DNA of 39,399 nt. Origin: a virus. A program made the position numbers and the translations under genes. Shown here in pieces: positions 1 to 39,399 of the stretch (position 1 is the stretch's first letter; every line of letters begins with the position of its first letter). The notes beneath the pieces were generated by a model, which saw nothing but the letters and a program-made list of their open reading frames with translations, searched no databases and was not told the DNA's origin. The stretch covers positions 1 through 39,399 of IMG/VR virus record IMGVR_UViG_3300024520_000198; one strand, written 5' to 3'.

Positions 1-1
1 A

Positions 2-406
2 AGAAACTTAGGTTATACTTTTCCTATTAAAGCAGAAGGTATGATGGAACTTGAAGTCGATAATGGAGTAGTAGAAGTAACTCATGCGCCTACGGGATGT
101 ATGTTAATAAAAAGAAAAGTCCTTAAAGATATGATTAAAAAGTATCCTGAATTAGAGATCCATCAAGTTACTATGATTAATGGACAAGAGATACTTAAAC
201 CTAATTTTTATAACCTATTCGAATGCTTACATGACCCTAAGACTAAGAAGTATTACGGAGAAGACTTCGGATTTTGTAAGAGATGGAAAGAAATGGGTGG
301 AAAAATCTATCTATATGTACTTGATTTCATAACACACACCGGTGATTACCAGTTCTGTGGTAGGCTCTGGGATGAGTTAAAGGTACAACACAAGCTCAAA
401 AAATAG
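2..406 (+). CDS. Glycosyltransferase-like protein, 5' end cut by window
   Basis: The frame is open from the first bases of the window, so this is the C-terminal part of a longer protein; the first internal ATG is at 41. The visible part has PTGCMLIKR, then YGEDFGFCKRW followed by a Gly-rich turn and FITHTGDYQFCGR. An acidic ED..FC.R motif before a terminal His-containing segment is typical of the C-terminal half of GT-A fold glycosyltransferases of the family 2 or ANP1-like type, where the acidic residue and His help hold the nucleotide sugar and metal. In a phage it may glycosylate virion proteins, host surface or DNA; the target is unknown. The catalytic DxD region would lie upstream of the window. 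Confidence 0.6.
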   Translation, partial: RNLGYTFPIKAEGMMELEVDNGVVEVTHAPTGCMLIKRKVLKDMIKKYPELEIHQVTMINGQEILKPNFYNLFECLHDPKTKKYYGEDFGFCKRWKEMGGKIYLYVLDFITHTGDYQFCGRLWDELKVQHKLKK

Positions 407-408
407 CA

Positions 409-437
409 TTGACCTGCTACATAAAATCAAATAAACT
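409..437 (+). promoter_or_regulatory. Candidate sigma70-like promoter for the late structural operon
   Basis: TTGACC and TAAACT are separated by 17 bases, right after the stop of the preceding gene and about 50 bases before the first structural ORF. The -35 box is near consensus and the -10 box is weaker. It is a plausible entry point for the operon 486-8194. Confidence 0.45.
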
Positions 438-485
438 ATAAATTACAGGATTTCACGCCTGCCACTTTTAAATTTTAAGGACATT

Positions 486-1286
486 ATGGCTATATCTAGA
501 TCACAAATGAGAAGACAACTATACAACACTGGCGGCATAACAGGCATAGTACACAGACAACCATATTTTCTTGGTGGAATTGGAAAGATATTAAAGAAAG
601 GAGCTAAAGCTGTTAAAGGTATTGTAAGTTCTGATGTAGGTAAGATGGCTATTACAGCAGCTCTAATGGGAGCTCCCTTTATGGGAGGTGCAAATCCTAA
701 ATGGTTTGGTTCAGGAAGTGCTTGGGGTAAAGCCGCAAGTATGTTACCTGACTGGGCAACAGGAAAAGTAGGTAAATCAGTTGGAGCAGCTCTGCTTGGC
801 GGTTCTTTAGGAACAGCTTTCGCTGGTAAGACTGAAGAAGAAGTTTCAGAAATTGCTAGAGATAAAGATGCTTTAAAAGCATATTTAAAACAATATTACA
901 CAAATGTGAATCCAGAATTAAGCGCTCATCCTGAACAAATTGATGAATGGGTTGAGTCTCAAATTACTGAATATTATTCCGATGGCGGTAGAGTCGGATA
1001 TGCTTATGGATCTGACGATAAAGTAATGATGGCATCTGGCATCACGGGAATTCCTATTAATCAAAATAAAGCCGGTGTTAAAGAATTAGATATGAGAGAT
1101 CATGGTGGATTTATTCCTCCAGTTGGGGTAAAAGAAAAAGCAGACGACATACCAGCAATGGTAAGTAATAACGAATTTGTAATGACTGCTGATGCTGTAA
1201 AAGGCATGGGCGGTGGAGATGTTAATACAGGTGCACAAAGAATGTACCAACTAATGGAAACATTAGAAAATGGAGGAAGAGTTTAA
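486..1286 (+). CDS. Virion-associated protein with marine-phage C-terminal module
   Basis: A 266-residue protein with a short basic N-terminus, a hydrophobic Gly/Ala-rich stretch around residues 50-115, and a C-terminal block that reads DDIPAMVSNNEFVMTAD then KGMGGGDVNTGAQRMY. I recognise that C-terminal block as recurrent in uncultured marine phage virion genes, but no biochemical role is known to me. Short GG motifs occur at the N-terminus (NTGGITGI), in the middle (SDGGRVGYA) and at the very end (ENGGRV). A Shine-Dalgarno-like AAGGA precedes the ATG. The gene is joined to the next by a TAATG overlap, so it belongs to the structural operon. It may be a tail or ejection component. Confidence 0.7.
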   Translation: MAISRSQMRRQLYNTGGITGIVHRQPYFLGGIGKILKKGAKAVKGIVSSDVGKMAITAALMGAPFMGGANPKWFGSGSAWGKAASMLPDWATGKVGKSVGAALLGGSLGTAFAGKTEEEVSEIARDKDALKAYLKQYYTNVNPELSAHPEQIDEWVESQITEYYSDGGRVGYAYGSDDKVMMASGITGIPINQNKAGVKELDMRDHGGFIPPVGVKEKADDIPAMVSNNEFVMTADAVKGMGGGDVNTGAQRMYQLMETLENGGRV

Positions 1287-2098
1287 TGGCTGAAACACAA
1301 ACAATACGACAGTTACCACCTGAGTTTATTGAAGCTGCAGGTAAAACGTATTTAGATGATCTAACAAAAGCAATTGGAACAACCAAAGGTTTAGATTTTT
1401 CACAGTTCATGGGTCCACAATATGTGGCTGGCCCTGGATCTTTTACAACACAAGCAGAAGGATTAGCTTCTGGGCTTGGTGGTTATGGACAATATTTAAC
1501 ATCAGCAGAAGCTTTAACAGGACCTTCAGCTTATCAATCTTACATGACGCCTTATCAAACAGACGTCATCAGTACTACGTTAGATGAATTTGATCAACAA
1601 ACAGCAAAAGGAATTCCTGCATTAGCAGCTAACGCTATTCAATCTGGAGCGTATGGCGGGGGTCGAGAAGGAATTGCACAAGCTGAATACGCTGCTACAG
1701 CTGGTAGAAATAGAGCAGGATTGCAAGCACAATTATTAAATCAAGGATTTACACAAGCTAATCAATTAGCAGGTCAAGACTTTTTAAGAAATATACAATT
1801 AGCACAACAAACGCCTGCTTTGTTAGGACAACAAATGGGGGCGTTAACAACATTAGGTGGAGCTCAAGAACAAAGAGCACAAGCTGGCTTAACTGCTTCA
1901 CAAAATTTAGCTGAACGAACAGCGTTCCAACCTTTGACAACAGCTCAAGCTCATGGTCAAGGAGTTATGGGATTAATATCTGGTTATCCAGGTTCACAAC
2001 AAACACAAACGACTCCATCACCAAGTCCATTACAAACTGGATTAAGTGCTGGCGCAACGTTGGCTGGAATCTACAGATTAATACAAGGAAATAACTAA
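1286..2098 (+). CDS. Ala/Gln-rich virion protein, probable tail or ejection component
   Basis: A 270-residue protein rich in Ala, Gln, Gly and Thr with almost no Cys. Residues about 90-215 form a long low-complexity helical region with repeated AQ/QA pairs, a composition common in internal virion or DNA-ejection proteins of short-tailed phages. The C-terminus holds a Pro/Ser/Thr linker (about residues 235-248) and then a short hydrophobic segment. Start and stop both overlap the neighbours by one base (TAATG), and GGAGGAAG lies just upstream of the ATG. The exact function is not recognised; the virion assignment rests on context and composition. Confidence 0.6.
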   Translation: MAETQTIRQLPPEFIEAAGKTYLDDLTKAIGTTKGLDFSQFMGPQYVAGPGSFTTQAEGLASGLGGYGQYLTSAEALTGPSAYQSYMTPYQTDVISTTLDEFDQQTAKGIPALAANAIQSGAYGGGREGIAQAEYAATAGRNRAGLQAQLLNQGFTQANQLAGQDFLRNIQLAQQTPALLGQQMGALTTLGGAQEQRAQAGLTASQNLAERTAFQPLTTAQAHGQGVMGLISGYPGSQQTQTTPSPSPLQTGLSAGATLAGIYRLIQGNN

Positions 2099-2838
2099 TG
2101 AGTAGAATATTAAGAAGACCAATGTTTAGAAGAGGTGGACAAACTCACGATGGTATCGTTGGGCTAGCTCAACCTAGAAGAAAATACGCTGAGAGTAATT
2201 ATATGGATCTAATCGCAGATTTAAATTTAGATGATTCAGAACTAAATGTAATGGAAGCTTTTAAAAGAATAGGTGCAATGGGTAAACCATCAAGTAATGA
2301 TCTAATTGCAAGAGCTTTAATTACTGGTGGATTAAAAGGTATGGGTCAAACAGGAGGCGGAGGTACTTTAGGAAATTTAGGAAAAGCTTTTGCAGGTCCT
2401 GTTGATGAAGCACTTAAAATGAAAATGTCTAGCGGCGCAACAGATTCTACATCTGCTTTAGCAGGATTATCAATGGCTCTTAAAGGGAAGTATGCAAAAG
2501 AAGCTAAGAAAACTGGTTATGAATCTCAAACTCCACAGTCCCAAATAAAAGCGGATGCAGCTGTTATAGCAAAAATGATTGAGAATAATAAACTAGATTC
2601 TATTTATGCTGATGCTACAGGTGTGGCTACAAAATTATATTATCTTGGAACCCAGTACGGAGATAAATTTGTAAGATTCCCTAAATTGTTACTTGATAAA
2701 AAGGGACAAGTAACTGCAGTTGATCCAGCAAGTTTAAAAGTTGGAGATATTACATGGGTGCCTGGTTTTGGTTTAATAACAAAAACACTTGATGATCCAG
2801 ATCCAAATAAAGCACTGGTGCCATATATAGGAGACTAA
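2098..2838 (+). CDS. Virion-associated protein with RRPMFRRGG N-terminal motif
   Basis: A 246-residue protein opening with a basic RRPMFRRGG block followed by DGIVGLAQPRRKY. This N-terminal pattern recurs in marine phage proteins encoded beside large internal virion proteins. The middle has a Gly-rich stretch (about residues 80-100) and the C-terminal third is mixed alpha/beta with no catalytic signature. It starts with a TAATG overlap and ends four bases before the 1325-residue gene, so it is translated with it. It could be an adaptor or chaperone for the large protein, but that is inference. Confidence 0.6.
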   Translation: MSRILRRPMFRRGGQTHDGIVGLAQPRRKYAESNYMDLIADLNLDDSELNVMEAFKRIGAMGKPSSNDLIARALITGGLKGMGQTGGGGTLGNLGKAFAGPVDEALKMKMSSGATDSTSALAGLSMALKGKYAKEAKKTGYESQTPQSQIKADAAVIAKMIENNKLDSIYADATGVATKLYYLGTQYGDKFVRFPKLLLDKKGQVTAVDPASLKVGDITWVPGFGLITKTLDDPDPNKALVPYIGD

Positions 2839-2842
2839 TCCT

Positions 2843-5800
2843 ATGGCTCAATTATTTCCCGACTACAAAGATTATACTTCAAATCCCAAAGAGCTTGAGG
2901 CAGAAAATAATAATGAAGTAAGTCAACTTACGTCAGCTATAGCTGGAATAGGTTCAGGTTTAATAAAAATACCAGAAGGTTTTGTATCATTAGGTGCAGA
3001 GCTAATGGATGCGACTGGTATGACTGCAGATGCTGCAGCTAAGGTTGAACAGTTCTTTGATACAATAAATCCTTTAGAAGAAATAGCAGAACAAAGAGCT
3101 GCAGGAAAATTAATACAGTCATTAGTACAAATAGGTGTACCAGCTGGAATTGGTGCGAAGATTGCAACGAAGTTAGCAAGAAAAGCTTTAAAAGCAAAAC
3201 GAACTGGTCGTTATGTTAATTTAAAATCTAAAAATTTCCAAAAAGGTTTAAAGAAAGCACAAGAATTGTCTACGTCTCAAAAAATAGGAGCTGTTGCTCT
3301 TGGAGGAGCTGGCGGTGAACTTATGGTTGCCGATGTAGAAGATATTGGAACAATAGGAGATGCATTCGAAGCTGGTCCAACAGAACTAGATCGAAATGTA
3401 GAAGCAGATCCACAAGCTGATGCACAAAGAAAATTATTAAACAGATTAAAATTTAGTGCTGAGGGAATTCCTTTAACAGGAATAGTGTTTGGTACCGGAC
3501 ATGCATTAAAAAACTTGGCTCGTCGTGGCAAAGAGATGGCTTATAGTAGTGATAAGCTAATGAGAACTTTTGATAAAATAGGTTCTTATTTCAGACCTAG
3601 AGGAAGTAAACCTCAAGAACTATTTTTAGGAATGAGAAAAGAAAAAGGAAGACTCATGGCTGATACTAATTATGCCATGGAGCAAGTTAAACGTATAGAT
3701 AAAGAAGTAAATCAAATGTTTCCTTATACAAAAACTTTTTTAAATAAAACTACAGATGAAAATAGAGGTAAATTTTTAAAAGAAATAAATGATTTAATGT
3801 TTGAAGGAGATTTAAAAAAAGAAATACCTGAAGCAGGTTTAAAAACTTTTATGAAGTCAGCTAAAAACATGAAAGCTTCTAATAAAAATATAAATAATTT
3901 ATTAACTTCTGTAAGAAGTGTTAGACAGAAATTTAGTGATCTTATGGATATTACAGCTCAAGGTCCTGTAGGAATGACTGCAGCTGCTGGTAAAAAACTA
4001 CAAGTTGATCTTAAAGAACTAATGGGGAATAGAGTTAAGAACTATCTAGGAACTACATATAAAATATTTCAAAACACAGACTACAGTTTTTATCAAAGAT
4101 ACAAACCTACAGATGAAGCGGTCTTTAAAGCAAGAGAATTATTTAAAAGATACGCATCTAAAAACAACAACCCTATTACAGATGAAGAAGCAGAAATGCT
4201 TGTTAATGATGTTTTAAGACAAGCCAAAGCATACAACCCTAAAAGTAAATTACCTACGTTTGAATATGATAATCTAGCACAAGGAGCCAGTACACCTACA
4301 AATATAAAAACATTTGCTCAAACTTTATCAAAAGAATTACCTGATGGATCAAAAGAATTACAAGTTATAGGTAGAGGTAGTAAAATATTTAGAGATTTGT
4401 TTGGTGAAGTAGAAGATGCCAGACATTCTATCTTTGAAGGAATGAATCGACTTGGAACAATTGCTAGAAAAAATCAAATGTTCGATGAGATTTTAGATGT
4501 AGATGCTGCTTTAAAAGAAGCTGCAACTAGCGCGACGCCGCCAGGATCGAGAGGCTTTTTCTTTTCAGAGCCTTTAGCAGCTAAAAGAGCTTTACCTAAT
4601 CAAGAGATTGTAAAAATAGATCCTTATGTACAAGAATATTTTACTGATGGAGTTTTAATTAATAGACTTCAAGGTTCATATACAACAAAAGATATAGCTG
4701 AAGCATTTGGTAACGCTGCTAAAGTATCACAATTTATGAGAGGAGAAGCTGGAAATAAATTTGCTCGAACTGCTTCTTATGCATATAGAAATTTATTCTT
4801 AACACCAAAAGCAGGATCTCAATATGCTAAAACTGTTTTATCTATACCAACACACTTTAGAAATTTCTTTTCTTCTTCTGCTTTTGCATTAGCCAATGGT
4901 GCATTATCTAATCCTGTTTTAATGGTTAGAGGATTTAATCAAGCAAGAAAAACTTTAAATCTAGGACTAAGAGATCCTAAAGCCATGGAATATTATAGAG
5001 AGTTATTAGAACTTGGTGTTACTAATACCAACACAAGAATGGGTGACCTTCAAAACCTAATGAGAGATGCAAAAATATTTGAATCTGGAAACATCGCAAC
5101 AGACTCAGTTTTAAAACCAATGATGAGATCATTAGGTAAGCTTGGTGCTTCTACAGTAAGAGGCGCAAGAAAAGTGAGTAAAACAATGCAAGACGCATAC
5201 ATAGCTGAAGATGATTTTTGGAAAGTAACTATGTATGAAGTAGAGAAACTAAGAAGAGCAGCAAAGTATGCAAAAGCTGGTATTAAAAGAACTCCACAAC
5301 AATTAAAAGAAGAAGCTGCTGATATAGTTAGAAACACAATACCTAACTATGCCTATGTTGGTGACTTCGTAAGAACAATGCGTGCTACTCCTTTTGGTAA
5401 TTTTATGTCATGGCCATCAGAAATATTTAGAACCGGTGGTGGTATATTTGATCAAGTAATAAAAGATATAAAAGATCCTGTAACAGGTAGTTTAAATTAT
5501 TTTAAAAGTACAAACCCAATGAAGAGTATTGGCCTTTCAAGAGCGGTAGGTGCAGGTGCAGCTATGGGAGCTATTCCATATGGAATTGTGAAAGGATCAC
5601 AAGCTATCTTTGGAGTATCAGATGAAGAAGCTGCAGCAGCAACTAATTTAGGTGTAGCTCCATGGTCAAAAAATTCACAAAACATTTTTGTTAGAGATCC
5701 TGAAACAGGAGAATTATATTACAGTGACTGGAGTCATAATAATGTTTATGACACGTTAACAAGACCTTTTCAAACATTGATAAGAAATATTCAAGAAGGT

Positions 5801-6820
5801 ATAGAGAGTGAAGATGTTTTATCAAAAGGATTCTATAAAGGACTTACAGAATCTGCAGCTGAAACAGCTAACCCATTTATTGGTGAGTCTATCTTTACAG
5901 AAGCATTTAATGACATATGGTTTAGAAAAGGAAGAACTAAAGAAGACAAAGAGCTTTACACAGAACAAACACCAAAGCATGAAAAATTTTCTAGAATATT
6001 AAAACATCTAGCAGAAACACAAGCTCCTCAATATAAACAATTCTTAAGAGTGTATGATTCAGCAACAGGTCAACCTGATTCTAATGGAGATGTTGTTGAA
6101 ATACCTAAATCACTTGCAGGTGTTTTTGGTTTTAGATTAATGAAAATCGATCCGCAACAAGCTTTAGGATATAAAATTAATCAATACCAAGGAGGTCTAC
6201 GTAATGCTAGAAAAGAATTTACTGGTGGTGAAGAAGGAGTAATTAAAGTAGGAAAAACTCCTGAAGAAGTAATTGAAAGATATTACGTAGCTAACGAAGC
6301 ATTGTTTAAAGTTAAACAACAAATGGCAAAAGATATAGCTGATGGAAAAACGTTAGGACTAAGTGCTGGTTTCTCCTCAGATCTATTTAGAAAACGTGGA
6401 TTAAAAAAAGATTATAACGCTTTAATTAATGGGTCCTTTGATCCTTACTATCCAACAAAAGGAACTCAAAACGCTTTTTATGATCTAGCAAGAAGAACAG
6501 GTCAACCAGATCATTTTAAACAAGCACAAGGAGTTATAAATCTAATGAATAATGCATTTTCTAAATTAAGTTTAAATGGTGACTGGACATTTACACTAGC
6601 TGACTTTATGCCTCCTAAAGGATCTTATGATTATGAAGACGAGAAAGCTGCAATTAAAGCTTTGACACCACCATTAAAAGAACAGCCTAGAGTAGATGCA
6701 GCTATTGTAGACCCACAACAAGGACTTAATACAATGCAAAGTGGGTTGACACAAGTTGAGCAAGGTTTATTATCAGAAGAGGAAAAAATGATGAGACTTA
6801 AACAAAGAGGACTGGCATAA
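2843..6820 (+). CDS. Large internal virion / DNA-ejection protein (1325 aa)
   Basis: The largest gene here encodes 1325 residues, about the size of the T7 internal core protein gp16 (roughly 1318), although I see no sequence match to it. The N-terminus has amphipathic or hydrophobic helices (about residues 30-120 and 145-160), followed by long charged helical regions. A segment near residues 830-865 reads IVRNTIPNYAYVGDFV and then PFGNFMSWPSEIFRTGGG. I recognise this combination as conserved in large internal proteins of marine podovirus-like phages. A second hydrophobic Gly/Ala helix follows. No lysozyme or transglycosylase active site is evident. Likely role: packaged in the particle and ejected with DNA. 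It ends in a TAATG overlap with the next gene. Confidence 0.7.
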   Translation: MAQLFPDYKDYTSNPKELEAENNNEVSQLTSAIAGIGSGLIKIPEGFVSLGAELMDATGMTADAAAKVEQFFDTINPLEEIAEQRAAGKLIQSLVQIGVPAGIGAKIATKLARKALKAKRTGRYVNLKSKNFQKGLKKAQELSTSQKIGAVALGGAGGELMVADVEDIGTIGDAFEAGPTELDRNVEADPQADAQRKLLNRLKFSAEGIPLTGIVFGTGHALKNLARRGKEMAYSSDKLMRTFDKIGSYFRPRGSKPQELFLGMRKEKGRLMADTNYAMEQVKRIDKEVNQMFPYTKTFLNKTTDENRGKFLKEINDLMFEGDLKKEIPEAGLKTFMKSAKNMKASNKNINNLLTSVRSVRQKFSDLMDITAQGPVGMTAAAGKKLQVDLKELMGNRVKNYLGTTYKIFQNTDYSFYQRYKPTDEAVFKARELFKRYASKNNNPITDEEAEMLVNDVLRQAKAYNPKSKLPTFEYDNLAQGASTPTNIKTFAQTLSKELPDGSKELQVIGRGSKIFRDLFGEVEDARHSIFEGMNRLGTIARKNQMFDEILDVDAALKEAATSATPPGSRGFFFSEPLAAKRALPNQEIVKIDPYVQEYFTDGVLINRLQGSYTTKDIAEAFGNAAKVSQFMRGEAGNKFARTASYAYRNLFLTPKAGSQYAKTVLSIPTHFRNFFSSSAFALANGALSNPVLMVRGFNQARKTLNLGLRDPKAMEYYRELLELGVTNTNTRMGDLQNLMRDAKIFESGNIATDSVLKPMMRSLGKLGASTVRGARKVSKTMQDAYIAEDDFWKVTMYEVEKLRRAAKYAKAGIKRTPQQLKEEAADIVRNTIPNYAYVGDFVRTMRATPFGNFMSWPSEIFRTGGGIFDQVIKDIKDPVTGSLNYFKSTNPMKSIGLSRAVGAGAAMGAIPYGIVKGSQAIFGVSDEEAAAATNLGVAPWSKNSQNIFVRDPETGELYYSDWSHNNVYDTLTRPFQTLIRNIQEGIESEDVLSKGFYKGLTESAAETANPFIGESIFTEAFNDIWFRKGRTKEDKELYTEQTPKHEKFSRILKHLAETQAPQYKQFLRVYDSATGQPDSNGDVVEIPKSLAGVFGFRLMKIDPQQALGYKINQYQGGLRNARKEFTGGEEGVIKVGKTPEEVIERYYVANEALFKVKQQMAKDIADGKTLGLSAGFSSDLFRKRGLKKDYNALINGSFDPYYPTKGTQNAFYDLARRTGQPDHFKQAQGVINLMNNAFSKLSLNGDWTFTLADFMPPKGSYDYEDEKAAIKALTPPLKEQPRVDAAIVDPQQGLNTMQSGLTQVEQGLLSEEEKMMRLKQRGLA

Positions 6821-8001
6821 TGCCTTTTCAATCAGAAAAACAAAGACGATATTTATGGGCCAACGAGCCAGAGATTGCTCGTGACTGGACCGATACCTAT
6901 GGCAGTGGAATTGGTAAAGCTTTAGGTGGAAGGATTCCTTTCGCTTTAGGTAGCAGCGATGAAATAATTGAAACTCAATCTGATATAGGTAATCAAATAG
7001 CCTATAAACCGAATAGTAATAAAGATAAAATACTGAAAAGCTTATTCGAGATGAAAAGTACCTATGGTGAGACGCCAGCGTATCGACAACAGTTACAAAA
7101 AGATTGGGACAATCATATAAAAACAGGCGAGCCACTTTCTTTACCTAAAGAAGAATATTCAGGTGTAAAAGGATTTACTGCTTTAAACGATCCTTATGCA
7201 GACTTAGAAGGACTCACAGCTGACGCTGGTAACGTTATGAGTGATACGCAATATGCGACTGTTATGGACGAGATATTAAGAGATCCTAGTGAAATAGCTG
7301 AAGATCTTTATGATAGCAATTTCCGTTATGTTGACCAACAAATCCCTGGAATAAATGAACCAAAAATTCCAACCGACGAAGTTCCACCAACGAGCCAAAG
7401 ATATAACGAATATAACCAAAACCGAAACATGGGTACGCTAGAGCAAGGTATAGGTCAAGCCTTTGCAACTGATGATACAGATGATGATCTTAAAGCATTA
7501 TCTTATGCAGTAGAACCGCCGGAGCAACAAAGTGTTCTTACAAATTTCTTAGATCGAATCTTACCTAACAGAACTAAATTAACACCGGCCGATCGAAGAG
7601 GAAATGAAGCTTTTCTTTCAAATCAAATGATGAGTATTCCCTCGGAATATCGAAATGTAGGAATTGATAACACTGGAAGAATGGTCGGAGGATTATTCGC
7701 CGGTAAAAATGCACCAGGTAGTTCTATGTTTGGATCTGCTAATGTAAAAGAGATGGCACAAAAATGGGCGCAAAAAAATCAACATAGACAATATAAGACT
7801 CCTAAGATGCAAGCAAAACAAGAAGCCATAATAAATATAGCCACAGGAGGTAGAGACCCGGATCAGGGTAATACAGTTACCGGGCATGGAAAAAGTGGAA
7901 TGGGTAGAGATAGATCTGAATTGATGGCTCGAGGAGGTCTTCTAAGAAGGGGGTATAGCACAGGTGGAATAACACGCTTGCTACCTGGAAAATATGAGTA
8001 A
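6820..8001 (+). CDS. Virion-associated protein with MPFQSEKQRRYLWANEPEIA start
   Basis: A 393-residue protein whose N-terminus (SEKQRRYLWANEPEIARDW, then TYGSGI and LGGRIPF) is a signature I associate with structural genes of uncultured marine phages. The middle is acidic and low complexity. The C-terminus is basic and Gly-rich, ending ARGGLLRRGYSTGGITRLL, again with the TGGIT motif seen at the start of the 486-1286 product. It closes the run of structural genes and overlaps the next small membrane gene by eight bases. Function unknown; virion location inferred. Confidence 0.65.
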   Translation: MPFQSEKQRRYLWANEPEIARDWTDTYGSGIGKALGGRIPFALGSSDEIIETQSDIGNQIAYKPNSNKDKILKSLFEMKSTYGETPAYRQQLQKDWDNHIKTGEPLSLPKEEYSGVKGFTALNDPYADLEGLTADAGNVMSDTQYATVMDEILRDPSEIAEDLYDSNFRYVDQQIPGINEPKIPTDEVPPTSQRYNEYNQNRNMGTLEQGIGQAFATDDTDDDLKALSYAVEPPEQQSVLTNFLDRILPNRTKLTPADRRGNEAFLSNQMMSIPSEYRNVGIDNTGRMVGGLFAGKNAPGSSMFGSANVKEMAQKWAQKNQHRQYKTPKMQAKQEAIINIATGGRDPDQGNTVTGHGKSGMGRDRSELMARGGLLRRGYSTGGITRLLPGKYE

Positions 8002-8194
8002 GACTAACGCACTACAAAGAATAGAATCTCATGAAAAGCTTTGCAGAATTATGCAAAAATTAACACATAAAAAAATTCATCAAATAGAAGAACGTATCAA
8101 ACGACTTGAAAAAATCATGATCAGTTGTGCGGGAGCTTTAATTGCTGCAATGGGTTTTTTAATATATACTTTATTAAGTCACATTCAATTTTAA
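7994..8194 (+). CDS. Small coiled-coil membrane protein, holin-accessory-like
   Basis: A 66-residue protein. Residues 1-45 are charged with heptad-like spacing (IHQIEERIKRLEKIM), and residues about 46-62 form one hydrophobic transmembrane helix. A soluble coiled coil followed by a single C-terminal helix resembles small phage proteins of the XhlA type, which act with holins. It overlaps the preceding virion gene by eight bases and is convergent with the minus-strand oxygenase gene, whose stop overlaps it by four bases. It could instead anchor a virion protein; the family call is tentative. Confidence 0.55.
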   Translation: MSKTNALQRIESHEKLCRIMQKLTHKKIHQIEERIKRLEKIMISCAGALIAAMGFLIYTLLSHIQF

Positions 8195-8712
8195 ATTAAA
8201 TCAAAATCAAATCCTACAATTCTTTTGGGAGTACTAATTGTATTAGGCTCTGTATGGTGAATTATAAATCTAGGTACAATTACAATATCCCCTTCTTTTG
8301 CTGGAGGTTTAAATAATACACTTTTATCTCTCTCATTATTCCAGGGTTGCAAGTAAATTGTAAGTGGATGATTTTTATGCATACTTAAATATAGAATAGC
8401 AGCATACCCAGCTGAACCATGATTGTGGGGGAGATGATGATCTCCTTTTTTGTAAGTCACTGACCAGGCATTAGCCAAAGAAATTTTAGAAGCATACTTG
8501 TCAGATATTAATTTAAACTCATCTCTAAATATATTTTGAAGTGGTAATCTAATATCAGCAGTATCTCTATTAGAGAAAAAATTTCTATTTCTAGTTTCAG
8601 GAAAACTTTTTAATGCTTTTTCCATTTCTTTCTTTTTTCTTTTAAAGTCTGGACATTCAATTTTAAAAGCTTCTATCTTAAATACAGGTTCTATATAATA
8701 TTTTATATCCAT
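8191..8712 (-). CDS. 2-oxoglutarate/Fe(II)-dependent oxygenase, copy 1
   Basis: A 173-residue protein with the core of a double-stranded beta-helix 2OG-Fe(II) oxygenase. The first iron-binding part is LPHNHGSAGY (H96, H98), followed by a strand AAILYLS. The distal ligand is in PRFIIHHTEPN (H152 or H153), and R164 in PKRIVGFDF is placed to bind 2-oxoglutarate. Such enzymes hydroxylate proteins, nucleic acids or small molecules using O2. The phage substrate is not visible. It is read with the upstream SNF2-like helicase gene (10-base overlap), the only long minus-strand pair in the first 22 kb. Confidence 0.75.
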   Translation of the reverse strand: MDIKYYIEPVFKIEAFKIECPDFKRKKKEMEKALKSFPETRNRNFFSNRDTADIRLPLQNIFRDEFKLISDKYASKISLANAWSVTYKKGDHHLPHNHGSAGYAAILYLSMHKNHPLTIYLQPWNNERDKSVLFKPPAKEGDIVIVPRFIIHHTEPNTISTPKRIVGFDFDLI

Positions 8713-10127
8713 TGTTTTAATTCTTCACCCATTATTTGAGTAGCTATATTTACTTTAGAACGTAAGCATTTTACAATCTTATGATCAATTGTATCTTCTG
8801 CCATGATATCAATATATGTCATTGATTTTAATTGTCCTATTCTGTCTATTCTAGCTTCTGACTGCATTCTTTTTTCTAGGTCGTAACCATTAGAATAATA
8901 TATCATAGTAGAAGCTCCTGTCAAAGTGATACCATATCCTCCTGTTTGTGGGGTTCCTACCAGGAATCTTACTGGAGAATCGGGGTCATTAATTTTTTTG
9001 ATTGCTTCTTGTCGGTCATCAGTTGAAGTATCTCCATAATAAGTCATTACTGAATTATTTCCATATTCTTTTTTAATAGCTTCAACTATTTTTTTTATAT
9101 CATATCTATAGTGGGCCCAAATGATAGCTTTGCCTTCCACTTCATCGAGTATATCCATAAGTTGATTAATACGATTATTTTTTATTTCTTGTATCTCTCC
9201 ATCATCAGATGTGAAATGACCACATGTAATTTGATGTAGCCTCATGAGTTGAGTAATTACAGTGGCTGTAGAAACCATTTTATTATTTAATACTGCAAGA
9301 GCTGTTTGTTTCATTTGTTTATAAACACGTTTTTGATCATCAGATAATTCTATGGTTCGCTTTATATATGTTTTAGGAGGTAAATCTAAACAATCATCTT
9401 TCAATACTCGATATGAAAAAGGTTTTATCTTATCTGATAGTTCAGCTAAATTTCTATAACCAACAACAATCTCAACTTGTCTACCATTAACTTGAATTTT
9501 TCTACATACAGCATATCGTGTTCTAAAAGAATAATAAGAACTTTGATCTAATAACCAGGGATCTAAAAATTGACATTGAGAAAATAAATCTAATGGTGAT
9601 TTAGTGACAGGTGAACCTGTAAGTATACGTCTGTACTTACAATATTTTCTTAAACCTAAAATATTTTTAGTTCTTTTAGCCGCAGGGTTTTTTATGGTAG
9701 TAGACTCATCAACTCCTATCAAAGCTTTATGACTCATTAAAAATTTTGTAGCAAATTGTAGACCTTTCTTGGTAGAGAAAGCTTCAACATTCATAAGTAA
9801 AATATGAAGTCGTGCTCCTGTTTCAAACATAGGCTTTAGGTCTTTTGCATTAGGATCAGTCCGCCAAAGACCAACTCTTTTCTCTATATATTCAGGCATA
9901 TGTTCAGGTATTTCAACATCATACCAGTTTTTATAGACACCTTTAGGCGCAATAATTAAAGCACTATCTATCTTGCCATTGTTATATAACAACGCAATAT
10001 TATCAATTAGTACTTTAGACTTACCAGTACCCATTTCCATGAAGTACGCGAAAACCTCTTTGTCCCAAGACATTTCAAGCGCTGTCTCTTGATGAGCAAA
10101 AGGCTTGCTTTTATATTTATAATGCAT
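8703..10127 (-). CDS. SNF2-like superfamily 2 DNA helicase/translocase
   Basis: A 474-residue protein with the ordered motifs of SF2 SNF2-like ATPases: AHQETAL (Q-like motif, about residue 11), Walker A in MEMGTGKSK (about 31-39), a DEST motif II (about 140), RRILTGSP motif III, and the C-terminal RecA lobe ending GYGITLTGA ... RIDRIGQ (motifs V and VI). It is complete, without accessory domains. Phage enzymes of this kind are used in replication, recombination or strand remodelling. It is transcribed away from the replication module from a divergent promoter and is the upstream partner of the oxygenase gene at 8191-8712. Confidence 0.88.
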   Translation of the reverse strand: MHYKYKSKPFAHQETALEMSWDKEVFAYFMEMGTGKSKVLIDNIALLYNNGKIDSALIIAPKGVYKNWYDVEIPEHMPEYIEKRVGLWRTDPNAKDLKPMFETGARLHILLMNVEAFSTKKGLQFATKFLMSHKALIGVDESTTIKNPAAKRTKNILGLRKYCKYRRILTGSPVTKSPLDLFSQCQFLDPWLLDQSSYYSFRTRYAVCRKIQVNGRQVEIVVGYRNLAELSDKIKPFSYRVLKDDCLDLPPKTYIKRTIELSDDQKRVYKQMKQTALAVLNNKMVSTATVITQLMRLHQITCGHFTSDDGEIQEIKNNRINQLMDILDEVEGKAIIWAHYRYDIKKIVEAIKKEYGNNSVMTYYGDTSTDDRQEAIKKINDPDSPVRFLVGTPQTGGYGITLTGASTMIYYSNGYDLEKRMQSEARIDRIGQLKSMTYIDIMAEDTIDHKIVKCLRSKVNIATQIMGEELKQWI

Positions 10128-10146
10128 AATATGTTTCTACTTTCTA

Positions 10147-10182
10147 TTGAAAGCGTATATATTACATGTTATAAAATGTCAA
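10147..10182. promoter_or_regulatory. Divergent, interleaved promoter pair
   Basis: On the plus strand TTGAAA (10147-10152) and TATAAA (10170-10175) are 17 bases apart and point to the gene at 10199. On the minus strand TTGACA (10182-10177) and TATACG (10159-10154) are also 17 apart and point to the helicase gene. Each -35 box lies beyond the other's -10 box, so the two promoters occupy almost the same 36 bases and should compete for polymerase. Boxes were found by eye. Confidence 0.5.
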
Positions 10183-10198
10183 GAAGGAAATATTATTA

Positions 10199-10570
10199 AT
10201 GCAACTTACAAGTCAGACTAAAACAACTGACACTAAACCTATCGTATATGTAATTCAAGATATTCCTGGTTCAAAAATGGGTACTCCTAAAATAAATATT
10301 ATTGGAGCTACACAATTCGGCAAGTTAAAAGTACTACTACCTGAAAATTCACAGATTATATTAAGTCCAAATTATGTCGTGACCACACTTCGGACAGCTT
10401 TAAAAGACTATACAATAAGAGATTATTTACTACTTACAGGCGATCCTGCCATAATTGGGGTAGCATGTTCTTTAGTATCGGACCTAACTAATGGAAAATA
10501 CAACCTATTAAAATGGGATAAACAGGAAAGGAAATATTATCCAGTAGAAATAAATTTAAAAGGGAGTTGA
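10199..10570 (+). CDS. Conserved phage protein of unknown function
   Basis: A 123-residue protein with mixed alpha/beta composition and no cysteine cluster or catalytic motif. It contains IVYVIQDIPGSKMGTPKI and a later LLTGDPAIIGVACSLVSDL helix. It opens the replication module directly after the divergent promoter, with AAGGAA about ten bases before its ATG. Its stop codon is embedded in the -35 box of the next promoter. I associate similar genes with marine phage replication regions but know no function for them. Confidence 0.6.
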   Translation: MQLTSQTKTTDTKPIVYVIQDIPGSKMGTPKINIIGATQFGKLKVLLPENSQIILSPNYVVTTLRTALKDYTIRDYLLLTGDPAIIGVACSLVSDLTNGKYNLLKWDKQERKYYPVEINLKGS

Positions 10571-10595
10571 CAATTAATATAATAACCTATATATA
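10567..10595 (+). promoter_or_regulatory. Promoter TTGACA-N17-TATATA
   Basis: A consensus TTGACA box is followed after 17 bases by TATATA. It overlaps the stop of the preceding gene and lies about 17 bases before the next ATG. It should drive the two-gene unit that ends at the terminator near 11.9 kb. Confidence 0.6.
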
Positions 10596-10611
10596 GAAAG
10601 ATAAGAAAGTT

Positions 10612-11163
10612 ATGACAAAAATAGATTTTGAAAACGATAGAATGCAATCTGTGGAACAAATAGATTCCGCTAAAAGATTGTCAGATAAAATTTTAGAACT
10701 TAAAGATTTAGAAGATGAGATTCAAAACGCTGAAGAATCTTTAAAAAAATTAAAAGCAAAAGCAAACGTCGTATCGCATACTGAAATTCCTGCGATGATG
10801 GATGAAATGCAAATTACAAAATTAAAGCTGAAAGATGGTGAGTCCGTAGAAGTTAAAAAAATATATGGCGCCTCTATTCCTAAAGATCAACAGGATGCAG
10901 CTTTTAACTGGCTTCGTAGCAATGGCTTAGGGGATATCATTAAAAACGATATCACTGTTACCTTTGGTAAAGGCGAAGACAACAAGGCAGCATCATATGC
11001 TGAACTTGCAAAGGGTCAAGGATTCGAACCGGTCCAGAAAATTGGGGTGAATCCTATGACTCTCAAAGCATTGGTCAGGGAACGATTACAATCTGGACAA
11101 GATGTTCCGGCTGACCTTTTTAAACCGTTTGAGGGTAACCAAACAAAAATAACGCGACGATAA
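10612..11163 (+). CDS. Coiled-coil replication-module protein
   Basis: A 183-residue protein. Residues about 18-55 form a charged coiled coil (LKDLEDEIQNAEESLKKLK). A compact C-terminal domain follows with SIPKDQQDAAFNWLRSNGLG, ITVTFGKGED and PMTLKALVRERLQSG. I recognise this architecture as common beside single-strand-binding genes in podovirus-like phages, but the family has no role I can name with confidence. It shares a promoter and terminator with the next gene, which suggests joint action on ssDNA or recombination intermediates. A possible relation to Gam-like nuclease inhibitors was considered but is not supported by a motif. Confidence 0.6.
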   Translation: MTKIDFENDRMQSVEQIDSAKRLSDKILELKDLEDEIQNAEESLKKLKAKANVVSHTEIPAMMDEMQITKLKLKDGESVEVKKIYGASIPKDQQDAAFNWLRSNGLGDIIKNDITVTFGKGEDNKAASYAELAKGQGFEPVQKIGVNPMTLKALVRERLQSGQDVPADLFKPFEGNQTKITRR

Positions 11164-11178
11164 AAGGAGAAACGCGAA

Positions 11179-11904
11179 ATGAGTAACGAGAAACAAGTAG
11201 CAACAAGAAAGGAAGCTGGCCTTCCATCTGCGTCATTATTTGAAGCAGATGCACAGCTAGGTTTTGAGAACGTGAAGACAGATAGTCTGGCTCCACCAAT
11301 CTTAAAACTTTTACAAAACGGATCGGCGGAAGCACAAAAGCGTAATCAAAATTACGTAGAAGGTGCTGAACCTGGTATGTTTTTAAATACTGTCACGAAA
11401 CAGTTATATAATGGAGATAAAGGAATACAGGTTATTCCTTGTTATTATAGACTGGAGTACCAAGAATGGGCAGATTATGGAACGGGTTCTGGAAGACCTG
11501 AACAAATCTATCCTGACACCTCAGATGTTTTAGACAAAACAACTAAGGGTCCTGATGGTAAAGATAGATTACAGAATGGAAACTACATCTTAACTGTAGG
11601 TCAACACTTTGTGATTATCTTGGGACCAAATGGTTCTGAAACTGCAATGATATCTATGAGTTCTTCTCAAGGTAAAATTAGCAGAAAATGGAACTCCATG
11701 ATGAAGTCTATTAATTTAGATGGTAAGAATGGGTCTTATACTCCACCTTCGTTTAGCCATATTTATAAATTATCTTCTGTATTAAATACAGGTAAAGGTA
11801 ATCAATGGTACGGCTACGCGGTTGAAAAAGTTGGACAATTAGAAGATGCGAAGATGTATGAACGAGCGAAAAAGTTCTACACTAGCTTCGCTAAAAGAGG
11901 CTAA
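11179..11904 (+). CDS. Putative phage ssDNA-binding protein
   Basis: A 241-residue protein rich in beta-prone segments with several aromatic residues (CYYRLEYQEW, KWNSMMKSI, HIYKLSS), consistent with an OB-like nucleic-acid-binding fold. It is encoded just before a strong terminator and upstream of primase, helicase and polymerase, the usual place for a phage ssDNA-binding protein. It lacks the acidic DDIPF-type tail of bacterial SSB and ends SFAKRG. A good Shine-Dalgarno (AAAGGAG) precedes the ATG. The functional call rests on context and general resemblance, not on a definitive motif. Confidence 0.5.
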   Translation: MSNEKQVATRKEAGLPSASLFEADAQLGFENVKTDSLAPPILKLLQNGSAEAQKRNQNYVEGAEPGMFLNTVTKQLYNGDKGIQVIPCYYRLEYQEWADYGTGSGRPEQIYPDTSDVLDKTTKGPDGKDRLQNGNYILTVGQHFVIILGPNGSETAMISMSSSQGKISRKWNSMMKSINLDGKNGSYTPPSFSHIYKLSSVLNTGKGNQWYGYAVEKVGQLEDAKMYERAKKFYTSFAKRG

Positions 11905-11912
11905 TATTTCTG

Positions 11913-11942
11913 ATGGGCGCCAGAGATGGCGCCCATTTTTTA
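11913..11942 (+). terminator. Rho-independent terminator
   Basis: ATGGGCGCC and its complement GGCGCCCAT form a perfect nine-base stem around the loop AGAGAT, followed directly by a run of six T. It lies nine bases after the stop of the putative ssDNA-binding protein gene. It is the clearest intrinsic terminator in the window and should let that gene be expressed at a higher level than the primase behind it. Confidence 0.9.
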
Positions 11943-11943
11943 G

Positions 11944-13491
11944 GTGGACATGACAGAACAAGAATTAGATAAATTTATAGATATATTTTCAGGCTCATTT
12001 AGTGCCTATGGACAAACTCGAAAAACACAAGAGTTTGATGACCGAGGTAAAAACAAAACTAAATCTTTCATAATTAAAAAAGCTCCAAGTATACAAATGT
12101 TCAGAGACCATTTGGAAGGCACTGATCCTGCTCTCGGTATTATTCCAATCAATGAAGATAACAAATGTAGATGGGCGTGTATTGATATTGATTTATATAC
12201 AGGCTTTGATCACCAAGCACTTATTAAAAAAATAAAAGAAAACAAATTTCCCTTAACTGTATGCAGATCAAAATCTGGAGGAGCACATGTCTTTTTATTT
12301 ACCAGTGAATTTACACCAGCAGTTTTATTAAGAAACAAACTAAAAGAAATGGCTGCAATCTTAGGTTATGCTAATGCAGAAATATTTCCCAAACAAAATA
12401 AAGTTGATATGCAAAAAGGAGGAACAGGTAGTTTCTTAAATCTTCCTTACCATAATGCAAAGATGACAATACGTTATGCTATTAAAGAAGATGGATCAGC
12501 TATGACTTTGAATGAATTTTTTAACGAATATGATAAAGTAAAACTCTCAGCGATTCAACTAGGAAATTTAAAATTAAAAGAAGAAAAAGTTGATGACTTA
12601 TTAAAAGGTGCCTCTCCTTGTTTAGTTGCATTAGCGGAACAAGGTATACCGAATGGTCAAAGAAATAATGCCATGTATAATTTTGGCGTTTATGTAAAGA
12701 AAAGATTTCCTGGGTCCTGGTCATTAGAAATATTTAAATATAATGATACATACTGTAAACCACCACTAGATAAAAAAGAAATAGACACAATAATTAAATC
12801 TATTGATGGAAAAGATTATCAATATAAATGTAAAGATGAACCTATTGCTTCATTTTGTAATGCTAAAAAATGTGTGCTTCAAGAATTTGGTATTGGTGAT
12901 GATGAAGTTCCAGGTGTAACAGAAATAAAAGAGATACAAAAATATGATTCAGATCCACCTTTATACTATGTGACTATTAATGATGAACAAGTTGAAGTTG
13001 ACTCATCAGAATTACATGAACCAGATAAATTTTCTTTAAAATGTTTAGAACAAATTGATCAAGCGATGCCACCAGTTGGCAAACTAATTTGGAGAAAGGC
13101 AATAAACAAATTACTTAAAGATACCATTCCTATTGAAGCTCCACAGTCTACAAAAATTGATACACAACTAACAGAATTATTAGGGGATTATATAAATAAA
13201 ATACCTGGTAAGGACTGGAAAGATATTCTTCGAGGTCTATCTTATACAGAAGATGGAGTAAGTTATTTTAAATTCAAAGACTTCTGGAAATTTATAATTA
13301 GATCAAAGTCATGGCCTGATAAACAATATCCAAAACAAAAAACTGCAAGACTCTTAGAAGTATTATTTGAAGCCGAAGAAGTACCAGGGAAAATAAATAA
13401 TAAGAGCGTGAGATATATGTCTCTTAAAACACTTAAATTAGATAAACCGAATACAAGAAAAGATAAAATGAAGGAGCCTCCGTTTGCATAG
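11944..13491 (+). CDS. Archaeo-eukaryotic-type primase with PriCT-like domain
   Basis: A 515-residue protein with an N-terminal AEP/PrimPol-type catalytic domain. The metal-binding pair is in ACIDIDL (D81, D83), followed by CRSKSGGAHVFLF (about 107-119), AEIFPKQ (145-151) and LNLPYHN. Residues about 225-295 (NGQRNNAMYNFGVYVKKRF ... DKKEIDTIIKSI) resemble a PriCT-1 domain, and then a Cys cluster (YQYKC ... SFCNAKKC) may bind zinc. The C-terminal 200 residues are unassigned. It should make primers for the polymerase encoded at 15.9 kb. The start is uncertain: GTG at 11944 follows the terminator T-run directly, and ATG at 11950 has AGGTGG only two bases upstream. It overlaps the helicase gene by eight bases. 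Confidence 0.82.
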   Translation: MDMTEQELDKFIDIFSGSFSAYGQTRKTQEFDDRGKNKTKSFIIKKAPSIQMFRDHLEGTDPALGIIPINEDNKCRWACIDIDLYTGFDHQALIKKIKENKFPLTVCRSKSGGAHVFLFTSEFTPAVLLRNKLKEMAAILGYANAEIFPKQNKVDMQKGGTGSFLNLPYHNAKMTIRYAIKEDGSAMTLNEFFNEYDKVKLSAIQLGNLKLKEEKVDDLLKGASPCLVALAEQGIPNGQRNNAMYNFGVYVKKRFPGSWSLEIFKYNDTYCKPPLDKKEIDTIIKSIDGKDYQYKCKDEPIASFCNAKKCVLQEFGIGDDEVPGVTEIKEIQKYDSDPPLYYVTINDEQVEVDSSELHEPDKFSLKCLEQIDQAMPPVGKLIWRKAINKLLKDTIPIEAPQSTKIDTQLTELLGDYINKIPGKDWKDILRGLSYTEDGVSYFKFKDFWKFIIRSKSWPDKQYPKQKTARLLEVLFEAEEVPGKINNKSVRYMSLKTLKLDKPNTRKDKMKEPPFA

Positions 13492-14980
13492 AATTATTAT
13501 ACCGGGTCCTCCAGGTACCGGTAAAACGCATAGGCTTATGTATTACTTGGATGAAGAATTAAAAAAAACTGAAGCGGATAAGATTGCATATATTGCTTTT
13601 AGTAATGCTGCAGTAGAAGAAGCAGATAGAAGAATTAATAATGATAATGTATATGTGAGCACCATGCATTCTATGGGTACTCACGAACTTGGAATTACTA
13701 CAAAGACACAATTATTAAAGAACGAGAAATGGAAAGGTTTTAAAAACTTTTCTAGGATATGTGCAAACTTATCTTTTGAATCCCGTATAAACGAAAATGG
13801 TTATGTAGAACATACAAACCCCCATATGAAAATTATTGAGTATGCGAGAAATAAAAAAATATCTTTAGAAGAAGCAGCCATACAATTAGATTTACATTAC
13901 TCGGGAGATATCTGGTTAACAGAACAAATAAATGAAGATTTAAAAACTTATAAAGCTAGCACAGAGATGATTGAATACTCTGATATGATTTCAAAGTTTG
14001 TCGAGGAGGATAAATGTCCACCACTTCATGCTGTCTTCCTCGATGAAGCCCAAGACCTAAGTCCTCTGCAATGGGATATGTTCTTTTACATAGAAAGTAA
14101 GTGTGCTCGTTCATACATTGCAGGGGACGATGATCAAACTATCTATACCTTTCAAGGTGCAGATCCAAAGATATTTATAGATTTAAAAGGAGAGAAAGAT
14201 CCACAAATACAATCAAGAAGAGTTCCCAGAAAGATACATGCATTAGCTGAATCTATTTTTCCACATATGACAGAACGTTTGGACAAAGAATGGAAACCAA
14301 GAGATGCTGAAGGTCAGGTTTTTGAAGATGTAATAGTTCAAGATTTAGATTTTACTAAAGGCAACTGGATGATTCTAACCAGAACAAACAAAATGTTAGA
14401 ACCTTTACGTGAGCATATGTATAGAATTAATCAAAGGTTTGAAGCTAAGCATCAAGAGATTTTACCTAAAAGAATGCTTAATGCATATAGAGTTTGGATA
14501 AGATTAAACCAAGAGGCTTTTGTAAATAAAGAAGATGTAAAAGATTTATGGGACTACTTAACTGTAAAACAAGGACACTTAACTAGAGGTTATGCTGGTG
14601 GAAAAACTTTAGAAACAATAACTTCAATAGATTTAGAAGGACTAAGAGCTGAACACGGGTTGCTAGCAGCGGGGAACTGGGAGCTTTTAAATTTTCCAGA
14701 CTCAAGTAAAGACTACATTAGAAGCATTCTAAAGAGCGGTGATGATCTAATGAAACCTGCAAGAATAAAATTATCTACAATACATGGTGTAAAAGGAGAA
14801 GAGTGCGACAATGTCGTTTTGCATACTGACCTTGAGAGAATCATATATGAATCAGCGCAAAAGAATGCTGATTCAGAACATCGTTTATTTTTTGTAGGAA
14901 TTACTAGAGCTAAAGAAAATTTGTATTTGGTTCAACCCACATATGAATATCAATATAATATTGGAGCACCCATTGTATGA
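13484..14980 (+). CDS. UvrD/Rep-like superfamily 1 helicase
   Basis: A 498-residue SF1 helicase with all core motifs: Walker A PGPPGTGKTH (residues 7-16), motif Ia YIAFSNAAVEEA, motif II FLDEAQDLSP (D187, E188), motif III AGDDDQTIYTFQGADP, motif IV near RRVPRKIHALAE, motif V LSTIHGVKGEE and motif VI FFVGITRAKENL. I chose the TTG at 13484 because AAGGAG sits seven bases upstream, inside the end of the primase gene, giving an eight-base overlap. Position between primase and polymerase implies replication-fork unwinding. It ends in an ATGA overlap with the DUF3310 gene. Confidence 0.93.
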   Translation: MHRIIIPGPPGTGKTHRLMYYLDEELKKTEADKIAYIAFSNAAVEEADRRINNDNVYVSTMHSMGTHELGITTKTQLLKNEKWKGFKNFSRICANLSFESRINENGYVEHTNPHMKIIEYARNKKISLEEAAIQLDLHYSGDIWLTEQINEDLKTYKASTEMIEYSDMISKFVEEDKCPPLHAVFLDEAQDLSPLQWDMFFYIESKCARSYIAGDDDQTIYTFQGADPKIFIDLKGEKDPQIQSRRVPRKIHALAESIFPHMTERLDKEWKPRDAEGQVFEDVIVQDLDFTKGNWMILTRTNKMLEPLREHMYRINQRFEAKHQEILPKRMLNAYRVWIRLNQEAFVNKEDVKDLWDYLTVKQGHLTRGYAGGKTLETITSIDLEGLRAEHGLLAAGNWELLNFPDSSKDYIRSILKSGDDLMKPARIKLSTIHGVKGEECDNVVLHTDLERIIYESAQKNADSEHRLFFVGITRAKENLYLVQPTYEYQYNIGAPIV

Positions 14981-15192
14981 AAAAGAAAAGTGTATGGGAT
15001 AAACAGATTGGAGGAAAACACTATCGAACTTTAAAAATTCAGCCGAGTAAATTTGTAGTCGAGAATAAATTGCTTTTCCCTGAAGGATCAGCTATAAAGT
15101 ATATCTGTCGACATTCACATAAAGGAGGAAAGGAAGATTTACTAAAGGCTATACATTTTATTGAAATGATTATTGAAAGAGATTACAAATGA
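14977..15192 (+). CDS. DUF3310 family small phage protein
   Basis: A 71-residue protein matching the DUF3310 pattern: GGKHYRTLKIQPSKFV at the start, then EGSAIKYICRHSHKGGKEDL and KAIHFIEMII. The family is common in phages, and I recall that the T7 nucleotide kinase gp1.7 carries this domain. A link to nucleotide metabolism is therefore possible here, but no kinase motif is visible in this short version. ATGA overlaps on both sides place it in the helicase-polymerase operon. Confidence 0.82.
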   Translation: MKKKSVWDKQIGGKHYRTLKIQPSKFVVENKLLFPEGSAIKYICRHSHKGGKEDLLKAIHFIEMIIERDYK

Positions 15193-15857
15193 AAATACCG
15201 TATGTAGATTATAATCAATTTTATCCTAAAAATATTCCTGAATGTGAAGAAACATGGGCGCCTAAGGAATTAAAACTAATTAGTAAGTTAAACAAATTTG
15301 TTAAAGGTAAAGTTGAAGGAAACTATTGTTATAAACACGGTACTGTTCTTGAAGAAAAAACTAAACCTGTAAAAGAAAGATCTTGGAAAAGACAATATTT
15401 AAGAGAAGCTGTAGCAGGATGTAAACAAGGTTTAGAAATAGGATTTAATGCAGGACATAGCTCAGCTATTATTTTAATGGCTAATGATCAAATAATTTTA
15501 AACTCAATTGATATCTGTCGATACAAATACACTGTTAACACAGCTAGGTTTATGTATAAGTATTGGAAAGGTAGATTTGGTTTTTATGCAGGGTCTAGCC
15601 AAGCAGTAATAAAAAAATATGATTTTCCAAATTTAGATTTTATCCACGTTGATGGTGGTCATGGTGTTGCCGATTTTTATTTTGATATTGATTTTTGTGA
15701 AAGAAATTTAAAGCCTGGTGGGAAAGTAGTAATAGATGATGCTTATCTACCAGACTATATGAAATATATTGGTTATAAATTACAACAAAAAGTTTTTGCT
15801 TTACCTAAAGATGTAAGAAAATCTTCCGGAGAAAATTTATTGTTAATAAAATTATGA
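15189..15857 (+). CDS. SAM-dependent methyltransferase-like protein (Methyltransf_24 type)
   Basis: A 222-residue class I methyltransferase-like protein. Motif I is GLEIGFNAGHSSAII (about residues 78-92), an acidic end of strand 2 is in NSIDICRYK, and later NLDFIHVDGGHGV (about 150-162) and LKPGGKVVIDDAY form the carboxyl half typical of Methyltransf_24 proteins. The VDGGH motif is characteristic of that family, whose members often act on small molecules or sugars. It sits between DUF3310 and DNA polymerase with four-base overlaps, which is an unusual place for a sugar enzyme. Substrate unknown. Confidence 0.75.
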   Translation: MKIPYVDYNQFYPKNIPECEETWAPKELKLISKLNKFVKGKVEGNYCYKHGTVLEEKTKPVKERSWKRQYLREAVAGCKQGLEIGFNAGHSSAIILMANDQIILNSIDICRYKYTVNTARFMYKYWKGRFGFYAGSSQAVIKKYDFPNLDFIHVDGGHGVADFYFDIDFCERNLKPGGKVVIDDAYLPDYMKYIGYKLQQKVFALPKDVRKSSGENLLLIKL

Positions 15858-17716
15858 TGTTTGAAGCACAAAAAGAATGGAGTTGCCCAGAAGAATTTCC
15901 TGATTTAAGTCATGCAAAATATATTGCTATTGACTTAGAAACTAAAGACCCGGAACTTAAGTCTAAAGGTTCAGGAGCTATACAAGGAGAGGGTGAAATT
16001 GTAGGTATCGCTGTAGCTGTTGAAGGATGGTCAGGTTATTATCCTATTGCGCATGAAGGCGGAGGAAATTTAGATAAAAGAATTGTACTCGAATGGTTTA
16101 AAAAAGTTTGTGCTACAGATGCAATAAAAATATTTCATAATGCTATGTATGATGTTTGCTGGATTAAAGCATACGGCATACCTGTAAATGGACATATTAT
16201 GGATACTATGGTTATGGCCTCTTTAATTGATGAGAATAGATTATGGTACACCCTTAACAGTATATCATTTGATTATTTAGGAGAAGTTAAAGATGAAAAA
16301 ACATTAACTGAAGCAGCAGAGTCATGGGGAGTAGATCCTAAAAAAGAATTATATAAATTACCAGCAATGTATGTAGGTAACTATGCAGAGAAAGATGCAG
16401 TATTAACTTTAGAATTATTTAAACATTTATCCAGAGAACTTAGAAAACAAAACTTAACTGAAGTGTTTGATTTAGAAACACAATTATTTCCATGTTTAAT
16501 TGAAATGAAATTTAAAGGCGTTCGGGTTGATATCGAATGCGCTCATAAATTAAAAGAACAGCTGTCCACACAAGAAAAACAATTATTATTAGACATAAAA
16601 AAAGAAACACAATTAGATTGTCAAATATGGGCTGCAAGATCGATTGCCAAAGTTTTCGACAAATTGCAACTGCCTTATACCAGAACTTTAAAAACTCAGT
16701 CACCATCATTTACTAAAAACTTTCTTTCCACTCATGAACATCCTTTAGTTAAGAAGATAGCAAAAGCTCGAGAAATAAACAAGGCTCATACAACTTTTAT
16801 TGATACAATTATAAAACATCAACATAAAGGTAGAATCCATGCTGATATAAATCCAATACGATCTGATCAAGGAGGGACGGTAACAGGTAGATTTAGTTAT
16901 TCAAATCCAAACTTACAACAAATCCCTGCTAGAAATAAAGATCTAGGACCAATGATTAGATCATTATTTATTCCAGAAGAAAATCATAAATGGGGTTGTT
17001 TTGATTACTCACAACAAGAACCAAGACTTGTTGTACACTATGCAGCTTCAACTGAACCTATTTGCTTTGATGAATCTGTAACCAATATTGTAGATCGATT
17101 TAATAAGAACGATGTAGACTTCCATCAAACCGTAGCTGATATGGCTAACATATCTAGAACTCAAGCCAAAACAATTAATCTAGGATTGTTTTATGGAATG
17201 GGTAAAGCAAAACTACAAGCAGAACTTGGACTAAACAAAAGAGAAGATGCAGAAGATTTATTTAATCAGTATCATCAAAACGTTCCTTTTGTTAAAGACT
17301 TAATGAATTACACATCTAGACAAGCACAAACATCAGGATCCATTGGAACTTTATTAGGACGTAGATGTAGATTTACTAAATGGGAACCAAATCAATTTGG
17401 TATGCATAAACCTATGGGTTTTGAAGAAGCTGAAAGAACCTATGGAAGAGGCAGAATTAGAAGAGCGTTTACTTACAAAGCTTTAAATAAATTAATACAA
17501 GGATCAGCAGCCGACATGACAAAAAAAGCTATGTTAGATTTATATAAAGAAGGAGTTGTTCCTCATATACAGATTCATGATGAACTAGATATTTCTATTG
17601 AGTCAGATGAGAAAGCTAAAAAAATAATCGAAATTATGGAAAATGCCGTTAAGCTAAAAGTACCTAATAAAGTTGATTATGAATCAGGGAAAACGTGGGG
17701 AGATATTTATGATTAA
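15854..17716 (+). CDS. Family A DNA polymerase with 3'-5' exonuclease domain
   Basis: A 620-residue replicative polymerase. The exonuclease domain has AIDLETKDP (D27, E29), FHNAMYDVCWI (D100) and NYAEKDAVLTL (Y177, D181), so the DEDDy set looks complete. The polymerase domain has TGRFSYSNPNLQQIP, motif A FDYSQQEPRLVVHY (D384), motif B RTQAKTINLGLFYGMG and motif C IQIHDELDI (H575, D576, E577). The length is somewhat under T7 gp5 (704), with no 5'-3' exonuclease domain. The start is the first ATG of an ATGATG, in an ATGA overlap with the methyltransferase gene. Its 3' end overlaps the next oxygenase gene by eight bases. Confidence 0.95.
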   Translation: MMFEAQKEWSCPEEFPDLSHAKYIAIDLETKDPELKSKGSGAIQGEGEIVGIAVAVEGWSGYYPIAHEGGGNLDKRIVLEWFKKVCATDAIKIFHNAMYDVCWIKAYGIPVNGHIMDTMVMASLIDENRLWYTLNSISFDYLGEVKDEKTLTEAAESWGVDPKKELYKLPAMYVGNYAEKDAVLTLELFKHLSRELRKQNLTEVFDLETQLFPCLIEMKFKGVRVDIECAHKLKEQLSTQEKQLLLDIKKETQLDCQIWAARSIAKVFDKLQLPYTRTLKTQSPSFTKNFLSTHEHPLVKKIAKAREINKAHTTFIDTIIKHQHKGRIHADINPIRSDQGGTVTGRFSYSNPNLQQIPARNKDLGPMIRSLFIPEENHKWGCFDYSQQEPRLVVHYAASTEPICFDESVTNIVDRFNKNDVDFHQTVADMANISRTQAKTINLGLFYGMGKAKLQAELGLNKREDAEDLFNQYHQNVPFVKDLMNYTSRQAQTSGSIGTLLGRRCRFTKWEPNQFGMHKPMGFEEAERTYGRGRIRRAFTYKALNKLIQGSAADMTKKAMLDLYKEGVVPHIQIHDELDISIESDEKAKKIIEIMENAVKLKVPNKVDYESGKTWGDIYD

Positions 17717-18230
17717 AACTCATGATAATTTTTTATCAAATGATATATCTCAATTAGCTTATAATATGGTGATACGATCTTTCTATAAAATAGGGTGGGA
17801 TGATAGTGCAGAGCCACAACATAAAGCTTATCAAAATTTATATAGTGATTATAGTTTTGAAGATGTAAAAAAATTAAAAATGTTAGGTCCTATATTGGAG
17901 AAAGTAAAACCTTACAAACTTAACATAGATAATTATAAAAACTGTGTTGTTAATTTAACAAAACCTTTAGATGTAAATTTTATTCATATACATCCAAATC
18001 AAGTAGTTGCTTTATATTACACAAATTTAACGTGGAATCCTGAGTGGGGAGGAGAGACTTTATTCTATGAAAAAAATAGAAAAGATATTCGTTTTTCCAA
18101 TGCTTATGTTCCTAACAGATTAGTCATTTTTGATGGTGGAATACCCCATACAATTAAGGCCCAAAATTTGATTGGACCTTCATATCGTTTTACGATAAGT
18201 TTCTTTTTTAATAGGAATATGGTAGGTTAA
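17709..18230 (+). CDS. 2-oxoglutarate/Fe(II)-dependent oxygenase, copy 2 (prolyl-hydroxylase-like)
   Basis: A 173-residue protein starting at an ATG that overlaps the polymerase stop by eight bases; a longer frame from 17673 would lie fully inside the polymerase gene. The oxygenase core is visible: FIHIHPNQVVALYYTN (H93, H95), WGGETLFY (E116), then VPNRLVIFDGGIPHTI (distal H147) and YRFTISFFF (R160 for 2-oxoglutarate). The GGETLF and PNRLVIFDG motifs are typical of P4H-like hydroxylases, and similar genes are frequent in marine phages. Target unknown; it is co-transcribed with DNA polymerase. Confidence 0.82.
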   Translation: MIKTHDNFLSNDISQLAYNMVIRSFYKIGWDDSAEPQHKAYQNLYSDYSFEDVKKLKMLGPILEKVKPYKLNIDNYKNCVVNLTKPLDVNFIHIHPNQVVALYYTNLTWNPEWGGETLFYEKNRKDIRFSNAYVPNRLVIFDGGIPHTIKAQNLIGPSYRFTISFFFNRNMVG

Positions 18231-18244
18231 AAACAGGAGGAAAC

Positions 18245-18337
18245 ATGGAAACATTAAAACACTTATGGACAGATCATAAAAAAATCTGTATTGGAGCCGG
18301 TGTAGTACTTGTTATTTTAATAATCGCAGCACTATAG
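18245..18337 (+). CDS. 30-residue membrane micro-protein
   Basis: A short ORF with a strong AGGAGG five bases before its ATG. The product has a polar N-terminus with Trp and Lys and then one hydrophobic helix (about residues 15-30, GAGVVLVILIIAAL). The strong ribosome site and lack of any competing frame make it likely to be translated. A single-helix micro-protein could be a holin-type, antiholin or exclusion peptide; nothing in the sequence decides between them. Confidence 0.55.
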   Translation: METLKHLWTDHKKICIGAGVVLVILIIAAL

Positions 18338-18350
18338 GAATTTATGTTGA

Positions 18351-19058
18351 ATGGCTTATCTGAACGCAAACATTCCTGCGACGTATGCGCAGGTAAGGAG
18401 AGAATATCTCTATGACCTTTCCGGACATGTGGGAGAAGCTGAAGACTGTGTCATCTTTGGGATGGCATCAATTTCAGGGAAAGCTATCCTCTTTCATGCA
18501 ATTATGGAAAATGGAGCGGTATTCTACCGTTTGCCAATCTCTGCATTTATACAAAGAGGATTTGATGTCAAAAAAGTTCCTAGGATGCGACTTGATGAGT
18601 TGGAGCTTTGGAATTCTTTTAGTTATTATCCTAGTATTCATACTTTTGATATCCTTTTAGGCCAATCAGGAAAATATATAGGAAAAGATAAGCAATGGTA
18701 TCACGGTACCTATCTTTTCACGGTTGACTGGGCTCACCCAGAGAGTAATATAGTAGATACGGATCATTCCGAAATACCGCACGAGCATAAGTGCGCACAC
18801 ATACTTGCCTTAAACAATGGTAATTATGCGGCTCAGCCAAACAATCGCCTTATATGGAGTATACCATCTTTAACAGTAAAAGATGAAGTTCCAGATTGGA
18901 AAGTACAAACTTCAGATTGGAGTGTTGAGGATACTAGTAAATGGAAAACAGAAGATACGGATAAGTACTTCTACGGAATTGAGGAAAAGGAAAAAAGTAC
19001 ATCCGAACTTTTACAAGAGGGTATGGATCTACAAATAAAAGAGGAAGAAAATGATTAA
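18351..19058 (+). CDS. Conserved phage protein of unknown function (235 aa)
   Basis: A 235-residue soluble protein. The first two thirds are mixed alpha/beta with many aromatic residues (WYHGTYLFTVDW) and several His residues (SEIPHEHKCAHI). The C-terminal third is acidic with repeated short Trp motifs (PDWKVQTSDWSVEDTSKWK), then a charged tail. I do not recognise a catalytic family. It heads a run of tiny overlapping genes, the next of which starts eight bases before its stop. A cluster of early or host-takeover genes is a reasonable reading of the context. Confidence 0.65.
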   Translation: MAYLNANIPATYAQVRREYLYDLSGHVGEAEDCVIFGMASISGKAILFHAIMENGAVFYRLPISAFIQRGFDVKKVPRMRLDELELWNSFSYYPSIHTFDILLGQSGKYIGKDKQWYHGTYLFTVDWAHPESNIVDTDHSEIPHEHKCAHILALNNGNYAAQPNNRLIWSIPSLTVKDEVPDWKVQTSDWSVEDTSKWKTEDTDKYFYGIEEKEKSTSELLQEGMDLQIKEEEND

Positions 19059-19116
19059 AAACTGGTGGAAAAAAGTTAAAGAATGGTTCTGGAGAGATTT
19101 TTATGGAAGGGACTAA
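19051..19116 (+). CDS. 21-residue Trp/Lys-rich micro-protein
   Basis: A tiny ORF with GAGGAAG upstream of its ATG, overlapping the preceding gene by eight bases and the following cysteine-rich gene by 14. The product begins MIKNWWKKVKEWFW and is basic and aromatic, so it would form an amphipathic helix like a membrane-active peptide. Coupled overlaps on both sides support translation, but the size keeps confidence modest. Confidence 0.4.
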   Translation: MIKNWWKKVKEWFWRDFYGRD

Positions 19117-19255
19117 ATGTAAAGATTGTTTTTGTAATTGTCATTGTAGTGTGAGCGCACATTCAGATGCGAATGGTGTATGTGCTTGCAGTAAATGTAA
19201 TTGTAATCCTCAAGGAACTAAAGTAAACAACGATGAGTGTCTCTCATGTCAATAA
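19103..19255 (+). CDS. Metallothionein-like cysteine-rich protein
   Basis: A 50-residue protein with eleven cysteines (residues 6, 9, 11, 13, 15, 27, 29, 32, 34, 46 and 49) arranged as CxxCxCxCxC, CxCxxCxC and CxxC, with His at 14 and 20. The block CACSKCNC closely resembles the clusters of bacterial metallothioneins, which bind Zn, Cd or Cu through thiolates. No redox or zinc-finger fold explains this density. It lies in a run of small overlapping phage genes (14-base and 10-base overlaps). Likely role: metal storage or buffering in the infected cell, or supplying zinc to phage enzymes; this is inference. Confidence 0.65.
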   Translation: MEGTKCKDCFCNCHCSVSAHSDANGVCACSKCNCNPQGTKVNNDECLSCQ

Positions 19256-19458
19256 ACGAAAAACAAACTTGCAGTACGCATACCAAAGAAAAAGAAAAAT
19301 CAGGTATATGTTGTCGCGTAAAAGACGAGCAAGAAAACGCAGAAGCGTTAACGTATGAACACTCTCTAAAAAGTTTGTCTATATATGAGTTAGCTCAGAC
19401 AAACCCAACTAAAAAATATAGAGAATTAGAACAAATGAAAAGGGAACAAAATGAATAA
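19246..19458 (+). CDS. Small charged phage protein, unknown function
   Basis: A 70-residue, strongly charged protein with three Cys in the N-terminal third (one single, then a CC pair in SGICCRVKDE) and a helical C-terminus (KKYRELEQMKREQNE). The ATG at 19246 overlaps the end of the cysteine-rich gene, and its own stop overlaps the following lipoprotein gene by eight bases. I do not recognise a family. Confidence 0.5.
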   Translation: MSINEKQTCSTHTKEKEKSGICCRVKDEQENAEALTYEHSLKSLSIYELAQTNPTKKYRELEQMKREQNE

Positions 19459-19612
19459 ATTATATTTAGTTCTTGCATTATTATTTGCATTAAGCGCCTG
19501 TTCGGTAGGCAAAAAATGTACCTATACACAAGATGGAACAAAACTCTCATCTTATGTATGGTTTTATAGTGGTGACAAGCCAATTGATTTAGATAAAAAC
19601 AATTGTAACTAA
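19451..19612 (+). CDS. Small lipoprotein (53 aa), possible outer-membrane spanin
   Basis: The product starts with a short Lys-containing n-region and a hydrophobic segment (YLVLALLFAL), then a clear lipobox LSAC with the lipidated cysteine at residue 17. The mature part is about 37 residues with two further Cys. It is translated from an ATG that overlaps the preceding gene. A small lipoprotein upstream of a membrane-anchored coiled-coil protein and an endolysin fits an Rz1-type outer-membrane spanin, although the mature part is not Pro-rich as in many Rz1 proteins. A superinfection-exclusion lipoprotein is the alternative. Confidence 0.6.
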   Translation: MNKLYLVLALLFALSACSVGKKCTYTQDGTKLSSYVWFYSGDKPIDLDKNNCN

Positions 19613-19628
19613 ACCAAAAAGAATAAAT

Positions 19629-19712
19629 ATGCCCCGTTTTCCTTACGATATCCAAATGGCTAGTATGTTCATCTTTATTACGTTATACTTACTTATGGAT
19701 ATTTTATTTTAA
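19629..19712 (+). CDS. 27-residue membrane micro-protein
   Basis: A short ORF starting MPRFPYDIQ and continuing as a hydrophobic helix rich in Met, Phe, Ile and Leu to its C-terminus. Its stop overlaps the next ATG by one base (TAATG), a coupling seen repeatedly in this phage. A membrane peptide is the only reasonable prediction. Confidence 0.4.
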   Translation: MPRFPYDIQMASMFIFITLYLLMDILF

Positions 19713-19846
19713 TGCCAAGACCAGTTAGAAAATGGATAGTTAGATTAAGAATGTGGTATGCTGACGTTAGAGGACACCACGGACATAAATGGAACTATGA
19801 ACCATCCGAACATTATATGGGTAGACACCCAAACAAAAGGAACTAA
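19712..19846 (+). CDS. Small basic His/Trp-rich protein (44 aa)
   Basis: A 44-residue basic protein (RPVRKWIVRLRMWY at the N-terminus) followed by a His-rich GHHGHKW segment. It is coupled by TAATG to the preceding micro-gene and ends three bases before the next one. The His-rich part might bind metal, which would fit the nearby metallothionein-like gene, but there is no recognised family. Confidence 0.45.
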   Translation: MPRPVRKWIVRLRMWYADVRGHHGHKWNYEPSEHYMGRHPNKRN

Positions 19847-19848
19847 AA

Positions 19849-20262
19849 ATGAAGCTAGGACCCGAACAAAGCGTCCAGATGCCGATGAAGACCGTGATCT
19901 CTTTGATCGTAATGGTCGCACTCGGGACCTTCGGATTTTTTCAAATTCAAGAGAAATTAAATCAGCACTCAACTAAAATAGAGATTATGGAAAAGGATTT
20001 AACGATTAATACTGATTTTAGAATAAAATGGCCTCGGGGTCTATTAGGAAGTCTTCCGGCCGATTCGGAACAATTTTTGTTGATCGAGGATCTTTATAAA
20101 TCCACCGAGAAATTACAGGATGCTCAAGAAGCTGGTATGCACAACACAGTCAACATAGAACGATTACAAAAAGACGTAGAAAAAATACTCCGTGATATCG
20201 AGAAATTAAAAGATGCGAGTAGAGAAATGAAATTTAGTAACGGAAATGGAGTACAACACTAA
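19849..20262 (+). CDS. Membrane-anchored coiled-coil protein, lysis-region candidate
   Basis: A 137-residue protein with one N-terminal transmembrane helix (about residues 15-32), then charged helices and a coiled coil (about 105-130, RLQKDVEKILRDIEKLKD). The block DFRIKWPRGLLGSLPADSEQ is one I associate with marine phage proteins of this type. Its topology (inner-membrane anchor with periplasmic coiled coil) is that of an inner-membrane spanin, and it precedes a holin-like protein and the endolysin. It ends with a TAATG overlap. Confidence 0.6.
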   Translation: MKLGPEQSVQMPMKTVISLIVMVALGTFGFFQIQEKLNQHSTKIEIMEKDLTINTDFRIKWPRGLLGSLPADSEQFLLIEDLYKSTEKLQDAQEAGMHNTVNIERLQKDVEKILRDIEKLKDASREMKFSNGNGVQH

Positions 20263-20447
20263 TGAAGGAAAATCTTTTAAAACTTACACAAAAAATCACA
20301 ACTTGGCATGAAAGTATGTTTAAATATCTTACTCTAAAATCTAAAACTAGTGTATTTTTTACATGGTTATTAGTTTTTATTTGTCTCTATGAAATCTTTG
20401 AACATATTATTATACCTATATTTTTAATTTGGTGGGGGTTACAATAA
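20262..20447 (+). CDS. Small membrane protein, holin-like
   Basis: A 61-residue protein with a polar, basic N-terminal 30 residues and a strongly hydrophobic C-terminal stretch (VFFTWLLVFICLYEIF and then IIIPIFLIWW) that could form one long or two short membrane helices. Its size, topology and position shortly upstream of the endolysin fit a small holin. It is coupled by overlapping stop and start codons on both sides. A sequence-family match could not be made. Confidence 0.55.
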   Translation: MKENLLKLTQKITTWHESMFKYLTLKSKTSVFFTWLLVFICLYEIFEHIIIPIFLIWWGLQ

Positions 20448-20656
20448 TGGAAGTCGTAGTAGCTCTTTTAATGTTCGTAAATTTTGAAATTAAGGAACAT
20501 AGAATCCAACCCTCAATGAGTGTTTGCCTTCGTGGAAAACGTCAGGCAGAGAGAACCCATTCAGATACGGTCCAATATAAATGTATTAGAACTAAAGCGG
20601 AGGTGAAAACAAATAAGGATGGCTCAAAATACATCACGAAAATTGTTCTGGATTAA
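20447..20656 (+). CDS. Small exported or membrane-associated protein
   Basis: A 69-residue protein from an ATG overlapping the previous stop (TAATG); a longer GTG-type start upstream lies inside the holin-like gene. The N-terminus is a short hydrophobic segment (VVVALLMFVNF). The remainder is basic and contains two Cys (SVCLRGKR and QYKCIRTKAEV) that could form a disulfide after export. It overlaps the next membrane micro-gene by 38 bases in another frame. Function unknown. Confidence 0.55.
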   Translation: MEVVVALLMFVNFEIKEHRIQPSMSVCLRGKRQAERTHSDTVQYKCIRTKAEVKTNKDGSKYITKIVLD

Positions 20657-20765
20657 ATGGATCATGGGAATTTTAATTGGAATCTCTGTAGGAATTGTTA
20701 TAGGTTTCAGCGTCTATCATTATTTCTTTATGGATAAATTTAGTTGTTGTGGAATATATGGTTAA
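20619..20765 (+). CDS. 48-residue single-helix membrane protein
   Basis: A short ORF inside and beyond the 3' end of the preceding gene. The product has a basic N-terminus, a clear transmembrane helix (about residues 14-33, WIMGILIGISVGIVIGFSV), and a CC pair near the C-terminus. An AAGGA lies just upstream of the ATG, and the stop overlaps the next start by eight bases. The strong hydrophobic pattern and coupling support it as a real gene, perhaps another holin-class peptide. Confidence 0.5.
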   Translation: MAQNTSRKLFWIKWIMGILIGISVGIVIGFSVYHYFFMDKFSCCGIYG

Positions 20766-20976
20766 AGCAGATTATCAAGAAATAATTTCAGAGTATAAAG
20801 AACAGGTCAGAGTTCTTAAAGAACAGGTCAATGAATTAACGGACGCCTGTAAGGCTAAAGATTCAGCCTTGAAAAGATCCTTACAAAAATTAGAATATAC
20901 AACAGATGATTTAGATAAAGCTAACGAAGAGATACTAGTTAAGGAGAAAAAAAATGAGTCTGACGAAAAACTTTAG
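20758..20976 (+). CDS. Coiled-coil protein (72 aa)
   Basis: A 72-residue protein that is almost entirely a charged coiled coil, with near-repeated EYKEQVRVLKEQVNEL and later DDLDKANEEILVKEKK. It starts at an ATG overlapping the preceding membrane gene; a GTG three codons upstream is possible. It overlaps the endolysin start by 23 bases. Lacking its own membrane anchor, it could associate with the neighbouring membrane protein as a split spanin-like partner, but this is speculative. Confidence 0.5.
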   Translation: MVKADYQEIISEYKEQVRVLKEQVNELTDACKAKDSALKRSLQKLEYTTDDLDKANEEILVKEKKNESDEKL

Positions 20977-21412
20977 CTTAATAGAACTGACAAAAAGTCA
21001 AACCGCGATAAGAAAAAACATCGATAATACACCTGAACCCCACCATCAGGAAAACCTGAAATTGCTCTGTGAGAACGTCCTACAGCCTGTTAGAGACCAC
21101 TTTAACTGCGTAGTTAGCATTTCTAGCGGATTTCGCTCTGGGGCGCTTTGTGAGGCCATCGGCTCAAAAATGACGTCGCAACATGCAAAAGGAGAAGCGG
21201 CGGACTTCGAAATCTTTGGAGTATCTAATAAAGACTTAGCAGATTATATTCACTTTAATCTAAACTATGACCAGCTCATTCTCGAGTACTGGAATGAATC
21301 CGATCCCAATTCGGGATGGGTGCACTGCAGTTATCGCGAAGGAGACAATCGAAGACAATATTTAAAAGCTTACAAAGAAGATGGGAAAACAAAATACGAG
21401 GCATTAGCTTAA
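20954..21412 (+). CDS. Endolysin, M15-family peptidase
   Basis: A 152-residue peptidase of the M15A / M15_3 type. Zinc ligands are visible in SQHAKGEAADFEI (H77, D84) and GWVHCSY (H124), with SSGFRSG before them. These enzymes cut peptide stems of peptidoglycan (DD- or LD-type bonds). There is no signal peptide or separate wall-binding domain, so a holin is needed for access, and candidates lie just upstream. A strong AAGGAG precedes the ATG. The overlap with the zinc-ribbon gene behind it is one base. Confidence 0.9.
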   Translation: MSLTKNFSLIELTKSQTAIRKNIDNTPEPHHQENLKLLCENVLQPVRDHFNCVVSISSGFRSGALCEAIGSKMTSQHAKGEAADFEIFGVSNKDLADYIHFNLNYDQLILEYWNESDPNSGWVHCSYREGDNRRQYLKAYKEDGKTKYEALA

Positions 21413-21615
21413 TGGTAAAAGAAATTAAATTAGGTCCAATAGATACAGTGTATGGAAAATGTCCAACCTGTAATAGAAACTCTTTACTGATTGCAATCGT
21501 AACTGATTTTTATAAATGTACAAATTGTGGAGAAGACATCAAACAATATGTAAATGGTTCTATTAGATATATGAAGACAAGTAATTTTTCTAAAAATGAA
21601 ACTGTTAAGCTATGA
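21412..21615 (+). CDS. Small zinc-ribbon protein (67 aa)
   Basis: A 67-residue protein with two CxxC knuckles (KCPTCNRN and YKCTNCGED) about 20 residues apart, the layout of a zinc ribbon. It starts in a TAATG overlap with the endolysin. Such ribbons in phages may bind RNA polymerase, DNA or ribosomes; nothing here decides which. A frame beginning at 21316 would lie inside the endolysin gene and is not needed. Confidence 0.6.
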   Translation: MVKEIKLGPIDTVYGKCPTCNRNSLLIAIVTDFYKCTNCGEDIKQYVNGSIRYMKTSNFSKNETVKL

Positions 21616-21728
21616 GTCGTAATCCCTTCGCTAGAATTTTAAAAGAATTTAAACACAGAGTATTTAAAAATAAAAAGAAGTATACGCGTAAGGTGAAGCA
21701 TGGGAAAAAGACATCAATTCGGGGTTAA
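21612..21728 (+). CDS. Small basic protein (38 aa)
   Basis: A 38-residue strongly basic protein (KNKKKYTRKVKHGKKTSIRG at the end) starting in an ATGA overlap with the zinc-ribbon gene. Its composition suggests nucleic-acid binding. It overlaps the next basic micro-gene by 29 bases in another frame. Confidence 0.45.
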   Translation: MSRNPFARILKEFKHRVFKNKKKYTRKVKHGKKTSIRG

Positions 21729-21834
21729 TACTTACAAGAAAAAAACAAAACCTAAAATTGGACGTCATAAAAAACGTATGAATAAGAAAGAGAAAAAAAA
21801 TTATAAAAAATCGCGCGGCCAGGGTCGTAGTTAG
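21700..21834 (+). CDS. Small highly basic protein with FGVNTYKKKTKPK motif
   Basis: A 44-residue protein, largely Lys, Arg and His, starting MGKRHQFGVNTYKKKTK. I recognise this N-terminus as recurrent among small genes of marine phages. Its charge points to binding of nucleic acid or ribosomes. It ends three bases before the next gene. Confidence 0.55.
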   Translation: MGKRHQFGVNTYKKKTKPKIGRHKKRMNKKEKKNYKKSRGQGRS

Positions 21835-21837
21835 ACA

Positions 21838-22026
21838 ATGCGATATAAATATACTATAACTAAAGAAGGTGGCGAGACAGAAGAAATGGAAGCAATGAGC
21901 TGGAAAAAATTATTTAAAAGTTTAATGGTAAAGTATTCTGATTTTAGTGGATGGGTTTCTTATTTTAATAAGAAAGGTCATCAACAATCAAGACATTTTA
22001 TAAAGGGAAAAGAAATTAAAAAATGA
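21838..22026 (+). CDS. Small phage protein, unknown function (62 aa)
   Basis: A 62-residue soluble protein with a short beta-prone start (RYKYTITKEGGETEEM) and a basic Trp/Tyr-containing remainder (GWVSYFNKKGHQQSRHF). It has an ATGA overlap with the next gene. No family recognised. Confidence 0.5.
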   Translation: MRYKYTITKEGGETEEMEAMSWKKLFKSLMVKYSDFSGWVSYFNKKGHQQSRHFIKGKEIKK

Positions 22027-22229
22027 AAATTATTATGATTCTAGGTACGGGAGTCCTTCTTAATTTTCCTATGGATGAAAGAGTTAAACCCGACTGTTTT
22101 AGTCAGGGTTATGCCATTATCCAAAAGATAGCAATCTATTATGGACCTGAGGACAGAGGCGCGGGTCAAGGTTGGGTTTTAAAAAATTCCCGTGTTCCTA
22201 TTGGAGTAGGAGGATGGTATTGCGAGTGA
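22023..22229 (+). CDS. Small exported-type protein (68 aa)
   Basis: A 68-residue protein with a hydrophobic N-terminus (IIMILGTGVLLNF) that could be a signal or anchor, then a Gly-rich, Trp-containing C-terminal half with two Cys. It starts in an ATGA overlap and its stop overlaps the start of the oxygenase gene. No family recognised. Confidence 0.45.
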   Translation: MKIIMILGTGVLLNFPMDERVKPDCFSQGYAIIQKIAIYYGPEDRGAGQGWVLKNSRVPIGVGGWYCE

Positions 22230-22834
22230 CCCCTATATTTACACAAGGTATTTACTTTGCAAGAAAGATAGATCTACCTCATAAAGATATTCTAGAAAGA
22301 GTTAAAAATTTAAAATGGAACAAAGTTATTCCTCAAACATCTAGTTATGACAGCAGACAATTAATAACAGAATCAAATCATATTCTAAGTATAATGCCTG
22401 GCGGAAACTCTTTAAAAAAAATTATAGAAAAACATGTAGCAGAAGCTATAGATAACTTTGGTTATGATAGTAAATTTAAAACAGCAACTAGTTGGGCTAA
22501 TTGTATTAAGCCTAATAATATAAGTGAATTTCATAATCACAAAAACTTTTGGTTAAGTGCTGTGTATTATCCACATGGTGCACAAGAAGATAACTTTTCT
22601 ATTATATTCAAGAAACATGACCATGACTATTTTGATATTAGAATTAAAAGAAATAATTCATACAACAACAATATGTGTACTGTAAATGTAGAACAAGGAG
22701 ATCTTGTAATATTCCCTTCATATACCCTGCATAAAATAGGCTATAATTCTACTAAAAATGACCGGTATTCTTTAGCTTTTAATTTTTTACCCTCAGGACT
22801 CATTGGGTGGAAAGATGGCGAAATTAAGTTCTAG
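22220..22834 (+). CDS. 2-oxoglutarate/Fe(II)-dependent oxygenase, copy 3
   Basis: A roughly 204-residue oxygenase of the 2OG-FeII_Oxy_5-like type. The first iron motif is SEFHNHKNFWLSAVYY (HxH), and the distal part is GDLVIFPSYTLHKIG with an Arg in DRYSLAFNF for 2-oxoglutarate. Start choice: the frame is open from 22172, but AGGAGG at 22208-22213 is ideally placed (six bases) for a TTG at 22220, and a GTG at 22226 overlaps the previous stop as GTGA; an ATG at 22214 is too close to the AGGAGG. It is convergent with the following minus-strand gene (four-base overlap). Substrate unknown. Confidence 0.75.
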   Translation: MRVTPIFTQGIYFARKIDLPHKDILERVKNLKWNKVIPQTSSYDSRQLITESNHILSIMPGGNSLKKIIEKHVAEAIDNFGYDSKFKTATSWANCIKPNNISEFHNHKNFWLSAVYYPHGAQEDNFSIIFKKHDHDYFDIRIKRNNSYNNNMCTVNVEQGDLVIFPSYTLHKIGYNSTKNDRYSLAFNFLPSGLIGWKDGEIKF

Positions 22835-23046
22835 GAAGTATTTATTAGTTTACACCTATATTTAGTACCAACCTGATATTTATTAACATCAGCATACCCC
22901 ATTTTCTGTAAAATACTTATTGATTGTTGATGAGCAGCAACAGAGCACTGATACCAGGAGTCGTAAATCCTAGATGATTCCATAGGGGGCAGGCACCCAT
23001 TGTTATGAATGAATGAGCACACCCATATTATTAGTACATATTTCAT
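22831..23046 (-). CDS. Small secreted cysteine-containing protein (71 aa)
   Basis: A 71-residue protein with an N-terminal hydrophobic signal-like segment (YVLIIWVCSFI), followed by a compact domain with a YDSWYQCSVAAHQQS motif and a C-terminal GTKYRCKL. The Cys pattern suggests disulfides after export. I have a sense that this YDSWYxCs...GTKYxC pattern recurs in marine phages. It is a single minus-strand gene between plus-strand genes, with AAGG about six bases before its ATG. It may act in the periplasm, for example in exclusion, but no function is known. Confidence 0.55.
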   Translation of the reverse strand: MKYVLIIWVCSFIHNNGCLPPMESSRIYDSWYQCSVAAHQQSISILQKMGYADVNKYQVGTKYRCKLINTS

Positions 23047-23078
23047 TTGACAACCTTGTATATTTTGGGATAATATCC
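23047..23078 (+). promoter_or_regulatory. Promoter TTGACA-N16-GATAAT with overlapping palindrome
   Basis: TTGACA (23047-23052) and GATAAT (23069-23074) are 16 bases apart. The -10 box is inside the 11-base palindrome GGATAATATCC (23068-23078), and the octamer TATCCTAT overlaps it at 23074-23081. It drives the ribbon-helix-helix gene, so an autoregulatory operator is plausible. Confidence 0.65.
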
Positions 23079-23118
23079 TATATATAAAAACAAAACTATA
23101 AAAGAAAGGTTATATACA

Positions 23119-23295
23119 ATGACGGACTTTAGCAAGTACAAAAACGTGACGGTAACGAAAGACACGTATGCTAAAATTGATAAGATAAGAAAACATATCG
23201 TAGAGGATGATCCGAATACATCCAGAAGTAAAACGGTAACAATTTTAGTCAACAGAGAAATAAGAAAGCTAAATGGGAAACTTAGTAAGCAGTAG
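23119..23295 (+). CDS. Ribbon-helix-helix-type DNA-binding protein (58 aa)
   Basis: A 58-residue protein with the pattern of an RHH (Arc/CopG-like) regulator: a short strand KNVTVTK (residues 8-14), helix TYAKIDKIRKHI (16-27), a turn, then helix SRSKTVTILVNREIRKL (35-51). RHH proteins bind palindromic operators as dimers of dimers. Its own promoter carries a palindrome related to the TATCCTAT/ATAGGATA boxes at several other promoters here, so it is the best local candidate to bind them. It overlaps the next gene by 23 bases. Confidence 0.6.
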   Translation: MTDFSKYKNVTVTKDTYAKIDKIRKHIVEDDPNTSRSKTVTILVNREIRKLNGKLSKQ

Positions 23296-23611
23296 CGAAT
23301 TTGTAGATCCAGAGCTAACAGAAGAACAAAAACTTTGGAAAGCTGTTTTAGCTCAAGCGGTTTATGAATCGTGTACTAATTTTTATCAAGCACTTCCATT
23401 AACTTTAAGAGAAAAAAAAGAATGTAGAAAGTGGATTGATTTAAACAACCCAGATTTTAATGATGTATGTGAAAAGGCAGGATACAATGCAATTTATATA
23501 TATCAAAAAGCACTTAAGCTTATGGAGAAAGGAGAAGTTACAAGGACACACAAGGGAGCTATGACCAAAGTTTCTAATGTGATACCAATCCTTGGAGCTA
23601 TACATATATGA
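23273..23611 (+). CDS. Conserved phage protein with FNDVCEKAGYN motif (112 aa)
   Basis: A 112-residue helical protein. The segment CRKWIDLNNPDFNDVCEKAGYNAIYIY resembles, in abbreviated form, the motif of a small helical family found often in alphaproteobacterial and marine phages, whose members I recall as unannotated. The N-terminus is acidic and the C-terminus turns hydrophobic. It follows the RHH gene directly, so it may be under the same control. Function unknown. Confidence 0.6.
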   Translation: MGNLVSSSEFVDPELTEEQKLWKAVLAQAVYESCTNFYQALPLTLREKKECRKWIDLNNPDFNDVCEKAGYNAIYIYQKALKLMEKGEVTRTHKGAMTKVSNVIPILGAIHI

Positions 23612-23784
23612 AAAAAATTTGCGATAAATGTATGGGAAATGGTTATAGACGTATTTGGAAAGACCAAACGGAAACCAAAAAGATTACTATTCAATGCGCA
23701 AATTGTAATTCATCAGGAGAAATTGAAGTAAATTCTAATGGAAAAGACCAAAAATATGGACATAATGGATACAATGAAAATTAA
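23608..23784 (+). CDS. DnaJ-like zinc-finger small protein (58 aa)
   Basis: A 58-residue protein with two CxxC-type knuckles, CDKCMGNGY near residue 5 and CANCNSSGE near residue 30, matching the CxxCxGxG zinc-binding repeats of DnaJ central domains. It lacks a J-domain. It starts in an ATGA-type overlap with the preceding gene and overlaps the following lipoprotein gene by 11 bases. Role unknown. Confidence 0.6.
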   Translation: MKKICDKCMGNGYRRIWKDQTETKKITIQCANCNSSGEIEVNSNGKDQKYGHNGYNEN

Positions 23785-23992
23785 AGTATTGATTATAATA
23801 AGCGGTTTAATTCTATTATGCGGATGCTCAGAGTTTGCATTATTAATGAGCGGCGCTAGTATAACTGCGTCTCAAAATGTCTACGCAAAGGCATATAGTG
23901 GAGCAGATATGCTATCCATTATGAGTACAGAAAAAAGTATCAAGAAACATGCATACGATAAAGCAAAAGAAGTTATTGATGGAAAGGAATAA
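23774..23992 (+). CDS. Small lipoprotein (72 aa)
   Basis: From the ATG at 23774 the product has a Lys-containing n-region, a hydrophobic core (VLIIISGLILL) and a lipobox LCGC, with the lipidated Cys at residue 18. A longer frame to 23738 would spoil the signal. The mature region contains ASQNVYAKAYSGADMLSIM and a basic helical tail; I associate this with lipoproteins of marine phages and bacteria. It could alter the infected-cell envelope or be a spanin partner. It is coupled to the next gene by TAATG. Confidence 0.6.
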   Translation: MKIKVLIIISGLILLCGCSEFALLMSGASITASQNVYAKAYSGADMLSIMSTEKSIKKHAYDKAKEVIDGKE

Positions 23993-24309
23993 TGATGTCT
24001 CACAAGGATTGCGAAGAATGGGCAGCGATGATAGCCCAAATGCAAGACGATCCAAGTTATCATCCAACTTATAACAAGAAAGGAGTTAGAACAGAAATGC
24101 CAGAATTAAATAGACCTTTAGACACAATGGACGAAGTAGCTTATCGCGAACTTCAAAAAGAAAATGAAAGATTAAAATTTAAAAATGAAAAACTGCACGA
24201 ACATAATGAAAAAATAACTAAAGAAATTTTTGAATTACGTCAGGATAATAAAAAGTTAGCCCACGAAGTTGAAGATCGGGTAGACCGAATGAGAAAGGCG
24301 GGGCTGTAA
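23992..24309 (+). CDS. Coiled-coil protein (105 aa)
   Basis: A 105-residue protein. After a short N-terminal region with PSYHPTYNKKG, residues about 48-100 form a long charged coiled coil (ELQKENERLKFKNEKL and onward). Two adjacent ATG codons are available at the start. It is coupled to the next gene by TAATG. No enzymatic motif; a scaffold or adaptor is possible. Confidence 0.55.
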   Translation: MMSHKDCEEWAAMIAQMQDDPSYHPTYNKKGVRTEMPELNRPLDTMDEVAYRELQKENERLKFKNEKLHEHNEKITKEIFELRQDNKKLAHEVEDRVDRMRKAGL

Positions 24310-24512
24310 TGACAGAGTTTACCAAAAAAGGAGATTCTTATAGTGTCTATCCAACGTACCAAAACTATTGGATTGAAAGTAAACCCTATGGTCATCAGAT
24401 TAGAATTGCAACTGAGACTGGAACACATACTATTGATTTAAAATGGCCTGATCGAGAAAGAGATAAAAGGACAGGAAGGGTGACTGACAAATGGAAAAAA
24501 AATTCGAAGTAA
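24309..24512 (+). CDS. Small phage protein, unknown function (67 aa)
   Basis: A 67-residue protein with beta-prone, aromatic N-terminal two thirds (SYSVYPTYQNYWIESK, then TGTHTIDLKWPD) and a basic tail. Its 3' end overlaps the next methyltransferase gene by 22 bases. No family recognised. Confidence 0.5.
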   Translation: MTEFTKKGDSYSVYPTYQNYWIESKPYGHQIRIATETGTHTIDLKWPDRERDKRTGRVTDKWKKNSK

Positions 24513-25207
24513 AACGAGGAGAAACAAATTTAACTTTTAAAAGATATTGGAGAGCTTTTCCAGAAATAGAATCTTATCTTACAAAACATCTTAAACCTAG
24601 CGATAAAATTTTAGAAATTGGTCCAGGTCAATCACCCTTTAAAGAGGCGACTCACTTCATAGGATTTGATGAAGGGGAAAGTAAACACTATCCCAATTTT
24701 ACTAAGTGTGATATCTCAGAAGAAAAGATTCCTTTCGAAGATAAATACTTTGACTTTGTTTATTGTCGTCACGTTCTAGAAGATATTGCAAGTCCAACCC
24801 ACGCTTTAAGAGAAATTATGAGAACTTGTAAGAAAGGATATATAGAAACTCCTTCTCCTTTAGCTGAAATCTGGGACTTTGCGGAATCACCCTACGGAGA
24901 ATATAAAGGCTATTGTCATCACCGATATTTTATTTGGAACAACGGACAGTTAAATGTCATGGCTAAATATCCTATGGTAGATCAACTTATGTTTAATAAA
25001 CAAAGTGCTAAAGCATTATTAGATGATCCTTATAATTGGATATCCCCTTTCTTTTTTGAAAATACATTTAAGTTTAAACTTCACCAACACGGTTTTAATA
25101 AAGAATTTATACTCAACCATGCAAAAACTTATGCTGACTGTATAAACACTGCCGTCGCTGATGGAGTTAAACAATCTAAACATTTTAAAGGAGTTATTAA
25201 TGCCTGA
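24491..25207 (+). CDS. SAM-dependent methyltransferase (Methyltransf_11-like)
   Basis: A 238-residue class I methyltransferase. Motif I is ILEIGPGQSPF (about residues 40-50), strand 2 ends in IGFDEGES, motif II/III is KCDISEEKIPFEDKYFDFVYC with HVLEDI, the layout of Methyltransf_11 enzymes acting on small molecules or lipids. No target-recognition domain for DNA is seen. AGGAAGGG lies upstream of the ATG. It opens a chain of seven overlapping genes (to 29.2 kb) with nucleases, a sulfotransferase and oxygenases. Substrate unknown. Confidence 0.8.
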   Translation: MEKKFEVKRGETNLTFKRYWRAFPEIESYLTKHLKPSDKILEIGPGQSPFKEATHFIGFDEGESKHYPNFTKCDISEEKIPFEDKYFDFVYCRHVLEDIASPTHALREIMRTCKKGYIETPSPLAEIWDFAESPYGEYKGYCHHRYFIWNNGQLNVMAKYPMVDQLMFNKQSAKALLDDPYNWISPFFFENTFKFKLHQHGFNKEFILNHAKTYADCINTAVADGVKQSKHFKGVINA

Positions 25208-25790
25208 TCGTAGATCTGCAGAAGCTATAAGAGAAAGCCAAATTGAATTTGATTTCATTAATAAACATGGAATGAAAATTTGTAGAGGTTGCAAAAAAAT
25301 GAAAGCTAAAGAATTTTTTAAAACACAGAAAAGTCGACCTCATGGAATTGGTTCTCATTGTAAAGACTGCGCTAAGATTAGTCAGAGACAATATATGAAC
25401 AGTGAACATGGTTATTTTACTGAAATGTTAAATAGTATGAGAAAAGCTTTAAGAAAAGGAAGAGTTGGTATGGTTGAGTTTCAAACTCAAGAAGATCTTC
25501 TTGACCTATGGAGAGAGCAACAAGAAATGTATGGAAATTTCTGTCCAGGTACAGGAAGGCCCTTAACAATGATTAGAAATATTATTACAGGTAATAATAA
25601 TAGAATACCTACGAATCTATCCCCTGATAGAATTCTAAATTGGGAAGGTTATACTAGAATTAATACCATCTTTGTATCTTGGGAATATAATAATATGAAA
25701 AATAATCTTACCCCTGAAATTGCTATTAACTTTTTACATATGGTGAAAGAAAGATTTGGAGATATTGGAGTTAGTCATGAAATGGAATAA
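25200..25790 (+). CDS. HNH / endonuclease VII-like nuclease
   Basis: A 196-residue protein from ATG 25200, with AAGGAG seven bases upstream. Two CxxC knuckles (C28, C31 in ICRGCKKMK; C54, C57 in HCKDC) form a zinc site, as in endonuclease VII-like and homing-type HNH enzymes. The catalytic-type C-terminal half has NLSPDRILN (about 139-147) and SWEYNNMKNNLT (about 160-171), resembling the DRI...N...N pattern of the HNH fold. It may be a recombination nuclease or a freestanding homing nuclease; its fit inside a coupled operon favours the former. Confidence 0.65.
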   Translation: MPDRRSAEAIRESQIEFDFINKHGMKICRGCKKMKAKEFFKTQKSRPHGIGSHCKDCAKISQRQYMNSEHGYFTEMLNSMRKALRKGRVGMVEFQTQEDLLDLWREQQEMYGNFCPGTGRPLTMIRNIITGNNNRIPTNLSPDRILNWEGYTRINTIFVSWEYNNMKNNLTPEIAINFLHMVKERFGDIGVSHEME

Positions 25791-26454
25791 GCGATTCACT
25801 TATCCTAAATCGACCCGGTCTCTGGTAGATGATGAAAGACACTACGACATAGGTAATGAAAAATTGCCATCGGTCACCACGATTCTAGCAGCCACAGAGA
25901 GCGACGAGAAGCGAGAAGCTATAGCTCGATGGAAATTGAAAGTAGGCGAAACTAAGGCAGAGGAAATTAAGAATGTGGCAGCAAAAAGAGGGACCAGCAT
26001 GCATAGTTATTTAGAACACCACATTAATGGAAAAGGATTATTAGATTTAACTGAGACTGGAATCGAGGCCGAACGTATGGCCCAGGTAATTAAAGAGAAA
26101 GGTTTTCCAGAACTAGAAGAGATATGGGGTTCTGAATGTGTGTTATTTTATCCTGAATTATACGCAGGACAGACAGATTTATGCGGTATTTATCAAGGTC
26201 GCGAAAGTATAATAGATTTTAAACAATCCAACAAGCCAAAACGTGAAGAGTATATTGGGGACTACTACCTTCAGTGCGCTGCTTATGCCACTGCTCATGA
26301 CTATAATTTTAAGACTAACATCGAGCAAGTTGTCATTCTTATGTGTACCCCTGACTTATATTTTCAAAGATTCATTTTAAATGGGGCAAGATTTAGGCAA
26401 GCAAAGTGGGAGTGGCTAAATAAAGTTGGACAATATTATGGCAACAAAAAATGA
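25777..26454 (+). CDS. PD-(D/E)XK exonuclease, RecB/Cas4-like
   Basis: A 225-residue nuclease from ATG 25777; a frame extending to 25756 would add only residues inside the preceding gene. It shows KLPSVTTIL, a helix with RGTSMHSYLEHH (H76), YAGQTDLCG (D134), SIIDFKQSNK (D147, K149) and YYLQCAAYA (Q166), the ordered motifs of RecB-like PD-(D/E)XK exonucleases. Phages use such enzymes for recombination or host DNA degradation. It overlaps the HNH-like gene by 14 bases and the sulfotransferase gene by four. Confidence 0.85.
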   Translation: MKWNKRFTYPKSTRSLVDDERHYDIGNEKLPSVTTILAATESDEKREAIARWKLKVGETKAEEIKNVAAKRGTSMHSYLEHHINGKGLLDLTETGIEAERMAQVIKEKGFPELEEIWGSECVLFYPELYAGQTDLCGIYQGRESIIDFKQSNKPKREEYIGDYYLQCAAYATAHDYNFKTNIEQVVILMCTPDLYFQRFILNGARFRQAKWEWLNKVGQYYGNKK

Positions 26455-27155
26455 TTGCAACACCTGGTTTTGTTTTTATTCATATGTTTCGTACGGGAGG
26501 AACTTCCATTAATAAGTTTATTAATGGTAAAAAACTTGGCTACCATAGACCTAGAAGTTTAATACCAAAAGAATATACACATCTCCCTGTAGTCGGAAAT
26601 GTACGTGATCCCTTCGACTGGTATGCGGATGTTTATTTTCATGCTTTAAATTTCCTTTATCCTATGAAGACTCCAACCTTTCTTAACTCTCTATTAGATT
26701 TCAAACGATACAGTTTTAAAGAAAGTATCCGAAGACTAGTTGATACTAGCTGGATGACAGCCAAAGATAAAGAAAAAAGTATGGCTCATTTCCCTGAGGA
26801 TTATAACTGGAAGATTACTTTAACAGATAATTTAAGAAAGAAAGATTTTCAATCTTATTTAGATAGTGACATGGGCTATCTGAGTTGGTTATTTAATTAT
26901 ATGTATAGTGATAAGGGCAGTTTAAATGGAATGACCTATTGTCGATTAGAACATTTAGAAGAAGACTGGGCTTCCTTTTTAAGTTTAAAAGAAGGGATAT
27001 CTCTCCCTCACTTGAATGCTATGTCTGGTGTAAATGATATTGTGGGTAAAGTTAAAGAACCTAAACCACAAGATTGTATGAGTCTTTACGATGATGACTT
27101 GATTAAATTAATTATGAAAAAAGATAAACCTTACTTTGATTTTTTTGGAATATGA
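26451..27155 (+). CDS. Sulfotransferase-like protein
   Basis: A 234-residue protein with the two signature parts of PAPS-dependent sulfotransferases. The 5'-phosphosulfate loop is FVFIHMFRTGGTSINKFI (about residues 7-24), and the 3'-phosphate site is GNVRDPFDWYADVYF (about 49-63). The central part is divergent but of the expected length. Such enzymes transfer sulfate to sugars, lipids or tyrosines; marine phages sometimes carry them, possibly to decorate capsid or cell surface. It sits between nuclease and U32-like genes with ATGA overlaps on both sides. Confidence 0.75.
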   Translation: MIATPGFVFIHMFRTGGTSINKFINGKKLGYHRPRSLIPKEYTHLPVVGNVRDPFDWYADVYFHALNFLYPMKTPTFLNSLLDFKRYSFKESIRRLVDTSWMTAKDKEKSMAHFPEDYNWKITLTDNLRKKDFQSYLDSDMGYLSWLFNYMYSDKGSLNGMTYCRLEHLEEDWASFLSLKEGISLPHLNAMSGVNDIVGKVKEPKPQDCMSLYDDDLIKLIMKKDKPYFDFFGI

Positions 27156-27970
27156 AAATATCCTGTTCAGCTAGAAAACATCCAACCTATCACATTAGAG
27201 ATTGGATCGACTTTGAACGTACTCATGCAAAGATGCATAGTCAGTTTCAATTTGATTATAAGGATATTGATTATGCGTTTGGACAAGTCGAAGGCAAGAG
27301 TATGTTGTGGGGTGGACGACTCTTTGACGGCGAGAACCTCACGCGAGTAGATCTCTATTGGATGTATAATCATGGCATTGGACTCAAGATGACCTTGTCT
27401 ACAAAACTCTTTACTGAGATAGACTATAAAGAAAGTAAATCTTTTTTAAAATATTATCATCGAAAAGGAAATGCAGTCATTGTGGCTAATGATACTTTGG
27501 CCCAACGCATCCATGAAGAATTCCCTGACTACGAAATAGAAGCGAGTTGTATTCTGGACACTGTGAATACCAAGAGTCTAGAAAAACGCAGAGCTATGAA
27601 TTGTTATGACATCATTGTGTTGCCCATTCATATGAATGATGACTTTAAATTTTTAAAAAGTATTAAAGATAAAAAGCAAATAAGATTATTTCTTAATGCA
27701 GAATGTTCCTATACATGTCCTAGTAAAGTATGTTATGGTTCTACCTCAAGAATTAATTCAGGAAGATTAGAAAAGGATAAGTTTAAATGCAGTCATTACG
27801 ATTTGAAAATGCCCCGTACATTTTATAATGATAAGATTAATTGGAGCCAGTTCTATTTTAATAAAGCTAAGTTTGATGAACTGGGGTTTGATAAATATAA
27901 ACTCGTGCCACCTTGGGAGGCACAACAAAGAACTAAATTAATGTATAAGGAGAAAAGACTATGGGCCTAA
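27152..27970 (+). CDS. Peptidase U32-like Fe-S protein, possible hydroxylase
   Basis: A 272-residue protein whose central and C-terminal parts follow the U32 pattern: VIVANDTLAQRI (about 109-120), EIEASCILDTVN, CYDIIVLPIHMNDDFKFLKSI, then RLFLNAECSYTCPSKVCYG. Cysteines 185, 189, 194 and 213 are placed like the four Fe-S ligands of U32 proteins. Known U32 members (RlhA, TrhP, UbiU/UbiV) are involved in RNA or quinone hydroxylation rather than proteolysis. A radical-SAM CxxxCxxC is not present. It is coupled to sulfotransferase and oxygenase genes, suggesting one modification pathway. The family call is from pattern memory and should be checked. Confidence 0.55.
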   Translation: MKISCSARKHPTYHIRDWIDFERTHAKMHSQFQFDYKDIDYAFGQVEGKSMLWGGRLFDGENLTRVDLYWMYNHGIGLKMTLSTKLFTEIDYKESKSFLKYYHRKGNAVIVANDTLAQRIHEEFPDYEIEASCILDTVNTKSLEKRRAMNCYDIIVLPIHMNDDFKFLKSIKDKKQIRLFLNAECSYTCPSKVCYGSTSRINSGRLEKDKFKCSHYDLKMPRTFYNDKINWSQFYFNKAKFDELGFDKYKLVPPWEAQQRTKLMYKEKRLWA

Positions 27971-28620
27971 CCAATTGGGAATTAGATCAAAAGACTATTG
28001 GTCGTGTGGTCTGTGCTCCTCTAACACTCCCTGATGATGTATTTAGTTGGGTTAAAAAAGCATGTTGGGATGCAAAGAAGAAAGCTAACAAAGCTAATAA
28101 AAAACTCATTGGTCATATCAAAGAAGAGTATTTCATTACCGAGCCTAACATTGCACAAAGCTTCAAAGATTTTCTAGGAAACCATGGTTTAGCTCATAGA
28201 CTCTGTAGAGAACATATCGAAAGAATTGATATCTTATCTGCGCCCCGACCTTTCTTTTTACCTCAACTGTGGTGTAACTTTCAAAAACGATACGAGTTTA
28301 ATCCTCCTCATGATCATTCCGGTGTCTTTTCCTTTGTGATCTTTGTAAAAATTCCTTACGATATAAAGAAAGAAGAAGCCTGTTTTCCTGAGATTGTGAC
28401 CGAAGAAAAAGCCTGGGGTAAGACTAACTACGCATCTAAGTTCGCTTTCTTATATCTTAACACGGCAGGCGCGATTCAATGTGATGCATTACGAGTGGAT
28501 AAGAGTTATGAAGGGAAGATGATTATCTTTCCTGCTAAACAAGTCCATATGGTCTTTCCTTTTTATACTAGTAAAGACTATCGTATTACTGTGTCGGGTA
28601 ATATAAAATTTAACGTATGA
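27961..28620 (+). CDS. 2-oxoglutarate/Fe(II)-dependent oxygenase, copy 4
   Basis: A 219-residue protein with a 2OG-FeII_Oxy_5-like core. The first ligand motif is EFNPPHDHSGVFSFVIFV, with HDH supplying iron ligands, and the distal part is GKMIIFPAKQVHMVFPF with Arg in KDYRITVSGN. The long insert between them is larger than in the other copies. AAGGAG lies seven bases before the ATG, and the gene overlaps the U32-like gene by ten bases and the next oxygenase by four. Two oxygenases in tandem suggest sequential modification of one substrate. Confidence 0.75.
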   Translation: MGLTNWELDQKTIGRVVCAPLTLPDDVFSWVKKACWDAKKKANKANKKLIGHIKEEYFITEPNIAQSFKDFLGNHGLAHRLCREHIERIDILSAPRPFFLPQLWCNFQKRYEFNPPHDHSGVFSFVIFVKIPYDIKKEEACFPEIVTEEKAWGKTNYASKFAFLYLNTAGAIQCDALRVDKSYEGKMIIFPAKQVHMVFPFYTSKDYRITVSGNIKFNV

Positions 28621-29180
28621 AAGAAGAAAAATTTAAATTAGATTCCTTTATTGGTGGATGGTATATCCCGGAGAAAATCTGTGATGACCTGGTCCAATTC
28701 TTTGAGTCTAATAAAGAGAGACAAAAACCGGGACAGTTTGGTGACCTGAAAGTTGATCCTAAAATTAAGTCTAGTACTGATATGCCCTTACGTGGTGATG
28801 ATACTCTGGTGGATGCGTACAATCGACATCTACAAAAGTGTCTCGAACTTTATATGAAAAAATACCCTGAAGTGAACGACCTCTATGCAGGTTTTAGTTC
28901 TGCCTTAGAAGGCTATAGTATTCAACGTTATCTCCCTGGTGAAGGGTATAAGAAATGGCATTGCGAACGAGACAAAGCGTGCCCGCGTATGCTGGTGTTC
29001 ATGACCTACTTAAATACGGTTAAGAACGGAGGGACACAGTTTAAATATCAAAATCTCTCGGCGCCCGCTACGAAGGGACTAACCCTGATATGGCCCACTG
29101 ACTTCACGCATGTGCATCGGGGTCAAGTTGCTACAAAAACGAAGTACATCATCACCGGATGGTATAATTATTTCCGGTAG
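28617..29180 (+). CDS. 2-oxoglutarate/Fe(II)-dependent oxygenase, copy 5 (prolyl-hydroxylase-like)
   Basis: A 187-residue oxygenase with a clear P4H-like core. The motifs are YKKWHCERD (His with downstream acidic ligand), MLVFMTYLNTVKNGGTQFKY, then GLTLIWPTDFTHVHRGQV with the distal His, followed by Lys/Arg and YIITGWYNYF. It is complete, closing the coupled operon that begins at the methyltransferase gene. It is followed by a 236-base non-coding region with iteron-like repeats. The substrate could be a virion protein, a host protein or a nucleic acid base. Confidence 0.83.
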   Translation: MKEEKFKLDSFIGGWYIPEKICDDLVQFFESNKERQKPGQFGDLKVDPKIKSSTDMPLRGDDTLVDAYNRHLQKCLELYMKKYPEVNDLYAGFSSALEGYSIQRYLPGEGYKKWHCERDKACPRMLVFMTYLNTVKNGGTQFKYQNLSAPATKGLTLIWPTDFTHVHRGQVATKTKYIITGWYNYFR

Positions 29181-29209
29181 CGAGCAGCGAGAGGCTGGGA
29201 ACGGGGGAA

Positions 29210-29347
29210 AAATGTAGAAAGGACCCCGCGTCAAATATAGCTTATTTGAGGGTAAAACCCAGAAATGTAGAAATGTAGAACGAAATGTAGAAGCTAGAAG
29301 TGTTGGCATTCCTCACTAATAGTATGTTTTTCTACATTTCTACATTT
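29210..29347. repeat. Iteron-like AAATGTAGAA repeats with long inverted repeat
   Basis: The ten-mer AAATGTAGAA occurs at 29210, 29263, 29271 and 29283 on the plus strand and in inverted form at 29330 and 29338. The tandem pair at 29263-29280 and the inverted pair at 29330-29347 are perfect 18-base complements separated by 49 bases. A further partial copy (ATGTAGAA) is at 29401. The whole region 29181-29416 lacks a gene. Such arrays mark replication origins or multi-site regulator binding; a transcript could also fold into a long stem. Confidence 0.8.
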
Positions 29348-29416
29348 TTATTTTTCATATCAATACAGCGCTTATATAAATAGATATTTAGACCCTATAT
29401 ATGTAGAATAAAAAGT

Positions 29417-29710
29417 ATGAGATTCTTAAGAAGAAAAAAGACTAAATACAAGCACATTGTAATCAACAAGAAGAAGTATTACTTCTACAAAATTATGTGG
29501 CTTGACATCGTTGGAGACTCAGCGCATGCTACAGCTGATGAGTTCGATAAGTTCGAATGCTCTAAGATGGTCTCGTTTGCATATATATACAAACGTACTA
29601 AGAAATTCATTTGGACTTTTGCTAGCTATGACTCGAAGGATGAGGCATATAGTGATAGGAACGTCTTCCCTACAGGGTGCATAACTGGTATACAGAAGAT
29701 TGATGTTTAG
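29417..29710 (+). CDS. Conserved marine-phage protein, unknown function (97 aa)
   Basis: A 97-residue basic protein with KYYFYKIMWLDIVGDS near the start and SYDSKDEAYSDRNVFPTGCI near the end. I recognise this WxDIxGDS ... SDRNVFPxG layout from small proteins of marine phages, but have no function for it. It is the first gene after the iteron-like repeats. Upstream it has an AT-rich region with TATATA but no convincing -35 box. The following Lys-rich frame begins just at its stop. Confidence 0.6.
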   Translation: MRFLRRKKTKYKHIVINKKKYYFYKIMWLDIVGDSAHATADEFDKFECSKMVSFAYIYKRTKKFIWTFASYDSKDEAYSDRNVFPTGCITGIQKIDV

Positions 29711-29759
29711 TAATATAAGTTGGTTGGACGAGGTAAAGTACTTTATGGAAGGAGGAAAA

Positions 29760-29855
29760 ATGCCTAATAAGAAAAAGACTAATAAGAAGAAGATGAAGAA
29801 AAGAAAAATTAAAAAGAAGAAATCTAAAGCAAAGAAAAGAAAAAACAAAAGATAA
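29760..29855 (+). CDS. Extremely Lys/Arg-rich micro-protein (31 aa)
   Basis: A 31-residue protein that is mostly Lys and Arg with a few Asn, Thr and Ser. AAGGAGG lies four bases upstream of this ATG. The same frame is open from an ATG at 29703 (adding 19 residues, MFSNISWLDEVKYFMEGGK), which overlaps the preceding stop, so a 50-residue form is also possible. The charge points to nucleic-acid binding, for example DNA condensation. The long minus-strand frame opposite it is a by-product of the Lys codons. Confidence 0.5.
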   Translation: MPNKKKTNKKKMKKRKIKKKKSKAKKRKNKR

Positions 29856-29930
29856 TTGGTTGACGAGTTGTTTCCATTTCTTTTTTATCTGGCTCTAGTT
29901 ATTATTTTAATCTGGGCTACGTTAGAGTAA
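29856..29930 (+). CDS. 24-residue membrane micro-protein, TTG start
   Basis: Directly after the stop of the Lys-rich gene a TTG opens a short frame encoding VDELFPFLFYLALVIILIWA, a single hydrophobic helix. Its stop overlaps the ATG of the next oxygenase (TAATG). The coupling pattern is the main support, and translation is uncertain. Confidence 0.3.
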   Translation: MVDELFPFLFYLALVIILIWATLE

Positions 29931-30505
29931 TGTTTTATACTGATAATTTTATTAGAGATAAGAACCTTTTAGAAGAGATTCAGAATGAAGATCTTTGGAA
30001 AAAGTTTGCCCCAGCAAATTATAATTGGTGGAATGGCAAAGGTAGACCTAGAAATATTTTTGAATTTATTATTGAAAATGTTTGGAAACATTATGGGCTG
30101 GTAGGAAAGGTTGCTGGCTTTGAATATTGGTCCAATCTATCTCCCCCTGGAGTTGGGATGGATTGGCATAATGATAAAGATGAGGCCGAGTGTAAATTTA
30201 ATAATAATATTGTTAGACCTACACTTGGTATGGTTTATTGGGTTGGCATAAAAGATTTGGAAGGTGGCTATCTGGATGTCAGATTAAATAATAAGATTGA
30301 AAGAATTAAACCAAAGTCAAATCGTTTGGTGGTGTTTAATACAGGTGAGCCTCATAGAGTCACCAAAGTTATATCTGGTTATCGTCGTGCTCTCTTGTGT
30401 AATCCTTGGAAAGTTAAGCCCTTAACATTTAAAAAGGGTGATCATGTGAATGCAAATTTTAATCGTGTGTTAGCGCCGGCTTGGGTAATACCGGAGCGTC
30501 GATAA
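29930..30505 (+). CDS. 2-oxoglutarate/Fe(II)-dependent oxygenase, copy 6
   Basis: A 191-residue oxygenase with the clearest ligand set of all: GMDWHNDKDE (HxD), LGMVYWVGIKDLEGGYLDV, then PKSNRLVVFNTGEPHRV (distal His) and YRRALLCNPW (Arg for 2-oxoglutarate). It resembles P4H-type hydroxylases common in marine phages. Its 3' end overlaps the minus-strand terminase small subunit by 47 bases, so the two genes are convergent. Substrate unknown. Confidence 0.82.
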   Translation: MFYTDNFIRDKNLLEEIQNEDLWKKFAPANYNWWNGKGRPRNIFEFIIENVWKHYGLVGKVAGFEYWSNLSPPGVGMDWHNDKDEAECKFNNNIVRPTLGMVYWVGIKDLEGGYLDVRLNNKIERIKPKSNRLVVFNTGEPHRVTKVISGYRRALLCNPWKVKPLTFKKGDHVNANFNRVLAPAWVIPERR

Positions 30506-30941
30506 TCTGTTTGTTATCTTCTAAGATTCTTTTCATTTTATCCATCAATTGATCAGCTGATAGATCTTCTATTTTATTATGATGAATGATTTTCTGTTCA
30601 ATGTATAGACCAGCTGCTTTCCCTCTAGCTACTTCAGCATTGGTTGCAGCAGACCAAGCACCTTTAGTTCTAGCTGAATCTCTAATCCTAGCTAGCTCGG
30701 CAATGTGTCTTTCATAAGTAATACCATATTTCTTTAAATACTCTTCTCTAATCTCTCCAATGTATTTAACTACTAATGGATATTGTTTTGGTGATTGTAG
30801 TTCAGACGCAGTTATGGTTGCTCTATCCTTTGAATATCCAGCTTCAACAGCACATTCAGTCGCTGTCTTACGTCCTTCATTAGTCACAATTAGATGGCAA
30901 AACTTAATTTGCATTTCTGTTAGTTTCTTTGGTAATCCCAT
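30459..30941 (-). CDS. terS: Terminase small subunit-like protein
   Basis: A 160-residue protein with the terminase small subunit (Terminase_2-like) pattern: LTEMQIKFCHLIVTNEGRKT, CAVEAGYSKDRATITASEL (an N-terminal helix-turn-helix DNA-binding domain, residues about 7-55), then VKYIGEIREEYLKKYGIT and a helical oligomerisation region. It would recognise the packaging site and hand DNA to the large subunit. Unusually it lies on the minus strand about 5 kb before the plus-strand large subunit gene. A candidate promoter places its transcription start almost at the ATG. Confidence 0.75.
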   Translation of the reverse strand: MGLPKKLTEMQIKFCHLIVTNEGRKTATECAVEAGYSKDRATITASELQSPKQYPLVVKYIGEIREEYLKKYGITYERHIAELARIRDSARTKGAWSAATNAEVARGKAAGLYIEQKIIHHNKIEDLSADQLMDKMKRILEDNKQIIDAPVLPKPALTHD

Positions 30942-30944
30942 TCA

Positions 30945-30977
30945 TTGACTTATAGAGTAATATACAGTAAATTGCAA
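30945..30977. promoter_or_regulatory. Divergent interleaved promoters, terminase small subunit and 31025 gene
   Basis: On the plus strand TTGACT (30945-30950) and TAAATT (30968-30973) are 17 bases apart. On the minus strand TTGCAA (30977-30972) and TATAAG (30954-30949) are also 17 apart. The minus-strand start site would fall within a base or two of the terminase ATG at 30941, and no Shine-Dalgarno is seen there. Confidence 0.5.
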
Positions 30978-30980
30978 CAG

Positions 30981-31014
30981 GTGGAGGGGGAGCGCTAGCG
31001 TTAACTTCCTCCAC
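30981..31014 (+). promoter_or_regulatory. 5'-leader hairpin before the 31025 gene
   Basis: GTGGAGG (30981-30987) pairs with CCTCCAC (31008-31014), and the loop contains the self-complementary CGCTAGCG. The predicted transcription start is at about 30980, so the RNA would begin with this hairpin, which could protect the transcript or control translation. Confidence 0.45.
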
Positions 31015-31024
31015 ATAAAGATAT

Positions 31025-31249
31025 ATGATAAACGGTAAAAATTTAGGAATGGCTTTGGATAAGTTCTTGTCATCACCTGTAGCTCAGAATGCTAGAGTTC
31101 AAGTTGTGATGCCTGATGGAAAATTTTATGACATCAGAGAGATAAATTTAATGGAAAATAAGTTGTTAGGAGTAAGAGAAACTCACCGCCTCGTGATGAC
31201 AATAGATGCTGAAAAATGGGGTATGGGTGAGGTAATTAAAAAGCTGTAG
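31025..31249 (+). CDS. Conserved small phage protein (74 aa)
   Basis: A 74-residue protein with an N-terminal helix (LGMALDKFLSSPVAQNA), then a beta-rich domain (RVQVVMPDGKFYDIREINLM) and THRLVMTID. No catalytic residues or family recognised, though the layout is familiar from marine phages. It is followed after five bases by the VRR-NUC gene, with which it is likely co-transcribed from the divergent promoter. Confidence 0.55.
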   Translation: MINGKNLGMALDKFLSSPVAQNARVQVVMPDGKFYDIREINLMENKLLGVRETHRLVMTIDAEKWGMGEVIKKL

Positions 31250-31254
31250 TTACG

Positions 31255-31638
31255 GTGAAACCTGAGAGAAAATTTTGGTTAGAACTTAAGAAAAAATCCC
31301 CAAATATAATATGGACAAGACTAGAAAATCTGGCACTTCCAGGCGTTCCTGACCTACTTGGTTATAATAAATACCAACAGTTTTTTACAGTTGAGTTGAA
31401 AGTAAGTAGAGGGAACAAAATCAAGTTTTCACCACATCAAATTGCCTTCCATGTGAGGCATCCACACAATACATTTATCTTAATAAAGTCTCTCGTCTCT
31501 AGAGACGCGATACTTTATGAGGGGGAAAAAATTTTAGAACTTCAATCGCGTGGCTTGGCGCTTGCTGCTTGCTGCTCGGGGCTTGCCGCTTGCTGCTTGG
31601 TGCTCGAACGGGTTGGTTCGAAAGCTTTAAAGCTTTGA
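31255..31638 (+). CDS. VRR-NUC domain nuclease
   Basis: A 127-residue protein from a GTG start. Residues about 1-95 form a VRR-NUC PD-(D/E)XK domain: RLENLALPGVPDLLGY (D33), FFTVELKVSRGNKIKFSPHQIAFH (abbreviated; E47, K49, Q62). Such small nucleases cut branched DNA and serve in replication or recombination. The last 25 residues (LALAACCSGLAACC and onward) are encoded by a tandem 7-bp repeat array and are unlikely to belong to the fold; the gene has apparently been extended by the repeat. It is convergent with, and overlaps, the minus-strand gene 31542-31784. Confidence 0.8.
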   Translation: MKPERKFWLELKKKSPNIIWTRLENLALPGVPDLLGYNKYQQFFTVELKVSRGNKIKFSPHQIAFHVRHPHNTFILIKSLVSRDAILYEGEKILELQSRGLALAACCSGLAACCLVLERVGSKALKL

Positions 31639-31784
31639 GTGTTTTGCGCATGCAGGTCCTCAGGCTTGGTGCTTGCTGCTTGAGGCTTGTTGCTTGCTGC
31701 TTGCCGCTTGCGCAACTCTTCTAATTTTTTTGGGAGTCTACCAGGTCTGGTCCCCTGATAATATAGGGGCTTAGTGTTTACCAT
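31542..31784 (-). CDS. Small basic protein with repeat-encoded tail (80 aa)
   Basis: An 80-residue frame starting inside the end of the GP88-like gene (14-base overlap). The first 26 residues (ending RPGRLPKKLEELRKR) look like a normal basic helix. The rest is low complexity (QAASNKPQAAST, QQAASPEQQAAS) produced by heptad arrays A and B. It is the last gene of the minus-strand GC-richer operon. The N-terminal part may be a real small protein eroded or extended by repeats. Confidence 0.45.
   Translation of the reverse strand: MVNTKPLYYQGTRPGRLPKKLEELRKRQAASNKPQAASTKPEDLHAQNTQSFKAFEPTRSSTKQQAASPEQQAASAKPRD
31553..31608. repeat. Heptad repeat array A (GCTYGNN x8)
   Basis: Eight tandem 7-base units of the form GCTTGNN or GCTCGNN lie in the 3' end of the VRR-NUC gene and are read in the opposite strand by gene 31542-31784. 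Unit length is not a multiple of three, so each strand's translation repeats every seven residues. Confidence 0.85.
31664..31712. repeat. Heptad repeat array B (GCTTGNN x7)
   Basis: Seven perfect-phase units GCTTGNN, with the last two bases variable (GT, CT, AG, TT, CT, CC, CG). The array lies inside the minus-strand gene 31542-31784 and encodes part of its KRQAASNKPQAASTKP tail. Confidence 0.88.
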
Positions 31785-32373
31785 AAGATATATTTTTTAC
31801 ACTACGATCCCAGCATTGTCTACAGTCCATACACTTGTTGCCTTGTTTGGACGCTGGGCAGCTGTGGCTTCCATCATCTACGACTGTGGAAGACCAGGGC
31901 CAGCTCTTCACTGGCCCTTGGTTTATCATATGCGAGGATTGCCTTATGATCAGGTTTTTTGGAACCACTTCTGGATCCATGAATTTAAAAAATTTTCTTT
32001 CTCTTGTTGGCAGCCAGTGACTGGTCAGGGGCGTTTGCTTGCATACTTCAAATATTGCCTTTAGATGCTCCGGGGATTGCAGGTCTCCTGAGTCATGCCA
32101 GCGGAACCAACGCTCGCCAGTAATCAATACAACCATAGCGCGAATCCATCTTGGGTCGCCTAAGCTCGCCAGTCGACGCTTCAGTGCATCCTTCACATTG
32201 GTGAATCGATATCGGCCCTTCAATGCATAGCAGCCAGCGCAAACAGAGCCTGGCAATTGGACCAGCTTCGCGCCGGTGATACAGGCCTGAGCTGGCAGGT
32301 TGTAAGCATAACCTGGCATTTTAGATGGAGCGCTGAGCCCTCCAGTTATTATTCTGGCTTCTTTCTTTAACAT
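31771..32373 (-). CDS. GP88 family phage protein
   Basis: A 200-residue protein matching the phage gene product 88 family as I remember it. It has KMPGYAYNLPAQAC, VCAGCYALKGRYRF (CxxC), a RWFRWHDSGDLQSPEHL segment, SHWLPTRERKFF, and a Cys-rich C-terminus (HSCPASKQGNKCMDCRQCWD). The Cys sites suggest metal or Fe-S binding. The biochemical role of the family is not known to me. It has its own minus-strand promoter with the start site nearly at the ATG. Base composition is clearly GC-richer than most of the window, suggesting later acquisition. Confidence 0.7.
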   Translation of the reverse strand: MLKKEARIITGGLSAPSKMPGYAYNLPAQACITGAKLVQLPGSVCAGCYALKGRYRFTNVKDALKRRLASLGDPRWIRAMVVLITGERWFRWHDSGDLQSPEHLKAIFEVCKQTPLTSHWLPTRERKFFKFMDPEVVPKNLIIRQSSHMINQGPVKSWPWSSTVVDDGSHSCPASKQGNKCMDCRQCWDRSVKNISYGKH

Positions 32374-32378
32374 ATCCC

Positions 32379-32407
32379 TTTTTATCCTATTTATTTAAAC
32401 TTGTCAA
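32379..32407 (-). promoter_or_regulatory. Minus-strand promoter for the GP88 gene
   Basis: Read on the minus strand, TTGACA (32407-32402) is followed after 17 bases by TAAAAA (32384-32379). The box ATAGGATA seen at other promoters overlaps the spacer and -10 region. The predicted start site coincides with the ATG at 32373, and no good Shine-Dalgarno is present. Confidence 0.5.
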
Positions 32408-32637
32408 ATGTTGCTTGATGCTTGCCGCTTGTTGCTTGCCGCTTGTTGCTGGCGCAGTCCTAATTTTTTATAATGAGACACTGGGTATCTCAGGACCTGT
32501 TGCTCAATGTTTTTTCCATCGATCGTGATGTTAACACCGAAGCGTTTCCAGCTGTTGGCCATCAGGCGCAGCTCAGCATCCAGACTCATCATCTGTGCTG
32601 TACTTTGTCCCGTGAATTTTAATTTACGTTCTTTCAT
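32404..32637 (-). CDS. Small phage protein with repeat-encoded tail (77 aa)
   Basis: A 77-residue protein starting at an ATG with AAGGAG six bases upstream and in ATGA overlap with the preceding gene. The first 60 residues have normal complexity (SLDAELRLMANSWKRFGVN, VLRYPVSHYKK). The last 16 (RQQQAASNKRQASSNI) come from heptad array C. No family recognised. It belongs to the minus-strand GC-richer operon. Confidence 0.55.
   Translation of the reverse strand: MKERKLKFTGQSTAQMMSLDAELRLMANSWKRFGVNITIDGKNIEQQVLRYPVSHYKKLGLRQQQAASNKRQASSNI
32413..32454. repeat. Heptad repeat array C (GCTTGNN x5-6)
   Basis: Five perfect GCTTGNN units (AT, CC, TT, CC, TT) and a degenerate sixth (GCTGGCG). The array forms the 3' end of the minus-strand gene 32404-32637, about 700 bases from arrays A and B, with the GP88 gene between them. 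Confidence 0.85.
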
Positions 32638-32852
32638 GTTTTCTCCTTCTGTTTGGTCAAGCACATTGAAGCCCGACAGTAATTGTTTACCGAGCGCTCA
32701 GGGCTTACAGGCATTACGTGCCTGGCGCTTGACCTCAGATCCGGCCCCGCCGTCGCGAGACTAGTACAGGTTATTTCAACCGGATCAGAGCTCAAGGGTG
32801 CCCCTACAGGGAATACAATAAATTGTTTCCTAATCGAGGCGCCGCTTGGCAT
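32634..32852 (-). CDS. Small phage protein, unknown function (72 aa)
   Basis: A 72-residue frame starting seven bases after the zinc-ribbon micro-gene and ending in a clean ATGA overlap with the next gene, which argues that it is translated. The product contains FIVFPVGAPLSSDPVEITC, SSARHVMPVSPERSVN and YCRASMCLTKQKE. I recognise no fold. The DNA is GC-rich compared with flanking genes. An overlapping plus-strand frame exists but lacks context support. Confidence 0.45.
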   Translation of the reverse strand: MPSGASIRKQFIVFPVGAPLSSDPVEITCTSLATAGPDLRSSARHVMPVSPERSVNNYCRASMCLTKQKEKT

Positions 32853-32859
32853 TCGAATT

Positions 32860-32961
32860 TTATCCGCAATCTATACATGCAACCTGAGGTTGAGACCACT
32901 CGTCATAGCTAGTGAACTCTAAACAGATTGGACACGTGTAATTATTTATCCTCTCTTTCAT
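32860..32961 (-). CDS. Zinc-ribbon micro-protein (33 aa)
   Basis: A 33-residue protein with YTCPICLEF and ACIDCG, two CxxC knuckles 16 residues apart, enough for a minimal zinc ribbon. It is the first minus-strand gene after the divergent promoter. The predicted start site is at or next to its ATG, although an AGGA four bases upstream of the ATG would act if transcription begins earlier. It heads the operon that contains the GP88 gene. Confidence 0.5.
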   Translation of the reverse strand: MKERINNYTCPICLEFTSYDEWSQPQVACIDCG

Positions 32962-32968
32962 ATTATCC

Positions 32969-33009
32969 TATATAATATATTTGACAAAGTTTGTCAAGTG
33001 TTATATATT
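32969..33009. promoter_or_regulatory. Divergent promoter on a 17-bp palindrome, with TATCCTAT box
   Basis: TTGACAAAGTTTGTCAA (32981-32997) is a perfect palindrome whose two ends are -35 boxes facing opposite ways. Plus strand: TTGACA (32981) and TATATT (33004-33009), 17 apart. Minus strand: TTGACA (32997-32992) and TATATA (32974-32969), also 17 apart. The octamer TATCCTAT is at 32964-32971. The start sites serve the GP88 operon and the 33032 gene. Confidence 0.7.
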
Positions 33010-33031
33010 TATTTTTAGAAAGCGAGGTCAA

Positions 33032-34027
33032 ATGACAAGAGTAAGACTAAATAACGAATATAGGCAAAAATTCTTTAATAGAATTAAGCACGTATTTGAA
33101 GATGAGGACACGCAAGAACGTGAGGCATTTTTACAAGCAAGAGAAGATGTAGATAGTGCTTACGCAAAAGTATTTCCTCTAATGAAAGAGGTAGTACAAA
33201 GAGCAAATCCTCCAAGTGATGTTGCAACATTAAGAACTTTCAAAAAGAAATATGGACAAGTTTGTGATGTTGTTGCAAAAGATAAATGCTTTTACTTTGC
33301 TTATACAGATGTACAAAAAAATGATGATGACGAAGATGAAGAAAAAGAAACGAAATCACATTTTGATTTAGGTTTGTATGGCAATCTAAATGGTAGTGAA
33401 TATAGTAGAGGTAGCGACGACGACAAAAAAGGTTTCGCTTATGCATATTATAGGGAAGAACTAAAAGAAAAAGGTTTGAACCCAGATATAATTGCACAAA
33501 TGAAAGAGAAAGATGATAACCCACATAAGACAAAGCACATAGAGGCAAATGATAAAGCTTTGGGATATTCTGGTTATTCATCTTACAATTCCGATAGTGA
33601 TGAAACGATTGGATTGACTAAAAAATTTGATAGTCAATACTATGTTGATATTGTTGGAACATCTCATTGTCGTTCAAGAGCAATCCCTTGTTCCCAAAAA
33701 GAGTTTAATATTTTTATGGGTTGGAGGGCAGTTAAAGGTCAGCTAGTTGCCAAACATTTAACTTGGATAGCAAGTTTAAATGCACAATATCAAAAAGTAA
33801 AAGAGGGATTAAAAGCTTATAGATATATGGAGGAGGCAATTAAATTCTGTCAAGAACTTGGAATACAAGTTGATGAGGCAGAAATGGTTAGGTCAAATTC
33901 AACTGGACTAATGATTTACGAACCAAGTAATCTGGCAAGTTTAATCAAAGGTATGAAGAATAAGACTAAAACTAGAGAACAGAAAATTGCAGAACGTATG
34001 CAATATCATCAACAAGCAGTAAATTAA
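33032..34027 (+). CDS. Unrecognised 331-residue early-type protein
   Basis: A 331-residue soluble protein, starting at ATG 33032 behind the shared leader TAGAAAGCGAGG; an upstream frame to 32981 would overlap the promoter. The N-terminus (TRVRLNNEYRQKFFNRI) vaguely recalls phage nucleotide-modification-associated (Nmad-like) proteins, but I cannot confirm it. There is an acidic insert (KNDDDEDEEKE, about residues 92-102), a Ser/Tyr/Asp-rich middle and a helical C-terminus ending basic. It is followed directly by an operator-bearing promoter. A host-takeover role is possible, given the near-consensus promoter. Confidence 0.6.
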   Translation: MTRVRLNNEYRQKFFNRIKHVFEDEDTQEREAFLQAREDVDSAYAKVFPLMKEVVQRANPPSDVATLRTFKKKYGQVCDVVAKDKCFYFAYTDVQKNDDDEDEEKETKSHFDLGLYGNLNGSEYSRGSDDDKKGFAYAYYREELKEKGLNPDIIAQMKEKDDNPHKTKHIEANDKALGYSGYSSYNSDSDETIGLTKKFDSQYYVDIVGTSHCRSRAIPCSQKEFNIFMGWRAVKGQLVAKHLTWIASLNAQYQKVKEGLKAYRYMEEAIKFCQELGIQVDEAEMVRSNSTGLMIYEPSNLASLIKGMKNKTKTREQKIAERMQYHQQAVN

Positions 34028-34030
34028 GAC

Positions 34031-34064
34031 TTGACTTCCTATCCTATTTAGTATAGGATAGGAA
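34031..34064 (+). promoter_or_regulatory. Promoter with 12-bp-arm palindromic operator
   Basis: TTGACT (34031-34036) and TAGGAT (34054-34059) are 17 bases apart. Between and over them lies a perfect inverted repeat, arms TTCCTATCCTAT (34036-34047) and its complement (34053-34064), loop TTAGT. It covers both the spacer and the -10 box, the classic place for a repressor. No T-run follows, so it is not a terminator. Confidence 0.72.
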
Positions 34065-34087
34065 GAATAAATAGAAAGCGAGGAAAA

Positions 34088-34252
34088 ATGAAAACATATG
34101 ACCACACAGACCACATGGTAATTATGACCGAACTTCTTACTCTTTATCAATTAAAAAATGAAACACAAGAGAAGATAAATGTGGCACAAGTAAAGAATGA
34201 AAAAATGCAAGAGTTGTTAAAACAAAAAGAAAAAGAGGATATTCCATTTTAA
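34088..34252 (+). CDS. Small helical protein with SSB-like C-terminal tip (54 aa)
   Basis: A 54-residue protein, helical and charged in its second half, ending KEKEDIPF. The last residues EDIPF copy the acidic DDIPF tip by which bacterial SSB recruits repair and replication proteins (RecO, RecQ, ExoI, PriA and others). It follows the shared leader TAGAAAGCGAGG and an operator-bearing promoter, and is followed by another such promoter. It may bind the SSB pocket of host proteins; this is inference from the tip alone. Confidence 0.55.
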   Translation: MKTYDHTDHMVIMTELLTLYQLKNETQEKINVAQVKNEKMQELLKQKEKEDIPF

Positions 34253-34255
34253 CAC

Positions 34256-34284
34256 TTGACAAGATGTCCTATTTGATATAGGAT
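34256..34284 (+). promoter_or_regulatory. Promoter with shorter palindromic operator
   Basis: TTGACA (34256-34261) and TAGGAT (34279-34284) are 17 bases apart. TCCTAT (34267-34272) and ATAGGA (34278-34283) form an inverted repeat with a five-base loop, in the same place as in the preceding promoter. The leader again contains TAGAAAGCGAGG before the ATG. Confidence 0.68.
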
Positions 34285-34307
34285 AGTAAATAGAAAGCGA
34301 GGACTAA

Positions 34308-34577
34308 ATGAATGACGCACAAATAAGCAAAATACCAGATGACTTTGTCATTACGTATTATGCAGATAAACACAAAAAAATAATCACAAGACGAGGAACG
34401 TGGATTAAACCTAATGGAGAGGATTTTACCACAACTGGCAAAGTATATATTTCAGCCAAAGGTCAAATCTGTTTTATCTATTGGGATAAGGACGCAGAAC
34501 CAAATGAAAGAGGAAGTCAATGGAGATGTGCCAAAAGTCCAATGAGTATTAAATGTAATAGTATATTAAAATGTTAG
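34308..34577 (+). CDS. Small phage protein, unknown function (89 aa)
   Basis: An 89-residue beta-prone protein with DDFVITYYADKHKK, GKVYISAKGQICFIYWD and a C-terminus with three Cys. No family recognised. It has its own operator-bearing promoter and the shared TAGAAAGCGAGG leader, so it is likely expressed early. It overlaps the next membrane gene by seven bases. Confidence 0.6.
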   Translation: MNDAQISKIPDDFVITYYADKHKKIITRRGTWIKPNGEDFTTTGKVYISAKGQICFIYWDKDAEPNERGSQWRCAKSPMSIKCNSILKC

Positions 34578-34750
34578 AACTGTTTGAAATATTTTGGAAT
34601 AGTCCGATTGAGTTGCGAGTAATATTACTCGCAACACCAATCGTGTTTGTGTTGTTAGCCTATTTAGGAATTAAAGGCACAGACGAGGCAATAGATTTTC
34701 AAAATAGATTATGGGAAGAAGAACAATGGAAAAAGAGGAATAGAAAATGA
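34571..34750 (+). CDS. Small single-helix membrane protein (59 aa)
   Basis: A 59-residue protein with a short N-terminal part, one transmembrane helix (about residues 15-34, LRVILLATPIVFVLLAYLGI) and a charged cytoplasmic-type tail (WEEEQWKKRNRK). It overlaps both neighbours (ATGA at its end). No family recognised. Confidence 0.55.
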   Translation: MLELFEIFWNSPIELRVILLATPIVFVLLAYLGIKGTDEAIDFQNRLWEEEQWKKRNRK

Positions 34751-34902
34751 AAACAGAAAAAGTAAAACTTAATATTGTTATAGTAGTAAAGGCGAGTGAA
34801 TATTTTGCGCAAGAGTTAGAAAAAGATTTAGATGATAAAGTTTTGCGCAATTGTTTTAATACAAATGATAGAGAACTAATTAGCGCAAGGATAATTAAAT
34901 GA
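34747..34902 (+). CDS. Small phage protein, unknown function (51 aa)
   Basis: A 51-residue protein with a strand-like start (KVKLNIVIVVKASEYF), an acidic helix (AQELEKDLDDKVL) and an ISARIIK end. It is linked to both neighbours by ATGA overlaps, which supports translation. No family recognised. Confidence 0.5.
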   Translation: MKTEKVKLNIVIVVKASEYFAQELEKDLDDKVLRNCFNTNDRELISARIIK

Positions 34903-35279
34903 AACTATGTCAAGGACCGAAGTGTCATACGTACGAAACTGTTGATAGGAAACGAGGACCAAAGGGAAATAAAAGAAATGAAACGCGTCGAGCAAGTAGC
35001 TTTCATTATTTAGGTGGCAATGCGTGTACTATGAATTGTGAAAGAGATTGGTTTGCAAGTTATGGCGCAAGAGCCATAGAACATTTTGGAAGAATAACTA
35101 AACCAAATGTTTTACACCCAGAAAACGCGTGGCGAATGAGATATGATTGGCGAAGTAGCGAAGATGGAGGTTGTCAACACTATGCATATAATTATTTAAC
35201 AAATGAAAGTCGTAACATAACTGAAGAGCAGTATGATAATGACAATGTAATAACAAGTGATGGGAGATTAAATATTTAG
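34899..35279 (+). CDS. Conserved marine-phage protein, probable zinc site (126 aa)
   Basis: A 126-residue protein with CQGPKCHTYET and RKRGPKGNKRNETRR near the start, then HYLGGNACTMNCERDWF, ARAIEHFGRI and an AWRMRYDW segment. The two Cys pairs (C4/C9 and C43/C47) with nearby His could bind zinc. I recognise the GGNxCxMxCxxDWF ... HFGR pattern from marine phage genomes but know no function. Its stop is immediately followed by the next consensus promoter. Confidence 0.62.
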   Translation: MKLCQGPKCHTYETVDRKRGPKGNKRNETRRASSFHYLGGNACTMNCERDWFASYGARAIEHFGRITKPNVLHPENAWRMRYDWRSSEDGGCQHYAYNYLTNESRNITEEQYDNDNVITSDGRLNI

Positions 35280-35308
35280 TTGACATTATTATTTATATAG
35301 GATATAAT
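35280..35308 (+). promoter_or_regulatory. Full-consensus promoter TTGACA-N17-TATAAT
   Basis: A perfect -35 and a perfect -10 box with the optimal 17-base spacer; ATAGGATA lies across the end of the spacer and the -10. The expected start site is at or beside the A of the ATG at 35315, with no room for a usual ribosome site, so a leaderless transcript is predicted. Confidence 0.75.
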
Positions 35309-35314
35309 AGGACC

Positions 35315-35500
35315 ATGACTACAATGATTAAAACAACTAACCCATACTCAGGTCAATCCGAGTTGCTAACTGAAGAAGAACACAAAGTATATATGCAGGT
35401 TAAGCAAGATGAGATTGATGAGAAGTATGACGCAATGCAAAAGGGATTGAGTAAGTTTAGTCGAATGAATCCCTCAGCCTACATGACATTATTAGATTAG
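35315..35500 (+). CDS. Small phage protein behind strong promoter (61 aa)
   Basis: A 61-residue charged helical protein (LLTEEEHKVYMQVKQDEIDEKY, abbreviated) with a Met-rich second half. No family recognised. It is preceded by the only fully consensus promoter in the window, with the start site at the ATG, and is followed by the GC-rich hairpin cluster. High early expression is likely. A second in-frame ATG three codons on is possible. Confidence 0.6.
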   Translation: MTTMIKTTNPYSGQSELLTEEEHKVYMQVKQDEIDEKYDAMQKGLSKFSRMNPSAYMTLLD

Positions 35501-35507
35501 TAGTTGT

Positions 35508-35596
35508 ATGCAGAAAATGCATCAACCACAGGTTGTGGCGCGCCTCCGGCGCGCCGCAGCCGGCTCGCGCCGCGCCTTCGGCGCAGCGCTTCGCGC
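35508..35596. other. GC-rich cluster of consecutive hairpins
   Basis: Five inverted repeats follow one another: ATGCA/TGCAT (35508-35522), CAACC/GGTTG (35523-35535), GGCGCGCC/GGCGCGCC with a TCC loop (35537-35555), GCGCC/GGCGC (35572-35584) and GCGC/GCGC (35586-35596). The sequence is almost all G and C in an AT-rich genome. The non-coding span 35501-35742 contains only this cluster, part of the GGGTCCCA repeats and a promoter. It could be a structured RNA, a terminator region or a packaging element; no T-run follows. Confidence 0.7.
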
Positions 35597-35669
35597 ATTC
35601 AATAGAGGTACCAAGCCGAAGTTCAAATCCGAATTAACTTATATATATTGAAGGGGGTGTACAGAAAAA

Positions 35670-35906
35670 GGGGTCCCAGAATTTGCCCTTTATATCTTGA
35701 TTCAGACATAGATAAGAGCTAAAATCATTATGGGTCCCATATATGCAGATAGACATAGAAAAAATTAAAAAATTACCAGCGGATGTCAAAAAAGACTTCA
35801 TGCGGTCATATCTCCAATATAATGAAAAAAAGAAGGAGTCCCATATTAAATCTGACTTTATGGCTTTTGTTAAGGCTATGTGGCCTGATTTTATAGAGGG
35901 GTCCCA
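35670..35906. repeat. Four GGRGTCCCA-like repeats at the terminase gene start
   Basis: GGGTCCCA occurs at 35671 and 35732, GGAGTCCCA at 35835 and GGGGTCCCA at 35898. Two copies precede the terminase large subunit gene and two are inside its start. They are near-palindromic (GGGTCCC) and absent from the neighbouring genes I checked by eye. A role as a packaging-initiation recognition site is possible but unproven. Confidence 0.5.
35697..35725 (+). promoter_or_regulatory. Candidate promoter for the terminase operon
   Basis: TTGATT (35697-35702) and TAAAAT (35720-35725) are 17 bases apart. The start site would be about ten bases before the terminase ATG, and there is no Shine-Dalgarno there. 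The boxes are weaker than those of the early-type promoters. Confidence 0.45.
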
Positions 35907-37212
35907 TCATAAAATTGTAGCACAAAAATTTAATCAAATCGCAGAAGGTAAATTAAAAAGGCTGATTATAAACATGCCGCCTAGACATACTAAATCTGAG
36001 TTTGCCAGCTTCTTGCTGCCCGCTTGGATGGTAGGTCGAAATCCCAAGTTAAAAATAATCCAGTCTACAAATACAACAGAACTTTCTATTCGGTTCGGTC
36101 GGAAAGCAAAATTCCTTTTAGATTCTCCAGAGTATCAAGCAGTATTTAAAACTAGACTTAATCCAGATTCTCAAGCAGCCGGTAAATGGGAAACCATCGA
36201 CGGCGGCGAGTATTACGCAGCGGGTGTCGGGAGTGCAATTACCGGACGGGGTGCGGACTTACTTATTATCGATGACCCTCATTCTGAACAAGATGCTATG
36301 AATCGAGATGCGATGGATAGAACTTATGAATGGTATACATCAGGTCCTCGTCAACGTTTACAGCCAGGAGGATCTATTGTTCTGGTTATGACAAGATGGA
36401 ATACAAAAGATTTAACAGGACAATTGGTTGGGGCACAAGGAGACATGAAAGGAGATCAATGGGAGATCATTGAGTTCCCCGCTGTTCTTCCCTCGGGGAA
36501 AGCTCTATGGCCAGAGTACTGGAAGCTTAAAGAACTCGAAGGAGTTAAGGCTTCAATCAGTTTACAAAAATGGAATGCACAATACATGCAGAATCCAACT
36601 TCAGAAGAAGGAGCCATTATTAAACGAGAATGGTGGAAGCGTTGGGAAAAACCTTGGATCCCTGCATTAAAGCATGTCATTCAATCTTACGATACAGCCT
36701 TTTCTAAAAAGGAAACCGCAGACTTTTCAGCCATTACCACATGGGGAGTTTTTTATTTAAACGATGATGCTCCACCTAATTTAATATTATTAGATTGTAA
36801 AAAAGAACGATGGGACTTTCCAGAATTAAAAATTCAAGCGTTGTCTCAATATAAATATTGGGATCCGGATACCGTGATTGTTGAAGCTAAAGCTTCAGGT
36901 CAACCTCTTTCTGATGAACTTAGAAAAATGGGTATCCCGGTGGTGAATTTCATTCCATCAAAAGGCAACGACAAGCACACCAGAGTGAATTCTGTTGCAC
37001 CTTTGTTTGAAAGTGGTATGATATGGGCGCCTATGCAAGAGTTCGCAGAGGAAGTAATAGAGGAATGTGCAGCTTTCCCATTTGGGGACCATGATGATCT
37101 AGTAGACTCGACAACGCAGGCTATTATGCGGTTTAGACAAGGGGGATTTGTACTGCATCCTGATGATTTAAAAGAGGAACAAATAGTTAGAAACAAAAAG
37201 GTTTATTATTAA
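35743..37212 (+). CDS. terL: Terminase large subunit (packaging ATPase/nuclease)
   Basis: A 489-residue complete terminase. The ATPase domain has NMPPRHTKSE (Walker A, residues 77-86), a Q-rich strand IIQSTNTTELS, LLIIDDPHSEQDAMNRD (Walker B, D177/D178) and a coupling motif near VLVMTRWN. The RNase H-like nuclease domain has SYDTAFS (D317), TVIVEAKASGQPL (E381) and FPFGDHDDLVDS (D449-D455), as in Terminase_6C. It cuts concatemers and pumps DNA into proheads. The small subunit is encoded 5 kb away on the other strand. Its stop overlaps the next start by one base (TAATG). Confidence 0.95.
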   Translation: MQIDIEKIKKLPADVKKDFMRSYLQYNEKKKESHIKSDFMAFVKAMWPDFIEGSHHKIVAQKFNQIAEGKLKRLIINMPPRHTKSEFASFLLPAWMVGRNPKLKIIQSTNTTELSIRFGRKAKFLLDSPEYQAVFKTRLNPDSQAAGKWETIDGGEYYAAGVGSAITGRGADLLIIDDPHSEQDAMNRDAMDRTYEWYTSGPRQRLQPGGSIVLVMTRWNTKDLTGQLVGAQGDMKGDQWEIIEFPAVLPSGKALWPEYWKLKELEGVKASISLQKWNAQYMQNPTSEEGAIIKREWWKRWEKPWIPALKHVIQSYDTAFSKKETADFSAITTWGVFYLNDDAPPNLILLDCKKERWDFPELKIQALSQYKYWDPDTVIVEAKASGQPLSDELRKMGIPVVNFIPSKGNDKHTRVNSVAPLFESGMIWAPMQEFAEEVIEECAAFPFGDHDDLVDSTTQAIMRFRQGGFVLHPDDLKEEQIVRNKKVYY

Positions 37213-38051
37213 TGGCAAGTCCACAAGCAATATTCAAGTTTATAAAAAGTTTAAGACCTTACATCTCTAAGGGACTCATCTCTATTGAAGATGTTTATAT
37301 TCATTTAAATAAAAAAGGGGTGGAAGTTACGGACATTGTTCGAAAAGCCGTCAACAATGCTTTTAAGAAACAACCCGCTAAAGATCCTGTTTTTGATAAA
37401 ACTAAAATAGATTTACCGATCGATGATGCAGGTAAACCTTTTAATCCTAATCACCCTTTAAAAGAGTATGGTGGTGTTAAGGATATTCCTCTTTCGGAAA
37501 GAATGGACAAGATTAAAAATATGTCGAGCGATTTACAAAAGACGCTGGACAAAAACCAATCGGTTGTTGACGATGTTTTCTCAACAAGAGATAAAAAAAT
37601 TGATTGGTATAAAAAGGCAGCCGATAAGAAAAAATACTCTGACGATTTTTATAAAGGTCAAGCTGGTACGTTTGGTTGGAAAGGTAAAGCTGGAGAATAT
37701 CCTGGCGTTAGAAATATATTTGCAACTGAAAAAGAATTTGCGCGTGAGCTAGATAGTATAAGAAGGAATTTAATAAAAAATGACCCAGCCTTTAATCTGG
37801 AAATAGCTGAGTCTTATCTCAAAGGAGGAAACAAAACTTATGCTCCTTTCCCCGATGAAGAACCAGGGAAACTGCTGTCGCCGGAACAAAGACAAAAAGT
37901 ATTAGATAATATTAGAGATGTTATGAAACACGATGAATATCAATCTTCTTATGGAGGAGATTTTGATTTCACTGAAATTACTGATGAGATGTTTAGAATT
38001 AAAAAAGCCGAAGGCGGAGCTATCGGATTAAACTATTTAATGGGGTTGTAA
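37212..38051 (+). CDS. Virion-associated protein with C-terminal GGAIGLNYLMG
   Basis: A 279-residue charged helical protein. The N-terminus (AIFKFIKSLRPYISKGLISIED) is followed by basic helices and a middle segment GTFGWKGKAGEYPGVRNIF. It ends AEGGAIGLNYLMGL, another form of the glycine motif found in the structural proteins at the other end of the window. Coupled by TAATG to the terminase large subunit, it is likely a virion or assembly protein. Two bases separate it from the next ATG. Function unknown. Confidence 0.6.
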   Translation: MASPQAIFKFIKSLRPYISKGLISIEDVYIHLNKKGVEVTDIVRKAVNNAFKKQPAKDPVFDKTKIDLPIDDAGKPFNPNHPLKEYGGVKDIPLSERMDKIKNMSSDLQKTLDKNQSVVDDVFSTRDKKIDWYKKAADKKKYSDDFYKGQAGTFGWKGKAGEYPGVRNIFATEKEFARELDSIRRNLIKNDPAFNLEIAESYLKGGNKTYAPFPDEEPGKLLSPEQRQKVLDNIRDVMKHDEYQSSYGGDFDFTEITDEMFRIKKAEGGAIGLNYLMGL

Positions 38052-38052
38052 T

Positions 38053-39399
38053 ATGGCTGACTTTGGCGAACCATCAACATGGGGAGAAACTGTTAGTGAA
38101 TTTCTTGCAACTCAAGCTATTCCAACAGGCCCAAAAGCAAAACCTTTAGATGAAGTAGAACTATATCGGAAAGCAAGAATCAAAGCTCTATTAGATAATT
38201 TAGAACCAGGTTGGATTGAAAAAGATTCAATGAACTGGTTACGTAAAAATGTCACTGAAGAAAAAGGTAGAACTAGTTTTAAAATGGGTTCAGGAAATCC
38301 TATTAAGATTACTCCAGAAACTTTAGCAAAAGTAGATGACCTTATTAAAAATTCTAACAAGACTTTAAAAGAAATTGGCAGAGATTTAGATTATGCTGCG
38401 GATCTCAGATCTGATAGCTATTTGATTAAAGCTTACGAAAGAGAGTTTGGTAAAATTCCTAGTCAAAGATTTAAATCTTATAAATTAGCTAATGATCCTA
38501 AATACGTTAAAAAAATTATAGATGAAGTTAAAGAATCTAGTATTAATGCTACAGCATTAAAAAATAAAATAGATCGAAAAACTGTTAAAAATATTTTAAA
38601 CCAAGAAGCTCCGCATCTGAGAGGTAAAACTAATATTGCCGGTCCTATGACTGGAGCTAAAGAAGTAAAAAAAAGAAGACTTGCAAACATCAAGGAGCTG
38701 AAAGATCACTGGAAAAGTAAAGGAAAAAAAGGAGCTAAGGTTCTTGAAGAAATGGAAACAAAATTAGCAGATATCGCAGGAGAGAATAAGAAGGTTTTAG
38801 AAATGAGCGATGATGCAATTTGGAATAATAAAAAGTTTCAAGATGCTATGAGATTAGATGTAACTGCTCTTAAAAATAAAGAAGGTTTAAAGTTTAGTCG
38901 TTATGCGGATTTATCTAAAAAAGACTTTGTTAAAAAAATTAGAGACCTAGCGGATAAAGGCGAATTTGTTCAACCAGAACATATTATTTCTCTTTCCAAA
39001 AAAGATCCTAAAGCTTTACTTTCTAAAAATATCTTCCCAGCTTATGGAAAAATAGGTGGACAGATGGAAGTTCTTAAAGATTTTTCAAGAGATGAAACTT
39101 TTGGAAAAAGAGCAAAAGAAGTTTTTACTTTTTTAAAAGGACAAAATATTCCTGTTGAGAAACCCGGCTTCTGGAAGACAACTAAAAAAGCTGCGGGTAA
39201 AACTCTGCAGGGTGTTGGTCTAACCGGCGCTGCTGGACTTTGGGGAGCGACTGGAGGAATTGATCCAAAAAGCGGAATAGACAGAGCAAGCTTAGGAGCA
39301 GAAGCTGCATTTGCACCATCACTGGTAAAAGGAGTTGAGTTAGCAACTAAAGGAATTAAAAATCCAATGGTCCAAAAATTTGTTCAAGCCGGTTTGAAT
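38053..39399 (+). CDS. Large virion-type protein, 3' end cut by window
   Basis: An open frame of 449 codons that runs off the window. The start ATG lies one base after the preceding stop. The N-terminal two thirds are charged and helical (EVELYRKARIKALLDNLEPGW, abbreviated, and several Lys-rich helices). A Gly/Ala segment near residues 385-400 (TLQGVGLTGAAGLWGATGG) could be membrane-active, as in ejection proteins. It follows terminase and another helical protein, before the expected portal and capsid genes. A large polyvalent or internal virion protein is a fair guess, but no motif fixes it. Confidence 0.55.
   Translation, partial: MADFGEPSTWGETVSEFLATQAIPTGPKAKPLDEVELYRKARIKALLDNLEPGWIEKDSMNWLRKNVTEEKGRTSFKMGSGNPIKITPETLAKVDDLIKNSNKTLKEIGRDLDYAADLRSDSYLIKAYEREFGKIPSQRFKSYKLANDPKYVKKIIDEVKESSINATALKNKIDRKTVKNILNQEAPHLRGKTNIAGPMTGAKEVKKRRLANIKELKDHWKSKGKKGAKVLEEMETKLADIAGENKKVLEMSDDAIWNNKKFQDAMRLDVTALKNKEGLKFSRYADLSKKDFVKKIRDLADKGEFVQPEHIISLSKKDPKALLSKNIFPAYGKIGGQMEVLKDFSRDETFGKRAKEVFTFLKGQNIPVEKPGFWKTTKKAAGKTLQGVGLTGAAGLWGATGGIDPKSGIDRASLGAEAAFAPSLVKGVELATKGIKNPMVQKFVQAGLN

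Follow-up and report, generated by a model that had tools for sequence, protein, structure and literature searches.

Six 2OG-Fe(II) oxygenase family genes, four with an H-x-H motif, in part of the genome of an HTVC023P-type pelagiphage relative

The phage fragment and its six oxygenase genes

The window, which is the whole stretch of 39,399 nucleotides analysed here, is a fragment of a relative of the HTVC023P-type pelagiphages, as defined by PolA similarity and shared gene order. The DNA polymerase A gene (polA; 15854..17716, plus strand) is the backbone gene that placed the phage, and its product is 62% identical to that of 023Pt_psg01 and 59% identical to that of HTVC027P. No close DNA relatives were found among isolated phages; gene comparison indicates that the source phage is kin of known SAR11-infecting phages. 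By our estimate, the window covers roughly two thirds of the genome of this relative.

Six ORFs, called 2OG-A to 2OG-F, match 2OG-Fe(II) oxygenase families. An initial annotation had proposed six such genes at these positions and suggested profile searches and structure prediction as checks; the profiles (Pfam and PHROG) place six of six in the superfamily, and structure models of 2OG-B and 2OG-C match solved 2OG oxygenases. The Pfam cut-off for PF13759 (2OG-FeII_Oxy_5) and PF13640 (2OG-FeII_Oxy_3) is 27 bits. PF13759 scores 64.5 bits with 2OG-C and 33.0 with 2OG-D, while 2OG-A reaches 26.7 by hmmscan, which is below the cut-off, and 28.6 with neighbouring stretches. PF13640 scores 32.1 bits with 2OG-E, 30.9 with 2OG-F and 23.6, again below the cut-off, with 2OG-B. 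PHROGs 81, 274 and 61 agree with Pfam for the six (E 7e-8 to 3e-39). Iterated profiles, whichever of the six they start from, find the full set and no other gene in the window, and the profile searches reveal no seventh oxygenase there. The fold is assigned from profiles for 2OG-A, D, E and F, and additionally from the models, which match solved proteins with the double-stranded beta-helix core, for 2OG-B and C. As profiles and models agree, chance motif matches are ruled out.

2OG-A (8191..8712; H96-x-H98...H153, R164; PF13759 E 7e-6; phrog_81 E 5e-24) lies on the minus strand, the plus strand of this interval having stops throughout. Its start codon overlaps the stop codon of the upstream SNF2-like DNA helicase gene (8703..10127, minus strand; phrog_62 E 5e-120), a backbone gene on whose 3′ side it sits and to which it is translationally coupled. 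2OG-B (17709..18230, plus strand; H93-x-H95...H147, R160; PF13640 E 1e-4; phrog_274 E 3e-14) is located between polA, the end of which it overlaps directly, and the phrog_3704 gene (18351..19058, plus strand; E 4e-74; PHROG label ferredoxin), which forms the right flank of the 2OG-B insertion. The 2OG-B model (pLDDT 84.7) matches the prolyl hydroxylases PHD2 and P. putida P4H (4j25, 4iw3) in Foldseek; these are the nearest solved folds, with an identity of ~13–18%. The PHROG label of phrog_274, DNA endonuclease V, was considered for 2OG-B and ruled out, since the model is prolyl-hydroxylase-like; none of the 50 best Foldseek matches listed is a nuclease. 2OG-C (22220..22834, plus strand; H105-x-H107...H171, R182; PF13759 E 1e-17; phrog_81 E 3e-29) starts with a TTG 6 bases 3′ of AGGAGG, and an in-frame ATG at 22214 is possible. 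A search for close viral relatives of 2OG-C found none, and the best two Foldseek matches to its model (pLDDT 74.4) are 2rg4 and 3bvc.

2OG-D (27961..28620, plus strand; H117-x-H119...H196, R208; PF13759 E 8e-8; phrog_81 E 7e-23) and 2OG-E (28617..29180, plus strand; H115-x-E117...H167, K176; PF13640 E 2e-7; phrog_61 E 3e-39) form one operon, in which their reading frames overlap by 4 bases. 2OG-E is prolyl/lysyl-hydroxylase-like: its family profile matches bacterial P4H with an E of 6e-6, the nearest being 3itq and 5hv0. 2OG-F (29930..30505, plus strand; H80-x-D82...H142, R153; PF13640 E 5e-7; phrog_61 E 7e-8) is convergent with the gene for the small terminase subunit (TerS; 30459..30941, minus strand; phrog_51 E 3e-12), which bounds the exo-to-TerS accessory interval on the right. 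This oxygenase is PKHD/PiuC-like, with PKHD hydroxylases (3dkq, PiuC) nearest and a family-profile E of 8e-10 to them.

Number and origin of the genes

One or two such genes per phage had been taken as the familiar number in the initial annotation, which is wrong for marine phages. The large marine phages (myoviruses) counted here have 7–23 each, with up to nine per 22 kb, and one 8.7-kb contig has six; as the phages were picked by matching queries, these counts show what occurs and not the average. Cyanophage S-SCSM1 has 24 (PMC9602691), and twenty or more are possible in large marine phages. For the HTVC023P-type lineage itself, Wittmers et al. 2022 (PMC9599517) already report eight nonorthologous 2OG families, with several such genes often near one another in the genome. 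Counts and literature (PMC9599517, PMC3037559, PMC9602691) thus reject six as an exceptional number: the load is usual for marine phages and the same phenomenon is already known in this lineage. A difference is that each of three HTVC023P-type reference genomes counted has three 2OG genes, whereas this fragment has six. The T4-like cyanophages and pelagimyophages (PMC3037559, PMC9602691) have large divergent sets drawn from the same PHROGs 81, 61 and 274, but these are much larger myoviruses and their homologues of the six are mostly <45% identical.

Pairwise identity among the six is 11–24%, and in the tree genes from other phages lie closer to each of them than its five companions do. Together these results rule out recent tandem duplication, as the initial annotation had held. 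In 41 relatives the 2OG-B site is empty, the gene found here beyond 2OG-B coming immediately after polA, and in nine relatives no match to 2OG-A stands beside the SNF2-like helicase gene. As relatives often lack a gene at the sites occupied in the window, the six are separately acquired accessory genes. The further proposal of different operons fails for 2OG-D and 2OG-E. The suggestion that each gene acts at a different infection stage is unsupported: 2OG-D and 2OG-E lie in one operon, and 2OG-B overlaps the end of polA.

The iron motif

A His/acidic iron motif was originally assigned to all six genes. The canonical H-x-D/E...H triad is present in two, 2OG-E (HxE) and 2OG-F (HxD), whereas 2OG-A, B, C and D have H-x-H in place of H-x-acid and keep the distal His and C-terminal Arg. 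The remainder of that assignment, a distal His and a C-terminal Arg/Lys for the 2OG carboxylate, is borne out in 6/6 (residues as listed above). In a census of ~325 homologues, which was not motif-selected and includes near-identical contigs, the second motif position is D in 141, H in 127 and E in 50, with nearly no others. In hhalign, the profiles of the two classes align such that the second His of H-x-H falls on the Asp of H-x-D. The motif classes track the tree, and H-x-H is also nested within H-x-D groups. The 25-sequence alignment A1 was picked for H-x-H, so that the invariance of its His columns adds no independent support.

The same mixture exists elsewhere. H-x-H, H-x-D and H-x-E members stand side by side in the cyanophage and pelagimyophage sets, as they do here, and the proteins of solved structure nearest to the H-x-H group, the uncharacterised PF13759 members 2rg4 and 3bvc from marine alphaproteobacteria (profile E 1e-16 and 3e-14), are also H-x-H, like 2OG-C, to which they are ~14% identical. 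Canonical P4H has H-x-D, in contrast to its structural neighbour 2OG-B. The iron motif is not discussed in the available part of Wittmers et al. (PMC9599517). The blanket label "2OG-Fe(II) hydroxylase" conceals a large share of proteins without a carboxylate iron ligand.

Of the points raised by the six genes, the chemistry of the H-x-H site holds the most interest. 2OG-A, B, C and D probably have a three-His metal site, and the odds that 2-oxoglutarate is their co-substrate are about even. The wider proposal, that these four and ~39% of the sampled marine-phage "2OG-Fe(II) oxygenase" genes encode natural three-His iron enzymes still using 2-oxoglutarate, in a centre perhaps derived from H-x-D ancestors in more than one event, is a tentative one and somewhat short of an even chance. 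If true, nature uses a metal centre whose introduction into prolyl 4-hydroxylase by engineering left that enzyme inactive; activity with 2OG would show the fold working on three His. Our search of the open-access literature, which is no proof of absence, found no report of natural H-x-H or three-His 2OG oxygenases and no experiments on any of these proteins.

Alternatively, the four may keep the fold without 2OG chemistry, either as three-His dioxygenase-like enzymes or with another ligand bound. The H-x-H variant D414H of P4H has no activity, and 2OG is not a co-substrate of the known three-His dioxygenases, cysteine dioxygenase among them (PMC2767507, PMC4019311); in addition, no characterised member of the family was found in the open-access literature. 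This reading has to contend with the 2OG-binding Arg/Lys of canonical members, which is kept in 113/127 H-x-H proteins (93 R, 20 K; ~14 have no aligned Arg/Lys), and with the models, which among the matches listed are nearest 2OG oxygenases and not cupin dioxygenases. We regard it as rather unlikely; were it correct, inferences on phage 2-oxoglutarate control would need revising.

Substrates and the best explanation

The bacterial homologues suggest a first substrate class. All seven of the long bacterial H-x-H homologue frames tested are TPR fusions, and by homology search a TPR gene lies directly upstream in 17/33 bacterial H-x-E loci; the bacterial genomes were reached via the H-x-E family, so that the H-x-H sample is limited to genomes so chosen. 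This TPR link, together with nearest solved structures that include protein prolyl hydroxylases, favours protein hydroxylation. The phage proteins themselves have no TPR, and their substrates may differ from those of the homologues. The virion, host or nucleic-acid targets initially envisaged are not separable by sequence, and the bacterial homologues point to proteins; a protein, of host or virion, has about an even chance of being the substrate. No substrate report was found in the literature consulted for phage genes of such large sets.

The best explanation is a relative of the HTVC023P-type phages with a conserved backbone and six accessory genes of the 2OG-oxygenase fold, acquired separately. 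2OG-E and 2OG-F would be ordinary Fe(II)/2-oxoglutarate hydroxylases. In 2OG-A, B, C and D, the metal would be held by three His and a 2-oxo acid by the Arg, with oxidation of some substrate; the most likely substrates would be proteins of host or virion. We give this explanation as a whole a probability of about 0.55.

At least one of the six might instead modify nucleic acid, through modified virion DNA bases or DNA/RNA repair. The overlaps of 2OG-B with polA and of 2OG-A with the SNF2 helicase put both among replication genes, a DNA-repair role for the 2OG proteins of cyanophages has been suggested (work cited in PMC3037559), and the 2OG-F profile has a very weak similarity to TET-like dioxygenases (E 0.1–0.15). 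However, none of the six matches the AlkB or TET/JBP families in Pfam, protein hydroxylases come out best in both structural and profile comparison, and accessory genes entering operons share position by chance, which makes this improbable. Least probable is that a 2-oxoglutarate drain, shifting host N and C metabolism, is the main effect and individual substrates are secondary, as put forward for cyanophages rich in these genes (PMC3037559): a simple drain needs no six divergent families side by side, four of the six are without the canonical site, and the cyanophage proposal depends on NtcA, a cyanobacterial regulator.

The function of 2OG-D was also sought through its neighbours, an approach that was dropped since neither matches a family or structure. 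The uncharacterised gene directly upstream (27152..27970, plus strand), which overlaps 2OG-D and is 93% identical in L101, has no family, phage or structure match. The other upstream neighbour (26451..27155, plus strand) has no family or structure match; by eye only, its N-terminus is P-loop-like and recalls sulfotransferases.

Six genes of the 2OG-Fe(II) oxygenase superfamily and how usual they are

Five of the six genes lie on the plus strand: 2OG-B (17709–18230), 2OG-C (22220–22834), 2OG-D (27961–28620), 2OG-E (28617–29180) and 2OG-F (29930–30505). The sixth, 2OG-A (8191–8712), is on the minus strand, with a start codon that overlaps the stop codon of an SNF2-like helicase gene. All six were translated and searched; in both Pfam and PHROGs each matches 2OG-Fe(II) oxygenase families, so that the six superfamily members claimed from raw sequence are a real set. 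Iterated profiles, seeded by each of the six in turn, recovered all six and none of the window's other ORFs. AlphaFold models were available for 2OG-B (mean pLDDT 84.7), which matches PHD2 and the Pseudomonas putida prolyl 4-hydroxylase (P4H), and for 2OG-C (pLDDT 74.4), which matches 2rg4, 3bvc and fungal alpha-ketoglutarate oxygenases. The set thus withstands, as far as the fold is concerned, the refutation test proposed with the initial annotation, by model for two genes and by profile for four. As 2OG-B matches phrog_274 and its model resembles a prolyl-hydroxylase fold, “DNA endonuclease V” appears to be a wrong label, both for phrog_274 and in phage records (S-MbCM6, P-RSM6 and others).

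Six such genes in 22 kb is dense given the size of the phage, yet the phenomenon is already known and six is an ordinary number among marine phages. When the hits of four families were merged per phage, the counts were 6 for the window, 3 each for HTVC027P, HTVC023P and 023Pt_psg01, 11 for Mosig, 19 for HTVC008M, 22 for Sf-FS3, 23 for P-SSM2 and 19 for P-RSM6, nine of these within 22.3 kb; an 8.7 kb contig (G006) has six. Iterated profiles differ slightly from these counts, giving four each in HTVC023P and 023Pt_psg01. In published work, S-SCSM1 has 24 such genes (PMC9602691), 14 of 16 cyanophages have numerous ones (PMC3037559) and an account of the HTVC023P lineage describes eight nonorthologous kinds, often close together (PMC9599517). 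In HTVC027P, gp72 and gp74 (L262:2093–2599 and 3164–3754), both “hypothetical”, flank the annotated 2OG gene gp73 and are PF13759 members, so this cultured phage has three adjacent 2OG genes, not one.

The metal-ligand motif

The initial annotation assigned a His/acidic iron motif to every gene. This holds for 2OG-E (H115-x-E117) and 2OG-F (H80-x-D82) only; 2OG-A, B, C and D have H-x-H, and all four retain the distal His as well as the C-terminal Arg. Misalignment as the source of H-x-H is ruled out, because the second motif position is D (141), H (127) or E (50), and nearly nothing else, in approximately 325 related proteins of phages and viral contigs, and because an hhalign comparison of the H-x-D and H-x-H profiles aligns the Asp of the former with the second His of the latter. 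The motif classes also track the tree, with 5 changes versus a mean of 81 when labels were shuffled. Here, 89 sequences form a single H-x-H clade (support 0.945), and H-x-H occurs in two cases outside it. One of these is 2OG-B with a relative (L094), nested among H-x-D proteins with a local support of 0.42, in a wider group of 32 with support of 0.91.

Among bacterial proteins encoded at loci that PF13759 retrieved, about 40 have H-x-H and 9 have H-x-D, and a Lys accompanies H-x-E in all 33 bacterial E-type proteins. Further, 2rg4 and 3bvc, two family members with solved structures, have H-I-H at the motif site. Human P4H engineered to D414H is inactive, and the model for that design, cysteine dioxygenase, is a three-His enzyme that works without 2OG (PMC2767507; for a review of three-His enzymes, see PMC4019311), so the H-x-H proteins may or may not depend on 2OG. 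The H-x-H majority, four of the six, is the part that deserves experiment.

Accessory genes in a conserved phage backbone

The window is a linear IMG/VR record of 39,399 bases. Its PolA is 62% identical to that of phage 023Pt_psg01 and 59% to that of Pelagibacter phage HTVC027P, and the gene order primase, helicase, PolA, exonuclease, TerS, TerL is common to all three. As the genomes of these two phages are 57–61 kb, the window probably covers some two thirds of such a genome. Two IMG/VR contigs, both from sample 3300024518, show no differences from parts of the window in the genes compared. At the left end, a truncated gene (2–406) matches phrog_1574, a family without assigned function.

Within this backbone the oxygenases are accessory genes, on the following evidence. 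Their mutual identity is 11–24%. In the tree, each groups more closely with genes from other phages than with the remaining five. Relatives have sites free of these genes: polA is followed by a phrog_3704 gene within 6–142 bases in 41 related contigs, and 2OG-B was seen between the two only in L004, which is identical to the window, among the contigs examined; no 2OG-A match adjoining the SNF2 gene was seen in nine relatives; and 2OG-E and 2OG-F are present in one of the five relatives spanning the interval from the exonuclease gene to TerS. The same-lineage contig L101 has D, E and F in window order at 65–75% identity, whereas most of the genes flanking them are 86–93% identical. Hence, D, E and F have diverged further than the genes around them. 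2OG-D and 2OG-E overlap by four bases, which places both in one operon.

Immediately upstream of 2OG-D, 27152–27970 encodes a 272-aa protein for which searches of Pfam, PHROGs, phages and the PDB gave no match. This gene is 93% identical in L101, whereas the next gene, 2OG-D, is 65% identical. The preceding gene (26451–27155) had no profile match; by eye, its product is reminiscent of sulfotransferases at the N-terminus (FIHMFRTGGTS...) and in a VRDP stretch further on.

Possible function

TPR domains bind proteins and peptides. A fusion of TPR and oxygenase is present in all seven long bacterial PF13759 frames tested; an eighth protein, E-type, gave no match. In 17 of 33 bacterial H-x-E family loci, a TPR gene lies directly upstream. 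The TPR gene and downstream H-x-E oxygenase form a two-gene unit in Prochlorococcus, Gammaproteobacteria and other marine bacteria (loci L206, L209, L211–L215, L217, L220, L223, L224 and others). Among solved structures, the nearest neighbours are hydroxylases of proteins: PHD2 and the P. putida P4H, which was crystallised also with EF-Tu, for 2OG-B; a bacterial P4H for 2OG-E; and PKHD hydroxylases for 2OG-F. By analogy with these neighbours and the TPR link of the bacterial homologues, the favoured role would be hydroxylation of host or virion proteins, to which we give a probability of about one half. DNA modification and a general drain on 2-oxoglutarate remain as rivals to protein hydroxylation. 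The proposal that each gene acts at a separate infection stage is unsupported.

Marine-phage “ferrochelatase” genes (phrog_2954) are reported partners of 2OG genes; examples, aligned in A5, are L265:4439–5095 (023Pt_psg01 URG13120) and L263:735–1370 (S-RSM4 SRSM4_132). At E 0.1 they matched none of the ferrochelatase families of Pfam, and the phrog_2954 profile matched neither the PDB nor the 2OG-E family. H-x-D and a distal H-W-R are invariant in these proteins, one of which weakly matches PhyH and 2OG-FeII_Oxy_2. The phrog_2954 proteins may be additional 2OG-type oxygenases, which we offer as a lead only.
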